Source: an uncultured Granulosicoccaceae bacterium (GTDB taxonomy: Bacteria > Pseudomonadota > Gammaproteobacteria > Granulosicoccales > Granulosicoccaceae). From it: a stretch of DNA of 64,000 nt. The DNA is taken from positions 1-64,000 of the forward strand of contig CALGKA010000061.1 of assembly GCA_937927895.1 (NCBI GenBank). Reading direction: 5' to 3'. How positions within the stretch are numbered: the stretch's first letter is position 1; each line of letters opens with the position of its first letter. The notes beneath the pieces were generated by a model, which worked only from the letters and a program-made list of their open reading frames with translations, did no database searches and had not been told where the DNA came from. Below, piece after piece: positions 1 to 64,000 of the stretch. A program made the translations under genes and the position numbers.

Positions 1-383
1 ATGTTTGGTATGTCTTCGTTTCTGGCTTTAGACTCTACAGTCTTTAATAGCAATGAGCCGATACCTTCTTTTTGGTGATTCGGGTCCACTCCGAACTGGC
101 CAAAGGATGCAACGTCACCGCGGTCGTACCAGCTACAACCTGAAACATTCGGAGGTACACGAAGAGTGATTGTACCAACAATCAATTGGTCTTTGATGGC
201 AAGGTAGGAAAATCCACTTTCAAGTCTTGATCGTGTTACTTCATCTCCTTGCCATGTTGCATAATATTGGAAACCGAGGTTCGCCAACTGTGCGTACGAT
301 CTATGAAGTATTTCAGTGATCCTGCCAACATCATCAGTGTTGTTCCAAAGGCGAATTTCCAAATTTTGACGATTGCTATTCAT
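1..383 (-). CDS. GNAT family N-acetyltransferase, 3' end missing
   Basis: The reverse strand is open from an ATG at 383 to the window edge, giving 127 codons without a stop. It runs off position 1, so the C-terminus is missing. The visible protein has the GNAT fold order: an N-terminal segment (IRLWNNTDDVGRITEILHRS), a central beta strand (LIVGTITLRVP), then the acetyl-CoA motif A, FGVDPNHQKEGIGSLLL, which fits the family pattern V-x-P-x-x-Q-x-x-G-I-G-x-x-L. GNAT enzymes move an acetyl group from acetyl-CoA to an amine; the substrate here cannot be told. An in-frame stop just upstream limits the start to this ATG or a nearby ATA codon. The gene lies downstream of, and in the same direction as, the lipoprotein gene at 463-900. 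Confidence 0.85.
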   Translation of the reverse strand, partial: MNSNRQNLEIRLWNNTDDVGRITEILHRSYAQLANLGFQYYATWQGDEVTRSRLESGFSYLAIKDQLIVGTITLRVPPNVSGCSWYDRGDVASFGQFGVDPNHQKEGIGSLLLKTVESKARNEDIPN

Positions 384-462
384 AACTATCGCTATGTGCC
401 TCTATATAGATCAACCAGCCTACTCAACAGGCTTCTAATCATCGCAGTGCATGTGCCTCATC

Positions 463-900
463 TTAGTCACAACTGAATACTTCGGTGGGCTGTCCATCAA
501 CTACACCGCTTAAGCTTGCGTTGATACACTCATCGACAGTAATTTTTCCGTTAGTTGCACTGCCGCCTCCAGTAGGGTCTCCGTCAAAATACAATTTGAA
601 TACGTTGCCGTCTACTGTCGCAGCCAAGGCTGTGGCAGAGCGCGAATCAATACCTTGGTTCTCATAAGTTGCAAATGCGGCGCTCTGTGCGACAAAGGCT
701 GATCCAATGCAGACATTTTGTTCTTCACCTTGCCCAATATTAGCATTGCCACAATCCACTGCGCTACTACCTGCCAGTGCACTGACTCTGCCTCTGAAAT
801 CGTCAAATGTCACTCCGCTATTTCCGGAGCTACAACCACCCGCTATAAAAGCAACGGATGACAATATAAGCGCAAATAAAATCGAGTATTGTAGTTTCAT
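463..900 (-). CDS. small hypothetical lipoprotein
   Basis: This 145-residue protein begins with a lysine, a hydrophobic stretch and a lipobox-like end (IAGGC, Cys23), so it should be a lipid-anchored envelope protein. The mature part is Gly/Ser/Ala-rich and acidic, with four further cysteines (in DCGNAN, NVCIG, DECIN and the C-terminal FSCD) that could form disulfides in the periplasm. I do not recognise a family. The composition, the clean lipoprotein signal and the lack of any better gene on the other strand support a real gene. It is followed after about 80 bases by the GNAT gene. Its upstream region lacks the GTCATGAC palindrome found before the other secreted-protein genes in this window. 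Confidence 0.75.
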   Translation of the reverse strand: MKLQYSILFALILSSVAFIAGGCSSGNSGVTFDDFRGRVSALAGSSAVDCGNANIGQGEEQNVCIGSAFVAQSAAFATYENQGIDSRSATALAATVDGNVFKLYFDGDPTGGGSATNGKITVDECINASLSGVVDGQPTEVFSCD

Positions 901-1159
901 GGTATAGCTTGTTCAATTTGAAATATTGCAGAACCACCAGCACTCTAATTGACCGCCACCCTCACCCACATTGCATGTGATAACCGTTTGCATAATAAAG
1001 AGTGACGAACAGTCATACAAATGAACAGCTATCGCCGTGGAAGATCTTGTTATACGCGTATCCTTCATATAATACCCTGGACCGCTGTAGCACTTACTTT
1101 TACAAAACCTTCACAGACAGTCTAGTTGCCCTTTGCTTTCATAGGTATGACAAGCAGAA

Positions 1160-2020
1160 TCAGTCTAATCTGCAGCTTTCAGTTCCGTCCCATCCCCAGC
1201 CATCACCGTCAGAGTCTATACATTGGCTTGCTGATGTTACTGGTTCGCACGACTGGCCGGTGACGGCATTCCACCCCCATCCATCGAACTGGGCAGCGTT
1301 GGTGTAATCACAGTTGCCAAGTGGGCTGGAATTACCCGGTGCGCAGGATTCCCCGGCAATGGCGTCCCATCCCCATCCATTGTACTGAGCGGCGTTAGTG
1401 TAATCGCAGTTATCGATATTCGATTGCAGAGAGCCTGATGGTGCAAGCCCTTTGGATGGTTCTAAATTCGCACACAGCGTGTAGGATTGATCCGTTAACC
1501 ACACGCGTGTAGCAAGTGGATTAGCGCTACTCAAGGTAACAACCTCAACCCAAGGTGTAAGACCGAGATCGCCAGGCCCGACGTAGATCCCGTTGTTTAT
1601 CGTCCACGAAGAGGTGATGTCCGTGCCATCTAAAGTAGGCGCAACAGCGGTAACGTTGCCGTTGTACGGGGCAGTCTGTGACAACGGCTGAAACACATAA
1701 AGCGGACCATAAGCCCCGGATCTGCTGTAACTTACGCCATCGAAACGTCGTGCCTGACATGTGATTTGATTACCAGTAAAGTCAGATGAGCTCCATTGGG
1801 CACGTACAAGATTAACCGGCTCACCCGTTTCAAGATTAGTAAAGCTTGGGCTTGTCAAAGACGTTGAGGTAATGATGCATGAGGCATCGTTCTCCCAGCC
1901 ATATCCGTCGCCATCTGCGTCGGACGCTATAGAAATACAAGTTGAGAGCGTTTGACTGAGAGCTGGTTTAGCTAACATAAACCCGAAAATGAATAGTGCA
2001 ATAATGCGAAAACCGACCAT
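1160..2020 (-). CDS. secreted WGWDG-repeat protein (CBM10-like Cys motifs)
   Basis: This 286-residue protein has a signal peptide ending near ALSQ. Short cysteine-bracketed motifs flank a central domain of about 130 residues. The N-terminal one reads DGDGYGWENDASC; three C-terminal ones are NGWGWDAIAGESC, DGWGWNAVTGQSC and DGDGWGWDGTESC. The aromatic GWGWENxxSC core resembles the centre of CBM10 cellulose-binding modules, and DSDGDG resembles a calcium loop. Both links are inference. The central domain shares a W-S-x-x-D-F-x-x-Q-x-x-x-C pattern with the protein at 13761-14570, so the two are probably paralogues. The gene stands alone, with a GTCATGAC palindrome 43 bases before the start. It is likely exported; a polysaccharide- or surface-binding role is possible but unproven. 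Confidence 0.85.
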   Translation of the reverse strand: MVGFRIIALFIFGFMLAKPALSQTLSTCISIASDADGDGYGWENDASCIITSTSLTSPSFTNLETGEPVNLVRAQWSSSDFTGNQITCQARRFDGVSYSRSGAYGPLYVFQPLSQTAPYNGNVTAVAPTLDGTDITSSWTINNGIYVGPGDLGLTPWVEVVTLSSANPLATRVWLTDQSYTLCANLEPSKGLAPSGSLQSNIDNCDYTNAAQYNGWGWDAIAGESCAPGNSSPLGNCDYTNAAQFDGWGWNAVTGQSCEPVTSASQCIDSDGDGWGWDGTESCRLD

Positions 2021-2062
2021 CTGCGCTTACCTCTGTTTGAGCTACAATATCCAAGCCTACCC

Positions 2063-2070
2063 GTCATGAC
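2063..2070. promoter_or_regulatory. GTCATGAC palindrome, candidate operator
   Basis: A perfect 8-base palindrome lies 43-50 bases upstream of the WGWDG-repeat gene at 1160-2020. On the gene's strand it is followed after 13 bases by a -10-like TATTGT, so it sits about where a -35 element or activator site would be. The same palindrome occurs before three other minus-strand genes (12489, 14660, 18128). Confidence 0.5.
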
Positions 2071-2232
2071 ATAAAAGTTCAATCATAATGATAGATTAAT
2101 GGATGTTTTTCTCACTGAAAAATAAAACCTGATCGAGAATTTACAGCGAAAACAAATGCGATAAGTCAGCTATTGCCGGTTACTGACGGCCCACCGCAGA
2201 CACTCACATGATCATGCCCTGGTTATACTAAT

Positions 2233-2393
2233 TAGTGCCCATCCATAAACAATGCGTAGCGAGGTTGTTCCAGGTGCGTGAGATTTTGCCTACTACATGT
2301 AGGCGTTTAGTCATTCTAAATAACTACATGTAGTCGGTAAAAGATTGCGTACCTGGGGCGACCGCAGTAGCGTTCGTTTATGAATGGGCACTA
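2233..2393 (+). mobile_element. MITE-like inverted-repeat element, copy 1
   Basis: This 161-bp non-coding element begins TAGTGCCCATCCATAAAC and ends with the inverted form GTTTATGAATGGGCACTA. The two arms are imperfectly complementary over about 70 bases and surround a 21-base core (GCGTTTAGTCATTCTAAATAA). The core is flanked on both sides by CTACATGTAG. A near-identical copy lies in the opposite orientation at 12719-12878, and a decayed copy at 58098-58213. It encodes no protein, so any mobility would need a transposase supplied from elsewhere. The rest of the 2021-2594 gap shows no gene and presumably holds the promoter of the peptide transporter operon. Confidence 0.8.
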
Positions 2394-2594
2394 GCTAGAC
2401 TATCCCGGGCATCCGTTGGGAAAGGTGATAGTTGAGCTACGGCTGATAGGCAGTATGTAACGTTTTTGATACATGTTGAGCATGTGAATAAAATGGAAAT
2501 AATTGTTTATCCACGCAGATATCAACCGGTAGTCGGCGTTGGTATGGTAAATTTAGGCAAGGTAAATCGAATACGAGCTAGCGGAGGCTCAACT

Positions 2595-4076
2595 ATGTTC
2601 AAAAAGGTTACGGCAGTACTATTGGCGATCACCGCTCTAGGTTGGGTTGGTGTCGCGCAGGCAGCGCGGACTGACATTGTGGTTGGTATGCAGCTTGAGC
2701 CGCCCAATCTTGATCCGACAGCGGGCGCTGCTGCAGCGATCGACGAAGTAGTGTACGCCAATGTATTCGAAGGCCTAACCAGGTTCGGCGCGGATGGCAG
2801 TGTGAAGTCAGCGTTGGCGGAATCGTGGGACATCTCTGAAGACGGTCTAACGTATACATTTAAGCTACGTTCCGGCGTGACTTTCCACGATGGCAGCGCG
2901 TTTAATGCCTCTGATGTGAAATTCTCTCTTGATCGTTCACGCGCTGACAATTCTACCAACGCTCAGAAACAACTATTCGACAGCATAGACACCATTGAGG
3001 TGGCTGATCCTGAAACACTGGTTATAACTCTTTCAGCTCCAAACGGTGCGTTGTTATTCAACCTGGCGTGGGGTGATGCGATAGTCATGTCACCGGATAC
3101 ATTTGATAAAGCGAAAACAGCGCCTATTGGTACTGGCCCGTTTAAGTTCTCCCGTTGGGTGCAGGGTGATCGCATTGAGCTGGAAACTAACCCGGACTAT
3201 TGGGGCACTGCAGCTAAACTTGAGAAAGTAGTGTTTAAATTTATCTCTGAGCCAACGGCCGCTTATGCATCGCTGATGGCGGGTGATGTAGACGCCTTTC
3301 CTGTGTATCCGGCGCCTGAAAACCTTGCTCAGTTCGAAGCAGACTCGCGCTTTAATGTTGTGGTTGGCTCGACAGAAGGTGAGACCATCCTTTCAACTAA
3401 CAATAAGCAACCGCCTTTTGACAATAAGCTAGTTCGCCAAGCGGTGGCGCATGCGATTAACCGTCAAGAGATCATAGACGGTGCTATGTTTGGTTATGGC
3501 ACACCCATTGGAACGCACTTCGCACCCCATAATCCGGTGTATAAAGATTTCACTGCCAACTCTGCTTATGACCCTGAAAAGGCAAAGGCATTACTAAAAG
3601 AAGCGGGTTTTGCAGATGGTTTTGAGACAACATTAAAACTACCACCGCCTTCATATGCACGCCGTGGTGGTGAAATAATCGCTGCACAATTACGCGCGGT
3701 GGGTATTAAAACCCAAATCAGTAATCTTGAGTGGGCGCAGTGGCTAGAGCAAGTGTTCCGCGGTAAAGACTACGGTTTAACCATTGTCTCGCATACAGAG
3801 CCAATGGATATTGGTATTTATGCAAAGCCTGATTACTATTTTCAGTATGACAACAAAGAATTTCAGCAACTAATTAGTGATCTCACACTAGAAACAGATG
3901 AAGCGAAGCGTGCGGAAATGCTCCAGACAGCACAGGGAATTATCGCCGATGACTACGTTAATGGCTATTTGTTTCAGTTAGCTAAAACAGGTGTTGCGAA
4001 TGCGGGTATCGTAGGTCTGTGGGAGAATTCTCCAACTCAAGCCAACGATATGACTGAAGTTTACTGGAGCAAATAA
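2595..4076 (+). CDS. ABC peptide/solute-binding protein (SBP family 5)
   Basis: This is the periplasmic receptor of an oligopeptide/dipeptide-type ABC importer, 493 residues. I chose the ATG at 2595 rather than the longer open frame from 2466 because a GGAGG site sits 7 bases before it and it yields a clean signal peptide (MFKKVTAVLLAITALGWVG to AQA). The mature protein has the family 5 hallmarks: LEPPNLDPTAGAAAAIDEVVYAN near the N-terminus, VFEGLTRF, AESWDISEDGLTYTFKLRSGV and DVKFSLDR, then the GTGPFKFSRW region. It heads a tightly packed operon with two permeases and a double ATPase. The ligand could be a peptide, a glutathione-like compound, an opine or another small solute; the family does not decide it. 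Confidence 0.95.
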   Translation: MFKKVTAVLLAITALGWVGVAQAARTDIVVGMQLEPPNLDPTAGAAAAIDEVVYANVFEGLTRFGADGSVKSALAESWDISEDGLTYTFKLRSGVTFHDGSAFNASDVKFSLDRSRADNSTNAQKQLFDSIDTIEVADPETLVITLSAPNGALLFNLAWGDAIVMSPDTFDKAKTAPIGTGPFKFSRWVQGDRIELETNPDYWGTAAKLEKVVFKFISEPTAAYASLMAGDVDAFPVYPAPENLAQFEADSRFNVVVGSTEGETILSTNNKQPPFDNKLVRQAVAHAINRQEIIDGAMFGYGTPIGTHFAPHNPVYKDFTANSAYDPEKAKALLKEAGFADGFETTLKLPPPSYARRGGEIIAAQLRAVGIKTQISNLEWAQWLEQVFRGKDYGLTIVSHTEPMDIGIYAKPDYYFQYDNKEFQQLISDLTLETDEAKRAEMLQTAQGIIADDYVNGYLFQLAKTGVANAGIVGLWENSPTQANDMTEVYWSK

Positions 4077-4103
4077 CAACCAGCTCCGTTAAGACCAGCC
4101 TCT

Positions 4104-5054
4104 ATGATTCGGTATTTAGCGCGGCGGCTTGTGTCGCTCGCGCTAACGCTGTTGATTGCCAGTGTCATAATTTTTTTGGCGCTAGAGGTAGTCCCTGGTG
4201 ACCCTGCCAGCGTTATGTTGGGAGTTAACGCACAACCTGAAACAGTACAGGCGTTGCGCGAAGAACTTGGGCTCAATGTAAGTAAGCCGATGCGATACTT
4301 TAATTGGGTCAGTGGTATGTTAGTCGGAGATTTCGGCACCTCCTACACCTACCGCACGCCCATCAGTGAAATGATTGCTGATCGCATGGTGATCTCCTTT
4401 CCGCTGGCACTTTATGCCTTGCTGTTATCAACGCTTATCGCATTCCCTGCCGGTATAATTGCCGCAACCAAAAGAGGTTCGTTGTCGGACCTTAGTATTA
4501 TGGGTATGACACAGCTCGGCGTTGCTATTCCTAACTTTTGGTTTGCGATGATCCTTGTGATTATTTTTGCCATTAACTTGCAATGGTTTTCGGCCGGCGG
4601 TTTCCCAGGGTGGGAGGCGGGTGCGTTTGCAGGTATTAAAGCGCTGACTCTACCTGCCATTGCTTTGGCTTTACCACAAGCCTCTATTCTCGCACGCGTT
4701 ATGCGTTCATCACTGCTCGATACTTTGGGTGAAGACTTCATAAGAACAGCGCGCGCTAAAGGGTTAAGTGCGCGGCAAGCGTTATGGCGCCATGCACTTC
4801 GTAACGCCATGATCCCTGTGCTTACCATTATTGGTTTGCAGTTTTCATTTTTACTGGCAGGTGCCATTATAATTGAAAACATTTTTTTTCTACCGGGCCT
4901 TGGTCGTTTGATATTTCAGGCGATTACCCAGCGCGATCTTATTGTGGTGGAAAGCGTGGTGATGTTGTTGGTGTTTGCTGTGGTTGCAGTAACCTTTTTG
5001 GTAGACATAGCGTATGCTGTGGTTGACCCTCGCTTGCGACACCGGCTGCAATGA
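4104..5054 (+). CDS. ABC transporter permease, DppB/OppB type
   Basis: This 316-residue inner-membrane permease has an N-terminal helix (SLALTLLIASVIIFLALEVV) followed by VPGDPASVMLG, the usual DppB/OppB start. Several more hydrophobic helices follow. The EAA loop is visible as RTARAKGLSARQALWRHALR, which docks onto the ATPase. The C-terminus, VDIAYAVVDPRLRH, is also typical. It follows the binding-protein gene by 27 bases, and its stop overlaps the start of the next permease by 4 bases (ATGA), indicating translational coupling. Together with the second permease it should form the channel of the peptide importer. Confidence 0.95.
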   Translation: MIRYLARRLVSLALTLLIASVIIFLALEVVPGDPASVMLGVNAQPETVQALREELGLNVSKPMRYFNWVSGMLVGDFGTSYTYRTPISEMIADRMVISFPLALYALLLSTLIAFPAGIIAATKRGSLSDLSIMGMTQLGVAIPNFWFAMILVIIFAINLQWFSAGGFPGWEAGAFAGIKALTLPAIALALPQASILARVMRSSLLDTLGEDFIRTARAKGLSARQALWRHALRNAMIPVLTIIGLQFSFLLAGAIIIENIFFLPGLGRLIFQAITQRDLIVVESVVMLLVFAVVAVTFLVDIAYAVVDPRLRHRLQ

Positions 5055-5950
5055 TTCAGTTTTTGCGCAACCGACGCAACCTGATTATTGGCGCATTGTT
5101 GTGCCTGGTATTTATTGCAGCCGCTATAGTGTCATTTTTTTGGACGCCCTATGATGTCACAACGCTTGATATCGCTAATAAGCTAAAAAAGCCCGCACTA
5201 CCTTACCTGTTTGGTACTGATCATTTTGGCCGCGATATTTTTTCTATGATCATGGTTGGTGCGCGTACCTCTATTGCAGTAGCGTTAGTGGCAGTCACCA
5301 TTGGAATGGTAGTCGGTGTACCGTTAGGGTTGTTTGCCGCGGCAAATCGTGGTGCGTTGTTTGATGAATTAATTATGCGCGGTAACGATCTGATATTCGC
5401 GTTTCCGGCTTTACTAATAGCAATAATGATTACTGCCGTGTTCGGTCCCGGTGCGTTAAATGCGATTATTGCAATTGGTATATTTAATATTCCAGTGTTT
5501 GCGCGGCTGACGCGTGCAGCTGCCCTTAGCCTTTGGGAGCGTGATTATATTCTTAGCGCTAGAGTGGCGGGAAAGTCGCGATTGCGTATTTCAGCTGAGC
5601 ACATTTTACCCAACTTACTTAACTTACTTATCGTTCAGGGCACAATTCAGTTTTCACTTGGTGTGCTTGCCGAAGCGGGGTTGTCTTATGTGGGTTTAGG
5701 GGCTCAACCACCGACGCCTAGTTGGGGTCGTATGTTGGCTGAAAGCCAAACTATGTTTTCGTTTGCGCCGCACCTGGCAATATTCCCGGGGCTTGCAATA
5801 GTACTAACTGTATTGGGGTTGAATTTATTTGGTGATGGCTTGCGTGACTACTTTGATCCAAAACTAAGGCACAACAGACGTAGTGAGGCGGCAGTACCGT
5901 TAGATGAGTTGGCACTACTTGATAGTGAAAAAGGGCGATCAATCAAGTGA
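5051..5950 (+). CDS. ABC transporter permease, DppC/OppC type
   Basis: This 299-residue partner permease has an N-terminal membrane helix (LIIGALLCLVFIAAAIVSFF). It then shows the DppC-type segment PYLFGTDHFGRDIFSMIMVG, of the family pattern GTDxxGRDxxSR. Later come the SARVAGKSRLRISAEHILPN loop, equivalent to the EAA contact with the ATPase, and SYVGLGAQPPTPSWG, another family hallmark. It overlaps the upstream permease by 4 bases and the downstream ATPase by 4 bases, so all three are coupled. It forms the second half of the translocation pore in the inner membrane. Confidence 0.95.
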   Translation: MIQFLRNRRNLIIGALLCLVFIAAAIVSFFWTPYDVTTLDIANKLKKPALPYLFGTDHFGRDIFSMIMVGARTSIAVALVAVTIGMVVGVPLGLFAAANRGALFDELIMRGNDLIFAFPALLIAIMITAVFGPGALNAIIAIGIFNIPVFARLTRAAALSLWERDYILSARVAGKSRLRISAEHILPNLLNLLIVQGTIQFSLGVLAEAGLSYVGLGAQPPTPSWGRMLAESQTMFSFAPHLAIFPGLAIVLTVLGLNLFGDGLRDYFDPKLRHNRRSEAAVPLDELALLDSEKGRSIK

Positions 5951-7551
5951 GCCTGCTAACGGTTAAGGACTTACAGGTCTCCATTGGTGGAAAGTCTATA
6001 CTGCAAGATATCGACTTAACCGTTAGTCGTGGTCGAGTGCTGGGCATTGTAGGTGAAAGTGGTTCCGGTAAATCAATGACTGCGTATGCGATTATGCGGC
6101 TGCTGCCGGATGGTTCAGAGCTTAGTGGTGAAATACTCTTTAACGATACTGATTTGGCAGCAGCGTCTGAAGAGGCTATGTGTCAGGTACGGGGTCGTAG
6201 CATTGGTATGGTTTTCCAAGAGCCAATGACTGCTCTTAATCCGTTGCACACTATTGGTGATCAAATTGCCGAAACAGTAAGAATACACAGCAAAGTGGGT
6301 CGCGCTGAAGCGTTACGTATTACCCTGGATACATTAAGGCGAGTGGAGCTACCGCCAGAAGAGTTCCCGCCATCGCGCTATCCGCATGAGTTATCAGGTG
6401 GTCAACGGCAGCGAGTGGTTATAGCTATGGCTATTGCGCTGCGCCCACAACTACTGATTGCCGATGAACCGACAACAGCGCTTGATGTGACTACACAAGC
6501 ACAGTTGCTTAGCTTGCTTAAACGATTGGTAGATACAGATCAAATGGCATTGATCCTGATTTCACATGATCTTGCGGTTATTGCCAACACAGCTGACGAT
6601 ATTGCCGTGATGCGCAATGGCGTAGTGGTTGAATCAGGCAGCACTGAAAATATTTTTAATCACATGCAGCATCCGTATACCGTATCGCTGTTAAAAGCGT
6701 CGGGGCATGTACCGGAAAAATTAGCGGCTGGTGTGCTGGCTGATGAGCCATTGCTAGTAGTCAAAGATCTGGTGCGCGACTATAGATTACCGCGCAAGCG
6801 CTTTTTTGATGCAGTCAACTATTTTCGCGCAGTGGACAATGTGAGCTTCACGATTAAGCGTGGCGAAAACGTGGGTTTGGTCGGTGAAAGCGGCTGTGGT
6901 AAATCAACGCTTACCAGAGCGATTCTCGGGCTTGAAGAAACACAGGGTGGAACCATTACGCTTGATGGTGAGCGTATAGTGGCCAAGTCTGAAATGAGCT
7001 TAGCGTGTAGACGAAAAATGCAGGTAGTGTTTCAAGATCCGTATGGCTCTTTTAATCCGCGGCATTCAGTCGGACGTTCAGTCGCTGAACCTTTGCATGC
7101 ACTTGAGGATCGGCCGGACCGATTGGCACAACAAAAAGCGGTTCAAGAAGTGCTGGAGCGAGTAGGCTTGAATGCCGCTGACAGCAAAAAATATATTCAT
7201 GAGTTCTCCGGTGGGCAACGGCAGCGTATTGCGATTGCTCGTGCGCTAATTATCCGGCCATCATTGATTATACTCGATGAAGCTGTCTCCGCTCTTGATG
7301 TCTCAATCAGGGCTCAGATTTTAGATCTATTAGTTGAACTTGCGGCCAGTGACGATATAGCCTATCTATTCATATCACACGATTTATCTGTGGTGCGCTC
7401 TTTTACGCAGCGACTGCTCGTAATGAAGGATGGTAGAATCGTCGAGGAGGGGCAAACGGATGTTGTGTTTAGTCGACCGCAGCACCCCTATACGCAGAGC
7501 TTGATTGATGCAGTGCCGGTTGTGCCAACGGTCTTTGCGCAACGCGAATGA
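5947..7551 (+). CDS. dual ATP-binding protein of peptide ABC importer (DppD-DppF fused)
   Basis: This single 534-residue protein contains two complete ABC ATPase domains, equivalent to the separate DppD and DppF chains of other bacteria. Domain 1 has Walker A GESGSGKS at residues 36-43, signature LSGGQRQR and Walker B LLIADEPT. Domain 2 has Walker A GESGCGKS, signature FSGGQRQR and Walker B LIILDEAVSALD. In domain 2 the usual DEPT is DEAV, as is common in this family. It starts with GTG, overlapping the permease stop by 4 bases. It powers uptake through the two permeases. The fusion guarantees one of each ATPase per transporter, an arrangement also known for GsiA/YejF-type systems. Confidence 0.95.
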   Translation: MSLLTVKDLQVSIGGKSILQDIDLTVSRGRVLGIVGESGSGKSMTAYAIMRLLPDGSELSGEILFNDTDLAAASEEAMCQVRGRSIGMVFQEPMTALNPLHTIGDQIAETVRIHSKVGRAEALRITLDTLRRVELPPEEFPPSRYPHELSGGQRQRVVIAMAIALRPQLLIADEPTTALDVTTQAQLLSLLKRLVDTDQMALILISHDLAVIANTADDIAVMRNGVVVESGSTENIFNHMQHPYTVSLLKASGHVPEKLAAGVLADEPLLVVKDLVRDYRLPRKRFFDAVNYFRAVDNVSFTIKRGENVGLVGESGCGKSTLTRAILGLEETQGGTITLDGERIVAKSEMSLACRRKMQVVFQDPYGSFNPRHSVGRSVAEPLHALEDRPDRLAQQKAVQEVLERVGLNAADSKKYIHEFSGGQRQRIAIARALIIRPSLIILDEAVSALDVSIRAQILDLLVELAASDDIAYLFISHDLSVVRSFTQRLLVMKDGRIVEEGQTDVVFSRPQHPYTQSLIDAVPVVPTVFAQRE

Positions 7552-7624
7552 TAAAATCTAAAACAGCCGAACTCGAATAAACTTGGTTATTTTGAAGGAC
7601 TCTAGCTATAGTGAAGGAACTACT

Positions 7625-8647
7625 GTGAATGGCCACCCATTGAAAAAGACTTTGCAAAAATACCAGTCACTATTATGCGTTCTTGGTTTGGTGTTTTTAT
7701 CTTTACCTGGTACGGCTGTACATGCCGAACAGGTATTCCGTCTGGGTACAGGTGGTAACGCAGGAAGTTATTTTCCGATCGGATCTTTGGTTGCAACCGC
7801 GGTTAACAAACAGCGAATAAAAAGCACTGACAACAGTGAGCTAGTCATTCTGCCGCAGCGATCTAGTGGTTCAGTTTCAAATTTAAAAGATATTGCAGCA
7901 GGCCTTTTAGAGGGCGGCCTGGTACAGGCAGATGTAGCGAGCCTGGCGTATCGCGACGCTGGTCAGTTTAAAGGCAGTGGCGGTGATCGAAAATTACGTT
8001 CCATCGGTTCGCTGTATTTAGAAAGTGTGCACGTGGTTGTGGCGGCCGGTAGCGATATACAAGGGATAGCCGATTTAGCTGGCAAGCGCGTATCAGTTGA
8101 TGAGCTGGGTTCGGGTACCCAGCTCGATGTCAGTCGTATACTTGCCACGTATGGAATGACCTTCAGTGATATTTTACCGGTTTACCTTAAGACTGACGAT
8201 GCCATTGATCGGCTGCAACGTGGCTCTTTGGATGCTTTCTTTCTAATCTCCGGATATCCGGTTAAGGGTATAAAGCAACTGGTTGATGAAGGCGTTGGGC
8301 GCCTTGTGGGTTTAGAGCTTGATCAAATAGAGCGGCTTATAGAATCGTACGATTTTTTTGCTGATCACGCGATTGCAGCTGGAGTCTATTCTAATGAATC
8401 TGAAATTCCAACAATAAGCGTACCCGCTCAGTTCATAGTGCGCACCAATGTATCCGAGGAAATTGTCTATCAGATTACAAAAAACCTTTGGAGCAGTGAC
8501 ACACTGGACGTACTAGCGTCAGGTCATCCGAGAGGAGAAGACATAAACCCTGCAACTGCACTTCAAGGTATAGGGGTGCCACTTCATCCGGGGGCGATTC
8601 GTTACTATGATGAGCTAGGGTTCAAGATTGATGGAGTACTAAAGTAA
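7625..8647 (+). CDS. TAXI family TRAP-type solute-binding protein
   Basis: This 340-residue periplasmic binding protein is of the TAXI (TRAP-associated extracytoplasmic immunogenic) class. I prefer the GTG at 7625 over the TTG at 7583 because an AAGGA site precedes it by 7 bases and it gives a signal peptide ending AVHA. The mature N-terminus FRLGTGGNAGSYFPIGS is the family hallmark, and LRSIGSLYLESVHVVV, DLAGKRVSVDELGSGTQLD and the C-terminal LHPGAIRYYDELG also fit. TAXI proteins normally deliver a ligand to a fused TRAP membrane protein, but none is encoded nearby. Instead a sensor kinase gene follows at once, so this protein may be a ligand sensor for the two-component system. Confidence 0.92.
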   Translation: MNGHPLKKTLQKYQSLLCVLGLVFLSLPGTAVHAEQVFRLGTGGNAGSYFPIGSLVATAVNKQRIKSTDNSELVILPQRSSGSVSNLKDIAAGLLEGGLVQADVASLAYRDAGQFKGSGGDRKLRSIGSLYLESVHVVVAAGSDIQGIADLAGKRVSVDELGSGTQLDVSRILATYGMTFSDILPVYLKTDDAIDRLQRGSLDAFFLISGYPVKGIKQLVDEGVGRLVGLELDQIERLIESYDFFADHAIAAGVYSNESEIPTISVPAQFIVRTNVSEEIVYQITKNLWSSDTLDVLASGHPRGEDINPATALQGIGVPLHPGAIRYYDELGFKIDGVLK

Positions 8648-8681
8648 TGCGATATTATTGTTACTTAGTGGCGCGCCAGTT

Positions 8682-10997
8682 ATGAATCAATTAAGTAGCA
8701 AATATTGGTCGGGCATAATATTTTTATTGCTAGTGTCAGTGGGCTTAGCGTTGGCTCTATTTGTAAAGCGCACCACTGATGATATCAGTGATGCCTTAGC
8801 TGCTGAGGTGCTCCAGCAACAAAGTGACGTTGCGTTTTTATTACACGAGTACGATGGTCTTATACTGGCATTAGAAACAGCACGGCTTTCCTACGCAGAC
8901 GAAACCGAAGTAGACAGTACTGATCTCGATTCTGATAGCCCTGTTGAGAAAGCATTAAAAAAGCTGGAAATGCATCTTGAAGATATGCGTTTTAATTATA
9001 GCTTTGAACGCCTTGATGGTGCTTCGACCGCACATGCTTATGTAAAGCCTGTGGTGGAAGATATCAGGCAATGGTTTACCGTTGGTATCCCTGGTATAGA
9101 GCGCTCCAAGCAACAAACAATAAACTTTGCGGCCACTAGAATCACAGATCGTTATGCTAGTTTACGGGCCATTGCTGATGAAACTAATCAAGTTGCCAGA
9201 GAACTAATTAGTACCCAAACGGGTTACCTTGATAGGTTTGGTAAGTCGCTAATATTTTTGGTGGCGGCATTTTGTTTATTGGCTATGGGTATAGCGGCGC
9301 TCTTAACGCGCCAACGTGATTTACAGTATCAGCTAACGGTTGACCAACAGCATCATGCACAACGGATTAAAGATTTTGCAGATTCAGGGGCCGATTGGTT
9401 TTGGGAAATGAATCCAAACATGCGCTTGCGAATATTATCCGGTAGCACATTGTCGATGCCAACAGCCCATAGGGCTCACGAGGAACGGGTTGGTAGGGCG
9501 GAACGGATTGGTAGTAAAGGTAAGTCGTTACCAGCGTTTGATCATGAAATTGCTGATCACCACTGGCCAATGAGCACCTTATTAGAACAGAAAGAATTCA
9601 GTGAATATGAAACAGAGTGGATTGCACGAGACGGCTCATTGCGCACGGTATCGGTTAGTGGCAAGCCATTGTTTGATAATAAGGGTCAGTTCGACGGGTA
9701 TCGAGGTATAGGTCGTGATATCACCGCCCGTAAGGAAATAGAGCACGAACTGGAAAATGCTAACAGAGCACTAATAGAAGCGGAAACAAGAGGCCGGCAG
9801 CAAGCAGAGCAGGCATTGCGTGATTCTGAAATGTTTTTGCGTACCTCTATAAATGCACTACCACGAAGAATAGCAATCCTTGACTCCAATGGAATAATAG
9901 TCGTGGTGAATACTGCATGGCAACAGTATGTGTTGGAGGATGAAGCATGGGCGTTAGGTGCAGTTTCGAATGGGGGGCGTGATACTTTAGGGCTTCATGG
10001 CGCACAACTTGATAGCGGTATCGGCAGTCACTTTAGTGAGGTTTTTAGTCGCAAGCCCATTGAAGAGAGCACTGCATTGAGTGACATAACAGCGCATATA
10101 AACAGAGTGTTAAATGGTTACTCAGATGTGCTCGGTACAGAGGTTCAAATTACTAAAGACGGCGATACAACCTGGTTAGCAGTACATCTCTCACCGTTTA
10201 TATCCAATGGCAATCAATATTGTGTCCTTGCTATGGAAGAGGTTACTGATCAAAAATTGTTGGAAGCACAAGATCGGCAGCTGCGTGCAGAGCTTGCACA
10301 CTTTTCAAGGCTCACTACAGTGGGCGAGTTAGCGACAGGTTTAGCGCACGAACTCAATCAACCATTAACGGCCATTAGTCACAATTGTGATGCGCTGAAG
10401 TCCGGTATCGAAATACACGGCACTCTTGATCAAGACGATATCGATGCCATCAATGAGATACATGCCGAGGCTGATAGGGCAGGGGCGATCATCAAGGGTT
10501 TGCGCAAGATGGTTCGTAAAGAGACGGGTAACGTCGCCCGGACAGACATCAACCAGTTGGTGGCTGAAACCATGCGATTAAGCATGCCGGATGCAAATCG
10601 TTATGGTATTGAGGTGAAGCTCAACCTGGCTGAAGGCCTACCAGAGCCCTTGATAGATGCGGTTCAGATACAGCAGGTATTGGTGAATCTTGAGCGAAAC
10701 GGGGTGGATGCTATCCGAATGAGCCAGGCAAAGCGCCGCGAAATGCTGATTTCAACTTGCGAAATCGACAACGGATTTGTCAAAGTAACGGTTCGGGATT
10801 CAGGCGGTGGTTTTAGCGAAGAGGTGCGAAACAACCTGTTTCAGCCGTTTTTGACCACTAAAAAAGACGGAATGGGCATGGGTTTGTCGATCAGCCGATC
10901 GATAGTAGAATCACATGGAGGTCAGCTATGGGTAGATTTTGATGACCCAGTTATGACAACATTCAGTTTCACGTTGCCATTTTCGCGTCACGATTAG
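8682..10997 (+). CDS. membrane sensor histidine kinase with PAS domains
   Basis: This kinase is 771 residues if it starts at the ATG at 8682; a TTG at 8658 would add 8. A first membrane helix (IIFLLLVSVGLALALFV) and a second (SLIFLVAAFCLLAMGIAALL) enclose a periplasmic, mostly helical sensor region of about 160 residues. Two PAS-like regions follow; the first ends in the PAC-type stretch FDGYRGIGRDITARK. The phospho-acceptor box LAHELNQPLTAISHN places the histidine at residue 556. The ATPase domain shows an N box (NLERNGVDAI), DSGGGF and KDGMGMGLSI. The H box is of the FixL/DctB/TodS-like type. Next to a TAXI binding protein and a FixJ-like regulator, it most likely reports the TAXI ligand to the regulator. 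Confidence 0.93.
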   Translation: MNQLSSKYWSGIIFLLLVSVGLALALFVKRTTDDISDALAAEVLQQQSDVAFLLHEYDGLILALETARLSYADETEVDSTDLDSDSPVEKALKKLEMHLEDMRFNYSFERLDGASTAHAYVKPVVEDIRQWFTVGIPGIERSKQQTINFAATRITDRYASLRAIADETNQVARELISTQTGYLDRFGKSLIFLVAAFCLLAMGIAALLTRQRDLQYQLTVDQQHHAQRIKDFADSGADWFWEMNPNMRLRILSGSTLSMPTAHRAHEERVGRAERIGSKGKSLPAFDHEIADHHWPMSTLLEQKEFSEYETEWIARDGSLRTVSVSGKPLFDNKGQFDGYRGIGRDITARKEIEHELENANRALIEAETRGRQQAEQALRDSEMFLRTSINALPRRIAILDSNGIIVVVNTAWQQYVLEDEAWALGAVSNGGRDTLGLHGAQLDSGIGSHFSEVFSRKPIEESTALSDITAHINRVLNGYSDVLGTEVQITKDGDTTWLAVHLSPFISNGNQYCVLAMEEVTDQKLLEAQDRQLRAELAHFSRLTTVGELATGLAHELNQPLTAISHNCDALKSGIEIHGTLDQDDIDAINEIHAEADRAGAIIKGLRKMVRKETGNVARTDINQLVAETMRLSMPDANRYGIEVKLNLAEGLPEPLIDAVQIQQVLVNLERNGVDAIRMSQAKRREMLISTCEIDNGFVKVTVRDSGGGFSEEVRNNLFQPFLTTKKDGMGMGLSISRSIVESHGGQLWVDFDDPVMTTFSFTLPFSRHD

Positions 10998-11070
10998 GCT
11001 GCATGGTCCAAAGACTTAGTGACACAAATGCTGTATACCTATAAAAAATAAGAAGTTAAGGCTTTATATT

Positions 11071-11724
11071 ATGGAAAATGAAAATCCGATTGTATATGTC
11101 GTTGACGATGAGGTCGCCGTTAGCACGGCGCTCGCGAGATCCCTTGGCAAACGTGGATACCAAGTAGAAACCTTTGCCAGTGCAGAAGATTTTCTTAAAT
11201 CCTTTCAGCCGGGTAAGGTTGCCTGCCTTGTATTAGATATTCGTATGGGCGGTATGAGTGGTACGGAACTGCAAGACCACTTATCTACCAGGGAAATTAT
11301 ACTGCCGATTATATTTGTGACCGGCCATGGTGATATTCCGATGTCTGTGCGTGCGATGAAAGCCGGCGCTATAGATTTTCTTGAAAAGCCTTATGCTGTC
11401 GATTCACTGGCTGAACGAATCGAGGTTGCACTTGAAAAATGCACTGCCTTGTTAGAAGAGTCTGAGAAACATGCGGAGGTCACCAAGCGCTATGAGAGCT
11501 TAACGCCTCGAGAGCGTGACGTAATGACTCTATTGGTTGCGGGCCCTGCTAATGCTTCTAATAAAGTGATTGCCCGGGAGCTGGATATTAGCCACCGCAC
11601 GGTAGATGATCACCGTGCTCGTGTAATGGCGAAAATGCAAGCGCGATCATTACCAGAGTTGGTAGAAATGTCTAAAGCGTGTGGCGTGCATCGCAGTGAA
11701 GTTATTGGCGAGTTGAAAGCCTGA
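11071..11724 (+). CDS. FixJ/NarL-like two-component response regulator
   Basis: This 217-residue regulator has an N-terminal receiver domain and a C-terminal LuxR-type helix-turn-helix. Receiver residues are visible: acidic pair D12-D13, phospho-acceptor D56 in LVLDIRM, T84 in FVTGHGD and K106 in FLEKPY. The DNA-binding part starts LTPRERDVMTLLVAG and contains NKVIARELDISHRTVDDHRA, the recognition region typical of FixJ and TodT. It lies 73 bases behind the kinase gene in the same direction and is presumably its partner. Likely targets are the neighbouring transporter or genes for use of the TAXI ligand, but no repeated binding site was found to prove it. A strong terminator follows. Confidence 0.95.
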   Translation: MENENPIVYVVDDEVAVSTALARSLGKRGYQVETFASAEDFLKSFQPGKVACLVLDIRMGGMSGTELQDHLSTREIILPIIFVTGHGDIPMSVRAMKAGAIDFLEKPYAVDSLAERIEVALEKCTALLEESEKHAEVTKRYESLTPRERDVMTLLVAGPANASNKVIARELDISHRTVDDHRARVMAKMQARSLPELVEMSKACGVHRSEVIGELKA

Positions 11725-11793
11725 TGTAAAATGGGTTTGCGCGCAGCGTAGAATAAAACCAGTAGCGTAAAATAAAACCAATAGAATAAAACC

Positions 11794-11826
11794 AAAAACG
11801 GAGAGCATTGCTCTCCGTTTTTTTTT
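11794..11826. terminator. bidirectional intrinsic terminator
   Basis: The inverted repeat ACGGAGAGC / GCTCTCCGT (11798-11806 and 11810-11818) has a 3-base loop. A run of A precedes it and a run of nine T follows, so it can end transcription from both sides. It separates the response regulator from the convergent lipoprotein gene. Just upstream, AATAAAACCA recurs three times, probably by slippage. Confidence 0.9.
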
Positions 11827-11844
11827 GTTCAGGTATTGTTGCTG

Positions 11845-12444
11845 TTATCTAATTCCGAGTCCTAGACGAAAGCTGATTGCCGCATCAACTGATACAGTGT
11901 CAGGTGGTGCCGTGCCGGTAATCTCTATTCTTAATTGGCAGCCACCTTCGGCTTCGATAAGGTCTCGAATATCAGTATCTTCTACGTCCATTGAAAGCGT
12001 TGTTGCGTTGCTTGCAATTTGCGGGTCGCTCATGGGTAGCGTGGCTATTGGCTCAACTACCAGTTCACCGTCTACTGTTGCAACAAGAGACAACTTAAGC
12101 GTAGATACAAATTCAAAAGTATCTAAATTGCCGTCATCGTTAGCGTCAAAGCCTGGTTCAGTAGATTCGGGGTTAACGGTAAAGGTAATATCTTTTACCG
12201 TAACACTCGTCACATAGTTAAGATCATCTGCGTCATAGGCAGGCTGTGAAGCAGGATCAATTGGAATGTCTATAGGTGGGAGCGTGATAACTCCAAAGCT
12301 GATTGGTGAGCCTGGAACAGGAAAACTGACATCTTCTGTTAAGGTTTTTGAGGCAAGCGTGGTATCGCTACAGCCGCTTAGCAATGAGCCTGTTAAAAGC
12401 ACTGCGGTTAAAAGAGTTGGAAGTTTAAGCCATCGATTCAACAT
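11845..12444 (-). CDS. hypothetical lipoprotein with calcium-loop-like segment
   Basis: This 199-residue protein has a textbook lipoprotein signal: basic start, hydrophobic core and lipobox LLSGC (Cys25). The mature part looks all-beta, with many alternating V/T/S segments and one acidic loop, DANDDGNLDTFEF, of EF-hand-like spacing. It ends ISFRLGLGIR. No named family is recognised. It is convergent with the response regulator across a shared terminator. A GTCATGAC palindrome lies 45 bases before its start, as for the three WGWDG-repeat proteins, which suggests common control with those secreted proteins. Confidence 0.8.
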   Translation of the reverse strand: MLNRWLKLPTLLTAVLLTGSLLSGCSDTTLASKTLTEDVSFPVPGSPISFGVITLPPIDIPIDPASQPAYDADDLNYVTSVTVKDITFTVNPESTEPGFDANDDGNLDTFEFVSTLKLSLVATVDGELVVEPIATLPMSDPQIASNATTLSMDVEDTDIRDLIEAEGGCQLRIEITGTAPPDTVSVDAAISFRLGLGIR

Positions 12445-12488
12445 AGGGGAATCCTGTAGGTTGACGAGTGTATTAGGGGTAGTGTGTC

Positions 12489-12496
12489 GTCATGAC
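12489..12496. promoter_or_regulatory. GTCATGAC palindrome, candidate operator
   Basis: This copy sits 45-52 bases before the lipoprotein gene at 11845-12444. On that gene's strand a -10-like TAATAC begins 13 bases after the palindrome, matching the arrangement at 2063 and 18128. Confidence 0.5.
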
Positions 12497-12718
12497 AATA
12501 TAAAGCATTGACGCATGAGGCCTGCCACTGGCGATTGCGACTATTTATAAGTGGCAATAGTTTGCACTGTGCGGTTAGGGCTTTAGGTGTGCTAGCAGTG
12601 TTGTAGCACGTACCGTGTAATGTAATGACAAAATATTGTGAAACACTGTAGCGCGCCCAGTGTAGCCGCCATTATGGCGTCATTAACAAGTAGCAATATC
12701 TCTGATCAGTATACTAAT

Positions 12719-12878
12719 TAGTGCCCATCCATAAACAGCGCTACTGCGGTCGCCCCAGGTACGCAATCTTTTACCGACTACATGTAGTTATTTAGAATGA
12801 CTAAACGCCTACATGTAGCAGGCAAAATCTCACGCACCTGGAACAACCTCGCTACGCGCTGTTTATGGATGGGCACTA
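12719..12878 (-). mobile_element. MITE-like inverted-repeat element, copy 2
   Basis: This 160-bp element is almost the exact reverse complement of the copy at 2233-2393, with the same TAGTGCCCATCCATAAACA ends, the same core and the same paired CTACATGTAG boxes. Its outer ends are more perfectly complementary than in copy 1. It lies in the 635-base gap 12445-13079, which otherwise shows no gene. Short flanking AT-rich sequence (CTAAT before, AATTA after) gives no convincing long target duplication. Copies 1 and 2 enclose the peptide transporter, TAXI/two-component and lipoprotein genes. Confidence 0.82.
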
Positions 12879-13079
12879 ATTAAACTGACCAGTGGAAATT
12901 TTGTAATCTGGCAAATCTTCGTGACCCGGTCAGCCATCGCCATTCCATGTCTGGTTATATACATGGCAATTAGTGCTCGCGCTTTACTTCGGATTCCGGC
13001 CTCATTAATGTGGACGATAGTTCGTAGCTAGCACTGTTGCCTAAATTACCTATACACGCGCGCATGTTAGTATCTTAAG

Positions 13080-13718
13080 ATGCGTGCGAACATCCACTTC
13101 GAAGGCCTTCCCGGTGCCGGCAAGACAACTGCTTCTGAGCAGTTTTGCAGTTTATTAAAGAGTTACGGAATCGATGCAAGTTGGTGGAGAGAGGGAGCGC
13201 CTAACCACCCGATCATATCCAAAGAAGGGTGTGTACCTTTTCGCGAGCACGATTATACGCAGATTTACCTGGGCGCATGGCGATCGTACCTCGAATCATT
13301 AAACCGTACAGTAGTTTTAGACGGCTATGCTTTTCAGAGCACAGTACGTTTTCTTTATGCAAATCGTATTGCGAGAACGCAGATAGAAGACTATTTCCGC
13401 AGGTGGCAAGAGCTTGCACCGGGAGCGACGTTGATATACTTCATAGTGGAAAATCCGACTGAACATTTCAATATCGTTTTAACAGAGCGCGGAGACGAGT
13501 GGGCACACAAGCTCTACACCTACGTAGAACGCACACCCCTAGGTGTTGCTAATGGATACTTTGCAAAAGAGGGCTTTGTGGAATTTTGGTCAAACTACCA
13601 ACAACTCTGTCTTGAGCTATTGGATGCCGCATATGTACCCGTGCATCTCATCGGCTCCCGTTCATGGAAAGATGATGATTTGCAAGCACTGGCTGCTAAA
13701 GCAGGTCTGTTAACCTAA
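13080..13718 (+). CDS. P-loop kinase-like NTP-binding protein
   Basis: This 212-residue soluble protein begins almost at once with a Walker A loop, GLPGAGKTT at residues 9-17. It then shows TVVLDGYAFQSTVRFL, with the aspartate expected at the end of strand 3 in nucleoside/nucleotide kinase-like folds, and LIYFIVENP in a later strand. The overall layout resembles thymidylate-kinase-like or AAA_33/zeta-toxin-like small kinases, but no specific lid or substrate motif is recognised. The gene stands alone between a MITE-like element and a convergent secreted-protein gene, so context gives no help with the substrate. It is probably cytoplasmic. Confidence 0.8.
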   Translation: MRANIHFEGLPGAGKTTASEQFCSLLKSYGIDASWWREGAPNHPIISKEGCVPFREHDYTQIYLGAWRSYLESLNRTVVLDGYAFQSTVRFLYANRIARTQIEDYFRRWQELAPGATLIYFIVENPTEHFNIVLTERGDEWAHKLYTYVERTPLGVANGYFAKEGFVEFWSNYQQLCLELLDAAYVPVHLIGSRSWKDDDLQALAAKAGLLT

Positions 13719-13760
13719 CGATTGAAGTGGTACTTAGCTATTGTTGACTTAAGCTTTCGT

Positions 13761-14570
13761 TTAGATTTCACAGGAGCTAATCCCGTCCCATCCCCAGCCA
13801 TCTCCGATTGGTGGTGAGTCTACGCACACAGGGTTAGTAATTTCCAGGCGGCACGATGTAGCACCATCCCATCCCCAGCCGTCACCTACTGGTATTGTAT
13901 CAATACACTGGGGGTTTATGGTTTCTGTAGTACTGTCTCTTAACCAACAGTGTGAGAATTTTTCAACTATATAGTCGCCGCTATTATTGCGCTCGCCACG
14001 GTCTTCAATAAACAGGTAGCCTTTGTTGGTGGTGAAAGCTCCGGCACTGAAATTTACTAGCGCATTGACACCAGTCAGTATGCCGGTACTTCCAGTTACA
14101 AAACCTCGTGTGTAAATGTGCGCTGTAACACCGGTGAGACTTTCGCTGGTTGCAGTGCTTGGAATAGCGCCATCACTCAGAAAGGTGATGTCATAGCGAG
14201 ACCTTTTATATTCTTTGTTTCTTGTAGAAAAATTTGTTCGTAACTGGTAGCTGTCACATCGTACGGTTTGATTGGCGAAGTCATCAATGCTCCAGTTTTT
14301 GGAGGTGTCTGCTGTTACTGTTCCTGTCAGAGTATGTTCTGCTCCAAAAAGGCGAAGGTTTGTGACTTTGCAAGTTTGTTCGCCATCCCAACCAAAGCCG
14401 CCCCATGGTTGAGGGTCTGTGACAGTGCAATCGTCTCTTTCGATTAACGTAGCCGGGAGTGCTTCGGTGTTTAGTCTGGAATCTGCAAGTGCTATCGAGG
14501 GTATGGGGAGTGCTGCCAGGGCTACAGTTAACAGGGATTGAAAGCCACGGTTTAGTTTGAATCTGTACAT
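13761..14570 (-). CDS. secreted WGWDG-repeat protein
   Basis: This protein is 269 residues from the ATG at 14570. That start has an AAGGAG site 7 bases upstream and gives a signal peptide ending SIALA; the open frame extends 13 codons further but without support. The mature protein has an N-terminal motif DDCTVTDPQPWGGFGWDGEQ followed by Thr-Cys, a central domain of about 140 residues, and two C-terminal copies of GDGWGWDGxxSC. The central domain shares NWSIDDFANQTVRC with the WSSSDFTGNQITC stretch of the protein at 1160-2020, indicating paralogy. Each repeat is bounded by cysteines that could form disulfides outside the cell. A GTCATGAC palindrome lies 90 bases before the start. The function is unknown; surface or glycan binding is a guess. 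Confidence 0.85.
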   Translation of the reverse strand: MYRFKLNRGFQSLLTVALAALPIPSIALADSRLNTEALPATLIERDDCTVTDPQPWGGFGWDGEQTCKVTNLRLFGAEHTLTGTVTADTSKNWSIDDFANQTVRCDSYQLRTNFSTRNKEYKRSRYDITFLSDGAIPSTATSESLTGVTAHIYTRGFVTGSTGILTGVNALVNFSAGAFTTNKGYLFIEDRGERNNSGDYIVEKFSHCWLRDSTTETINPQCIDTIPVGDGWGWDGATSCRLEITNPVCVDSPPIGDGWGWDGISSCEI

Positions 14571-14938
14571 AGTGATCTCCTTGAGCGGATTACTTATAGG
14601 CTTAACCAAGACTGCTTAAGTGAGAGTCATGCACCTAAACCAATAGATCACGACTATATGTCATGACACATTAATAGTGCAACTCTTAGTGCAAAATTTT
14701 GTAGACCAGCCTGCATTTAGCTGCAGATAGGTTAAGGTTAGCTCTCATTACTTTGACGGTTCATCGTAGTTTAACCAACTTGAGTCCCTGGATGGAGGTG
14801 GCTGGACAGGTGCAGCTTTATGCCTTATTGGTTCTTGATTTGAATTCACTGTCAGCAATAGAGTACAGTTGGCAAAATTCCCTTTGCATGTAGAGTCAAA
14901 AATGACTGCTTTTAATGAACTAAGGAAGTGAGTAATTT
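14571..14938. other. divergent intergenic region
   Basis: No gene is seen in this 368-base gap between the WGWDG-repeat gene (leftward) and the serpin gene (rightward). It must carry both promoters. The only notable site is the GTCATGAC palindrome at 14660-14667. An AAGGAAG ribosome-binding-like stretch lies just before the serpin start. Confidence 0.6.
14660..14667. promoter_or_regulatory. GTCATGAC palindrome, candidate operator
   Basis: This third copy of the 8-base palindrome lies 90-97 bases before the WGWDG-repeat gene at 13761-14570. On that strand TATTGG begins about 14 bases beyond it. The divergent serpin gene starts 271 bases away on the other side. Confidence 0.45.
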
Positions 14939-16297
14939 ATGAAAGTTACAGAGTTCAATAAGAACGTTTTTCAAAAGAAACGAAATGTAGGTTTTTTCAA
15001 GTCTATTTACGCGTCAAATACATACCCGAGGGAATTCATTCGGATAGTTTGCTGTCTGCTGGTAACCGCAAGCATGCTTGGTGCTTGTAGCGGAAATAAC
15101 GATGGCAACTCTTCAACTGCTTTTGGCAATAGCAACGGTGCTGTTGAACAGCGGTTTGGCATTCTTACCGTGCGCGATAGCAACCCTCAAACTGATACGG
15201 ATACTCAAAGCCAGGTGGTAGAGAGTTTTAACAATCTGTCGCTGCAGCTATTGCGTGAGCAAGGTAATGCAGAGCCGGGTGAAAACACAATTAACAGTGG
15301 CTTTGGACTTGCCATTGCAATGTCGATGCTGCAGCGTGCAACCGCCAATGGTGATTTCAATTTCATACAGCAGTTACTTAGCGTTAGTAACATCAATGAA
15401 GAGGCGCTCTACCGTGCCATTAATGCCATTGATCTTGACCTTGGATCTCGTAGTAACGAAGGGCTTGAATTGCGTTCGGCTAATCAGTTGTTTGTTAAGC
15501 CGGGCTTTGAGCTGGAGGCTGACTTTTTAGATGTGATGACCGGGCAGTTCGATGCACCGATCGCAGATGCTCAGTTTGCTACGCAACCTGAAGCGGTTCG
15601 TTTAGCGATAAACGATTGGGCCTCTGAAAATACAAATAGCTTGATTCCGGAATTATTATCACAACCTCTACCCACTGAAACAGTGCTCACATTATTAAAT
15701 GCAACTCTTCTTGATGCTAAGTGGAGTAAGGAATTTAGAGACACAGACAATATCCAATTTACCACGAGCGACGGCCGCGTGCAGTCTGTAGCCGGCTTCT
15801 ATGGCACTCACAACTATGAGTTCCTTGAAACGGATGATGCACTATCTGTGTCTATACAGTACGAGGGTTCAGAGGTCTCACTAATGATGATCGTACCGCA
15901 AGATATCGAAACGTACACGGCCAACCTAACCAGTGGCACAGTTTCACAGCTCCACGCTAATGCTCAGTCTGCAATCCTCCTTTTAAGAGTTCCGAACTGG
16001 AGCACTGCATCAAGTATCGACTTTACTACGCTACCTATGACTGAAAGCCTGACTGGCCGTCCAGTGAACATGACTAGAATGAGTTCTAACCCGGATTGCT
16101 GCGTACTATCCACGTTCAAACAAGAAGCGATTATTGAAGTAGATAAAGATGGCACGCGTGCAGCCGCTGTGACGATTATCGGTATTACGCCCACGTCGGC
16201 GCCGCCAGTCGTTACCATTGATCGACCGTTTATATTTCTGATTCGTGACGAGCCAACCGGGTTAATACTTTTCTCTGGTCGTGTAGTGAGTCTTTAA
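14939..16297 (+). CDS. serpin-type protease inhibitor, lipoprotein
   Basis: This 452-residue protein is a serpin, a suicide inhibitor that traps serine or cysteine proteases. The C-terminal serpin signature is clear: TIDRPFIFLIRDEPTGLILF, then SGRVVSL. The hinge EVDKDGTRAAAVTII has the small-residue run required for loop insertion, so it should be inhibitory. The reactive loop continues through GITPTSAPP; the P1 residue cannot be fixed by eye. Other landmarks are NTINSGFGLAIAMSML and NATLLDAKW. The N-terminus carries a hydrophobic segment and a lipobox, LGAC (Cys50), after an unusually long basic lead of about 35 residues. It is thus probably anchored in the envelope, guarding the cell against external or periplasmic proteases. 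It stands alone. Confidence 0.93.
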   Translation: MKVTEFNKNVFQKKRNVGFFKSIYASNTYPREFIRIVCCLLVTASMLGACSGNNDGNSSTAFGNSNGAVEQRFGILTVRDSNPQTDTDTQSQVVESFNNLSLQLLREQGNAEPGENTINSGFGLAIAMSMLQRATANGDFNFIQQLLSVSNINEEALYRAINAIDLDLGSRSNEGLELRSANQLFVKPGFELEADFLDVMTGQFDAPIADAQFATQPEAVRLAINDWASENTNSLIPELLSQPLPTETVLTLLNATLLDAKWSKEFRDTDNIQFTTSDGRVQSVAGFYGTHNYEFLETDDALSVSIQYEGSEVSLMMIVPQDIETYTANLTSGTVSQLHANAQSAILLLRVPNWSTASSIDFTTLPMTESLTGRPVNMTRMSSNPDCCVLSTFKQEAIIEVDKDGTRAAAVTIIGITPTSAPPVVTIDRPFIFLIRDEPTGLILFSGRVVSL

Positions 16298-16550
16298 TAT
16301 TTCTATAAGCTTTGGCAAGCTCGATTAATGTGCAATGCGTGAACGTGCAGTGCTTTCCAATGTGTTCTTGGTAAGTGCGGCTGGAATATTATCGGGTATT
16401 GTTTTCTGGTTGATATCTGAGTTTTGCAATTCTATGCAATGGAACATTTCACGTATCAAACCGTTCAAGTTGTCTGGCTTCGCGCTTTAACGATTACTAT
16501 GGATAGCAGAAAGCAATCAATTGATAAAAAATGCCGCTAGTAAGTTGTTT

Positions 16551-16685
16551 GGAAAGTTCGGTAACACTTTTCTTCGCCACAGCCATCATAGCAGCGTTAA
16601 AATTTTACGTAGGCCCTGCTACGCCTGCTTTTTTTCGCCTTGCATTGACGACTGTGGCTGTGAAAAGTCTGTTACCGAACTTTCC
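16551..16685. repeat. long imperfect inverted repeat
   Basis: The arm GGAAAGTTCGGTAACA with following sequence to CCACAGCC (16551-16584) is repeated inverted at 16654-16685. A spacer of about 70 bases contains GCAGGGCC-like GC-rich bits and a run of seven T. It lies in the 425-base gap 16298-16722 between the convergent serpin and LRR genes, which holds no gene. It may be a large hairpin terminator or the remains of another small mobile element; only one copy is seen in the window. Confidence 0.6.
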
Positions 16686-16722
16686 GCATAGCCCACTAGA
16701 GCCCGAACTAGGGTCCTTCGAA

Positions 16723-18099
16723 CTAGAAGCAACCGTCATCCCATGGAGGTCCCAGCCAGTTAAGCCAATTGATTAAATCGGGATCAGTAGCTGTGAAGCA
16801 CTGATTGCCATGCAATATCAACAAAACTCCACTGGTTTTCATGTCGCTAATGCTGTCTAAATTCCCACTTAGCTGGTTGAATGAAACATCAAAGAAAAAC
16901 ATTTCTGAGTTGCTAAACGTACCTGGTATTTCTCCGGTTAGTAGATTAAAAGACAGATCTAAAACCTCCAGTGATGGCAGGTCTCCAATACTAGTCGGTA
17001 TAGTTCCTGACAAACCATTTTCATCCAAAAACAGCTGAAAAAGTGAATCCATGTCACCGATAGCATCCGGTATATTTCCGCCTAAAGCGTTGTTGGCCAG
17101 ATCCAATACTGCAAGATTACCCAGATTAGCAACCTGAGGTGGAATCGATCCACTTAATTGATTGTCGTGTAAATACAAGACCTCAAGATTACTCAGATCA
17201 CCGATCTCGGGTGGAATCGAACCTGTTAGTTGATTGAGTGATATATACAGCACTTCAAGATTACTCAGCTTACCAATTGAAGCCGGTATTGATCCAGTTA
17301 GTTGATTGGAGGAAAGTCTTAATAACACTATGGGATGCAAGTTGCCAATGCTATCGGGTAAGGGGCCGATCAGGTTATTGTCTGAAAGATCCAGCTCGTA
17401 AACCGAATTATTCGCGCAACTAACTCCGTGCCAGTTACAGGGATCAGTGGAGGTGGCCCATTGATTATTGTTGTGCCAACTGTTGCCGTTGGTTGAATCG
17501 TATATGTCTAGTAAGGCATCACATTGGAGTTGATTGATTTGCGTGCTTACTTCAACTCCGTTAATTAAGCAGGTATTTGTATTTGATTGCTCGTTGTTGC
17601 CGGGGGTTGTTATAAGGCAGCTTTGATAACCATTCCAACCCCATCCATCTCCATCGGTATCGATACAACCTGATTGCGTATCGATTAGACAGGAGAATTC
17701 TCCATTCCATCCCCAGCCGTCACCGTCTGTGTCTATGCAGGTGTTGTCAACGATGGCGTTAATAAGGCAGCTGTCTGTACCATTCCATCCCCAACCGTCA
17801 CCATCTGTATCGGTACAAAATTGACTGGAGAATTCTGGTTGTGGGGTTAAGTCTTCTGTAAGTCTGCAGGAGCTTGAGCCATCCCATCCCCAGCCATCAC
17901 CGTCAGTGTCTATACAGGCTATCGGTTGAATGCGGCAACTACCAGAACCGTTCCAGCCCCATCCGTCACCATCGGAATCAATACAGTTACCTGTTGTGTC
18001 TTGTGCCAGTGATGAGTTGCAGATGGCAAGGGATAAAAAAAATGGTACAGCAAGAAGTCTAATTGCGTTGTGCTTGTTGGATACCATAAATCTGCTCAT
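16723..18099 (-). CDS. secreted protein with five WGWNG repeats and plant-type LRRs
   Basis: This 458-residue protein has a signal peptide ending SSLAQ. The N-terminal third holds five copies of the unit C-x-D-(S/T)-DGDGWGW-(N/D)-G-x-x-SC, at about residues 37-150. They are separated by short linkers and are almost identical in core. A cysteine-capped segment with DPCNWHGVSC follows; this is the N-terminal cap typical of plant-type leucine-rich repeats. About eight LRRs of 24 residues then follow, with the plant/SDS22-like pattern LxxLxxLxLxxNxLxGxIPxxIGxL. LRR arrays bind proteins or glycans, so this looks like an exported recognition or adhesion protein. A GTCATGAC palindrome lies 29 bases before the start. 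Start codons at 18099 or 18087 are both possible. Confidence 0.9.
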   Translation of the reverse strand: MSRFMVSNKHNAIRLLAVPFFLSLAICNSSLAQDTTGNCIDSDGDGWGWNGSGSCRIQPIACIDTDGDGWGWDGSSSCRLTEDLTPQPEFSSQFCTDTDGDGWGWNGTDSCLINAIVDNTCIDTDGDGWGWNGEFSCLIDTQSGCIDTDGDGWGWNGYQSCLITTPGNNEQSNTNTCLINGVEVSTQINQLQCDALLDIYDSTNGNSWHNNNQWATSTDPCNWHGVSCANNSVYELDLSDNNLIGPLPDSIGNLHPIVLLRLSSNQLTGSIPASIGKLSNLEVLYISLNQLTGSIPPEIGDLSNLEVLYLHDNQLSGSIPPQVANLGNLAVLDLANNALGGNIPDAIGDMDSLFQLFLDENGLSGTIPTSIGDLPSLEVLDLSFNLLTGEIPGTFSNSEMFFFDVSFNQLSGNLDSISDMKTSGVLLILHGNQCFTATDPDLINWLNWLGPPWDDGCF

Positions 18100-18127
18100 C
18101 TATTAGCTGAATGTTAGCCGACGTTAC

Positions 18128-18135
18128 GTCATGAC
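18128..18135. promoter_or_regulatory. GTCATGAC palindrome, candidate operator
   Basis: This fourth copy is 29-36 bases before the LRR/WGWNG gene. On that strand a -10-like TAACAT begins 11 bases after the palindrome. The short distance to the start codon implies a very short leader. Confidence 0.45.
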
Positions 18136-18160
18136 TGTTAATTGGTCAAGAGTTCTCATT

Positions 18161-18454
18161 TAAACTCAGAATTCATAAAGGTCAGTCCCACGCTAACGCT
18201 TTTGGGTTTCCTAACAAGCACGGCATGGAGATCTAACGAGCTCAGCATAGACATGTATTTAAGCTGCCGCCTTTTACAAGTAATGCTCGTCAACGGAAAC
18301 CCACAAGCGTTAGCGTGGGACTAACCACCCCAATCTCACCATGATTCATATCCAGAACCGAACTGCACAAAACCAAAATTTCATTGTTCGAGCTACATCA
18401 TTTAAACTCGGAATTCATAAAGATCAGTCCCACGCTAACGCTTGTGGGTTTCCT
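18161..18454. repeat. REP-like repeats, direct and inverted
   Basis: A block of about 60 bases (starting ATTTAAACTC, containing GAATTCATAAAG, ending with the element) occurs twice, at about 18161-18212 and 18403-18454. The core element AGTCCCACGCTAACGCTT-GTGGGTTTCC lies at 18184-18211 and 18426-18453, and in inverted orientation at 18295-18322. The first and inverted copies could fold into a long hairpin. The same element, with changes at six positions, makes up the array at 55022-55495. The 384-base gap 18100-18483 holds no gene. Confidence 0.8.
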
Positions 18455-18483
18455 TACAAGAGCCCAAGGAAAGGCGAAGCATG

Positions 18484-20127
18484 TCATGCAAATAAACCGT
18501 GTATGTAAATATGTTCTGAGCCGTCGCGTTCTTTGAAAACCCAGTAGCGGGTGCTGTTTTTGTCTTGGGCTATAAAGTAGTCGCGGCGTACGTCGGTATC
18601 ATCCCACCAGCCGGTTTCTATTCGTTCGATGTCACTGATTCTTTGTAGTGGGTGTTTGGCGATCTTTGGGGTGTCTAGCATCCAGAGTGGGCGTTGTGGC
18701 CAGTGATCAATTGAGTGTTCGAAGCAATCGGGGAAGGTTTTTTTCCAGGCTTTTTCGGGGCGGTGATCATCAACAGTTGAAAGTGCATGCAGGGAGTCTG
18801 CCCCCAGGCGTGAGCAGATTTTATCAATGACTTCACCTAAGCTTTTTTGTTGCCTTTGGCTTTTGTGGAAGAAGTCGGCGGCGTTACGTTCGATTTCACT
18901 AAACTCTTTGGCTACCATGGCTAAGCCGCTGACGGGGGCCGGCAAGGTTGTTTGAGCCAGGCGTTCAGTTAATACCTGATGTAGGTGCTTGGGTTGACTG
19001 GTGGCTTGTAGAAAGCGTAGTTGCAAGGTGGTGTTTGCATGGCGCTCGTGGCGCAGGGTAAACAGATAACCGTTAACACCTGCATCACGCGCGATAAGAA
19101 ACGCGCTGAGTTCGTTGGTCATGCGCAACGTTGCAAACTGTAATGCGTTGGTATCGTGTACTTCAATGGGTAGATCAAGTGATCGTTCAAAAAACTCACT
19201 ACTGCGCAAAGGTTTTACAGGGTATGGGTGCTTGCCCATTAGGCAATCAAGATACTTAACGCAGGCGGGGCCAAAGCGTCGTGTTAATGAAGCGGGGGAT
19301 ACATTAAGCAACCCGCCAATAAAATGAATACCCGATTTACGCAAGCCTTCTATTGTTTGTTCGTCCAGGTCGAGCAGAGACACTGAGAACTCTTTTAAGC
19401 CTACTGGTAATCGTTCAAGGCGTGTAATACCAATGCGACTATTGGCGCGAGCCAGTAAGTTGGCTGCCAGTGGTGTGGGGGCGATTCCCATTTGTGCAGT
19501 AAACCCAAGCTTTGTTAGCTCTTGTTCTATTAAGCTTGTTAGTGTTTCAAAGCCTTCGAATAATCGCTTACTGCCTGCAATTTCTATGAGTAGATGATCA
19601 GGCGGGTGCAGGCTTACAATTGATGAAAACTGCATGGCCCATTCTCCGACTTGTCGAAGCAGTGTTGTTTGGTATTCCTGATCATATTCAATTACGGTAA
19701 GGGCCGGGCAAAGCGCATACGCTCCATTGAGTGCCATTGAATAAGTAATGCCTATATCGATTGCGCCTTTGGTGCAACTGATGACTTGCTGGCGATTTTT
19801 TATACGCGCTGTGATAGCGATGGGAGTATCTTGATCGGGGTTGATTGAATCCAGCTGAAGACTTGGAAGATATAAGCTTGCCCATAGTTGCTTTGCTTTG
19901 GGTGGGCTTGCTTTTGGCGGGCTTACTTTGGGTGGCTTGGTTTTAGAGGGCCTGGTGTTGGATGGGCTGTCGTTAGATTCATTTGGGCTAGCTTTGTTTA
20001 CGCTGGATTGATTTTCGCCAGATAGGCTTGCTTTGGTCAGCGTACTGTTAAGCGGCTTGCTGTTAAGTGGCAGGTCTTGTTGCTGTTTGATTTTTGCCTG
20101 GCGGGTGTCCGGTGTTTTGGGTTTCAT
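18484..20127 (-). CDS. imuB: ImuB-like Y-family polymerase homologue
   Basis: This 547-residue protein matches ImuB, the catalytically inactive Y-family polymerase relative that links ImuA and DnaE2 to the beta clamp in SOS mutagenesis. Landmarks are LWASLYLPSLQLD where active enzymes carry their metal-binding aspartates, the finger/palm stretch GITYSMALNGAYALCPALTV, the helix-hairpin-helix region GLRKSGIHFIGGLLNVSPAS and the C-terminal YWVFKERDGSEHIYIHGLFA, a family hallmark. An unusual N-terminal tail of about 80 residues is rich in Ser, Lys, Pro and Asn, with the repeat PPKxSPPKASPPK. The gene is downstream of lexA, imuA and a PIN gene. The usual dnaE2 neighbour is absent from this window. 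Confidence 0.9.
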   Translation of the reverse strand: MKPKTPDTRQAKIKQQQDLPLNSKPLNSTLTKASLSGENQSSVNKASPNESNDSPSNTRPSKTKPPKVSPPKASPPKAKQLWASLYLPSLQLDSINPDQDTPIAITARIKNRQQVISCTKGAIDIGITYSMALNGAYALCPALTVIEYDQEYQTTLLRQVGEWAMQFSSIVSLHPPDHLLIEIAGSKRLFEGFETLTSLIEQELTKLGFTAQMGIAPTPLAANLLARANSRIGITRLERLPVGLKEFSVSLLDLDEQTIEGLRKSGIHFIGGLLNVSPASLTRRFGPACVKYLDCLMGKHPYPVKPLRSSEFFERSLDLPIEVHDTNALQFATLRMTNELSAFLIARDAGVNGYLFTLRHERHANTTLQLRFLQATSQPKHLHQVLTERLAQTTLPAPVSGLAMVAKEFSEIERNAADFFHKSQRQQKSLGEVIDKICSRLGADSLHALSTVDDHRPEKAWKKTFPDCFEHSIDHWPQRPLWMLDTPKIAKHPLQRISDIERIETGWWDDTDVRRDYFIAQDKNSTRYWVFKERDGSEHIYIHGLFA

Positions 20128-20218
20128 GGGAAAATTCTTGAGGCTTTTGTATTGAGCAGATCATCCTTGTGGCCATCCTTGGCCGTACTTACTATTCATC
20201 CTTGGGGTCGTCCCTGGG

Positions 20219-20267
20219 TTCGTATAAAATGTTCGTATAAAATGCTTGTAAAATACTCGTATAAAAG
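20219..20267. repeat. short tandem repeat between imuB and PIN gene
   Basis: TTCGTATAAAATG occurs twice in direct tandem (20219-20231, 20232-20244), followed by the degenerate copies CTTGTAAAATA and CTCGTATAAAAG. The unit contains TATAAAAT, so the array could offer several -10-like boxes, or it may be simple slippage. Confidence 0.6.
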
Positions 20268-20309
20268 CTCGCGTTTAGTGCTCGTGCGTAGGTTTGTTAA
20301 GAGTTATTC

Positions 20310-20759
20310 CTAGGCAGTTGCTTCCTCCTTTGTCAGTAGTGTTTGAATCTCATCCGGGGTTTGGATCTGTGGGTTTATGGTTTGGTAACCTTGTTTTTGT
20401 ATCTTGGTGGCAAGCTCTTGATTGCAGGTCACCAGGATCGGGCGCGACATACAACCAAGGAAGCGGTAGATGCCTTCCATTGTTTTTTCTATAGAGGCAT
20501 CTTTACCTACCACTTTTAACCTTTTGTTTTTGTAGTGGGTGTTAAACAGGGAAAGTATGCTGTCTGCAGTGGATTGCCTTATCTCGTTGTTGTTGATCAT
20601 TTCTTCTATGCGCTGTTCAAACTCTGTTATTACCTGATTGTTGATTACGTATCGGGCCGCACCTTCTGATGAAAACATCCATCTCATGGTGGGCGTTGCA
20701 CGCTCTGATATAAAAAAACTTAGTAGCGCGTTGGTGTCTATAAACAAGATTTTTATCAT
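20310..20759 (-). CDS. PIN-domain protein
   Basis: This 149-residue protein starts FIDTNALLSFF, the PIN nuclease motif with the first catalytic aspartate at residue 8. An acidic residue follows in QVITEFEQRIEEM, and a later strand reads PILVTCNQELATKIQ, where PIN nucleases carry their remaining acidic ligands; the final aspartate is not obvious. PIN domains cut RNA with Mg2+ and are common toxins of VapBC pairs, but no antitoxin gene is next to it. It sits between imuA (38 bases upstream) and imuB in the same direction, an unusual place. It may be co-expressed with the mutagenesis genes under SOS control. Confidence 0.8.
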   Translation of the reverse strand: MIKILFIDTNALLSFFISERATPTMRWMFSSEGAARYVINNQVITEFEQRIEEMINNNEIRQSTADSILSLFNTHYKNKRLKVVGKDASIEKTMEGIYRFLGCMSRPILVTCNQELATKIQKQGYQTINPQIQTPDEIQTLLTKEEATA

Positions 20760-20797
20760 TATTTTTATGCTCTTGTGGTGTGTTATTTTTATACTGC

Positions 20798-21505
20798 TTA
20801 ATTCATGGGGGCTCGCGTTGGTTGCTCTGCATGGATCGCTACGACTGATTGTTTGACGTTGTTGTATTGAATATTGCGTGAATTGATTTCCTCGCGGTTT
20901 ATTTCATCTAAATGGACTACGCTTAATTGACCACCGCGGTTTTTAATGATGTCTACTTGCAGAGCGCTGTTATGCCGTTGCAACAAAATACGCAGCCCCG
21001 CAGGCGATGATGTACGCGCAGCACGATAAGGCCGATAACACACCGCCCAAGCTTTGCCTTGTTCGGCGGCCAGTTGCAGCCGGCGTTGGCGGCTTTCATC
21101 GGTTACTTGTTCAGTCCAAAGAATGACTGATGAAAATACCCCGCTGCGCAATAATTGTTCTGTTGCCCAATAGGCGCTTTTTTGATCTGTGCTGTCTATT
21201 ACGAGCAGTCTTTCAAGCGCTATACCTGCATTAACCAGTGCCGGTGCGTAGGGCGTGTAGGGCGGTGCCACGAGAGCAATCCACTGTTGCTGTTGTGTCA
21301 GTGCAGCCAGTGCTGGAAGCAGCAACGTGAATTCACCAGCACCCTCGTGGGCAACCATTAACTCGGTGAGTGCGCCAACGGGCCAGCCACCAGAGGGTAG
21401 TGCCGCGTCTAGTGTGGTGTAACCGGTGGCGAGTGTTTCTCTTTTTTCATGTTGTACCCAGCCTTTCCAAAGGGCCGGATGTTTTAACAACGCTTCGACT
21501 TTCAT
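20798..21505 (-). CDS. imuA: ImuA-like RecA-fold protein
   Basis: This 235-residue protein matches ImuA (SulA-like cell division/mutagenesis protein). It has the N-terminal helix LLKHPALWKG and then the RecA-type core TGYTTLDAALPSGGWPVGAL, with LTELMVAHEGAGEFTLLLPA where RecA has Walker A. Here the loop is degenerate (HEGAGEF). WIALVAPPYTPYAPAL follows, then the C-terminal strand LQVDIIKNRGG. ImuA works with ImuB and DnaE2 in error-prone lesion bypass. It is encoded 280 bases downstream of lexA in the same direction. No canonical LexA box was seen directly before it, but two short palindromes are present (21526-21541, 21601-21619). Confidence 0.9.
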   Translation of the reverse strand: MKVEALLKHPALWKGWVQHEKRETLATGYTTLDAALPSGGWPVGALTELMVAHEGAGEFTLLLPALAALTQQQQWIALVAPPYTPYAPALVNAGIALERLLVIDSTDQKSAYWATEQLLRSGVFSSVILWTEQVTDESRQRRLQLAAEQGKAWAVCYRPYRAARTSSPAGLRILLQRHNSALQVDIIKNRGGQLSVVHLDEINREEINSRNIQYNNVKQSVVAIHAEQPTRAPMN

Positions 21506-21525
21506 GTTTCATTGAAAAACCTTTG

Positions 21526-21541
21526 TGGCAGTTATCTGCCA
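21526..21541. promoter_or_regulatory. perfect palindrome just before imuA
   Basis: TGGCAG-TTAT-CTGCCA gives a 6-base stem with a 4-base loop, 21 bases before the imuA start codon. It could be an operator or a hairpin in the mRNA leader. It does not match the CTGT-N8-ACAG LexA pattern. Confidence 0.35.
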
Positions 21542-21600
21542 GCGCCGTAGTGATGACGGGTTTTTGCCTGGTTTTATTTTCACTACTCATTTTATTTTTA

Positions 21601-21619
21601 CTACTAAAACGTTTAGTAG
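21601..21619. promoter_or_regulatory. CTACTAAA-ACG-TTTAGTAG palindrome upstream of imuA
   Basis: An 8+3+8 perfect inverted repeat lies 96-114 bases before imuA, in an AT-rich region suited to a promoter. It is a candidate operator. Its half-site resembles the TTAGTA-type half-sites of some non-enteric LexA proteins, but the two halves are in the opposite order. Confidence 0.35.
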
Positions 21620-21784
21620 ATTCTTTTTTAATTATTCTTTTGCCAAATGTCTGTTTACCATGATTTTCCTCACCACTATTTGTTGAGCAAAATGCCTTTA
21701 AGTCAAAACGGTAAACATCTTTTGTGTATAGGGGTAATCTAAAAATGTTATTTAAACCTTTTAATGCAAAAGCGTTATGGGGTT

Positions 21785-22429
21785 TTAATTTACGTTATGC
21801 CGTAGTACACCCACATAAATACCTTCAATTGAAAACTCTTGTTCTTTTAGATCAACCTCTATTGGGTCAAAATCATCGTTTTCAGGGTAAAGCGTGACTT
21901 TATTGCGATTGCGATGAAAACGTTTAACGGTGACTTCATCTTCAACACGGGCGACAACAATTTGTTTGTTTTGTGCTTCTTTGGCGTGATGAACGACCAG
22001 GAGATCGCCATCCAGGATGCCGACATTGCACATGCTCATGCCTTTGACCTTAAGCAGGTAGTCTGCTTTGGGGGAAAACAAGCTAGGATCTACCAGGTGG
22101 TGATCTTCAACGTTGGTTACTGCAAGAATAGGTTCGCCGGCTGCCACACTGCCTATAACGGGTAGGGGAATGGCTTCACCTGAGGTGGTGATAATACGAC
22201 ACGCTTCTACATGTTCTGCAGCAGCCGGCAAAATTACGATACCGCGGGATGCCCCGGGCAGGATGTCTATCATGCCTTTGCGCTCAAGGGCGCGCAGGTG
22301 TGATTCAGCTGCATTAGCTGACTTAAAACCTAACATATAGGCAATTTCAGCGCGGGTAGGCGGCATGCCATCATCGCGAATGCCCTGGCAGATTAGCTCT
22401 AATATTTCTTGTTGTCTTTCTGTAAGCAT
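21785..22429 (-). CDS. lexA: LexA repressor
   Basis: This is the master repressor of the SOS response, 214 residues. The N-terminal winged helix begins [17 protein letters not shown] and contains [20 protein letters not shown] with the recognition helix. The self-cleavage site is the A97-G98 bond in GSVAAGEP. The catalytic pair is S132 ([16 protein letters not shown]) and K169 (DEVTVKRF). On DNA damage, RecA filaments trigger cleavage and derepression. A LexA-box-like site lies 39 bases before its own start, consistent with autoregulation. Downstream, in the same direction, are imuA, the PIN gene and imuB. Confidence 0.97.
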
Positions 22430-22467
22430 GGTCGTTTTGCCTTTAGGGCTGTTTATTTATCCAGTAG

Positions 22468-22483
22468 CTGTATTTATATACAA
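22468..22483 (-). promoter_or_regulatory. LexA (SOS) box before lexA
   Basis: CTGTATTTATATACAA matches the gammaproteobacterial CTGT-N8-ACAG operator with one mismatch in the last base and an AT-rich centre. It lies 39-54 bases before the lexA start. The remainder of the 467-base gap 22430-22896 holds no gene and must contain the promoter of the rightward export operon. An imperfect inverted repeat TAATGCGAA / TTCGCATAA lies near 22722-22760. Confidence 0.75.
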
Positions 22484-22896
22484 CAATCAACAAGTAAACA
22501 AGCAAAATTTTCCTAAAATAATAATTTCTCAGAGGTAAAGGTTGCTGAAAGGCAAGTTGGGGTTGTCAGGTGGGGATGCCGGCTGGCGCAGCATTCTAAA
22601 TTATCAATGACTAATCAAAGCCCACAAAATGGCGTTTATCCTTTACTGAAGATCGAATGCGATACATTTATTCTATATGATAATTATTTGCGATTAATGC
22701 ATGCCTGGTAGCGACTACTTATAATGCGAATCTATTATGCGATTGCTTGTTCGCATAATGCCTTTATATCGAGTTGATAAGTTTTAATCGATCCCTTCAC
22801 AGGATTGGAATCAATCCTAAGGGTTAACAATTTCTCTAGCGGATTGGCTTGCTGGTTGTATTGGTGTTGGAACAAACCAAAATAGATTTTCAGGTT

Positions 22897-24468
22897 ATGC
22901 ACAACACCATACAAAGATACGCTGGTGTATTACTATCAGTCATTGTTTGTCTCTCTCTATCTGCCTGCGTGACTCGCCCGCACGTGATAACCCAGAGCGA
23001 GATAGATAAACGCGCCTCTGCTGATTTCGCGGCGATGTTTTCAGATAGCGTTCCAGAAGGGGGCACCATTACTCTCTCTGAGGCGATCGCGAGGTCAATA
23101 AAATATAACCTCGACAATCGTCTGAAAAGGATGGAGTCGGTGATTGCGCAGAAAAACCTTGATTTAAGTGACCTAAACAAGCTTCCGCAATTAGCACTTG
23201 ATGCAGGTTACACCGAGCGTAATCGTCGCCAGGCATCCAGCAGTTTAAACCTTGGCACCGGTGTGCCGAACTTTGGTGCGTCAACGTCACAAGACAAAGG
23301 TATTTTAAACGCTGACCTCACGGCCAGTTGGGATGCGCTGGATTTTGGCATTGCTTACATTGATGCAAAACAGTCTGCTAATGAAGTATTGATCGCTGCA
23401 GAGCGCCAGCGCAGAATGACGCAAAACGTTATAAAAGACGTGCGTTATGCGTATTGGCGAATGTTAGGCACCACGCGTTTACAAAACGCACTGACTCCAT
23501 TGCTACGTGAAATAAAGCAAGGTCTAAATGACTCTTACGCTGCACAGCAAGCCAAATTAAAACCAATAGAAGAGTGCCTTGAATACCAACGCGCGATGCT
23601 GGATATTCAGCGTCAAATGCTGACCCTGCAGCGTGAGATCAATGCAGCACGTGTAGAGCTAACAGCCATGATGGGTTTGCCACCAGGGACAAAATTTAAA
23701 GTTGATGGTAGTCGAGCTAGCACTGCACCCTACAGAACCGATGAAGTGTTTGATGCTGCAGGTCTGCAGCAGCTAGCTCTTAGAAACAGACCGGAGCTAA
23801 TAGAAGAGGACTACAAAGCACGTATTGCTGTTGATGAAATCAAAAAGGCGCGCTTGAAACTAGTGCCCGGGTTAGAGCTTTTTACTGGTGTCAATCACAA
23901 CGACAACAGTTTCTTGTTGTATGACGTATGGTCAGCCACCGGCTACCGTCTAACGTGGAATTTACTGAATATATTCAGTGGTAAAAAGGCCATTAGCATT
24001 GCCAAGTCATCACAGGAGCTGGGCAATATAAGGCGCATGGCATTAAGCATGGCAGTGCTTACTCAAGTGGAGATTGCCATGCATAAATTGAAGCAATCAA
24101 AAGAAGATTACTCTATTGCGCGGCAGATGAATCGCGTTGACAGCAGCCTTTACGAGCAATATGTTAATAAGCGTAATGCTTCTCAGATGGATCATTTATC
24201 TGTGGTTGAAGCAAAGGCTAGAAACCTGATTTCTATGCTGCGCCATTCGATGGCATATGCAGAATGGCAAAACTCTGTTGGTCAGCTGTACACAAGTATC
24301 GGTTATCAACCCGCAGCTGTTCTTAATTACAACGAAAATCTTGAAGTCTTAACTGAGCAGGTTAAGGCTTACCTAAATGCACCGGCGTTTTCTGAGAAAA
24401 ACGGTTTTTATGTGCCAGTAAATGCTGCGCAAATTCAGCGCAAATCAGCTGCGGTTGCTGCTCGCTAA
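22897..24468 (+). CDS. TolC/OMF-family outer membrane lipoprotein
   Basis: This protein is 523 residues from the ATG at 22897. The frame is open 16 codons further, but this start gives a proper lipoprotein signal with lipobox LSAC (Cys24). The sequence has the outer membrane efflux protein layout: TITLSEAIARSIKYNLDNRL, long coiled helices (LMTLQREINAARVELTAMMGLPP), an inner duplication and YRLTWNLLNIFSGKKAISIA. Such proteins trimerise into an outer-membrane duct that receives cargo from HlyD-type adaptors. It heads an operon with two adaptors, an M50-fusion protein and the giant repeat protein, so it is probably the exit channel of that system. The 34-base gap to the next gene supports co-transcription. 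Confidence 0.92.
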   Translation: MHNTIQRYAGVLLSVIVCLSLSACVTRPHVITQSEIDKRASADFAAMFSDSVPEGGTITLSEAIARSIKYNLDNRLKRMESVIAQKNLDLSDLNKLPQLALDAGYTERNRRQASSSLNLGTGVPNFGASTSQDKGILNADLTASWDALDFGIAYIDAKQSANEVLIAAERQRRMTQNVIKDVRYAYWRMLGTTRLQNALTPLLREIKQGLNDSYAAQQAKLKPIEECLEYQRAMLDIQRQMLTLQREINAARVELTAMMGLPPGTKFKVDGSRASTAPYRTDEVFDAAGLQQLALRNRPELIEEDYKARIAVDEIKKARLKLVPGLELFTGVNHNDNSFLLYDVWSATGYRLTWNLLNIFSGKKAISIAKSSQELGNIRRMALSMAVLTQVEIAMHKLKQSKEDYSIARQMNRVDSSLYEQYVNKRNASQMDHLSVVEAKARNLISMLRHSMAYAEWQNSVGQLYTSIGYQPAAVLNYNENLEVLTEQVKAYLNAPAFSEKNGFYVPVNAAQIQRKSAAVAAR

Positions 24469-24502
24469 ATTCGCTAAAAAGCAGCATATTAAGGGAATTA
24501 GT

Positions 24503-25261
24503 ATGAAGAGAATACAGATTAACAAACAACTCCAGAAGACCTTTATAGGCGCTGCAATTGTCGCGGCAACTTGCGTTTCAGGGCCGGCGTTATCGCAAAC
24601 ACAAACACTTGAATTGGCAGCGGTTGTTAAGTCGGACGATACAGCAATTTTATCTAGCCAGATGGACGGGCTACTAACAAAAGTGCATGCTCGTGTCGGA
24701 GATACATTTACAAAAGGCGATGTTCTTTTATCTATTGAATGCACTTTGCAATCGGCAGCACTCGCTAAAGCCAGGGCAGAAGTTGAGTATGCGCGCAATG
24801 AATATAAATCTACCAGCGCGCTAGAGGCGCTTAATTCTACCACTAAGGTTCAGGTGGCGCGCAGTGCGGCGGAATTCGCCAAAGCAAAAGCAGAAATGCA
24901 AGCGGCAGATTTTAGAGTCAGCCAATGTCAAGTTCTGGCGCCTTTTGATGGGACTGTGATTCAAAGCTGGGCCAAAACGCATGAGTCTGTTAATGCGAAA
25001 TCCAAATTACTAGAGATAGTTAATAACAACAACTTAACCGCTGAATTTCTAGCACCGTCAAACGCTATCAACGATCTTACCACTGGCCGTTCATTTAAGT
25101 TGTTAGTCAGTGAGACCGGTAAAGGCTACACAGCCACTATAGATAAGGTAATTCCGTTTGTAGATTCGGTGAGTCAAACCGTAAAGGTGATTAGTCGCTT
25201 AGATTCTAATGATACCGGGCTCTGGGCTGGCATGAGTGGTTTAGTCATTCTAGATGAATGA
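24503..25261 (+). CDS. HlyD/RND-type periplasmic adaptor
   Basis: This protein is 252 residues, starting at the ATG at 24503 behind an AAGGGA site; the longer open frame overlaps the previous gene without support. A signal sequence ends PALSQ. The protein is a short membrane-fusion adaptor: a lipoyl half (LSSQMDGLLTKVHARVGDTF), a helical hairpin rich in Ala/Lys/Glu (about residues 80-130), the second lipoyl half (CQVLAPFDGTVIQSWAK) and a beta-barrel ending GLWAGMSGLVILDE. Adaptors bridge an inner-membrane component and a TolC duct. At 252 residues it is shorter than AcrA or HlyD and lacks a large membrane-proximal domain. Confidence 0.92.
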   Translation: MKRIQINKQLQKTFIGAAIVAATCVSGPALSQTQTLELAAVVKSDDTAILSSQMDGLLTKVHARVGDTFTKGDVLLSIECTLQSAALAKARAEVEYARNEYKSTSALEALNSTTKVQVARSAAEFAKAKAEMQAADFRVSQCQVLAPFDGTVIQSWAKTHESVNAKSKLLEIVNNNNLTAEFLAPSNAINDLTTGRSFKLLVSETGKGYTATIDKVIPFVDSVSQTVKVISRLDSNDTGLWAGMSGLVILDE

Positions 25262-25326
25262 AAGATTAAGGAGTAGTTAACCGTGGTTTGTACACCTTCT
25301 TAAAAATAGTTAACCAGTAGAGTAGA

Positions 25327-26673
25327 ATGCAAGACAAGTTAATTAGTCGACTCACTGATTTCATACAGTTTGAGCAAGAGATACGAAACGCTACCAGTAT
25401 TGAAGCGTTAGGGTTTACGGCGTGCAATTACTTGCGTCGTCTGTTGGCCTATGATGTTGCTTTGTTGTTGTTAGAGAAATCGAAAAGTCAGAGAGTTCTT
25501 AGTATCTCAGGTGTGTCTGACTTTGACCCGCGTTCACCTTTGGTTACTGCGGTTGAATCCCTTTGCAATAACCCGCAAGTACCTTTGCAAAGTGCACACG
25601 TGCACCTAACCCGTGAGTTGCCACGTGATACGGCACAGAAGCTCTCTGATATTCAGTTGCAACAGGTAGCGACAGTAGGGCTTAAGCCTGTAAATGGTAA
25701 ACATAACAATAGTAAAAATTCTACATTGGTGCTTACTCGTGATAAGCCATGGCAAAAACACGAGATTCAACTGTTACAACAAGTAGGCGATGTACTCGCC
25801 CATGCGATATCGGCATTGCAGAAAAGCCGCCGCATGCCGTTGATAAAAACACTGATACCTGGAGTCAAGCCGGATTGGCGCTGGGCTGTTTGTGGCTTGT
25901 TATTGGTATCAATAATTCCTGTGCCTCAAAGTGTTGTTGCAAGCGCCGAGGTAACCGCAAAATCACCGCTGGTGGTGGCCTCTGGTCTGAATGGTGTAGT
26001 GGAAGAAATATTGGTGCGGCCAAATGAACAGGTTACCAAGGGGCAACTTTTGTTGCGCTTTGACAGTACTGATCTTAGTCATAGAAAGAACACACTGCAG
26101 CAGGAACTTTCCTTAGCGCAAGAGCGCTTGCGCAAGGCGCGTCAACATTCTCTAAATTCAACCATTGAACGTAGTGAGTTTGCGGAGCTTGAATCGCAAA
26201 TAGAGCTAAAGCAATTAGAACTGGATTACATTAATGAGTCAATCACACGCTTAGAGTTACGCGCTGACTCTGATGGCGTGGTGTTGTTTAGTCGCGCTCA
26301 GGACTGGATGGGGCGAGTCGTTTCTACCGGCGAAAAAATTATGGAAATAGCCGATGCCGAAGACAACCAGTTCGAAATATGGGTGGCGGCCAATGATGCT
26401 ATTGAAATAAACGAAGGAAGGGCCATTAAATTTTTCCCCGATGCGCAACCTTTACAATCGGTTAAAGGGTCAATAGATTCTGTTGGATTTTTTGCCACCT
26501 TATCAAATACTGATGAGCTGGCCTACAGGGTAGTGGCGGCACCGTCTGACGAGCAAGATACTCTTCGCTTAGGTATGAAAGGCACAGCGCGGCTGTACGG
26601 TAAAAAAGTATCGTTGGCATACCATGTATTACGCAAGCCAATTAGTGCCATTCGCAAAACAGTTGGCGTATAG
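25327..26673 (+). CDS. HlyD-like adaptor with N-terminal GAF-like domain
   Basis: This 448-residue protein has two parts. Residues 1 to about 165 look like a cytoplasmic GAF-type sensor: SIEALGFTACNYLRRLLAYDVALLLLEKS and NSTLVLTRDKPWQKHEIQLLQQVGDVLAHAISAL, the usual last GAF helix. One membrane helix follows (WAVCGLLLVSIIPVPQSVVA), then a periplasmic HlyD adaptor. That adaptor has a lipoyl half (ASGLNGVVEEILVRPNEQVT), a helical hairpin (about residues 255-305), a second lipoyl half (LRADSDGVVLFSR) and a beta-barrel. The fusion could let a cytoplasmic ligand gate export. Its stop is 2 bases before the next start, so the two proteins are made together and may form one complex. Confidence 0.9.
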   Translation: MQDKLISRLTDFIQFEQEIRNATSIEALGFTACNYLRRLLAYDVALLLLEKSKSQRVLSISGVSDFDPRSPLVTAVESLCNNPQVPLQSAHVHLTRELPRDTAQKLSDIQLQQVATVGLKPVNGKHNNSKNSTLVLTRDKPWQKHEIQLLQQVGDVLAHAISALQKSRRMPLIKTLIPGVKPDWRWAVCGLLLVSIIPVPQSVVASAEVTAKSPLVVASGLNGVVEEILVRPNEQVTKGQLLLRFDSTDLSHRKNTLQQELSLAQERLRKARQHSLNSTIERSEFAELESQIELKQLELDYINESITRLELRADSDGVVLFSRAQDWMGRVVSTGEKIMEIADAEDNQFEIWVAANDAIEINEGRAIKFFPDAQPLQSVKGSIDSVGFFATLSNTDELAYRVVAAPSDEQDTLRLGMKGTARLYGKKVSLAYHVLRKPISAIRKTVGV

Positions 26674-26675
26674 TT

Positions 26676-29012
26676 GTGAATGCGCTGGAGCCGACGAGCC
26701 CTGTTAGGGGTAAGCAAAAAGCAGATGGTTGCCCGGCGCATGCCGGACATGCGAGTGTGTCTGAGCTTATTGGTCTTGAGTCTACCGTTGCGCGACAATC
26801 TGCGCCTGCACCGTCAGAAACACTATATAACAGATTATCGGGTCAAGCTACGACAGATCATGTAGTAGAGTCTTCCAGCTCTGATCAACCGATAGAAACG
26901 CTGCCTGTTTTGCGATCTGATTTGGTATTGCATCCTGCGCAGTTTGACAAGGGCGGACAACCTAAATGGACGCTGCATGATCCAATCAGAGGAAAGTATT
27001 ATAGGCTGGCGTGGCTTGAATTTGAATTGCTGAGTCGTTGGCATTTGAACGATGCTAACAAGCTACTGAACACAGTCAATGCCGAAACAACACTTTATGT
27101 GAGTCGAACGCATGTTGATGCTTTGCTCTCTATGCTTAAGAGCAACGAATTAACTCAAGCGCGATCTGATCATGATTTGCAACTGTTGAGTTCAAAACAG
27201 AAAAAGCCTGATGACCTCACTGTAAATTCGACTCTGAAGTCGGCATTTACTTTTTCAATGTTCTATCGAAAGCCATTGCTTAACCCGGATGCTTTTTTAA
27301 CCAATACGAATCGACTACTGCAGCCGCTGTATGCTGCAAAAAAAGCTATGTTGGTAGCGTGGTTGTGCATGGCTGCTATCGCCCTGTATGGAGTAGGCGC
27401 CCATTGGTTTGAGTTTCGTAGCACGTTTACGCAATTTATGACACCCGAAGGCTTTTCTGTTTTTGCGCTTGTTCTGGTGCTGATCAATGCTCTACATGAG
27501 GTGGGTCATGGACTAGTGGCGAAGCATTATAACTGCAGGGTGACTGAAATGGGAGTGGCGCTTATTTTTATGCTGCCAGTTTGCTATTGCGATACAAGTG
27601 ATACGTGGCGACTCACCGATAATCACAAAAGGCTGCTAGTGAGTGCTGGTGGAATAGTAATGGAGCTTGGCATTGCGACGATTGCTTGCTTGTGTTGGTT
27701 GGTATTGCCTGACGGTTTGCTCAGAACGCTGGCGTTCTTTTTAACAGTGACCTCCCTTGCTGCCACGTTGTTCATTAACTTGAACCCATTTATGAAGTTT
27801 GATGGCTACTATATTCTGGCAGATTCACTTGGCGTAGATAACTTACAGACAAAGTCGTTTAGTAATCTACGTTGGCAACTGCGCCGTTGGTTTACCGGTG
27901 TTAAAGAAGATAAGCCTTATAGAATCCCTGAAAGTAGTCATCGGCTAATGAACCTGTATGCCTTTAGCACCTGGATCTACCGGCTTGTTTTGTATTTTAC
28001 CATTTGTTGGATGGTCTATCAGTTCTGGTTTAAGGCCCTGGGACTTTTGCTATTGATTGGAGTATTTGTAACCATGATTGCCACACCCGTAATAAAAGAA
28101 TCAGCACAGTATGTTAGCTCTATTAAAAGAACCGGTATCAATATAAGAAGCGGCCTTTTTTCAATGGGCTTAGTGGCTATGTTGGCGCTGTTGGTGGTGC
28201 CATTACCGCGAAAAGTAACGGCGCCGGCGGTGTTAAGTAGTGTGCATACCTCAATGCTTTTTGCCACTAGTGCCGCACAAGTTAGCGCAGTGCATTTTGG
28301 GTTAGGTGACAACATAACAGAAGGACAAAAGTTATTGACGCTTTCGAACCCTGAATTTGAATACCAAAACGCCAAACTGAAGCGGGAGTTAGCCACTCTT
28401 AGAAAAAGAAAGCAGCTGGAAACACAGTGGCGCGCTAGTACTAGTGTCACAGAGGTCGGTGAATACGATATTGCTGCTCTAATGGCGTCGCTAAAAGAAA
28501 ATGAAGAACACATGAGCTCGCTTGAGCTTTTAGCGTCTGCGGATTCAACCGTAACTTCTGTGCCCGCATGGCTTACTGAAGGTGTGTGGGTTGATGCTAA
28601 TACAGAGCTGGCAGAGCTTGCTTCAAAGAGAAAGATAGAGGTGCGGGCTTATGTGCCTGCGGCCAGGCGTGGTCTGCTCAAAGAAGGTGGTGTTACTTTC
28701 TACTCTAGTACTAGCGGTAGGCGTGTAGGCCTCGATATCAAGACTATTGGAGATTCAAGTATTGATAGGCTGAATGATAAAGCACTTGCGGTTACCAATG
28801 GTGGTGATATAGCCGTTTCGAAAACTGCTGTTGGACAGCTACAACCAATACAGGATTGGGTGCTGGCGGTACTGACACCGGCAGATGGATCTGAACTTGA
28901 AATCAATAAAGAAACAAGTGGGTACGTGCTTTTTCCCGCTACTGCAAAGAGTCTGCTAGTAAGTGCTTTTGACAGGCTCTACGGTGTAGTTATCAGGGAA
29001 AGCGGGTTTTAG
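26676..29012 (+). CDS. M50 (site-2-protease-like) membrane protein with adaptor-like C-terminus
   Basis: This 778-residue inner-membrane protein starts with GTG, 2 bases after the previous gene. Residues about 80-190 resemble a PqqD-like or winged-helix region (LHPAQFDKGG, WTLHDPIRGKYYRLAWLEFE). Several membrane helices follow with a site-2-protease active site: HEVGH at residues 274-278 and NPFMKFDG at 370-377, giving two His, Glu and Asp for zinc. After the last helix (MGLVAMLALLVVPLP) comes a periplasmic HlyD-like tail with a lipoyl half (VSAVHFGLGDNITEGQKLLTLSNP), a short coiled coil and barrel segments. This combination of intramembrane protease and adaptor replaces the ATPase expected in type I export. 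It may process or gate the giant protein encoded next. Confidence 0.9.
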   Translation: MNALEPTSPVRGKQKADGCPAHAGHASVSELIGLESTVARQSAPAPSETLYNRLSGQATTDHVVESSSSDQPIETLPVLRSDLVLHPAQFDKGGQPKWTLHDPIRGKYYRLAWLEFELLSRWHLNDANKLLNTVNAETTLYVSRTHVDALLSMLKSNELTQARSDHDLQLLSSKQKKPDDLTVNSTLKSAFTFSMFYRKPLLNPDAFLTNTNRLLQPLYAAKKAMLVAWLCMAAIALYGVGAHWFEFRSTFTQFMTPEGFSVFALVLVLINALHEVGHGLVAKHYNCRVTEMGVALIFMLPVCYCDTSDTWRLTDNHKRLLVSAGGIVMELGIATIACLCWLVLPDGLLRTLAFFLTVTSLAATLFINLNPFMKFDGYYILADSLGVDNLQTKSFSNLRWQLRRWFTGVKEDKPYRIPESSHRLMNLYAFSTWIYRLVLYFTICWMVYQFWFKALGLLLLIGVFVTMIATPVIKESAQYVSSIKRTGINIRSGLFSMGLVAMLALLVVPLPRKVTAPAVLSSVHTSMLFATSAAQVSAVHFGLGDNITEGQKLLTLSNPEFEYQNAKLKRELATLRKRKQLETQWRASTSVTEVGEYDIAALMASLKENEEHMSSLELLASADSTVTSVPAWLTEGVWVDANTELAELASKRKIEVRAYVPAARRGLLKEGGVTFYSSTSGRRVGLDIKTIGDSSIDRLNDKALAVTNGGDIAVSKTAVGQLQPIQDWVLAVLTPADGSELEINKETSGYVLFPATAKSLLVSAFDRLYGVVIRESGF

Positions 29013-29105
29013 CTTAACCCACAGTAGTACTAAACATATTTCAGTTTGCAGCAATAAGCTCCGCTTTATCTGCAAGCGATCCATAGATTTACGGAGTGTC
29101 GTTTC

Positions 29106-32100
29106 ATGTTAAAGAACATGTTAAAACGCAAAGCAACTACAACGAACCTTGACAAGGCTGGTGCGCCTGGTCATTGGAGTGAAGGTTTGTATCCGCCATC
29201 TGAAGCGATGCCACTTGAGCCGCGCATTATGTTGGACGGTGCGGCGCCCGCAATGCTTGTTGATGCCATAGACGAACTAGGGGCAGATGCTCATTCTGTA
29301 GAGGTTGAAACCCACAAAGATACTCAGTCTAAAGAGTCGCAATACCCTGCATCAACCTTAACGGTGGGTGAGTCGAAGCGCAATGAAGTAGTGATTGTCG
29401 ATACTACAATAGATGGGTATCAGGAGTTACTGAGTGATCTTGTCGGTAATACCGATGAGCTCTATTGGCAAACTGACGAGACTACAGGAATTGAGTCTAT
29501 AATTGCAGAGCAACACGACCGACTAGTCTCAATATATGCTGTTGACGGCCAGCAATCTGGTTTAAAAAGTATTACAGAAATTCTTAGCGCCCAAGTTGAT
29601 ATCGATGCAGTTCATGTGCTGTCTCATGGCACCGAAGCAGGGCTGATATTTAACGGTAGTGTGATAGGCACAGACCTACTGAAAAATAATGCTAACGCTG
29701 TTGCAAGTTGGGGTGATTGCTTAACAGCAGATGGCGATATTTTATTGTACGGCTGTGACACAGGTGTGGCAGGTGCAGGTGTAGAGTTTGTACAGCAGTT
29801 GTCAGCACTGACACAAGCCGATATTGCAGCTTCGGATGATCCCACAGGGAGCTCACTTAATAACGGTGACTGGGATCTTGAAGTTAGCAGTGGTCCAATA
29901 GAAACTGAGTTGGTAACAGAAGAACAAGCACAGGTAGCGTTTGTAGGTTTGCTTAGTGCTGATCCGGTTGCAACTGTAGATACTCCCGCTTCGGGGTTCA
30001 TTAACGAAGCCTTTGAATTTACTGTCACCGCAGACAATAACGGTACTGATACTGGGTATTCGCCGTACCTAAACGTGTTTGTAGAACCAGGTGTTAACGT
30101 TAACAGTGCCTCGCTTTTTGGCAGCACATTGGCAACGCAATCTTATACATGGGATGCTGTCAGCAGTAGCTGGTTGGATAGCGCAAGCAACTCACTAACA
30201 GAGCACCCATTGGACCCTGCCATATCATTGCCAGCTGCACCCGCAGTTAATGGGTCAGAATGGATCCTGGTTGACTTGCCCTATGGCAGTTACGTGCCTT
30301 CACAACCTCCGGCTGAGATTCTATTTGACGCAACATTAGACCCGTCGCAAGGGGCGGCACTAGGGCAGCCAATAGGCATTACAGCACAAATGGGTTTTGA
30401 GTTAGGCGAAGATCCGTATAATAATCCGGATACGGATGCACCGATTGTAGGGCCACTCAATAGCGAGACAATCACACCAACGGTTCTTCAGATCGAAAAG
30501 ACTGCCGATAACTATACGCCGGCTGTCATTGGTGAATTGGAAAATGCCACGGGTCCAAATAACCCCACCACATTTATACTGACCGTTGATCTGGCTGACG
30601 GGCAAACGGTCGACAATATATTACTGAGTGATGTAGTGCCGAATAACGTGCATTACCTAGGAAGTTTGACGGTAGCAGGGTCGGGTAGTCAGGTGAGCCT
30701 TGGTACTTCAGATGCCACTATCGGGGTGCACAATAACAACGAACTAACGGTGAGCTTTGCAAGTGTTACCGGTACCGCATCGGACGACGATATACTCATT
30801 ACCTACCAAGGTTATATACCTGAAGTTGACGCCAATGGTGACCCAATATTAGGTGCTACTAGTGGCAGCCCTGTAGGCCCGGTTGAAAACACGGTAGATA
30901 TAACTGGTCTGTCCGGGGGGGTGATGGTATCGGGCTCAGATACCATTGAGATCAATCCACAAGCGGTTGCGATACAAAAAGCGTCCACCATACTCGATAG
31001 CACCGGGACGACTGTCGCAAGAAATACCATTCTCCCGGGGGACCTCCTTGAGTGGTCTCTGACCATTCAGGTGTCAGATTACTTTTCAATGGAAAATTTC
31101 GAAATCACTGACAATTTTAGTGATGGTCAGCTGTATGTTGCAGGCAGTGAATCTGTTGAATTATTTCACAACGGAACTGCAACCGGGCCTTCAAGTATTT
31201 CAGCGACTAACGTCACTCTAGGGACAATTGACCCTGCAACTGGTCTCACTGAAGTGGCTTATGATTTGTCTAATATCATTGCAACTGAATTGCCCGCAAG
31301 TGCCGGCGTTCTTGATGGTGATCTAGTAGACGGAACGCAATCTGGCAAGACTACCGCGCTGATAAAATTTCGCACGCAAGTGCAAGAAGAATTTCAATAT
31401 CCTTCAGTGCCAGGCGGCAACGCCAGTGTTGATGTTGGTGACGCGCTAACGAATAATGTAAACATATCATCAGAAGTAGAGGGTACTGGTAATACGGTTA
31501 CCAATGTGAGTACCGATAGAGTCCAGGTTGATATACCGGTTGCCACAAAAAGTATTTATGCGATTAACCAGGATACCGACAATTGGGATACTTCAGATCC
31601 AGAAATAGCACCAGGTGAAAGTATCACTTACCGTATTACCGTAGAGCTTCCTACCAGTGATGTTGAAAATCTAAATATTACAGATTACCTGCCACTGCCT
31701 ATTTTTAAGGCAGCGCCAAACTATGCGTATACAGGTATGTATTCGGGTGTTGATAATGTCCCGGCCCCTGGAGAATACGGCTTTGGACCGCTAACTGATC
31801 CAGCAGATTTTCCATCATATTTTTTTGATGCCACTGGTAACTCGCTAGATATTGCAAGTGTAACGGTTAGCAGTACCGATAATACAGTTAATTGGGATTT
31901 CGATGCGTTCAGTCAACCGAATTCTGGTGGTGGAGTTGTTGATCTCCTTTTTACTACAGCCACTGCTAACGTAAAGTTTGCAGATGGATTATCGCTTACC
32001 AATCAGGCGTTAGTATCATACGACAATACCAATAACCCTCAGGAACCGATTGGATCAATAATTTCTGTTAGCCCGATCGCACCCGATATAGCACTTACTA

Positions 32101-35100
32101 AAGGGGTTGTGTCGGTTGACTCTACTTCAACTGGCGCATTTACCCCGGCCGCTGTAGGGCCTGTTACTTTTAATGATGCTGGCACCGCTGGTGCTGCGTT
32201 TTCAGGTGCCGTGACTTCACCGGGTCTTATTGCTACGCCTATAGATTCTGATGTTAGTGGTCTGGATGCTGGTGATATTGTGCGCTTCGCCATCACCATA
32301 GAAAACAAAGGCAGTTTTGACGCGACCGATATTACTGTTAACGATAACTTTCCACCAGAGTTTGCCATTCCGCCTGGTGGTCTTAACATGACTGCAGCAT
32401 TGGGTGACGGCACGCCATTGGCCATTACCGGTGATCTCTTTAACACGTCAGGCTTGCCTGACTCAACCGGGGTGAGTTTCCAACAAGGTGGTAGTACTGC
32501 TTATATTGGTGCCGGCGAAGTCGATGACACTCTGATTACGGATGGCAGCAATATTTTTGTACTCACCTATGATCTCATGGTGGGTACCAATGCCTTGCCT
32601 ATTAGCACACTTGAAAACACTGCTGATCTACTTACCTTTTCGGCAATTGCCGGTGGGGTAGATTACACCGATGGGGAAAACAACCCGGGCTGGACCGATG
32701 ACGCAAGTGTTACCACTGATACGCCTTCAATAGATAAGGGTTTAACCTCATCAGGAATCATTGATAGCACAAACCCTTTAAACCGTGCGGTACCCGGTGA
32801 GTTCATTGACTATCAAGTAGTAATTACGGTGCCTGAAGGGACATTCCCTGCAGCACAGATAAGAGACGATCTTGATGCAGATGTTAGGTTTCATGAGATA
32901 CTGGGCATAACAAGTAGTGCAGATGTCACGACTAGCCTTGCCAATGGTTTTAGTGATGTAGTATCACCGACACCAGGTACCACGGGCCTTACCTATTTTA
33001 ACTTAGGTGATATTACCAATACCAACACCGACAACAGTGTAGATGAAACAATAACAGTTGATTATAGGGTCTACGTAAAAAGCGACGCTAATGATTTTGC
33101 ACTCATTAGAAACCGTGCCTATATCTTTTGGGATACCACCGGAAATGGTAATCCTAACTTTCAGAACATATGGGATAGAGCACCCAACTTACGAGTAGTA
33201 ACGCCATTTCTTGATGTTCAAAAAGAAATAACAGGCCAACCACCTGTTGATGTGGGCGACACCGTTACCTATAGTATAACAATACAACATGAAAACACTA
33301 TTCTACCGACTTCAGATACGCATGCGTACAACGTTAATTTTAGCGATACGCTGCCATCTGAAATAGGCGGTATTTCTATTGTTTCAGTGGTAGATGGATC
33401 AGGGGCTGCGGTTCCGGGTTTTACGCTTTCAGGCAATACTATTGCTAATCCCGATTTTGATTTGCCCTATGGCGAATCAATTACCGTCACGGTAACCGGT
33501 ACCGTGAACTCTGCATCCGCGGGCGCTGAGGTTGTTAATACGGCTGACATAAGTTGGACAACCCTTGACCCGGACAATCCGGATGACGGTATAGATGCGG
33601 TTGAACCGACGCTGCTAGACAGTGACTCTGCATCTTATACTGTGACTGACCCGATATTAACCAAAAGTGTTGTCAGTACTGGCATCAATAGCACTACCAA
33701 TAATAATGCTCAAGTGGTGAACGGTGAATACGTCATCTACCGTTTGTCAATCAGTGTTCCTGAAGGCGTAACGCCCACGGCCTCTATTGTGGATCAACTG
33801 CCTTCTAATATAATTTACGATCCTACTTTTACACCTATTATTACCTTAAGTAGTGGTGATTTTGCCACTGAGTTGCCCGGTGTGCCACCCACGGTATCTG
33901 GAGGTGAAGTAACCTTCGATCTGGGCACGATTAAAAACAGCAATAATAACAATAACGTTATTGAAGCAATTACCATTGAGTATCGTGCCTATGTTTCGGG
34001 TGCAGCGCCAACCGATAACCCTACCAATGTCGCTGACTTCAGGTGGGATAAAGACGGCGATGGATCAAACACAGGCCCCAATGATGGATCCCAGATTAGT
34101 AGCACTTCGCTTGAGGTGGTAGAACCCATCCTGGACGTTATAAAGAGCGTTGTGCCTGGTACTGCCGATGCAGGTGATACAGTTGAATACACTATTGAAA
34201 TACAACACACACCAGCATCAGAGACAGATGCTTTTGACGTTGCATTTAAAGATGACTTGCCGATTGAGTTAGGATCAATATCTCTTGTCTCTGCACTAGA
34301 TAGCGGCGGTGCGGCGGTTGCGGGTTTTGCAGTTGTTGCTAATACGGTTTTCAACAATGATTTTGACTTACCGCTGGGCGAGACCATTACACTCACGGTT
34401 ACGGGTGTTGCTCAAACCAGTATTTCTGCGAGTACCACAGTATCTAACACGGCGGAATTAGAGTGGGATACGCTAGGAGACGATACACAAGGCAATCAAT
34501 TAGCCGAAGATACCAGGATTGCTACAAGTGAAGCAGACTTCATAGTACCATCACCTGAGTTTACAAAAACTCTGGTCAGTACTGGAATAGCCAATACAGA
34601 CAATGCGAACAATGAAGTAGTCGCCGGTGAGTATGCTACCTATCAATTGGAAGTAACAGTGCCGGAAGGCACGACGCCACTTGCGACGATTATAGATACA
34701 TTAGATGAAGACCTAATCTTTGACCCGACTTACACAGTTACAGTAGTAGCTAGTGCGAATGTTGTCTTTTCCGGTAGTCCAGCAGCGCCCTCTGTTTCCG
34801 GTAGTTTGGTTAAGTTTGACTTTGGCACAATTACAAACACCAATACCGATAATGCTGTTGACGATACCATTACGATCACTTATCGCGTTCACGCCAACAG
34901 GGATTTACAGCTCGCTGATGTACTAATAAATACCGCAGAGTTGCAGTGGGATTCTGATAACGACAATAACATTGATAATAATGATCTAACGCTAACCAGC
35001 GGCAATAGCTTGCTGGTAATAGCGCCAGAGCTACAGGTACTTAAGTCTATCAGTACCGTACCGATCGATGCGGGTGATACCGTTGTGTATGATTATGTCA

Positions 35101-38100
35101 TTAGTCACACAGCAGCGTCTAACGCTACAGCACTAGATGCAAGCTTTACTGATCTACTGCCGCCAGAGATAGACGCAGTATCAGTTGCCGCTGTTGATGG
35201 TAATGGTGTAGCGGTACCGGGTTTTACCATTGTGCCGGGTTTTCCGCAAGATGCTGTTGTGAACCCTGATTATGATCTGCCAGAAGGAGAAACAATAACT
35301 GTCACCGTGACAGGTGTTGTTAATACCACCGCTTCTGCAAGTACCAGTGTGGTCAATACCGGTGTAATAGATTGGGATTCACTGGGCGACGACGTAGAAG
35401 GTAACCAGGACTACGAAGACTCAAATAGCAATTCAAGTAGCGCCAGTTTTGTGGTTTCATCACCGACCTTTACAAAATCATTGGCAAGCACCGGAATTGA
35501 TGATGCGAGTAACGCACAGAATGAAGTGGTTGCAGGGGAATTTGTAACCTATGAGTTAAGGATGGTTGTGCCGGAAGGTACTACGCCTATGGCAAGTATT
35601 ATTGATACTTTGCACGCCGATTTAGACTTTGACACAGCGTTTGGTATTACGGCTGAAGCAAGTGCCGGGGTACTGTTTACCGGTAATGCGACTTCCCCTA
35701 CCGTAGCAGGGAATGACGTCAGTTTTGATCTTGGCACCATTAGCAACAACAATGCAGACAACACAGTAGAAGATACCATTGTCATTACCTACCGTGTTTA
35801 TGCCACGGCAGCAGTGGCAAGGGGCGATATACTGCCGAACGTGGCAGAATTTACCTGGGATTCAGACAACGATGGCGATATAGACACTACCGATTCCTTA
35901 TTAACGAGTGGATCTACTGTGCAGGTTATTGAGCCTGAATTGGTCATAGATAAGTCTATTGCGACAATTCCTTCAGATGCTGGCGATGCAGTTGTTTATA
36001 CCTACTCAATAGAACATACAGCAGCCTCTGATGCGGCAGCACTTGCTGCTAGCTTTACTGATTTACTACCTGCTGAAGTTGCCGCAAGTACCGTTGCCGC
36101 TGTTGATAGCAGTGGCGGTGCTGTTGCGGGTTTTAATATTGTGTCTGGTACACCACAAGACAGCGTTGTTAATACGAATTTTGATTTACCTTTGGGTGAA
36201 ACCATTACGGTTACCGTAACAGGGGTCGTCAATACTACAGCCTCCGCTGGTGCCACCGTTGTTAATACCGGCACCATAGATTGGGATACATTAAGTAATG
36301 ATACTCAAGGTAATCAACTGGAAGAGGTTACTGGCAGTAGCTCAAGTAGTGCACAATTTGTTGTGGTATCACCGGTTTTTGATAAGGAGCTTCTCAGTAC
36401 CGGAATAGATGATGTAAGCAATGACGCCACCCATGTGGTAGCGGGGGAATATGCAACCTATTCTGTAGAAATAATCGTCCCTGAGGGAACCACACCTGGA
36501 GCCACAATAACCGATACGCTGCACGCTAATCTTCGATTGGATACTGGTTATTCTATCACCACAACGGCCAGTAGTGGAGTTGCCTATACGGGTTCACCGA
36601 ATTCACCTACCGTTTCAGGCAATGATATTGTTTTTGATTTAGGCACGATAACCAATACCAATACAGACAATAACCTGCCTGAGACTATCACTATAGTGTA
36701 TCGCGTGTATGCAGACAGTGATGTGCTCAGGGGCGATACCCTGGATAACAACGCAACGTTTAGTTGGGTGGTGGATGACGGCGCTACGCAAACTATCAAT
36801 ACACTTAGCGATTCGACAGATGTCACTGTCATTGCGCCGGAAATGGTAGTGGAGAAATCCGTATCGCAAATGCCTGGTGAAGTCGGGGATAACATTGAAT
36901 ACACCATGGTACTTCGTCATACAGACGCAGGCGATGCCCCGTTACCGGCTTCTGACACCGCTGCCTACGATGTGGCTTTTAGCGACTCTTTACCAGCGGG
37001 CTTAATTAATCCCGCAATAGTGTCGGCGGTTGATAGTAGCAATACGGCAGTTTCAGGGTTTACATTAAGCGGTAATACCGTGAGCCATGCAGGGCTTGAT
37101 ATTCCGCTGGGTGAAACCATTACGTTAACCGTTAGTGCAGAAGCCGGAGCAGCCATTGTCGAAGGACAGAACGTAGACAACATAGCGCAAATCAACTGGA
37201 CAACACTTGATGATAATTCAGATGATGGTTTTGATGCAGGTGAGGCTTATGGTAGTGCCAACGACAATGCTATTTTCTCGCTCAGTGATCTAGAGAAATC
37301 CATTGTATCTACCGGTATCGATGATACAAGCAACGACAACACCGAAGTAGTCACAGGCGAATATGTTGTCTACGAGCTGATAGTAACCGTACCGCAGGGT
37401 ACCTCACCGCTTGCCGAAATTGAAGATACGCTAGACGCAGGGTTAATCTTCGATCAAGCGTACCCGGTTACGGTTTCCCCTAGTAGTGTAAATTTAACGA
37501 CCAGCGTCGCACCGGGTGACTTTAGTGCTGTAAGCACCAGTTACGATGCAGCCAGCGGTCTGATCAGTATTGATCTTGGTGACATCTCTAATGCAGCGAC
37601 TGGCGCGACTATTGAAACCTTAACGGTGACCTATCGCGCGTATGTAGACAACGATACGGTTAATGCACCCGTTGGTGGCGTGCTTAACAATGACGCAGAA
37701 TTCAAGTGGGATATCGATGCCGATGGCAGTAATGAAGGCCCGTTAGATGGAAGTACTGGTGCTGCAGCCCCTCATGTAGACATCATAGGGAATGAACTTC
37801 AAGTATCAAAGCAACTGACGGTAGTGCCGACAGATGCTGGTGACACCGTTACCTATGAAATGGTCATTTCGCATAGTGCTGCATCAGAGGCTGCTGCATT
37901 TGACGCTACCTTTAGCGATACGCTACCTGCAGAGGTCAGTTCGGTTGCGGTTATATCAGCTGTTGATGGTTCAGGCGCTACAGTGCCGGGCTTTGCAGTA
38001 AGCGGTAACACGGTAAGCAATCCAGATTATGATTTACCACTCGGTGAAACGATAACTATAACGGTAAGCGGTATAGTTAATAGCAGTGCCTCTGCTAGTT

Positions 38101-41100
38101 CAACGGTTAACAATGCGGCTGATATCACATGGGATAGCCTGGGCGATGATAGCCAGGGCGTGCAGGGCGTTGAAACTGAGGGTACAGCAACAGCTTCTGA
38201 TGACTTTGTAGTGGCATCACCGACTTTTTTAAAATCTATTGCAAGTACGGGAATCAATGACAGTAGCAATGATAACTCATTGGTTGTAGCTGGCGAATAC
38301 GTAACTTATGATTTGGTGGTTGTTGTGCCCGAAGGCACAACGCCGCTGGCTCAAATCACCGATACCTTGCATGCGAACCTGTTGTTTGATCCCAATTACA
38401 CCATAACAGCAGCCACTAGTGCTGGTGTGTCGTTTACGGGGCTCGCGACCACTGCCGTTGTGAGTGGCAGTGATGTGACCTTTGACCTGGGTACTATTAC
38501 CAACCTCAATTCTAATGACACCGTAACCGATACCATTACTATTAATTATCGAGCTTATGCCGACCAGGATGTAGCCAGCGCCGAAATTTTAACCAATGAT
38601 GCCACACTCATTTGGGATGCTGATGCCGATGGCGACAATAACGATAATGACGGTGCACTGACTGACACTGCTCAAGTGAGTGTTATTACACCACAATTGG
38701 TGGTAGAGAAAGATGTCTCGGTTATGCCTTCAAGCGCTGGTGATCCTCTTGAATACACCATAGTGATTCGCCATACCGGTGTTGCAGATACTCCATTACC
38801 CGTATCTGCAACCAGTGCTTACGATGTCATATTTAGCGATACGCTCCCACCTGGAGTAGACAACAGCTCTATTGTGTCGGCGCTAGACAGCTCGGGTGCA
38901 GCGGTGGCTGGGTTCACGCTTACCGGTAATGCCGTGAGCCATCCGGGGTTTGACCTTGCACGCAATGACTACATAACTCTCACTATAGCGGCTGAAGCAG
39001 GGGCCTTAATCACTGCTGGTGATACCGTTACGAATACTGCTGAGATCATCTGGTCAACACTTGACGATAATGCTCTTAGTGATGGTTTTGATGACGCAGA
39101 ATCAGGCGGTGATGCTGACGATAATGCTGTTTTCTCACTGGCTGATATAGAAAAAACGATTATCAATACGGGGGTCAATGATGCCAGTAACGACAATACA
39201 GAAGTAGTAACCGGTGAATACATTACGTACCAATTGCAGCTAACGGTTCCACATGGCAGTACGCCTTCGGCTGAGATCGAAGATACACTGGATGCTGGTT
39301 TGATCTTTGATCAAGCGACTGGCATAACGATTGTACCGGGCAGTGCTAACCTGAGCACCAGTAGTGTACCGGGTGATTTTAGTAGCGTTGTTACCACCTA
39401 CGATGCAGCAAGCAATATCATTAGCATTGATTTAGGTGATATCACTAACAGCGCGCCTATCGGCACAGTAGAGACACTCACCATTACGTATCGAGTTTAC
39501 GTCGATAACGATGCCCTCTACGCTGATGTCGGCGATCTGCTAAATAACGCTGTAGATTTTAAGTGGGATATAGACGGTGACGGAAGTAACGATGGCCCAA
39601 CTGATGGTACCACTACAAGTACAGCCCCCGATGTAGTCGTTATAGCACCTGAGTTACAAATTTCCAAACAGGTGATAGTGCCACCCAATGATGCGGGCGA
39701 CACCGTAACCTATGAGATGGTTATATCACACACAGGTGGTTCACAAGCGGCGGCTTTTGATGCTAGTTTCGCAGACACACTTCCATCTGAAATAAGTAAC
39801 GTTTCTGTTGTATCGGCAATCGATAGTTCAGGTGCGACAGTTGCGGGCTTTGTCGTTACCGGAAATACAGTAAGCAATCCGGATTACGATCTACCACTCG
39901 GTGAGACAATCACACTTACCGTTTCGGGTATTGTGAATACCACGGCATCTGCCAGTACCACTGTAAACAATATTGCACAGATTGATTGGGACACTTTGGG
40001 GGATGATACCCAGGGGTATCAGCCAGTAGAAGGTACCGGTACTGCAAGCGCTAGTGATGATTTTGTTATGGCTTCTCCGACCTTTGAGAAATCAGTAGCA
40101 GATACCGGTATAGATAACCTTAGCAATGACAACACAGAAGTGGTAGCGGGTGAGTTTGTAACTTACGATCTTGTGGTGACAGTGCCGGAGGGCACCACGC
40201 CAATGGCGCAAATCACAGATACTTTACACGCGAATTTGTTGTTTGATTCAAGCTACGCTATTGCCGCCACTGGCAGTGCCGGCGTTGTCTTTACCGGTCC
40301 TGCTACCGCACCTATCGTGACAGGTAGCAATGTGGTTTTTGATCTAGGGACTATCACAAATACCAATACTGATGACACTGCCCCTGATACCATCACAATT
40401 ACCTACCGTGCGTACGCAGACACTGATGTTGTTAGTGCAGAGACCTTAGATAATAACGCGACTCTAATCTGGGATGCAGACAACGACGGCGACAACACCG
40501 ATAACGATGGTGTGTTAACTGACACAACCGATGTAACGGTGATTGCAGCGAATATGTTAGTCGAGAAAGCAGTCACGCTAATGCCGGCAGATATTGGTGA
40601 CACCATTGAATATACAATGGTCATTCGCCATAGCGATGCCAGTGATGCACCCGTTGTAGCTTCAGAAACAGGCGCTTATGATGTGATCTTTACTGATGTG
40701 CTTCCTGCAGGGCTTATCAATCCTTCGGTAGTGTCTGCGGTAGACAGCAGTAATAGTGCTGTAAGCGGCTTTACAGTGGCAGGCAACACTGTGAATCATG
40801 CAGGGCTTGATATTCCGTTAGATGAGTTTATTACGTTAACGGTTAGTGCTGAGGCAGGTCCTTCGATTGTTGAAGGTGACACCATAGACAATATTGCGAT
40901 CATCAATTGGACAACACTTGATGATGCCGCCAATGATGGATTTGACGCCGGAGAATCCGGCGGCACTGATTCAGACAATGCGAATTTCTCAATTGGTAAC
41001 ATTGAAAAGACCGTCTTAAACACTGGTATTAATGACGCCAGCAATGATAATTCAGAGGCGGTCACAGGTGAATATGTAACCTATCAGTTATCGATAGAGA

Positions 41101-44100
41101 TTCCACAAGGTGCTTCAGCAGTTGCTGAAATTGAAGATACACTTGATGCCGGGCTAATTTTTGATCAGGGCTTTGGCGTTACCGTAACTCCAAGTAGCAG
41201 CAACTTAACCACTAACACGGCACCGGGTGATTTCAGTAATGTAGCCACCACCTATGATCCGGTAACGAATCTCTTAAGCATTGGCTTGGGCGATGTTAAT
41301 AATTCTGCGGCCACCGGTACGGTAGAGAGCTTAACTGTTACTTACCGCGTATACGTTGACAATGATATTTTCAATGCTCCAGTCGGTAGTGCCCTGAACA
41401 ACGCAGTAAACTACAAATGGGATATCGACGGTGACGGAACCAATGATGGCCCTCTGGATGGCACCACAGAGGCGGCAGCACCAGAGATAGAAGTTATTGC
41501 GCCAGAGCTTGAAATCGCTAAGCAAGTGATTGTTGTACCAGCCGATGCGGGTGATATTGTAACCTATGAGATGGTTATCTCGCATACCGGCAATTCACAG
41601 GCAGCGGCCTTTGATGCGACTTTCACAGACACATTACCGTCAGAAATAAGTTCTGTATCAATTGTGTCAGCATTAGACAGCAGCGGTATCGCAGTGCCAG
41701 GTTTTGTAGTAAGTGGTAATACAGTAAGCCACCCTGATTATGACCTTGCTTTAGGCGATACCATTACCTTAACGGTAACAGGTGTTGTCAATACCACTGT
41801 TTCAGCCAGCACTACTGTTACAAACACCGCTTCTATTGATTGGGATACCTTGGGTGACGACAGTCAGGGTAATCAGGTAGTGGAAGATACCGGTACCGAT
41901 AGCGCCAGTGATGATTTTATTGTGGCATCGCCTGCGTTTGCAAAGTCTATCGCGGGCACCGGTATTAATGACCCATCTGCCGCCACTGAAAACGACAATA
42001 GCGAAGTGGTCGCAGGCGAATACGTTACTTATGATCTAGTGGTTACAGTGCCTGAAGGTACGACGCCAATGGCACAGATCACCGATACCCTGCAAAACAG
42101 CTTACTGTTTGATAGTAGCTATCCAATAACAGCAGTTGGCACTTCTGGTGTGGCCTTTACTGGTGCTGCGACCGTACCAACGGTTAGCGGCAATGATATT
42201 ACCTTTGATCTTGGCACGATTACTAACAGCAATATTGATGATTCAATTCCTGACACCATTACTATTACTTACCGTGCTTATAGCGCCCAAACGGTAGTGT
42301 CAGGTGATACGCTATCAAACAATGCGACCTTAACCTGGGATGCAGACAACGACGGTGACAACAACGACAATGACGGCACGCTGAGTGACTCAACTGATGT
42401 AGCTGTTATTGCACCAGAACTAGTGGTTGAAAAAAGCGTATCAGTGATGCCATCAGATATTGGTGATCCACTTGAATACACTATTGTTATTCGCCACACT
42501 GATCCAGGCGACGCACCGCTGCCGGTATCAGAGACTGCAGCTTACGATATTACCTTCAACGATGTACTACCAGCTGGTATAGATAGCCCCGGTATTGTAT
42601 CGGCATTGGATAGTACGGGTAATACCGTTCCGGGCTTTAACCTAACAGGCAGCACAGTTACGCACACTGGTTTTGACCTGGCTCACAAAGATACGGTCAC
42701 TTTAACGCTTAGCGGTATAGCCGGCTCAACCATTGTAGAAGGCGATACAGTAACCAATACCGCTAACATTAATTGGACAACACTTAACGATACCAGTGAC
42801 GACGGCTTCGATGCCGGTGAGTCTGGCGCAAGTGAAACTGACAGCGCTGTGTTCTCAATAAGTGACATTGAAAAGCGAATTGTTGAAACCGGAATCAATG
42901 ATACGAGCAATGATAACCTTGAGGCCGTAAGCGGTGAATACGTTACCTATGAGCTTGTAGTGACTGTGCCGCACGGTACTTCACCGGTGGCCGAGATTGA
43001 AGATACCCTTGATGCAGGTTTGGTCTTTGATCAAGCTAATGGTGTGACGGTAGTGCCAAGCAGCACGAATCTCACGCATAGCACAGCACCCGGTGATTTC
43101 AGCGCCGTGGCAGCGAGCTATGATGCTGCCACCAATCTTGTAAGCTTCGATTTAGGTGATATTACTAATACAGCAGCCGAGGGCACGGTTGAAACGCTTA
43201 CCGTTTTTTACCGGGTTTATGTAGCAAATGATGCCATCAATGCCGGTTTGGGTGCTACGTTAAATAACGCTGCTGAATTCAAGTGGGATATCAATGGTGA
43301 TGGCATCAATGACGGGCCAACTGACGGCACCACTGAAGCCGTCGCTCCAGATGTCACTATAATTGGCCCGGAGTTACAGCTAACAAAGCAAGTCGCTACC
43401 GTGCCGAGTGACGCCGGTGATATCGTTACTTATGAAATGTTGATAGAGCATACGGGTACTTCTACAGCTGCCGCATTCGATTCAACTTTTAGCGATACTT
43501 TGCCATCAGAAATAAGCAATATATCGATCGTTTCCGCTCTTGACAGCAGCGGTGCCCCAGTGCCGGGCTTTAGTGTTAGCGGCAATTCTGTAAGCAACCC
43601 GGATTATGATCTGGCCCTCGGTGACAGCATAACGCTAATTGTAACAGGCACAGTAAATACTACAGCCTCTGCCAGTACTACAGTGATCAACACCGCCAAC
43701 ATCGGGTGGGAGACTCTGGGTGATGATTCACAGGGTAATCAAAGTGCACAAGATTCAGGCACAGACCAATCAAGTGATAGCTTCGTACTTGATTCACCAG
43801 TATTTTCTAAATCAATTTCCGGTACCGGAATCAATGATTCGACCAACAACAATTCGGCGATTGTGGCGGGTGAATATGTTACCTACGATCTAGTGGTTAC
43901 CGTGCCTGAGGGCACAACACCGCTTGTACAGATAACAGATACGTTGCACAGCAACCTGATCTTTGACCCGGGTTTTGGTATTACTGCCACCGGTTCATCT
44001 GGAGTGTCGTTTACCGGTGCGGCGATAAACCCTGCAGTGGCAGGTAGCGATGTTATTTTTGATCTTGGTACGGTTACCAATACGAACACTGATGATTCAG

Positions 44101-47100
44101 TAGTAGACACAATAACGATCACCTATCGTACCTACGCTGATAGCGATGTGGTAGCAGGGGATACACTGAACAACGATGCCACTCTAATTTGGGATGCAGA
44201 CAACGACGGCGATAACAACGACAACGATGGCGCCTTAAGCGATACATCGAATGTAGATGTGATTTCACCAGAGCTAATTGTTGATAAACAAGTAACGCTA
44301 ATACCCTCTGATATTGGTGATACCGTTGAATACACCGTTGTTATTCGCCATACCGATAGCAGTGATGCACCGCTACCAGAATCGGCAACATCGGCCTACG
44401 ATGTCACCTTAAATGATCAGCTGCCAGCCGGGTTAATCAATGCCGCTATTGTTTCTGCGACAGATAGCGCAGGGCAAGCGGTTCCAGGTTTTGCTTTGTC
44501 GGGCAATACCGTCAGTCATGGTGGTTTTGATTTAGCCCATACGGATACCGTAACACTTGTAGTAAGAGCTGAAGCCGGAGCCGCCATAATTGAAGGCGAT
44601 ACCGTCACCAATGTGGCTGACATCAATTGGACAACACTCGATGATGCCACTGACGATGGCATAGATGCCAGTGAATCTGGTGGCTCTGCTAACAATAGCG
44701 CGAGTTTCTCGATAAGCGATATACAAAAGACGGTACTTAACACCGGTATTAATGATGCCAGCAACAATGATTCTGAAGTGGTAACAGGTGAGTTTGTGAC
44801 TTACCAATTATCAGTAGAGATCCCGCATGGCACTGTTGCTCTTGCAGAAATTGAAGATACCCTGGATGCCGGTTTGATCTTTGATCAGGCGAATGGTGTA
44901 ACGGTTGTGCCTGGTAGTGCAAATCTGACGACCAGCAACGGATCGTTTACTAACTCAACTACTACTTATGACCAGACAAGTAATCTGGTGAGTATTGAAC
45001 TTGGTGATATAACCAATACGGCGCCCGTGGGTACGGTAGAGACACTGACGATTACTTATCGCGTTTATGTCGATAACGATACTGTTAATGCATCGGTAGG
45101 TGACACGCTTAATAATGCAGTCAATTTTAAATGGGATATCAACAACGACGGTGACAACGACGGCCCGTTAGATGGTACCACTGAAGCACGAGCACCGGAT
45201 GTAACCGTTATTGGCACAGCGCTTCAAGTGAGCAAGCAGGTAGTTGTAGAGCCGAATGACGCTGGCGATACAATCACCTATGAGATGATAATAGAGCATA
45301 CAGCAGATTCACAAGCCGCGGCTTTTGACGCAACGTTTAGTGATGCAATACCGTCTGAAATTAGCGGTGTTAGCGTATCGGCGGTCAATAGCGCGGGCAC
45401 TGCGGTTAGCGGGTTTGCGGTAAGCGGCAATACCGTCAGTAATCCTGACTTCGATTTACCATTGGGTGAATCCATTGCCGTGACTATTACAGGTGTAGTC
45501 AACACGACCGCCTCTGCCAGTACGACGGTAACCAATACCGCAGATATCAGTTGGGAGTCGCTCGGTGACGATACCCAAGGCAGGCAATTAATTGAAGATG
45601 GCGGCACTGATTCAGCCAGCGATGATTTTATAGTCGCATCACCAACCTTTGAAAAGCTTCTGGTTAGTAGCGGTATTGAAGACGGTGTTAATACCGCAGA
45701 TGAAGTAGTGGCTGGCGAATACGTGACTTACAGCTTAGTGGTCACTGTGCCTGAAGGCACCACGCCAATGGCGCAGATCACTGATACCTTAAATAGCTTT
45801 CTAACTTTTGATGGCACCTACGCCATAACAGCAGTTGCAAGCAGTGGTGTTAGTTTTACCGGTAATGCGATAATGCCTGTGATCAATGGTAGTGATGTAA
45901 TCTTTGATCTTGGTACTATTACAAACACGAACACCGCTGATAATATCGACGATACCGTAACCGTTACGTATCGGGTCTACACAGAGCAAAATGTTGCCAG
46001 ACTAGATGTATTAGAGAACAGCGCTACGCTAATCTGGGATGCAGACAACGATGGCGACAACCAGGATGCAGACGGTGTTTTATTAGATTCAACTGATGTC
46101 AATGTTGTAGAGCCACAGCTGGTAGTGGATAAGCAAGTAACATTAATGCCATCAGATATTGGTGATCCGCTAGAGTACACTATTATTATTAGGCACAGTG
46201 ACTTTGCAGATGCGCCATTAGCACCTTCAGATGCAAGTGCCTACGATGTGGCTATCACTGATGAGATCCCACAGAGTATTGAAAATGTGGTCATAGTGTC
46301 TGCTGTCAACAGCTTCGGTGTGCCGATAGTAGGTTTTGCACTCAACGGTAATACTGTTAGCCACGCAGGCTTTGATTTGCCTCACAGTGACTTTGTCACG
46401 CTTACCATTAGTGGTACGGCGGGCAGTGCAATTGTTGAGGGCGATACAGTTACTAATGTTACTGATATCAATTGGAGTACCCTGGACGATACGACTGACG
46501 ATGGCATAGACGCTGTTGAATCTGGCGGGTCTGCAAGCAATGACGCTTCTTTCTCACTGGCAAACGTAGAGAAGTCGATTCTTAGCACCGGAATCAACGA
46601 CGCGAGCAACAATGATGTTGAAGTCGTTAGCGGTGAGTATGTCACTTACCAATTGACAGTAGAGGTGCCGCACGGCACAGCGGCTGTGGCTGAAATCGAA
46701 GATACGCTAGATGCTGGATTAATTCTTGATCAAAGCATTCCGGTAACCGTAACGCCCAGTAGCGCAAACCTGAGTACCAGTACTGCACCGGGTGATTTTA
46801 GTGTTACAGCAACCAGCTACGATCCAACAAGCAATAAAGTTAGCATCGCGTTGGGTGATATTAACAATGCCGCGCCAGTTGGCACAGTTGAAATGCTTAC
46901 GATTACTTATCGCGTGATAGTAGATAGTGATACCACCACTGCAGGCCCCGGTGCTGTGCTTAATAATGCAGTAGATTTCAGGTTTGATATTGATGGGGAT
47001 GGCAGCAATGACGGTCCACTTGATGGTAGCACTGAAGATTCAGCACCTACTGTAGAGGTTATAAGCCCGGAACTCACAATTACCAAGCAAGTCGTGGTAG

Positions 47101-50100
47101 CGCCACAGGATGCTGGTGATACTGTCGCCTACGAGATGCTTATTGAACACACTGATGCCTCGCAAGCCGGTGCCTTTGACGCTACGTTTACTGATACTCT
47201 GCCTGCAGAAGTTAGTATGGTGTCTGTTGTGTCCGCATTCGATAGTGTAGGCAATGCCGTTGGCGGCTTTGCAGTAAGTGGCAATACCGTAAGTAATCCA
47301 GACTTTGATTTGCCGTTAGGTGAGTCAATCACACTAACGGTGACAGGGACAATAAATACTATTGCGTCTGCGAGTACAACGGTTAATAACACGGCATTGA
47401 TCACATGGGATACGCTGGGCGATGATACGCAGGGTAATCAATCATTTGAAAATGGTGGTACTGATTCAGACAACGATGTGTTTACAGTCGCGTCTCCTAC
47501 ATTTGAAAAGACCATAGAAAGTACTGGAATTGCCAATGACACCAATGATAATGGCGAGGTAGTGGCCGGCGAGTATGTTACCTACAACTTGATAGCCACT
47601 GTGCCTGAGGGTACTACGCCATTGGTGCAAATTACCGACATTTTAGACCCTGATCTGTTGTTTGATTCAAGTTATAGCATTAGCGCTACAGGCAGTAATG
47701 GCGTTACTTTTACAGGCGCTGCTACTAGCCCGACAGTCAATAGCAACACCGTGGTGTTCGATCTTGGAACAGTAACGAATACCAATATTGATAACAACAC
47801 AGATGACACCGTTACCATCACCTATAGAGTCTTTACCGATAGTGATGTAGCTACTGATGCAGTATTGCCCAATAACGCCACCCTTGAATGGGATGCCAAC
47901 AACAACGCTCTGGCAGATGAGCCGAATGATGGTTCATTGACTGACGGTACCAGTGTGACGGTTATATCGCCACAATTGGTGGTTGAAAAATCAGTTTCAG
48001 AAGTGCCTGGGGAACAAGGTGATCCAATACAGTACACATTTGTGATTCGCCACAGTGATGCCTCTGATGCACCGTTGCCTCTTTCGCAAACGGGTGCCTA
48101 TGACATCGCATTTAATGATCCGTTGCCAGCGGGCTTAAGCGATCTTTCAGTCGATTCGGCCATTCTTTCAGATGGTACGCCGATCACTGGATTCACGTTT
48201 AATGGCAATACGTTGAGCCATACAGGTTTTGACTTAAACCATGGCGATTCTCTTACTTTGACAGTGTCAGGCATTGTGGGCACAACAGTGGTGGAAGGCG
48301 ATACCATTGTCAATATTGCAGATATCAGTTGGAGCACATTGGATGACAATAGCGACGATGGTATCGATGCCAGTGAGTCGGGTGGCAGTGGCTCTGGTGG
48401 TGCGAACTTCACGTTATCAAACCTCGAAAAATCCATAGTCAGCACCGGTATTAATGACTTTATCAACAATGATCTACACGCTGTAGCAGGTGAGTTTATT
48501 GATTATCAGGTCGTGCTTGAGGTGCCTAAAGGCTTAAGCGCTCAAGCTGAGATAATTGATCAACTTGATGCTGGTCTGGTGTTTGACACAACACAAGGTA
48601 TTACCGCTTTACCGAGCAGCTCGAATATCACTACTTCTCTGCAGCCAGGTGATTTTTCTGAGCTTAGCGCAAACTACGATCCACAAACTAATAGTGTAAA
48701 TGTGTTGTTGGGAGATATTACGAACATTGCACCAGCAAGCGTCATTGAAACCATTACGCTAGAGTATCGTGTATACGTCGCCAACGATGAAGCTACAGCC
48801 GGCACAGGAGAATGGTTAAATAACACTGTGAATTTTCGCTGGGACATAGACGGAGACGGCAGTAACACAGGGTTGTATGACGGAATCACTCAAGCATCAG
48901 CCCCTGAAGTAGCGGTTATCTCACCTGAACTTGATATAGTAAAAACGGTTATTGAAGACCCAGGTGAAAACGGCGACGCGATAAGCTATGAGTTTGTGAT
49001 TAGTCATTCTGCAGATTCAACAGCCACTGCGTATGATATGCAGTTTGTAGATGAGATCCCTGCTGGGGTATCTGGATTAGTAATCAACTCAGCCGTTGAT
49101 AGCAGCAATAATCCGGTTAATGGGTTTACTGTAGACGGTAATACTTTGCAGCATGCCGGTTTAGATCTGATATACGGTGATACCGTGACGGTAAGTGTAA
49201 GCGGTACCATCAATGAAACGGTAGACCCGGGTGACACAATTACCAACACCGCAACGATAACCTGGCGCTCGCTGGATTCCGGTAACGATACTGATGGTGC
49301 TGATGTTATTGATCCAAATGCAGCGCAGTTGCAATCTAATGAAGCGTCGGATTCTTTCTCTATAGCCGATTTACATAAGCGAGTTATCGACACCAGTATT
49401 GATGATAACGATAACGCTAAGTTTGAGGCAGTGGTGGGTGAATACATTACCTACGAATTGGTTATAGATGTACCGCAGGGTGTTTCAAGTTTTGCAGAGA
49501 TTCAGGATACACTTGATCAAGGCATGGCATTTGATTCACTGATTGAGGTAGTAGCAAGTTCTGATAGCCTAAGCACAGACCATGGTGTAGGGGATTTCTC
49601 AGATATTGTCGCGCCACTTGCAGGGTCTACCGATACTTTGCTTTTCCCCCTGGGTGAGATCACGAATACGAATCTTGACAATAGCGTGACTGAAACTCTA
49701 ACGCTTACGTATCGCGTTTACGTGCAAAATGAAAACACTGTACAGCCCGGTGTGACACTGGGCAATGATGCCGTCTACAGGTGGGATCTCAATGGTGATG
49801 GCGTGGCTGATAACGTTACTAATGCCAAAGCGGCGGCTGTTACCGTGTTAGAGCCTGTTATTAGTGTCAGCAAAACAGCAAATGACCCGGTACCGCATTT
49901 GGGTCAAGTGATCACCTACACAGTAACGGTCGCAAACGAGCCGGTTGCCTATGGTGCTGACGCGCGCGATGTCAGTGTGATTGATGCACTGCCTGCGAAC
50001 GCCGTATTAGATCCTGCGTCTATTCTAATCAATGGCGTGGCAGTGACCGATGATACCAATGTCACGGATCTTTCCAGTGGTAATACAGTTGCTCTATCAC

Positions 50101-51674
50101 TTGACAATCTTGAATACGGGGCTGAAGTAGCCATTAGCTATCAAGCGCTGTTAACCGCAGACACCAATGAATTTGGTGGCTCGGTTGATAACACGGTATC
50201 GGTGCAGTGGAGTTCGTTATCTGAGGCTAATCCGAATGATGGTTTGCATGCCTCTGAACGTGATAGTAGTGATGGTTTAGCGGGAAGTGCTGGTAACTCT
50301 ATAATACTCACTGCGCCGGATTATAAAATTGAAAAGGCCAGCGCTCCGAGTGGTGCTTTAAAAGCTGGAGATTCCATTGTTTATACGCTGTCTGTGAGTA
50401 ATATCGGTACCCATGAAGGGACAAATATTGAAATTTCCGATTTGTTCCCGGTAGAGGCTTTGGGTGCTCCAGGTGTAATTTCAAACAACGGCTCATTTGA
50501 CGCTATCACAGGTCATGTGAACTGGTTGATCCCAACACTTGCGATCAACGAGAACGTTATATTGACGGTTGAAGCTACAGTTGCCAACCCACAAGATACC
50601 AACATTGATGCGAATACTGCAACGGCTGACGATACCTTTACCAATACAGCCACAGTCACCGATGACGGCCTCAACGGTGGTGATCCTGATCTTACCAACA
50701 ATGAGGTGTCTGTCAGTGGAAGTATTATTGCAGCACCTGATTACACCATTAGCAAAACCAATAACAGTACTATGGCAGCTCCTACGGAGCGTGTGAACTA
50801 CTTTATAACAGCCTCTAACATAGGTACGCAAACCGGTACTAATGTTGTTATAACTGATGAGTTCCCGCCTGCTATTCTCACTATTATAGATGCGGCGGGT
50901 GGCGTAATTGATGAGCAGGCAGGCACGATAACCTGGGTTATAGATGAATTCTCAGTCGGCCAGGAGCAACAGCTTGCGGTAATTGCAGAGGTGAAACCCA
51001 CGGCAAATCTAGATACAGCAGATCAACTATTTACCAACTCGGTTTCAATAACAGATGATCTGCAAAATGGTGCCGATACTAACACCACTAACAATGACTC
51101 AACGGAGTCAGACATGCTGTTGGCAGGTGCAGGGGAGCCACTCATGCTGACGGCATTACCTGAAAGTATTGGTGCGTCACCTCTGGCTGAAAGCTCAGCA
51201 GGTTCAACTACAGACAGTGCGAATTTTAGACTTGCTACTCCTGATACTGCTCGAATAATGACTACCGAAATGCTAACAGGCCAGGGTACAGATGAAAATG
51301 AGCGCAACCGTCGTGCAGAGAATGATCTTATCAATGGTGGGCATTTGCTTGATACCTTCTCGGTGCCGTCCCCGGCGATTCATTGTTCACCGGGTGTTAT
51401 TAACTACGACTACGAAAGCGATCAAGAAGATCTTGAGTTACTAGAATGGTTGCAAGAAGCCGAAAGTGAAGAGGCCAGGCTGGAAGTCGAGCCATCTGCT
51501 CAGGGTTCTGAGGCGTCGCACGTTGAATTACAAGTGAATGGCGTTGTAAAAATCATAGATGAGAAGTTAATTGAACAGCCACAAACTCTACAGCAGCAGA
51601 TAGCGCGTGAAGCAGACAACCTCTACGGTTCTGATAAAAAAGAACTACTAGAAGCATTTAAAGACAGCGCATAG
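29106..51674 (+). CDS. giant 7522-residue repetitive surface protein (LEPR motif, DUF4347, DUF11/D2-like repeats)
   Basis: One uninterrupted frame of 22.6 kb. There is no classical signal peptide; instead the basic start leads to LEPRIMLDGAAP (residues 37-48), the LEPR-type motif of very large exported proteins. Residues about 95-280 form a DUF4347 domain (VVIVDTTIDGYQELL, VHVLSHGTEAGLIF, LLYGCDTG). A few irregular domains follow, then about 19 repeats of about 308 residues, each made of two DUF11/isopeptide-D2-like domains. These show a Lys near the start (LEKSIVSTGI), an Asp in the middle (DTLDAGL) and Asn near the end. Many carry acidic DxDGDGxNDGxxDG loops that could bind calcium. The last 200 residues are acidic and helical. 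No RTX nonapeptides, LPXTG or autotransporter barrel are seen. Probably a surface adhesin or stalk exported by the upstream genes. Confidence 0.93.
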   Translation: MLKNMLKRKATTTNLDKAGAPGHWSEGLYPPSEAMPLEPRIMLDGAAPAMLVDAIDELGADAHSVEVETHKDTQSKESQYPASTLTVGESKRNEVVIVDTTIDGYQELLSDLVGNTDELYWQTDETTGIESIIAEQHDRLVSIYAVDGQQSGLKSITEILSAQVDIDAVHVLSHGTEAGLIFNGSVIGTDLLKNNANAVASWGDCLTADGDILLYGCDTGVAGAGVEFVQQLSALTQADIAASDDPTGSSLNNGDWDLEVSSGPIETELVTEEQAQVAFVGLLSADPVATVDTPASGFINEAFEFTVTADNNGTDTGYSPYLNVFVEPGVNVNSASLFGSTLATQSYTWDAVSSSWLDSASNSLTEHPLDPAISLPAAPAVNGSEWILVDLPYGSYVPSQPPAEILFDATLDPSQGAALGQPIGITAQMGFELGEDPYNNPDTDAPIVGPLNSETITPTVLQIEKTADNYTPAVIGELENATGPNNPTTFILTVDLADGQTVDNILLSDVVPNNVHYLGSLTVAGSGSQVSLGTSDATIGVHNNNELTVSFASVTGTASDDDILITYQGYIPEVDANGDPILGATSGSPVGPVENTVDITGLSGGVMVSGSDTIEINPQAVAIQKASTILDSTGTTVARNTILPGDLLEWSLTIQVSDYFSMENFEITDNFSDGQLYVAGSESVELFHNGTATGPSSISATNVTLGTIDPATGLTEVAYDLSNIIATELPASAGVLDGDLVDGTQSGKTTALIKFRTQVQEEFQYPSVPGGNASVDVGDALTNNVNISSEVEGTGNTVTNVSTDRVQVDIPVATKSIYAINQDTDNWDTSDPEIAPGESITYRITVELPTSDVENLNITDYLPLPIFKAAPNYAYTGMYSGVDNVPAPGEYGFGPLTDPADFPSYFFDATGNSLDIASVTVSSTDNTVNWDFDAFSQPNSGGGVVDLLFTTATANVKFADGLSLTNQALVSYDNTNNPQEPIGSIISVSPIAPDIALTKGVVSVDSTSTGAFTPAAVGPVTFNDAGTAGAAFSGAVTSPGLIATPIDSDVSGLDAGDIVRFAITIENKGSFDATDITVNDNFPPEFAIPPGGLNMTAALGDGTPLAITGDLFNTSGLPDSTGVSFQQGGSTAYIGAGEVDDTLITDGSNIFVLTYDLMVGTNALPISTLENTADLLTFSAIAGGVDYTDGENNPGWTDDASVTTDTPSIDKGLTSSGIIDSTNPLNRAVPGEFIDYQVVITVPEGTFPAAQIRDDLDADVRFHEILGITSSADVTTSLANGFSDVVSPTPGTTGLTYFNLGDITNTNTDNSVDETITVDYRVYVKSDANDFALIRNRAYIFWDTTGNGNPNFQNIWDRAPNLRVVTPFLDVQKEITGQPPVDVGDTVTYSITIQHENTILPTSDTHAYNVNFSDTLPSEIGGISIVSVVDGSGAAVPGFTLSGNTIANPDFDLPYGESITVTVTGTVNSASAGAEVVNTADISWTTLDPDNPDDGIDAVEPTLLDSDSASYTVTDPILTKSVVSTGINSTTNNNAQVVNGEYVIYRLSISVPEGVTPTASIVDQLPSNIIYDPTFTPIITLSSGDFATELPGVPPTVSGGEVTFDLGTIKNSNNNNNVIEAITIEYRAYVSGAAPTDNPTNVADFRWDKDGDGSNTGPNDGSQISSTSLEVVEPILDVIKSVVPGTADAGDTVEYTIEIQHTPASETDAFDVAFKDDLPIELGSISLVSALDSGGAAVAGFAVVANTVFNNDFDLPLGETITLTVTGVAQTSISASTTVSNTAELEWDTLGDDTQGNQLAEDTRIATSEADFIVPSPEFTKTLVSTGIANTDNANNEVVAGEYATYQLEVTVPEGTTPLATIIDTLDEDLIFDPTYTVTVVASANVVFSGSPAAPSVSGSLVKFDFGTITNTNTDNAVDDTITITYRVHANRDLQLADVLINTAELQWDSDNDNNIDNNDLTLTSGNSLLVIAPELQVLKSISTVPIDAGDTVVYDYVISHTAASNATALDASFTDLLPPEIDAVSVAAVDGNGVAVPGFTIVPGFPQDAVVNPDYDLPEGETITVTVTGVVNTTASASTSVVNTGVIDWDSLGDDVEGNQDYEDSNSNSSSASFVVSSPTFTKSLASTGIDDASNAQNEVVAGEFVTYELRMVVPEGTTPMASIIDTLHADLDFDTAFGITAEASAGVLFTGNATSPTVAGNDVSFDLGTISNNNADNTVEDTIVITYRVYATAAVARGDILPNVAEFTWDSDNDGDIDTTDSLLTSGSTVQVIEPELVIDKSIATIPSDAGDAVVYTYSIEHTAASDAAALAASFTDLLPAEVAASTVAAVDSSGGAVAGFNIVSGTPQDSVVNTNFDLPLGETITVTVTGVVNTTASAGATVVNTGTIDWDTLSNDTQGNQLEEVTGSSSSSAQFVVVSPVFDKELLSTGIDDVSNDATHVVAGEYATYSVEIIVPEGTTPGATITDTLHANLRLDTGYSITTTASSGVAYTGSPNSPTVSGNDIVFDLGTITNTNTDNNLPETITIVYRVYADSDVLRGDTLDNNATFSWVVDDGATQTINTLSDSTDVTVIAPEMVVEKSVSQMPGEVGDNIEYTMVLRHTDAGDAPLPASDTAAYDVAFSDSLPAGLINPAIVSAVDSSNTAVSGFTLSGNTVSHAGLDIPLGETITLTVSAEAGAAIVEGQNVDNIAQINWTTLDDNSDDGFDAGEAYGSANDNAIFSLSDLEKSIVSTGIDDTSNDNTEVVTGEYVVYELIVTVPQGTSPLAEIEDTLDAGLIFDQAYPVTVSPSSVNLTTSVAPGDFSAVSTSYDAASGLISIDLGDISNAATGATIETLTVTYRAYVDNDTVNAPVGGVLNNDAEFKWDIDADGSNEGPLDGSTGAAAPHVDIIGNELQVSKQLTVVPTDAGDTVTYEMVISHSAASEAAAFDATFSDTLPAEVSSVAVISAVDGSGATVPGFAVSGNTVSNPDYDLPLGETITITVSGIVNSSASASSTVNNAADITWDSLGDDSQGVQGVETEGTATASDDFVVASPTFLKSIASTGINDSSNDNSLVVAGEYVTYDLVVVVPEGTTPLAQITDTLHANLLFDPNYTITAATSAGVSFTGLATTAVVSGSDVTFDLGTITNLNSNDTVTDTITINYRAYADQDVASAEILTNDATLIWDADADGDNNDNDGALTDTAQVSVITPQLVVEKDVSVMPSSAGDPLEYTIVIRHTGVADTPLPVSATSAYDVIFSDTLPPGVDNSSIVSALDSSGAAVAGFTLTGNAVSHPGFDLARNDYITLTIAAEAGALITAGDTVTNTAEIIWSTLDDNALSDGFDDAESGGDADDNAVFSLADIEKTIINTGVNDASNDNTEVVTGEYITYQLQLTVPHGSTPSAEIEDTLDAGLIFDQATGITIVPGSANLSTSSVPGDFSSVVTTYDAASNIISIDLGDITNSAPIGTVETLTITYRVYVDNDALYADVGDLLNNAVDFKWDIDGDGSNDGPTDGTTTSTAPDVVVIAPELQISKQVIVPPNDAGDTVTYEMVISHTGGSQAAAFDASFADTLPSEISNVSVVSAIDSSGATVAGFVVTGNTVSNPDYDLPLGETITLTVSGIVNTTASASTTVNNIAQIDWDTLGDDTQGYQPVEGTGTASASDDFVMASPTFEKSVADTGIDNLSNDNTEVVAGEFVTYDLVVTVPEGTTPMAQITDTLHANLLFDSSYAIAATGSAGVVFTGPATAPIVTGSNVVFDLGTITNTNTDDTAPDTITITYRAYADTDVVSAETLDNNATLIWDADNDGDNTDNDGVLTDTTDVTVIAANMLVEKAVTLMPADIGDTIEYTMVIRHSDASDAPVVASETGAYDVIFTDVLPAGLINPSVVSAVDSSNSAVSGFTVAGNTVNHAGLDIPLDEFITLTVSAEAGPSIVEGDTIDNIAIINWTTLDDAANDGFDAGESGGTDSDNANFSIGNIEKTVLNTGINDASNDNSEAVTGEYVTYQLSIEIPQGASAVAEIEDTLDAGLIFDQGFGVTVTPSSSNLTTNTAPGDFSNVATTYDPVTNLLSIGLGDVNNSAATGTVESLTVTYRVYVDNDIFNAPVGSALNNAVNYKWDIDGDGTNDGPLDGTTEAAAPEIEVIAPELEIAKQVIVVPADAGDIVTYEMVISHTGNSQAAAFDATFTDTLPSEISSVSIVSALDSSGIAVPGFVVSGNTVSHPDYDLALGDTITLTVTGVVNTTVSASTTVTNTASIDWDTLGDDSQGNQVVEDTGTDSASDDFIVASPAFAKSIAGTGINDPSAATENDNSEVVAGEYVTYDLVVTVPEGTTPMAQITDTLQNSLLFDSSYPITAVGTSGVAFTGAATVPTVSGNDITFDLGTITNSNIDDSIPDTITITYRAYSAQTVVSGDTLSNNATLTWDADNDGDNNDNDGTLSDSTDVAVIAPELVVEKSVSVMPSDIGDPLEYTIVIRHTDPGDAPLPVSETAAYDITFNDVLPAGIDSPGIVSALDSTGNTVPGFNLTGSTVTHTGFDLAHKDTVTLTLSGIAGSTIVEGDTVTNTANINWTTLNDTSDDGFDAGESGASETDSAVFSISDIEKRIVETGINDTSNDNLEAVSGEYVTYELVVTVPHGTSPVAEIEDTLDAGLVFDQANGVTVVPSSTNLTHSTAPGDFSAVAASYDAATNLVSFDLGDITNTAAEGTVETLTVFYRVYVANDAINAGLGATLNNAAEFKWDINGDGINDGPTDGTTEAVAPDVTIIGPELQLTKQVATVPSDAGDIVTYEMLIEHTGTSTAAAFDSTFSDTLPSEISNISIVSALDSSGAPVPGFSVSGNSVSNPDYDLALGDSITLIVTGTVNTTASASTTVINTANIGWETLGDDSQGNQSAQDSGTDQSSDSFVLDSPVFSKSISGTGINDSTNNNSAIVAGEYVTYDLVVTVPEGTTPLVQITDTLHSNLIFDPGFGITATGSSGVSFTGAAINPAVAGSDVIFDLGTVTNTNTDDSVVDTITITYRTYADSDVVAGDTLNNDATLIWDADNDGDNNDNDGALSDTSNVDVISPELIVDKQVTLIPSDIGDTVEYTVVIRHTDSSDAPLPESATSAYDVTLNDQLPAGLINAAIVSATDSAGQAVPGFALSGNTVSHGGFDLAHTDTVTLVVRAEAGAAIIEGDTVTNVADINWTTLDDATDDGIDASESGGSANNSASFSISDIQKTVLNTGINDASNNDSEVVTGEFVTYQLSVEIPHGTVALAEIEDTLDAGLIFDQANGVTVVPGSANLTTSNGSFTNSTTTYDQTSNLVSIELGDITNTAPVGTVETLTITYRVYVDNDTVNASVGDTLNNAVNFKWDINNDGDNDGPLDGTTEARAPDVTVIGTALQVSKQVVVEPNDAGDTITYEMIIEHTADSQAAAFDATFSDAIPSEISGVSVSAVNSAGTAVSGFAVSGNTVSNPDFDLPLGESIAVTITGVVNTTASASTTVTNTADISWESLGDDTQGRQLIEDGGTDSASDDFIVASPTFEKLLVSSGIEDGVNTADEVVAGEYVTYSLVVTVPEGTTPMAQITDTLNSFLTFDGTYAITAVASSGVSFTGNAIMPVINGSDVIFDLGTITNTNTADNIDDTVTVTYRVYTEQNVARLDVLENSATLIWDADNDGDNQDADGVLLDSTDVNVVEPQLVVDKQVTLMPSDIGDPLEYTIIIRHSDFADAPLAPSDASAYDVAITDEIPQSIENVVIVSAVNSFGVPIVGFALNGNTVSHAGFDLPHSDFVTLTISGTAGSAIVEGDTVTNVTDINWSTLDDTTDDGIDAVESGGSASNDASFSLANVEKSILSTGINDASNNDVEVVSGEYVTYQLTVEVPHGTAAVAEIEDTLDAGLILDQSIPVTVTPSSANLSTSTAPGDFSVTATSYDPTSNKVSIALGDINNAAPVGTVEMLTITYRVIVDSDTTTAGPGAVLNNAVDFRFDIDGDGSNDGPLDGSTEDSAPTVEVISPELTITKQVVVAPQDAGDTVAYEMLIEHTDASQAGAFDATFTDTLPAEVSMVSVVSAFDSVGNAVGGFAVSGNTVSNPDFDLPLGESITLTVTGTINTIASASTTVNNTALITWDTLGDDTQGNQSFENGGTDSDNDVFTVASPTFEKTIESTGIANDTNDNGEVVAGEYVTYNLIATVPEGTTPLVQITDILDPDLLFDSSYSISATGSNGVTFTGAATSPTVNSNTVVFDLGTVTNTNIDNNTDDTVTITYRVFTDSDVATDAVLPNNATLEWDANNNALADEPNDGSLTDGTSVTVISPQLVVEKSVSEVPGEQGDPIQYTFVIRHSDASDAPLPLSQTGAYDIAFNDPLPAGLSDLSVDSAILSDGTPITGFTFNGNTLSHTGFDLNHGDSLTLTVSGIVGTTVVEGDTIVNIADISWSTLDDNSDDGIDASESGGSGSGGANFTLSNLEKSIVSTGINDFINNDLHAVAGEFIDYQVVLEVPKGLSAQAEIIDQLDAGLVFDTTQGITALPSSSNITTSLQPGDFSELSANYDPQTNSVNVLLGDITNIAPASVIETITLEYRVYVANDEATAGTGEWLNNTVNFRWDIDGDGSNTGLYDGITQASAPEVAVISPELDIVKTVIEDPGENGDAISYEFVISHSADSTATAYDMQFVDEIPAGVSGLVINSAVDSSNNPVNGFTVDGNTLQHAGLDLIYGDTVTVSVSGTINETVDPGDTITNTATITWRSLDSGNDTDGADVIDPNAAQLQSNEASDSFSIADLHKRVIDTSIDDNDNAKFEAVVGEYITYELVIDVPQGVSSFAEIQDTLDQGMAFDSLIEVVASSDSLSTDHGVGDFSDIVAPLAGSTDTLLFPLGEITNTNLDNSVTETLTLTYRVYVQNENTVQPGVTLGNDAVYRWDLNGDGVADNVTNAKAAAVTVLEPVISVSKTANDPVPHLGQVITYTVTVANEPVAYGADARDVSVIDALPANAVLDPASILINGVAVTDDTNVTDLSSGNTVALSLDNLEYGAEVAISYQALLTADTNEFGGSVDNTVSVQWSSLSEANPNDGLHASERDSSDGLAGSAGNSIILTAPDYKIEKASAPSGALKAGDSIVYTLSVSNIGTHEGTNIEISDLFPVEALGAPGVISNNGSFDAITGHVNWLIPTLAINENVILTVEATVANPQDTNIDANTATADDTFTNTATVTDDGLNGGDPDLTNNEVSVSGSIIAAPDYTISKTNNSTMAAPTERVNYFITASNIGTQTGTNVVITDEFPPAILTIIDAAGGVIDEQAGTITWVIDEFSVGQEQQLAVIAEVKPTANLDTADQLFTNSVSITDDLQNGADTNTTNNDSTESDMLLAGAGEPLMLTALPESIGASPLAESSAGSTTDSANFRLATPDTARIMTTEMLTGQGTDENERNRRAENDLINGGHLLDTFSVPSPAIHCSPGVINYDYESDQEDLELLEWLQEAESEEARLEVEPSAQGSEASHVELQVNGVVKIIDEKLIEQPQTLQQQIAREADNLYGSDKKELLEAFKDSA
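32760..49850 (+). repeat. coding repeat array: about 19 units of about 925 bp
   Basis: The motif GE(Y/F)xxY...VP(E/H/Q)G recurs about 19 times, from near 32796 to near 49436, at an average spacing of about 924 bases (308 residues). Each unit holds two domains: one with D-T-L-x-x-x-L after GEYVTY, one with DAGDTVTYEM then SDTLP. Units are similar in protein but clearly diverged in DNA, so the array is old rather than freshly amplified. Confidence 0.9.
37432..48560 (+). repeat. higher-order repeat of about 1.85 kb inside the giant gene
   Basis: The anchor IEDTLDAGL occurs at 37432, 39279, 41133, 42999, 44853 and 46698, and a variant (IIDQLDAGL) at about 48558. Spacings are 1847, 1854, 1866, 1854, 1845 and 1860 bases. 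Between anchors, PEGTTP-type and PHG/PQG-type units alternate. The 308-residue unit was therefore first duplicated and diverged into two types, and the pair was then amplified about six times. Confidence 0.88.
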
Positions 51675-52624
51675 TGAGCAAGCAGTATAAAACCAGTTAC
51701 GCTTTATATTTGCAGCGTTGGCGCAATACGATTGCGTTTGTTATAGCTGTTTTTGGCTGTTCTTTGGAAAGTGTTGCTAGAGAGTATCAAATTCCCACTG
51801 ATAGCAACGTGGTTGGTCACGTAGAGACAGTGGTGGCAAGCCACGAGGACACCATCTATACACTAGCGGTGCAACATGAGGTCGGTGCATCGGCATTGAT
51901 TAACGCTAATAATGATATAGATCATAGGCTACCAGGTGAGGGTGTGGTATTGAGTTTACCCACTCGGTATGTACTGCCTAATGTAGAACGCGAAGGCATA
52001 ATCATTAATTTACCCGAGATGCGACTTTACTATTTTCCGCCACACAAGCGCTCTGTGCATGTGTACCCAGTCGGTATTGGAAGGCAAGGGTGGGACACAC
52101 CGCTTATCGAATCAAGAATCACAAGTATTGTTAAAGACCCAACTTGGACACCGCCGCAATCTATTCATCAGGAATACCAAAATGCCGGTCTCAGCCTTCC
52201 AGCTGTTGTTCCTCCAGGGCGCGATAATCCTTTGGGTGAGTATGCGTTAAGAATAGGACATACCAGCTACCTGATTCACGGTACTAACAACGCTAAAGGT
52301 GTGGGTCTAAGAGTGAGTCATGGTTGCATAAGATTGTATGCTGCGCACATTGAGGAATTGGCGTCAATGATAGATGTTAATACGCCGGTAAAGGTGATTA
52401 ACCAGCCGCTGAAAATTGGTCGCCACGGTGAAAACTGGGTAGTGCAGGTACATAAACCGATTCAAGGCGCTGCATATGATTACCGCTTAGCTGTGCAAAA
52501 ATTCTTTAGTTATGTAGAGGCGATACTCTCAAAGTCAGAACTTATGCGGGTGAAACAACGCATTTTGCAGTCAATGCAAAAAGAGGATTTATACACAGGT
52601 TTACCCATAATTGTGAAGCCATAA
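51674..52624 (+). CDS. L,D-transpeptidase (YkuD family) with LysM-like N-terminus
   Basis: This 316-residue periplasmic enzyme starts with a GTG whose first base is the last base of the giant gene's stop codon, so translation is coupled. A hydrophobic export segment (TIAFVIAVFGCSLESVA) precedes a LysM-like peptidoglycan-binding stretch (EDTIYTLAVQHEVGASALIN). The YkuD domain begins IIINLPEMRLYYFPP and ends with the catalytic block YLIHGTN...RVSHGCIRLY, with Cys in SHGC. Such enzymes make 3-3 peptidoglycan cross-links or attach proteins, as ErfK/YbiS-type enzymes do with Braun lipoprotein. Its coupling to the giant protein suggests it either anchors that protein to the wall or remodels the wall around the exporter. 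Confidence 0.94.
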   Translation: MSKQYKTSYALYLQRWRNTIAFVIAVFGCSLESVAREYQIPTDSNVVGHVETVVASHEDTIYTLAVQHEVGASALINANNDIDHRLPGEGVVLSLPTRYVLPNVEREGIIINLPEMRLYYFPPHKRSVHVYPVGIGRQGWDTPLIESRITSIVKDPTWTPPQSIHQEYQNAGLSLPAVVPPGRDNPLGEYALRIGHTSYLIHGTNNAKGVGLRVSHGCIRLYAAHIEELASMIDVNTPVKVINQPLKIGRHGENWVVQVHKPIQGAAYDYRLAVQKFFSYVEAILSKSELMRVKQRILQSMQKEDLYTGLPIIVKP

Positions 52625-52870
52625 GTAGCGCCTGCTGGTGTAAAAACCGCCAATATTCTCGAATGTCATTACGGAAATAGTGTTTTATGCTTCGGCAGGC
52701 TATTATGCCGACAGTCCTCATTATTCTTATACTAACTATAATAGCTAGATGCTGGGTCGTCTATTTTTAGACTTTTTGGGTACTGCCATTTGCCATAATT
52801 ACTATAAAACGCAAATGTGTATTTGTTCGCTGTGAAGCACTAATAAGCAATAACTTTGGGGCTCGACATA

Positions 52871-53497
52871 ATGATTAGAAATATTGAAATGAAAAAGAAA
52901 ATATCTGTATTACTGGGTGGCTTGCTGATAGGTTCATTAGTCTGGTGCGGCTCAGCCAGCGCGCAAGATACCAGCGACAATCCGGCAACAGAAACTGCTG
53001 CAGTTAGTTTGGCAACGGGCAATCCGTTAACCGATAGCGCACTCAGTTCAGATTGGTCTTTCGGATTGCAGGCGGCACCACTAACTTTCGGTATTAGTGT
53101 GCGCCACAATTTCAATAACCAATGGATGGTGCAGGGTGTGCTTTCACCTAACGATGGCGAGCCAGCTGTGGCGCTAAGAGCACTAAGAATCTCAACTCAG
53201 AAACGATTTTGGCAAAGTTATTTATTTGCAGGTGTGGCTACTGCGAAAAATGAAACATACTACTTTGACGATGTCTCTTTTAATGGAGCTGATGAAGCTT
53301 ACCGGGAAATGGCTTTAACAACGGGATTGGGTGTCGAATGGGCATGGACTGCAAAAAATCCGTCATTGCCGCCACTTTCGTGGAGCTTGGAATTAGGACT
53401 GAATTATAATAATAGAGTCTTCGACAATGATTCTATTAGCTCTGATGGCGAATTACGCCTGGCGGTTGGTGCTGCTATTCACTATCAATTTGAATAG
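52871..53497 (+). CDS. probable outer membrane beta-barrel protein
   Basis: This protein is 208 residues from the ATG at 52871 (another start at 52889 is possible). A signal peptide runs to GSASAQ. The mature part has alternating amphipathic strands typical of small outer-membrane barrels (WSFGLQAAPLTFGISVRHNF, QSYLFAGVATAKNETYYF, WSLELGLNYNNRV) and ends with an aromatic-rich last strand, LAVGAAIHYQFE. I recognise no exact family. It lies 246 bases behind the L,D-transpeptidase in the same direction, with its own likely promoter, and ends in a strong terminator. A link with the export system is possible but not shown. Confidence 0.78.
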   Translation: MIRNIEMKKKISVLLGGLLIGSLVWCGSASAQDTSDNPATETAAVSLATGNPLTDSALSSDWSFGLQAAPLTFGISVRHNFNNQWMVQGVLSPNDGEPAVALRALRISTQKRFWQSYLFAGVATAKNETYYFDDVSFNGADEAYREMALTTGLGVEWAWTAKNPSLPPLSWSLELGLNYNNRVFDNDSISSDGELRLAVGAAIHYQFE

Positions 53498-53526
53498 TCT
53501 TTAAATTGATTATTTTAGGCAATAGT

Positions 53527-53558
53527 AATTGGCGCATTGGTTGCGCCAATTTTTTTTT
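53527..53558. terminator. intrinsic terminator
   Basis: AATTGGCGCA (53527-53536) pairs with TGCGCCAATT (53542-53551), with a 5-base loop, followed by a run of T. It closes the outer-membrane protein gene. The convergent BON gene ends 34 bases further on, and the A/T-rich flank on that side may serve it too. Confidence 0.9.
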
Positions 53559-53591
53559 GAATAGCAATAAGTTTCAAGTTTAGAAAAAATC

Positions 53592-53876
53592 CTACCCCCA
53601 CGTGATCATATTGATCACATGTTCGACACCTTTGATGTCCGAGATCTGATCTTCAGCGAGCTGCGCCTCTTTACCTGAAGTTGCTGTACCGATTATGGTA
53701 GCAATACCGTCGTATACGGTTACCCGTAAATCAGGGCTGCTTACAGCGATTATTGAGTTCTCTGAATCATAGTTGCTAGTGACTTTATTAGTGACTTCAT
53801 TAGCAGGTGCTGTAGCTGTTGACATTGCCCCTGAAATCGCCAGCGCTAAAAGTGCTTTAGTATTCACTATATCCAT
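53592..53876 (-). CDS. small periplasmic BON-domain protein
   Basis: This 94-residue protein has a weak signal sequence (LLALAISGAMSTATAPA) and a BON-type fold: DLRVTVYDGIATIIGTATSG, then KEAQLAEDQISDIKGVEHVI with the final strand NMITW. This follows the BON pattern of V-x-V-x-D-G-x-V-x-L-x-G-x-V, a helix with A/E residues, and G-V-x-x-V-x-N. BON domains occur in OsmY-like envelope-stress proteins and bind lipids. It is short, holding one domain only. It is convergent with the outer-membrane protein gene. Confidence 0.8.
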   Translation of the reverse strand: MDIVNTKALLALAISGAMSTATAPANEVTNKVTSNYDSENSIIAVSSPDLRVTVYDGIATIIGTATSGKEAQLAEDQISDIKGVEHVINMITWG

Positions 53877-54204
53877 TAATATTCCTTGTATCTGGTTGAT
53901 GTAATCGCGTTTTGATTGCGCATTAATTACATCAGACTGAACAGTTTGGGGTTAGTTTCATAAAACCCAAGTGCCGAAATATACAAATAATTATAAAAAC
54001 TTTATTAGCATGAGGCCTCGCTAGGGGCTGTCTCAGAATCGTGACACATTGGCGAGAAACACCTTGACGCAAACCGGTTAGGGTAAAACAACGTGGGGAC
54101 GCTCAAAGTGCTACGTACTGCCTCCAAAGTATTCAACCGGCGTGCTTCTCGTTTTACGATGCGGCGCTCACAATAAATCCTTTCAGAGTAGGTAATAAAA
54201 ATAG
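53877..54204. other. intergenic region without recognised gene
   Basis: This 328-base gap separates the BON gene (leftward) and the SDR gene (rightward). Near 54025 there is GGGGCTGTCTCAGAATCGTG, which looks like an insertion-sequence end, but no partner end or transposase is present. A weak ribosome-binding site is seen before the SDR start. Confidence 0.4.
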
Positions 54205-54957
54205 ATGGCTACTAAACCACTGGCCCTTATCACAGGCGGCGCACAAGGAATAGGGTACGCTTGTGCAGAAGCCCTTCAAGAACAGGGTGCACAGATTATC
54301 CTGTCTGATATAAACACGGGTGCACTTGATAATGCTGTTAAAACGCTGGGTCAAGATACTGTGGGTATTGCCTGTGACATGGGAGACGCTGACCAGATCA
54401 ATAAAATGTTTGATCAAATAGATACAGAGCACGCGCCATTGCATATGTTGGTGAACAACGCCGGGATAGCATCTCCGGGGGACTTTCTAGACACCACCAT
54501 AGAACAGTTTAAGCAAGTGATTGATATAAATCTGGTGGGTACATTTTTAGCACTGCAGCGTGCTGCAAAAAATATGGTAGCCAATAAGGTCGAGGGTGCA
54601 ATCGTTAATATGTCTTCAATTAATGCGGTTGTGGCTATTCCTACCATCGCTGCTTATTGTGCATCTAAAGGCGGTGTTTCGCAATTAACCAAGTCTGCGT
54701 CGTTGGCGCTTGCGCCGCATAATATTCGCGTTAATGCGGTCGGGCCAGGTTCGATTGATACTGCCATGCTTGCAAGCGTTAACGCTAATCCAGACGCCAT
54801 GAAAATGGTAATGTCTCGCACGCCTATGCAACGACTTGGCAGTGCTGCAGAGATTGCTAATGTGGTGGCTTTTTTGGTTAGTGAGAAGTCTAGTTATATT
54901 ACGGGTGAGGTTATCTATGCAGATGGTGGTCGGTTGGGTATGAATTATACCTGTTAG
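54205..54957 (+). CDS. SDR family oxidoreductase
   Basis: This 250-residue classical short-chain dehydrogenase/reductase has the cofactor motif TGGAQGIG at residues 10-17, D35 at the end of strand 2 (favouring NAD(H)), NNAG at 84-87, catalytic S138, Y151 and K155 (YCASK), and the PG motif GPGSIDTAM. The C-terminus reads ITGEVIYADGGRLGMNY, as in 3-oxoacyl-ACP-reductase-like and sugar or polyol dehydrogenases. The substrate is not evident. It stands alone, followed by an 823-base gap (54958-55780) that holds the REP-like array and no gene. Confidence 0.92.
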   Translation: MATKPLALITGGAQGIGYACAEALQEQGAQIILSDINTGALDNAVKTLGQDTVGIACDMGDADQINKMFDQIDTEHAPLHMLVNNAGIASPGDFLDTTIEQFKQVIDINLVGTFLALQRAAKNMVANKVEGAIVNMSSINAVVAIPTIAAYCASKGGVSQLTKSASLALAPHNIRVNAVGPGSIDTAMLASVNANPDAMKMVMSRTPMQRLGSAAEIANVVAFLVSEKSSYITGEVIYADGGRLGMNYTC

Positions 54958-55021
54958 GTGGTTGGTGGTTGGGCGTCGGTTTTATTTGAAGTGTGAAGCG
55001 ACTGACGCATCACACTCTTTT

Positions 55022-55141
55022 AGTCCCTCGCTTACGCTGGCGGGCTTCCTGAAAACCTAAAAATGGCGAGCACGTGCTGGGGATAGCACGTCAAGGACTT
55101 CAGCGCCACTTTAAGGAAGCCCGCCAGCGTGAGCGAGGGAT
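55022..55141. repeat. inverted pair of REP-like elements
   Basis: AGTCCCTCGCTTACGCTGGC-GGGCTTCC at 55022-55049 faces an inverted copy beginning at 55113, about 63 bases away. Transcribed, the pair would fold into a long hairpin and could also end the SDR transcript. The element is the same family as those at 18184, 18295 and 18426. Confidence 0.8.
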
Positions 55142-55495
55142 TAAGGAACCGTGAATTTTCAGTACCCTTTCACTTTGAAAAAAATACAAACCACACAAAG
55201 CACCCGTACGTCATCTTTAAGGAAGCCCGCCAGCGTGAGCGAGGGATTAAGGAACCGTGAAGTTTCATTGCCCACTCACTTTGAAAAAAAATACAAACCA
55301 CACAAAGCACCCGTACGTAATCTTTAAGGAAGCCCGCCAGCGTGAGCGAGGGATTAAGGAACCGTGAAGTTTCATTACCCACTCACTTTGAAAAAAATAC
55401 AAACCACACAAAGCACCCGTACGTCATCTTTTAGGAAGCCTGTCAGCGTGAGCGAGGGTCTAAAGAACCGTGAAGTTTCATTACCCTCTCGCCTT
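55113..55495. repeat. tandem array of 106-107-bp REP-containing units
   Basis: Units start at 55113, 55219, 55326 and 55432 (spacings 106, 107 and 106). Each begins with AAGGAAGCCCGCCAGCGTGA and continues through CACTTTGAAAAAAATACAAA and ACAAAGCACCCGTACGT. The first three are almost identical; the fourth is diverged and loses similarity at about 55490. No coding capacity is seen. The close identity points to recent expansion. Confidence 0.88.
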
Positions 55496-55780
55496 ATAAT
55501 AAATCTCAGCCCTACAGCTGTAAGCAACACCCGTTGGCATTCCTTAACTAGAAAGTGCGCGGCCTGGAAACCTTGAAGTCTTATTATTCCCCTAACCTGA
55601 AAAAGAACACCGCTCCCAGTCACGCCAACACCACACCCAATACAAAGTGGAAAACCACCCCCATAACCCACAGATTTAGCTCAAGCGCTGAAGATCAACT
55701 ATAGTAAAGTACAGGTTTACAAATCGATTTGGCGCTGGTGACATTCTTTTACCCACCGGTGCATTTACAGGCACAAAATC

Positions 55781-57181
55781 ATGACTCAGGTTGTCACTGC
55801 AAAACAAATTCTCAATGGCTCGAAAGCCGCAGGTGAGACGGTCACCGTGCAAGGCTGGGTTCGTACGCGGCGTGATTCCAAAGCGGGCATATCGTTTCTA
55901 AATGTCTATGACGGCAGTGGTTTTGATGGTGTGCAAGCTGTGGTGCCCGAAAGCCTTTCAAACTACCACAATACCGTACTGAAACTTACCGCTGGTTGTT
56001 CGGTTGAAGTCACCGGCACGGTCGCGAATTCTGAGGGTGGTGGTCAGCAATTTGAACTTCAAGCCACAGAAGTTCAAGTTCATGGCTGGGTTGAAGACCC
56101 TGAGACTTACCCGGTTGCAAAGAAGCGCCACACGTTTGAGTATTTACGAACGATCTCGCACTTACGTCCGCGTACGAACGCTTTTGGGGCTATTACCAGA
56201 GTAAGAACAACATTGGCTAATGCTGTTCATAATTATTACTACGAGCGTGGCTTTCAGTGGGTCAACACACCCATCATTACTGCGAGTGATTGTGAAGGTG
56301 CAGGGGAGCTTTTCAGGGTTAGCACTCTTGATCTTGCTAATCTCCCCATCGGCAAAGATGGCAAGGTAGATTTCGAACAAGACTTTTTTGGCAGTGAGTC
56401 GTTTCTGACTGTGTCCGGTCAGTTAAATGTGGAGTGTTATGCCATGGCCTTGTCAAAGGTGTATACCTTTGGCCCAACCTTTCGTGCAGAAAACTCAAAC
56501 ACTAGCCGACACTTGGCGGAATTCTGGATGATCGAGCCGGAGATCGCTTTTGCAGGCTTGGATGAAAATGCAGCACTTGCTGAAGACTTCCTAAAGTATC
56601 TTTTCCAAACGGTGCTTAATGATCGTGAAGATGATATGGCATTTTTTAACCAGCGGGTCGATAAAGGCTGTATTGAGCGCTTAGAGAAAATGGTGACAAC
56701 TGAATTTGAGCAAATGGAATACACAGAAGCCGTTAAGATCTTAAAGAGCTGCAACAAGAAATTCGAATTCCCGGTAGAGTGGGGTCATGATCTTCAATCA
56801 GAGCACGAGCGATACCTAACCGAAGAGCATGTTGGTAAACCTATTGTGTTGCGCAATTATCCTAAAGAGATTAAAGCGTTTTATATGCGTGAAAACGACG
56901 ACGGAAAAACGGTTGCAGCAATGGATGTTCTAGCCCCGGGTATTGGTGAGATTATCGGGGGTAGCCAACGTGAAGAACGGCTTGATAGATTAGATGCTAA
57001 GCTTGAAGCGCAAGGTATCTCAGAAGAACTATGGTGGTATCGTGATCTACGTCGTTACGGCACCGTGCCTCATGCAGGGTTTGGCTTGGGTTTCGAAAGG
57101 CTAATTAATTATATTACGGGCATGGAAAATATCCGCGATGCCATACCGTTTCCTCGTACGCCAAAAAGCGCACCGTTCTAA
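55781..57181 (+). CDS. asnS: asparaginyl-tRNA synthetase
   Basis: This 466-residue class IIb aminoacyl-tRNA synthetase charges tRNA-Asn with asparagine. The N-terminal OB-fold anticodon-binding domain is visible ([20 protein letters not shown]). The catalytic domain has motif 2 in [20 protein letters not shown] and motif 3 in [15 protein letters not shown], and it ends [12 protein letters not shown], the usual AsnS terminus. The length matches the bacterial family. The gene is alone, with an AT-rich leader after the REP-like array. Confidence 0.98.
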
Positions 57182-57271
57182 TATTTATCGAATATACTTA
57201 AACTTTAGTAAGCACTGAACTTAATCTGTGCTCTTAATTAGGTAATTAAACTGGACGCTCAATTTATATCT

Positions 57272-58012
57272 TTGATGCAAAGCGTCGGCTTTACTAATGC
57301 TGACGCATTTGCGCTGTGCTTTTTCTTTGTCTCATGGATACTTCACTTTTGGATGGTGAACCTTTCACCATGGAGTAATAAAGCAATTTCTGCCCGTATG
57401 AGTTTGTACCGCCATCGATGGATGAGCAATATGGTGTATCGCAGCCCAAAAATGCCAGACACTATTATCCAAAATTCACTGCAGTACGGTGTCATTTTCT
57501 TTGCTTCAACCTCAATTTTATTAATTGGCGCATTAATAGCCGGATTAGGTGCATCTGATCAGGCTATTGAATTGTTGGCTGATCTGCCTTTTGCAGTGGG
57601 CACCACTAGAACAGTGTGGGAAATAAAAGTGTTAATACTGACTTTTATTTTTACTTTCGCATTTTTTAAATTTGCATGGAGCTATCGGCTGTTTAACTAT
57701 GTCATTATCATGATAGGCGCCGCGCCTGATGAGACGGTTGCCAAAGCAAAGCAGCAGCCAGAGACTGTGAATCTAGAAGACTACGCCAACACGGTTGGGC
57801 AGCTTCATACGCTGGGTGCGCGGCACTTTACCATAGGGCTGAATTCGTACTTTTTCGCACTTGCTGCCAGTGCTTGGTTTTTGGGCCCTAAGTTTTTTAT
57901 TGCGTCAACCATCTGGGTCAGTTTGGTTTTGTATCGTCGAGCGTTTTGGTCTACCTTTGGCCGCGCGTTAGCGAGCCTGGACGACGTAGACGCACCTTCA
58001 AAAAAGAACTAA
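57272..58012 (+). CDS. DUF599 family membrane protein
   Basis: This inner-membrane protein of about 246 residues has four or five hydrophobic helices (AFALCFFFVSWILHFWMV; GVIFFASTSILLIGALIAGL; VLILTFIFTFAFFKFAW; FFALAASAWFLGPKFFIAS). The stretch MSLYRHRWMSNMVYRSPKMP followed by DTIIQNSLQ, and later FFKFAWSYRLFNYVIIMIGA, are characteristic of DUF599. The function is unknown in the family. The start is uncertain: TTG at 57272, ATG at 57275, or an upstream non-ATG codon, since in-frame residues LDAQFISL precede it. It lies about 90 bases behind asnS. Confidence 0.85.
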   Translation: MMQSVGFTNADAFALCFFFVSWILHFWMVNLSPWSNKAISARMSLYRHRWMSNMVYRSPKMPDTIIQNSLQYGVIFFASTSILLIGALIAGLGASDQAIELLADLPFAVGTTRTVWEIKVLILTFIFTFAFFKFAWSYRLFNYVIIMIGAAPDETVAKAKQQPETVNLEDYANTVGQLHTLGARHFTIGLNSYFFALAASAWFLGPKFFIASTIWVSLVLYRRAFWSTFGRALASLDDVDAPSKKN

Positions 58013-58097
58013 AACTATCCCCGCAGGATTAAGTGTAGGAATTGTTCAGTAATCCGATCAGTAGTTACGTAGTGCTTTTGGTGTAAGTCAATTCCTG

Positions 58098-58213
58098 TGT
58101 GATCTTTCGCCGACCCTATATAGTTATTTAGAATGACTAAACGCCTATATAGGGTAGGCAAAATCTCACGCACCTGAATGATCCTCGCTACGCGCTGTTT
58201 ATGGACGGACACT
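58098..58213 (-). mobile_element. MITE-like element, copy 3 (left arm decayed)
   Basis: The core TTATTTAGAATGACTAAACGC and the right arm through CGCTACGCGCTGTTTATGGA match copies 1 and 2. The left outer arm is not recognisable beyond about 15 bases. The paired boxes flanking the core are CTATATAG instead of CTACATGTAG, and both changed together. The right terminus ends GGACGGACAC rather than GGATGGGCAC. The 341-base gap 58013-58353 also holds a perfect 12-base palindrome, ATTCACGTGAAT, at 58264-58275, and no gene. Confidence 0.72.
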
Positions 58214-58353
58214 TGCCAGTTATTTGTGCCTTTGGGTCAGTAGTTGGTTTGGATCTCCACGAAATTCACGTGAATAGCACAAGAATTCACGAAAAAGTCA
58301 CGGAGAGACGATTACATTGATAGGGCGTGTTGTAGCGGCGAATAATAGAGCAT

Positions 58354-58680
58354 ATGTGTAAACCAGTTATTTCTGATCCCGGTGACTTTCAACAGATCAT
58401 TATAGAGTCACTCAAAACAAATGATCTCATCACTATTCCGCTGGAAAAATGGGGTGATGAATCATTTGGGTTTTCAGAGTACCGGGTGATCACGTTTTCT
58501 AACGGTACCTCAATAGAGTTGTTAGTAGAGGTGGAATTGCCTAATAAGGTTTTGGTGACACTCCGTGATACTTATGCAGAGATAACTCTCCGCACAGTGC
58601 ATGGCCTGGCCATTAACTATGATTCGCCTTCGGTGGGGTATATCACGGTAAAGCTAGGGGAAGATATCCCTTCTGATTAA
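58354..58680 (+). CDS. small hypothetical protein
   Basis: This 108-residue soluble protein is of unknown family. It is acidic, with alternating strands (ITFSNGTSIELLVEVELPNK, YAEITLRTVHGLAINY) and no signal or membrane segment. There is no strong ribosome-binding site before the ATG, so the gene is less certain than its neighbours. The even residue composition and the lack of overlapping frames support it. It lies between a decayed MITE-like element and the convergent davB-like gene. Confidence 0.55.
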   Translation: MCKPVISDPGDFQQIIIESLKTNDLITIPLEKWGDESFGFSEYRVITFSNGTSIELLVEVELPNKVLVTLRDTYAEITLRTVHGLAINYDSPSVGYITVKLGEDIPSD

Positions 58681-58753
58681 TGCTACTTTTACCTTGGCCA
58701 ATTCTACCTTGCCTCACATACCTTTGCCTTGTAAGTCCGGTCACTATAGATAC

Positions 58754-60412
58754 CTAACTGGCATCAAGATCCACGGGCTTAATAGTCTCAAATAGATCCC
58801 CTGGGCCCGGGTTGTCTTTATGGCATTTGCCACCTAGATGATTAATCACTCCCCAAACGGAGTTTAGCGCGGTTTGTACAGCGCCTTCTGCCCAACCGGG
58901 TGTCCATGAGACATCATCGCCGGCTATAAAAATCCCCTGTTCTGTTGTTGGGAGATCTGATTGCATGAAGTGGCAGTACATGCGTCTGTTATAACGGTAA
59001 TGACCTGGTGAAGCACCTTTGAAAGCACCTAGAAAGTTAGCGTCTGCCTCCCATGAGATAGTAATAGGTTTACCTACTATATGGCTTTTAATATCTATAT
59101 CGGGGTATATCTTTGATAGAGCGTTTAGTGCTAGTTCAACGCGCCGCTCAACCGGTAACGGTAACATTTTTAAGGCATCTGCCATCCAGGTGTAGGTTAG
59201 ACAAATAACAGCTGGTGAATCTTCACCGTTGTCAAACAGGTAGGTGCCACGTGTAAGTCTGTCAGTGAGAGTCATGCTCATGCATTGCTGCCCGCTGACC
59301 GGGTCGCGATCTTTCCAGAACGGTCGATCAACCATTACATAAGTCTTTGACGATTGCATGTAACTAGTGCGATCCAACGCCATCCAAACTGCATGTGAGA
59401 ACAGTGATTCTTGCGTATCAATACTGGTCGTTAACAGCCAACTTTGGCAGGTGGCAATCACTACCGGGAACGTTTGTTCATTGCCGTATTGATCAGTGAC
59501 ACAAATAGCATTAGTGTTTGTACGTCTAAGCTTTACAACCCCGGGTTTAGTGGCGCCAACGTTTAATTTGGCAAGGCTCGTTCCATCTGGCCAGTGGACA
59601 GCATTCTCTATCTCACAGTCCCAAAGGCCTCTGGGTAAAGACTCTGAGCCGCCAATGATTAAGTCTTGGTTGAAGTCACAGTCTGTTAGTACAACGCGTA
59701 GAATCTCAAGCATTGAGTTTTTGAAGTCTGAATCCCAACCACCTGTACCAAAGCCCACCTGGCCAAAGATTTCGCGATGTTTAAAATCTAATTTTTTGAA
59801 AGCGGGTGCGGTGGCGATAAAATCATAAAACGTACGATCATCCCACTCTCGAACTAGTTTGTCCCATAGCTTTTTGATGCCTTGAACATCACGCTCTTTA
59901 ATGGCGGTTTGAATATCTGCAAAGTAGGCTTCAGTGTTGAGTGCTTCATCCCATGCTTTTGCAACACGTTTATAAACATCAGGTAGGTCATCCATTTTTT
60001 CGGCGTAAATTTTCTCGCCCGCAAGTTCGATAACAGTGCTCTCTGCAGCTTCAGTGAGCGGGTTTGGAAATGGTTTTTTCTCAAGGCCAAGTAGGTCCGT
60101 GTAGTGGTTAAATGTTGATGCTGAGCGCGGGAAACGCATACCGCCGAGCTCTGCTACCACACCCGTTGCGTTTTCGAATTGCTCTGACCGAAGCCTGCCG
60201 CCCATGCGACCAATTTCGTAGATAACCGGCTTAAGCCCCAGTTTCATTAACTCAAATGCCGCAACCATGCCTGACACACCAGCGCCGATTATGGCCACTT
60301 CAACGCCGTGTTGATCTTTAGGTAGTTCACCTATACCTGACGGGTGGCTTATCCAGTTGTCATAAGCGAAAGGAAAGTCTGGACCAAATACAGTTACGGG
60401 CAGTTTTGACAT
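58754..60412 (-). CDS. davB: flavin amine oxidase / lysine 2-monooxygenase-like (DavB family)
   Basis: This 552-residue FAD enzyme has the dinucleotide motif GAGVSG at residues 43-48, IYEIGRMGGRLRS for the ribose/FAD contact and AELGGMRFPRSASTFNHYTD. The C-terminal FAD motif is IFIAGDDVSWTPGWAEGAVQ. These are hallmarks of the tryptophan 2-monooxygenase (IaaM) and lysine 2-monooxygenase (DavB) group, which turn an L-amino acid into the amide with one fewer carbon. The adjacent upstream gene is a DavA-like nitrilase-fold amidase, not an IaaH-type amidase, so lysine is the more likely substrate. The product would be 5-aminovaleramide. The 3-base gap to the amidase gene shows one operon. Substrate choice is inference from context. 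Confidence 0.82.
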   Translation of the reverse strand: MSKLPVTVFGPDFPFAYDNWISHPSGIGELPKDQHGVEVAIIGAGVSGMVAAFELMKLGLKPVIYEIGRMGGRLRSEQFENATGVVAELGGMRFPRSASTFNHYTDLLGLEKKPFPNPLTEAAESTVIELAGEKIYAEKMDDLPDVYKRVAKAWDEALNTEAYFADIQTAIKERDVQGIKKLWDKLVREWDDRTFYDFIATAPAFKKLDFKHREIFGQVGFGTGGWDSDFKNSMLEILRVVLTDCDFNQDLIIGGSESLPRGLWDCEIENAVHWPDGTSLAKLNVGATKPGVVKLRRTNTNAICVTDQYGNEQTFPVVIATCQSWLLTTSIDTQESLFSHAVWMALDRTSYMQSSKTYVMVDRPFWKDRDPVSGQQCMSMTLTDRLTRGTYLFDNGEDSPAVICLTYTWMADALKMLPLPVERRVELALNALSKIYPDIDIKSHIVGKPITISWEADANFLGAFKGASPGHYRYNRRMYCHFMQSDLPTTEQGIFIAGDDVSWTPGWAEGAVQTALNSVWGVINHLGGKCHKDNPGPGDLFETIKPVDLDAS

Positions 60413-60415
60413 CTG

Positions 60416-61222
60416 TTACTCAGCTAGAGATTTATATAAATGCGGTAAACGATCGCGATGATACGGCAGGGCCACTCGGTTGTCCGTGATTGTTTGTTTA
60501 TCAAGAGTGGCGACTAATAATGTTTCGGTTTGATCGGCCCTTGCGAGATCAGCACCCTCTGGGCCAACAATACAGCTTCGGCCTTCATAGGTCAGGTCTG
60601 CTTCCGTATCACAGTAGTTGCAATAGGCGATATAGAATTGATTTTCATAGGCGCGCACTGGTACTACGCGTGTGGCAATGTCCCTCCACGGATGCATTAA
60701 GCCTGTGGGTACTAATAGAAGTTCGGCTCCAGCCAGGGCTAAGGCTCTGGTGTTTTCCGGGAATTCTATGTCATAGCAAATTAGTAAGCCGATCTGCCAG
60801 CCTGCAATCTCAAATACGGGCGTCAGGGTGTCACCTGGTGTAAATAATGTTCGGTCAAGATCACCCCATAAGTGGGTTTTACGATAACTGCCTGCGACTT
60901 CACCCGCAGCATTGATCACTTGAACGGTGTTGAAGTACTGACCTGCGTCCCGTTCAGCAAAGCCATACGCTATGGCAATATTATGTTGCGTGCAGAGTGC
61001 AGCAATAGACTTGCTGGTTGAGCCATTAGCTCTTATGGCCACCTGCTGCATGGTTTTCAGCGGTTGGTTGTATCCGGTAATACTGCATTCTGGCACGACT
61101 AGAATGTTAGCGCCAGCGGCAGCTGCTTTTGTGGCAGCTGACTCTAATCGAGCCAGAGAAGCTGGCAGATTGTTTGGCGTGGGAGCGTGTTGCAGTGTCG
61201 CTACGGTAATTTTTGAATTCAT
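60416..61222 (-). CDS. davA: carbon-nitrogen hydrolase, 5-aminovaleramidase-like (DavA family)
   Basis: This 268-residue nitrilase-superfamily amidase has the catalytic triad E45 (VVPECSITGY), K115 (YRKTHLWGDLDR) and C149 (GLLICYDIEFPEN). The surrounding blocks closely resemble DavA of Pseudomonas, which hydrolyses 5-aminovaleramide to 5-aminovalerate and ammonia. The length also fits. It is first in a two-gene leftward operon with the DavB-like oxidase 3 bases downstream. Later steps (DavT, DavD) are not in the window. A different omega-amide substrate is possible. Confidence 0.85.
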   Translation of the reverse strand: MNSKITVATLQHAPTPNNLPASLARLESAATKAAAAGANILVVPECSITGYNQPLKTMQQVAIRANGSTSKSIAALCTQHNIAIAYGFAERDAGQYFNTVQVINAAGEVAGSYRKTHLWGDLDRTLFTPGDTLTPVFEIAGWQIGLLICYDIEFPENTRALALAGAELLLVPTGLMHPWRDIATRVVPVRAYENQFYIAYCNYCDTEADLTYEGRSCIVGPEGADLARADQTETLLVATLDKQTITDNRVALPYHRDRLPHLYKSLAE

Positions 61223-61383
61223 AGCAATTTTATCTCTAGTAGCCCCGCAAATTGGTAATTTCTGTGAAGTGGGGATTCAGTTTGAAGTACTATCATATGG
61301 CGTTAATTTCTAGCGCGAATTACCAAACAGCATTCAATTGCTGGCAAGCAAAAATTACCCATAATTCACAGGACCTAGATCGA

Positions 61384-61947
61384 ATGACTTTAACCAGTTG
61401 GGGCAAGCACGTGTCTACCACTGCATTGGTAGTAATTGTAGCCTCCATCTTGACCGCTTGTGCGCCTTCGTTAAAAGAAATACCGCTGCAGGTACCACCT
61501 CAGTCAGAACAGCTTGCAACGCCTGAAGCTACAGCTGCACCGGGTGATCAACCGGAGGGTTTGAAAGAGCTAACAATAGAAGTGCTACACAAGGCCAATT
61601 ACAATCCATTTGAGCGCAACAACGGCAAAAGTTTCAGGGCCTTGAAAAGTATTGAGCAATACCGAGCGGAGCTGGGTTTGCACTCTATAGAAACAGCCAA
61701 GCCTGTGGACTACAAAACATCACAGGTGTTGTCTTCGTCCATTGGAGAGGTGCCAACTGGTGGCTATAAAGTGACAGCCACCAAGGCTGAAGAGTATGCA
61801 GACCGCGTCGTTGTAACGGTGGTGCTCACGACACCCGGGCCTGACTGCATAACAACACAGGCGGTGACTCACCCGTTTGAGATTGTCGTGATACCGTCAG
61901 TTAAGCGAATTGAAATTTCAGAACGCAAGCAAGTGGAAGACTGCTAA
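61384..61947 (+). CDS. hypothetical lipoprotein
   Basis: This protein is 187 residues from the ATG at 61384. The frame is open 44 codons further, but this start gives a lipoprotein signal with lipobox LTAC (Cys26) and has AGGA upstream. A Pro/Gln/Ala-rich linker follows, then a compact domain with KANYNPFERNNGKSFRALKS and several beta strands (GGYKVTATKAEEYADRVVVT) and two late cysteines (GPDC, EDC). The family is not recognised. It is divergent from davA and ends in a terminator shared with leuA. Confidence 0.78.
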   Translation: MTLTSWGKHVSTTALVVIVASILTACAPSLKEIPLQVPPQSEQLATPEATAAPGDQPEGLKELTIEVLHKANYNPFERNNGKSFRALKSIEQYRAELGLHSIETAKPVDYKTSQVLSSSIGEVPTGGYKVTATKAEEYADRVVVTVVLTTPGPDCITTQAVTHPFEIVVIPSVKRIEISERKQVEDC

Positions 61948-61954
61948 TGAAAGA

Positions 61955-61989
61955 GCCACTGCTGACGCACATCAGCAGTGGCTTTCTTA
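61955..61989. terminator. hairpin terminator between convergent genes
   Basis: GCCACTGCTGA (61955-61965) pairs with TCAGCAGTGGC (61972-61982), with a 6-base loop, followed by TTTCTT. It lies between the lipoprotein stop and the end of leuA and can serve the rightward gene well; the leftward side lacks a strong T run. Confidence 0.8.
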
Positions 61990-62019
61990 TTGGCTTTGTA
62001 AGTGAAACCTATCTAATAG

Positions 62020-63744
<1,725 letters not shown>

Positions 63745-63863
63745 CTAGGTGGCGGTATGGCCGATATATGTGGCGGTATGGCCGGATATAGTAAGTGGCT
63801 CATGTCTTTTGAGTCACGGCCTTTTGAGTCACGGTGAAGGCAAATATTGGGTGGTTAGGGTAT

Positions 63864-63918
63864 GCGCCGATGATTGGCGCGTAAGATACGCGGTGCCCGG
63901 AAGCCTTAGGCCGCCGGG
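63864..63918 (-). promoter_or_regulatory. candidate leuA attenuator hairpins
   Basis: Three possible stems follow the leader reading frame on the minus strand. They are CCCGG/CCGGG (63896-63918, overlapping the leader stop), CGCGTA-AGA-TACGCG (63878-63892) and GCGCC/GGCGC (63864-63880). The last two share bases 63878-63880 and cannot both form. That mutual exclusion is what an attenuator needs. No clear run of U follows the last stem, so a Rho-dependent or translational version is possible. Confidence 0.5.
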
Positions 63919-63956
63919 TTAATAAGGAGCAGTTGTAGCGTAGTTCTTATAGACAT
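63906..63956 (-). CDS. putative leu operon leader peptide
   Basis: A 16-codon frame, too short for normal gene calling, reads MSIRTTLQLLLINPAA. It has four leucine codons (CTA, CTG, CTC, CTT) in five positions, followed by isoleucine, and starts 233 bases before leuA. Leader peptides of branched-chain amino acid operons have this make-up: ribosome stalling at Leu codons when leucine is scarce switches downstream hairpins. The stop codon falls inside the first hairpin, as expected. No strong Shine-Dalgarno sequence is seen. The reading is inference from composition and position. Confidence 0.55.
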   Translation of the reverse strand: MSIRTTLQLLLINPAA

Positions 63957-64000
63957 AGTTTTAGAGTAAATCGGGTTAGCGTTGCAGTCAAGTCGCAGCT

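Follow-up and report, generated by a model that had tools for sequence, protein, structure and literature searches.

A recurrent M50-HlyD operon as a candidate export and display system for LEPR-tagged giant proteins

How might a protein of several thousand residues reach the cell surface when the operon that carries it encodes a TolC-type channel and periplasmic adaptors, and no ABC gene is found among its members? This question is raised by six plus-strand genes at positions 22897-52624 of a 64,000-nucleotide stretch (the window) that belongs to the 4.55-Mb genome, assembled in 168 contigs, of an uncultured Granulosicoccaceae bacterium (table 1). The intergenic distances of 34, 65, 2 and 93 bases, followed by a 1-base overlap, are exactly those described in an earlier, sequence-only reading of this DNA, which had proposed a dedicated export and display system. 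Our analysis leads to a related answer: we consider it fairly probable that the operon, whose layout is here called type A, is one copy of a system that is dedicated to exporting and displaying giant surface proteins and is built on an M50-HlyD fusion and not on an ABC transporter.

Table 1. Positions in the window of the six operon genes and of the features discussed in the text.
Feature	Position	Strand	Match or remark
TolC/OEP-family outer-membrane channel, lipoprotein (lipobox LSAC)	22897..24468	+	PF02321 3e-25
Short HlyD/RND-type periplasmic adaptor with signal peptide	24503..25261	+	PF13437 6e-14, TIGR01730 2e-34
GAF-like cytoplasmic domain, one TM helix and HlyD adaptor	25327..26673	+	PF13437 1e-12
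M50 (site-2 protease type) membrane peptidase fused to periplasmic HlyD adaptor	26676..29012	+	PF02163 2e-8, PF13437
PqqD/RRE-like N-terminal domain of the M50 protein, residues ~74-166	26895..27173	+	proposed LEPR-leader reader
Giant repeat protein, 7,522 aa, DUF11-type repeats; putative cargo	29106..51674	+	
LEPR-type leader motif LEPRIMLDGA, giant residues 37-46	29214..29243	+	
DUF4347 domain, putative His/Cys protease (H174, C217), giant residues 95-283	29388..29954	+	PF14252 1e-41
C-terminal tail of the giant, weak common motif (LQQQI ... LLEAF)	51426..51674	+	
L,D-transpeptidase (YkuD), translationally coupled in the window	51674..52624	+	PF03734 6e-22

The TolC/OEP gene begins the type A operons of the relatives and is also found in plasmid operons. 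The start of the short HlyD adaptor was taken as the Met at 24503; the open reading frame itself is longer and extends from 24422. The third gene, with a single TM helix at residues 186-204, had been read as a GAF-HlyD fusion, which holds for its HlyD part; the N-terminal domain gets no Pfam call in the window copy and can be called GAF-like by family evidence only, as the second copy in the same genome matches GAF at 2e-8 and the family profile matches PDE5 GAF-A weakly (0.047). The sixth gene was also listed as part of the module, and this assignment has to be given up: the L,D-transpeptidase is absent from all five plasmid loci and is a convergent neighbour in one relative genome (G019), which places it outside the conserved module. 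After the transpeptidase, the window holds a small outer-membrane-like open reading frame (52856-53497) that has no match in Pfam or NCBIfam; elsewhere, at 1160-2020, 13761-14609 and 16723-18099 (minus strand), three secreted-looking proteins have in common the repeated motif C-x-D-x-DGDGWGWDG-x-x-SC.

Among the closest known parallels is the route taken by giant RTX adhesins in type I secretion (LapA/LapBCE, SiiE, HlyBD-TolC), which likewise combines a giant repeat cargo with an HlyD-type adaptor and a TolC-type channel, both recognised here by Pfam (PF13437, PF02321). The differences concern the remaining parts. An M50-HlyD protein, joined in sister clusters by a SecA-like ATPase, stands in place of the ABC ATPase, for which there is no gene among the six of the window operon or in the five plasmid operons; an additional GAF-HlyD adaptor is present; and an N-terminal LEPR leader is found instead of a C-terminal RTX signal, the search for GGxGxDxU repeats in the 7,522-residue giant having found none, in agreement with the first reading. 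The operon thus falls outside type I secretion, from which it departs in two tested defining features, although it probably resembles it in mode of working. In a 2021 review, the inner-membrane parts given for such conduits are ABC, RND and MFS transporters only (PMC8277102).

We rejected the reading of the locus as an adhesin type I system whose ABC gene merely escaped the assembly, since this ABC-free order is widespread. The succession TolC, HlyD, GAF-HlyD and M50-HlyD is repeated in Alpha-, Beta- and Gammaproteobacteria, and the giant gene adjoins it at complete loci; since the order recurs across three classes, it is not a chance arrangement of the window. M50-HlyD is present in nine relatives (GTDB genomes) and in 44 of the 48 genomes of the order, and about 75 loci read gene by gene gave 77 GAF-HlyD and 77 M50-HlyD open reading frames, which are paired. 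Three layouts were distinguished. Type A, that of the window, consists of TolC, HlyD, GAF-HlyD, M50-HlyD and the giant; type B of GAF-HlyD, M50-HlyD, a short SecA-like ATPase and HlyD, followed by a giant or sensor gene; and type C of GAF-HlyD, M50-HlyD and HlyD, followed by a giant, PAS-GGDEF-EAL or sensor-kinase gene. Type A operons are also carried on plasmids of E. coli, Kosakonia, Azospirillum, Variovorax and Niveispirillum, with the giant gene first in order and giants of up to ~16,000 residues; in E. coli such operons are uncommon, with 24 carriers among 5,426 complete genomes. One Ahrensia M50-HlyD operon has beside it a 1,118-residue protein (L012:13116-17473) that adjoins Cas1 and is a probable type II CRISPR neighbour.

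The co-occurrence check suggested by the sequence-only reading gave a result far above chance. Among 399 Pseudomonadota genomes, M50-HlyD is found in 91 (~23%), DUF4347 in 94 and both in 75 (odds ratio 71, p=1e-46), and at the genus level 37 of 213 genera have both (odds ratio 44, p=2e-21), genomes or genera being treated as independent in these p-values. The view that the module is a dedicated one is supported.

The M50-HlyD fusion, with six strongly hydrophobic segments, is the sole polytopic membrane protein among the six operon products. It has the features of peptidase family M50, namely a HExxH motif (HEVGH in the window) and the distal Asp of PxxxxDG, located in the membrane, with a PF02163 score above the cut-off; H274, E275, H278 and D376 are invariant in all 88 distinct M50-HlyD proteins. 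Its C-terminal half matches MacA/MexA in Foldseek. As a Foldseek search with the whole model returned adaptors only, the N-terminal domain was examined by profiles. In the AF2 model this domain has the PqqD topology (bbb-aaa). Pfam PqqD is matched by 11 of 33 homologues at E values up to 1 (best 2e-4) and not by the window sequence alone, so that the RRE assignment is one of the family profile. Against the PDB, that profile finds PqqD (3g2b) and a lasso-peptide RRE (6jx3) as its best natural matches (E 0.007 and 0.012), below designed beta-trefoils, which rank higher; aligned by hhalign to PqqD proteins from the relatives, it scores 96.7% (E=4e-10). At the family level the domain thus combines the three-strand, three-helix winged fold with a PqqD-like profile, and because of this likeness the putative leader reader is probably located on the M50 protein. 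In contrast to known PqqD domains and RiPP recognition elements, which serve peptide-modifying enzymes, the domain is here fused to an intramembrane protease-adaptor, and its leader binding is putative. The M50 region itself is related to leader-processing RiPP proteases (daptide_HExxH NF041824, 2e-45; YydH/LiaK NF058609, 7.5e-11; both scores under the curated cut-offs), which differ in that the protein described here is fused to HlyD and encoded beside a giant protein gene, TolC and adaptors. The polytopic nature, the invariant catalytic residues and the RRE-like domain all speak for the earlier suggestion that the fusion forms the inner-membrane part of the operon; M50-HlyD is a probable, still putative, substrate receptor and inner-membrane platform.

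What such a receptor could recognise is indicated by the N-terminus of the giant. The LEPR-type motif reported there is indeed present, although in NCBIfam (LEPR-8K; LEPR-XLL, NF012209) the window copy scores 14.3 bits, below the curated 17-bit cut-off. LEPR-XLL names the same kind of N-terminal motif; it is a motif-only model to which no exporter is assigned in the literature searched. A strict form of the motif, LExRx[hydrophobic]2[SDN][AGSP] near the N-terminus, occurs in 43 of 52 DUF4347 giants, drawn mostly from exporter-bearing genomes of the order and from plasmid loci, where shuffling predicts 0.05; most of the others have degenerate forms such as MEPKILYSAD. None of the 26 DUF4347 matches in 15 near-complete genomes lacking M50-HlyD has it (p=2e-13), and these frames start with signal peptides or run straight into the domain. 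Conversely, all four M50-linked giants without DUF4347 (L193, L201, L202 and L205) have kept LEPR. The motif therefore tracks the M50 exporter, in support of the first reading, and not DUF4347. DUF4347 as the sorting signal was rejected on both counts, being found without LEPR and M50 in the 15 genomes and missing from LEPR giants beside M50; it is dispensable. Two clades of the M50-HlyD tree are fully supported, one with the TolC-type operons, whose giants begin with LExRx[LM][LF]D[GA]A, and the other paired with LExRxL[FYL]SAD (support 100/100). This pairing represents one deep split, and is therefore consistent with co-adaptation without amounting to repeated evidence.

DUF4347 may have a different role. 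The giant has only three cysteines, one of which is C217, the putative nucleophile of the domain (its three isolated hydrophobic stretches all lie inside repeats). His and Cys are invariant in 27 of 27 aligned domains; in a wider set of 62 domains, second copies included, they are kept in 56 and 57, respectively. With the AF2 model (pLDDT 88.5), Foldseek gave its best TM score, among the matches listed, to Tce1 (9qpe_G, 0.48/0.55); small GTPases and G proteins, which lead by E value, were set aside for their low TM (0.3-0.4) and rmsd of ~7. Tce1 (PA0256) is a P. aeruginosa DUF4347 protein with the same His/Cys pair, proposed as a cysteine protease by its authors (PMC13323088), and is type VI cargo, whereas here the domain forms part of the N-terminus of a LEPR giant. 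With its alpha/beta fold and conserved His and Cys, DUF4347 is a putative His-Cys protease, which might cut the leader or release the giant. At the opposite end, the tails of the window giant and of ten further type A giants carry the motif [FL]-[ST]-x-[QE]-[LIV], often followed by LLxAL; a loose pattern, picked after inspection, fits 10 of 11 type A tails against 1.3 by shuffling. This weak motif could be an anchor or a second signal, and it leaves room for a C-terminal signal of a non-RTX sort.

The source of energy is the point at which the sequence-only reading stood in part. The window operon is indeed without an ATPase gene; no linked SecA-like ATPase is found at the locus, and the window genome has only the housekeeping SecA and no short SecA-like gene. 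The lack of an ATPase is not a general feature of the module, since a dedicated one is encoded in many sister clusters. Type B clusters contain a SecA-like protein of 660-720 residues with SecA_DEAD, preprotein-binding and P-loop domains (NBD1, NBD2) and intact Walker motifs (Walker A TGEGKT); beyond these, no SecA domain was detected, the wing/scaffold included. In the phylum sample, where only copies scoring above every housekeeping SecA were counted, 41 copies occur in 35 genomes, all 35 of which have M50-HlyD (~3e-23 given the background of 91/399). Nineteen of 20 fetched loci adjoin M50-HlyD and one ends at a contig edge; within the order, intact copies lie beside M50-HlyD or, at a contig edge, beside a DUF4347 gene. 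Examples of the family, for which no name was found in the literature searched, are L080:2951-4948, L084:4045-6153, L086:9522-11519 and L166-L185.

SecA normally partners SecYEG, and its relative in these clusters brings up a first alternative, namely that the giant with its LEPR leader crosses the inner membrane via SecYEG with SecA or the SecA-like protein, M50-HlyD only cleaving the leader and recruiting adaptors for the passage through TolC. The linkage of the motor in many clusters and the intact active sites of what are, after all, proteases agree with this route. Nevertheless, the tested LEPR giants have no typical signal peptide, their N-termini being less hydrophobic than the signal peptides of the window TolC and HlyD proteins (some overlap the weaker control). 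The motor shares NBD1, the preprotein-binding domain, NBD2 and Walker A with SecA/SecA2, but differs from them in its length of ~660-720 residues, the undetected wing/scaffold, the M50-HlyD linkage and its absence from the window genome, and housekeeping SecA aligns to only its first ~555 positions. We regard the Sec route as unlikely.

A second alternative retains type I secretion and lets an unlinked HlyB/LapB-type ABC transporter act in trans as the motor, the operon providing adaptors, channel and processing protease. Such a transporter, able in principle to act in this way, counts against our export model: the window genome has one LssB-type ABC (749.8 bits, G000:C14) on a separate contig. 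It sits, however, between a DUF11-repeat gene, apparently its own substrate, and its own HlyD gene. Moreover, three relatives that are at least 93% complete and have 6-10 DUF4347 matches (G007, G014 and G018) give no match higher than ~311 bits, which is where generic exporters score, in this search for LssB-type transporters. The existence of genomes that hold many LEPR giants but lack an LssB-type ABC argues against transport in trans, as do the ABC-free plasmid operons and the lack of RTX repeats in the giant, and this explanation seems quite improbable.

Several genes directly downstream of type B and C exporters or giants (L014:13867-17127, L013:4667-7684, L079:3490-8294, L083:502-5306) encode PAS-GGDEF-EAL proteins or hybrid histidine kinases with REC-GGDEF-EAL partners, which suggests c-di-GMP control in these clusters. 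They also invite a third explanation, in which the giant is exported by another path and M50-HlyD senses or cleaves the already exported LEPR protein for retention or signalling, in the manner of LapD/LapG; DUF4347 as a putative protease would suit such a release function as well. Yet TolC and the three proteins of HlyD type serve in export, the linked genes include no other exporter, and window-type operons have no linked signalling gene, so we think it very improbable. The window genome has a second exporter of this kind (G000:C12:163673-172127, corresponding to L014:8673-17127), composed of GAF-HlyD, M50-HlyD, HlyD and PAS-GGDEF-EAL, with no linked giant. Unlinked LEPR-type giants are encoded on C97 (two adjacent) and C4, and on C23 there is a DUF4347 giant whose called open reading frame begins with LFSAD; these may be the cargo of the second exporter.

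Under the preferred explanation, export by the M50-HlyD module itself, the giant would be synthesised with its N-terminal leader (LExRx[LM][FL]D[GA]A), which would be read in the cytoplasm by the PqqD/RRE-like domain of the M50 protein. An adaptor assembly, formed by GAF-HlyD, the short HlyD and the membrane part of the M50 protein together with its HlyD arm, would dock on the TolC-like lipoprotein, and the unfolded chain would be threaded out. The leader could be cut by the M50 active site, by the DUF4347 domain of the giant, or by both. In type B the force would come from the linked short SecA-like ATPase; type A, having no such gene, would borrow it from housekeeping SecA, the proton motive force or another motor. 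To our knowledge, M50 proteases have no known role as protein transporters.

A broader claim, to which we give about even weight, is that these operons represent a distinct and widespread class of Gram-negative exporter. In this class, the place of the ABC transporter would be taken by a protein that joins an intramembrane protease, an adaptor and a leader reader of the RRE type, and in some clusters a truncated SecA-like motor would drive cargo bearing the LEPR tag, up to ~16,000 residues long, through a TolC-type conduit. No description of M50-HlyD/LEPR export as a secretion system was found in the literature searched, which covered few subscription journals and no bioRxiv preprints. Within that coverage, no known kind of secretion was found to have an M50-HlyD/RRE inner-membrane part. 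If the module does export, TolC-type conduits would have a further inner-membrane solution besides ABC, RND and MFS transporters, the LEPR motif would gain a function, and an exit route would be explained for many giant proteins without RTX repeats. It is predicted that LEPR together with M50-HlyD marks cargo and exporter in any genome.

Follow-up and report, generated by a model that had tools for sequence, protein, structure and literature searches.

How a protein of several thousand residues leaves a Gram-negative cell, and what an intramembrane protease would contribute to its export, is the question raised by a locus in a 64,000-nucleotide stretch of DNA from an uncultured Granulosicoccaceae bacterium (the window). 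A cassette with the gene order OMF, adaptor 1, GAF-like adaptor 2 and, in fourth place, a protease-adaptor fusion is followed by a giant gene of 22.6 kb. The features are listed below, all on the forward strand.

22849..24468 (+), OMF (TolC-like OEP), first cassette gene and conserved in relatives; Pfam OEP PF02321, 3.1e-25
24422..25261 (+), periplasmic adaptor 1 of the HlyD/RND-MFP type; HlyD_3, 6e-14; TIGR01730, 2e-34, above cut-off
25327..26673 (+), adaptor 2, a GAF-like N-terminal domain, then a TM helix and a HlyD arm; HlyD_3, 1e-12
26676..29012 (+), fusion protein of an RRE/PqqD-like domain, a site-2-protease core and an MFP arm; HMM, fold and alignment evidence
26889..27155 (+), RRE/PqqD-like domain, residues ~72-160; AlphaFold2 topology, Foldseek match to TbiB1, PF05402 in 8/31 members
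27495..27509 (+), HEVGH zinc/catalytic motif, residues 274-278; invariant residues in relatives
27783..27806 (+), NPFMKFDG motif with the third zinc ligand, residues 370-377; conserved in relatives
28203..28955 (+), barrel-sandwich/hairpin periplasmic adaptor arm, residues ~510-760; Foldseek matches to MacA/MexA, HlyD_3
29106..51674 (+), giant candidate substrate of 7522 aa with DUF4347 and DUF11 repeats; ORF and domain searches
29214..29243 (+), LExR tag LEPRIMLDGA, giant residues 37-46, proposed leader signature; NF012209 LEPR-XLL
29388..29954 (+), DUF4347 domain beside the tag; PF14252, 7e-42

The OMF, the two further adaptors and a giant ORF whose N-terminus lacks a hydrophobic signal peptide are as described in an earlier sequence-only reading of this DNA. 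The TTG start of the OMF at 22849 is uncertain; translation from an ATG at 22897 instead would yield a typical lipoprotein-like signal. The true start of adaptor 1 is probably at 24503, and the GAF match of adaptor 2, at 0.0014, is weak and falls below the cut-off. The window cassette contains no ABC, RND or MFS pump and no anti-sigma or sigma gene, and the cassettes of relatives likewise contain no ABC transporter.

Architecture of the fusion protein

The fusion gene has a GTG start and is intact, encoding 778 aa. Pfam searches placed Peptidase_M50 at residues 263-341 (2.3e-8), a domain present in 31/31 members of the fusion family, and HlyD_3 at residues 618-695 (9.3e-9). The daptide HExxH metalloprotease model of NCBIfam, NF041824, aligned with residues 162-461 (2e-45), its 155.5 bits falling short of the curated cut-off of 300 for equivalog membership, and the YydH/LiaK model NF058609 matched at 7.5e-11, also below its equivalog cut-off. 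The profile searches thus recovered the M50 domain that the sequence-only reading had expected, whereas its PqqD-like region went undetected by HMM in the window protein itself and was found as PF05402 (PqqD) in 8 of the 31 family members, with a best value of 5e-4. A sequence search of the fusion protein against the PDB gave zero matches.

An AlphaFold2 model was built with 31 relatives. The mean pLDDT was 82 for the full-length protein and 89 over residues 72-512, with values below 50 only at residues 1-70 and 179-185. The N-terminal domain is modeled with three strands followed by three helices (beta-beta-beta-alpha-alpha-alpha), a winged-helix topology, and the site-2-protease core spans residues ~205-507, with HEVGH and NPFMKFDG located in predicted membrane helices. 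Foldseek comparison of the core model returned only two meaningful PDB fold matches, the site-2 protease of Methanocaldococcus jannaschii as the top match (3b4r, probability 0.97, E only 0.027) and TbiB1, an RRE whose structure includes the leader peptide (5v1v/5v1u, probability 1.00, TM-score 0.72–0.73 on the target); the E-values are modest, and the architectures agree with the prediction from sequence. The C-terminal arm matches MacA best (3fpp, E 1.6e-11) and also MexA. The fusion protein is therefore, by motifs and fold, an M50-type site-2 protease, its modeled N-terminus is an RRE-like fold of the kind that would bind a leader, and its modeled C-terminal tail is an MFP/HlyD adaptor arm comprised of barrel-sandwich, hairpin and beta-barrel. 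This bears out the three-part anatomy first proposed from the sequence, including the lipoyl/barrel tail, for which a predicted structure of the monomer had been suggested as the check. RRE domains bind leader peptides, M50 enzymes in RiPP pathways cut off leaders, and MFP arms dock onto OMFs.

Both predicted zinc-ligand motifs are present, and residues His-274, Glu-275, His-278 and Asp-376 are identical in all 133 relatives aligned, with Asn-370 retained in 131. The conservation extends to the 54 of these relatives that were not picked through the NPxxxFDGY pattern, as the same four residues are kept in 54/54. Such invariance indicates that the active site has been maintained, and catalysis by the fusion protein is very probably needed, with proteolysis as the predicted activity.

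The giant protein and its N-terminal tag

The N-terminal 398 aa of the giant scored 17.0 bits with NF012209, exactly at the cut-off of 17, and 15.5 bits in the genome scan, and no RTX Pfam match was found in the last 624 aa. LEPR-XLL (NF012209) and DUF4347 (PF14252), which we take to be labels without an assigned function, are both present on the window giant and are here tied to a specific export cassette. Among the giants adjacent to fusion genes, a basic N-terminus precedes the consensus L-E-x-R-hydrophobic3-D-[GA]-A, in which L, E, R and D are each present in 49 of 50 distinct sequences, the search pattern itself having demanded the general shape. An S-A-D ending also occurs, giving L-E-x-R-(hydrophobic)3-[D-G/A-A or S-A-D] overall. 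Among the 51 named loci with 8 kb or more on each side, 36 show the tag; for 9 of the 15 without it, the N-terminal end of the neighboring giant lies beyond the edge of the locus. As a control, the tag pattern was found in 13 of 2,665 ORFs. At its N-terminal peak, the hydropathy of the tagged giants (median 1.43) was clearly lower than that of the OMFs (2.42) and adaptors (2.28) encoded at these loci.

The stop of the giant gene is overlapped by the start of an L,D-transpeptidase gene (YkuD, 6e-22; 51674-52624), the product of which could anchor the surface protein or remodel the wall for it.

Distribution of the cassette and tag subtypes

Close orthologues of the fusion protein within the same bacterial order are 38–63% identical over the alignment. 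Their genes sit in an identically arranged cassette, and the giant follows immediately wherever the contig continues; the nearest named relatives are Granulosicoccaceae MAGs. The cassette occurs beside a giant in Gamma-, Beta- and Alphaproteobacteria and in Nitrospirota. Cassette and tag were both found in Pseudomonas, Pectobacterium, Pantoea, Kosakonia, Halomonas, Rhizobium, Azospirillum, Nitrospira, Variovorax and E. coli, and the cassette occurs in Methylobacter, Methylobacterium and others. In the best 80 of 557 confirmed candidate relatives, all of them named, the GAF-adaptor is present in 78 and adaptor 1 in 75. Annotated plasmid records from Azospirillum, Variovorax, Kosakonia and E. 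coli list the same series, TolC family, efflux RND adaptor, HlyD family, HlyD family/peptidase and then the giant, which is annotated as Ig-like, DUF4347 or tandem-95. The fusion gene is present in 24 of 5,426 complete E. coli genomes and is mostly plasmid-borne. A commensal E. coli IncHI1B plasmid (L283, NZ_CP060066.1:20836-38214) carries a full D-type cassette with a 3,668-aa giant tagged LESRQLFDGAA, and in Variovorax paradoxus (L284/L279, CP063167.1:19413-68132) a 16,239-aa giant of tandem-95 repeats, tagged LEARYMFDAAA, adjoins the cassette.

The association of fusion and tag was examined at the level of loci and of genomes. The 48 genomes of the order that were examined contain 84 fusion genes, 28 of which have a LEPR/DUF4347 N-terminus no more than 6 kb away. 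The giant lies downstream on the same strand in all 28 cases, where ~0.8% would be expected per gene under uniform placement, a rough null. Across 232 Gammaproteobacteria, the fusion is present in 18 of 22 LEPR-positive genomes, which span 15 families, and in 17 of the 210 others (Fisher p = 8e-14). In several of these 17, the fusion has a neighbor with a diverged tag (LEPRMMFDGA, LEQRVVLDAA, LENRIVLDAA). Of the four LEPR-positive genomes without a fusion, two have their match in ORFs below 170 aa and two (G113 and G235) have a different tag. The link of the fusion and its cassette to LExR giants is strongly supported. The giants of G113 (L287) and G235 (L286) bear a third tag subtype, LEQR(L/V)LLS(T/A)SP, and may use another exporter.

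The tags fall into a D-type, LExRxxxD[GA]A, and an S-type, LExRxxx[SA]xD. In a tree of the 76 fusion proteins with a tagged neighbor, one branch with support of 1.0 splits all 15 S-type from all 61 D-type proteins, so that subtype matches clade in 76/76 cases. Being one deep split, this supports co-inheritance and specificity and does not prove repeated co-evolution. The window cassette is D-type, and the window genome holds both types. A second fusion, 24% identical to the first, is encoded on contig C12, and at least four S-type giants with tags such as LEPRVLFSAD are found on contigs C4, C97 (two) and C98 (loci L289-L291). These giants do not adjoin an exporter and are probably served in trans. 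With D-type and S-type loci both present, the cell is predicted to run two export lines side by side, each with its own leader code. The S-type cassette on contig C12 (L047:7673-16127; GAF-adaptor, fusion, adaptor) adjoins a PAS-GGDEF-EAL protein, which suggests by analogy that c-di-GMP may control it, as for other giant adhesins.

A model for export and its alternatives

Taken with the tag, this architecture points to the fusion protein as a dedicated inner-membrane component of a tripartite exporter without a cassette ABC, recognizing and cleaving the leader of its substrate, an assignment that we regard as probable. The cytosolic RRE/PqqD-like domain would bind the N-terminal leader of the giant through the L-E-x-R-(hydrophobic)3-D-[GA]-A tag and present it to the intramembrane zinc site, where it would be cut at or near the tag, and this cleavage would license or couple export. 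The fused arm and the two separate adaptors would join the membrane core to the TolC-like channel, allowing the giant to cross both membranes in one pass. The S-type clade would draw its energy from a SecA-like ATPase of its own, and the D-type clade of the window perhaps from the housekeeping SecA. Leader binding, the cleavage and where it falls, which component forms the inner-membrane pore and what supplies the energy are points that we infer, and it is speculative that the membrane core itself forms the pore; we know of no site-2 protease core that lets whole proteins pass. From the placement of the gene in an export operon beside a substrate without a signal peptide, the sequence-only reading had suggested processing or gating as its role. 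The LExR-giant link and the RRE-like N-terminus support such a role, and catalysis on the giant would be its predicted form. Beyond the view of that reading lay the wide spread of the cassette, its lack of an ABC transporter, the tag as the likely leader and the SecA-like ATPase of one clade.

The SecA-like gene (~650–760 aa) lies directly downstream of the fusion in 21 of 23 S-type clade cases; of the remaining two, one lies where its contig begins, with a LEPR giant downstream. Both G-x-GK[ST] and DEAD motifs are present in the six of these ATPases that were checked. The sampled fusion-negative genomes contained no SecA-like gene of this kind, and no strongly hydrophobic ORF of SecY size was seen near the SecA-like genes. 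In the D-type clade of the window the cassette has no SecA-like gene, and the window genome has the housekeeping SecA only.

The most serious alternative is that another engine, either a T1SS ABC encoded elsewhere or SecYEG, moves the giant, with the fusion merely trimming the leader or controlling release or retention at the adaptor-OMF duct. The window genome does encode a LapB-type T1SS ABC on contig C14 as well as the housekeeping SecA, the SecA-like genes of the S-type clade hint at a Sec-type engine, and site-2 proteases are not known to us as pores. However, the cassette has no ABC and its substrates have no Sec signal, and the LapB-type ABC is not enriched in genomes with both LEPR and fusion (6/18 versus 60/214, p = 0.41). 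In the 12 of these genomes without LapB, nothing of the HlyB or PrtD type beyond generic ABC exporters was found in nine, while one passes the HlyB cut-off, one passes the PrtD cut-off and a third candidate is weaker. With no association to LapB and few HlyB or PrtD matches, a recognizable T1SS ABC being missing from most genomes tested, a T1SS ABC is unlikely as the engine. SecYEG could still serve as one, and we consider this alternative as a whole unlikely, at roughly one chance in four.

A maturation and export function for a small RiPP-like peptide, the giant gene being merely co-regulated, would fit the RRE fold and the nearest NCBIfam models, which are RiPP leader proteases (daptide, YydH/LiaK), yet it appears improbable, as no conserved small precursor gene was noticed and the conserved neighbor across phyla is the tagged giant. 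Still less credible is a signaling site-2 protease that carries out regulated intramembrane proteolysis of an anti-sigma factor with its adaptor arm incidental, since, despite the M50 fold and intact active site, no PDZ domain was found in the fusion protein, the cassette has no anti-sigma or sigma gene, and the arm and the OMF and adaptor neighbors are constant. A small-molecule or metal efflux pump, compatible with the OMF and RND-type adaptor homology, can practically be dismissed given the cassette without RND, MFS or ABC pump and the strict link to LExR giants.

Comparison of the leader-reading exporter with known systems shows both shared and distinct features. Type I secretion of giant adhesins (LapA/LapBCE, SiiE) likewise uses an adaptor and a TolC-like OMF for a giant repeat surface protein, with the substrate gene beside the exporter. 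In contrast to those systems, the cassette has no ABC, its inner-membrane component is the RRE/site-2-protease/adaptor fusion, a LExR tag at the N-terminus of the substrate is proposed as the signal, and there are two extra adaptors, one of them GAF-like. T1SS membership was rejected as there is neither a cassette ABC gene nor a genomic association; the system resembles a type I tripartite exporter but fails the defining ABC feature and is not filed as one. The RiPP M50 leader proteases (daptide NF041824, YydH/LiaK NF058609) have the same intramembrane metalloprotease core, to which the fusion adds an RRE-like domain and an MFP arm, and its apparent substrates are thousands of residues long. 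Accessory Sec (SecA2/SecY2) and the S-type clade have in common an additional, dedicated SecA-like ATPase encoded next to genes for giant surface proteins; unlike in accessory Sec, no SecY2-like gene was seen nearby, the SecA-like protein is shortened to ~650–760 aa, the hosts are Gram-negative, and the gene is absent in the clade of the window.

The fusion cassette is a widespread machine that is apparently undescribed. Its description was not found in the literature searched, which covered few subscription sources and no preprints, so that novelty is provisional; LEPR-XLL, DUF4347 and related topics received passing mentions only (PMC10868602, PMC9611531, PMC12322963), and a paper on the Methylomicrobium S-layer (PMC13274458) deals with an ordinary T1SS. 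Tentatively, and with slightly less than even confidence, we propose an undescribed Gram-negative secretion class in which the RRE-S2P-adaptor fusion reads and cleaves the LExR leader and, with two adaptors, the OMF and in one clade a SecA-like motor, would form an ABC-independent conduit for the largest surface proteins, its D-type and S-type lines coexisting in the window genome. Many of the largest predicted bacterial proteins (7,522 aa here and 16,239 aa in Variovorax) carry LEPR-XLL without a known exporter. The pairing of tag and cassette in culturable Pseudomonas and commensal E. coli makes the exit route of these giants directly testable. If the proposal is true, site-2 proteases and RRE domains would gain a role in whole-protein secretion, and SecA-type ATPases possibly a partner other than SecY.

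Elsewhere in the window, three secreted-looking proteins (1160-2020, 13761-14609 and 16723-18099) have repeated DGDGWGW(D/N)G-like motifs, and genes at 18484-22429 on the minus strand resemble, by eye from the sequence, a LexA-ImuA-ImuB mutasome operon.
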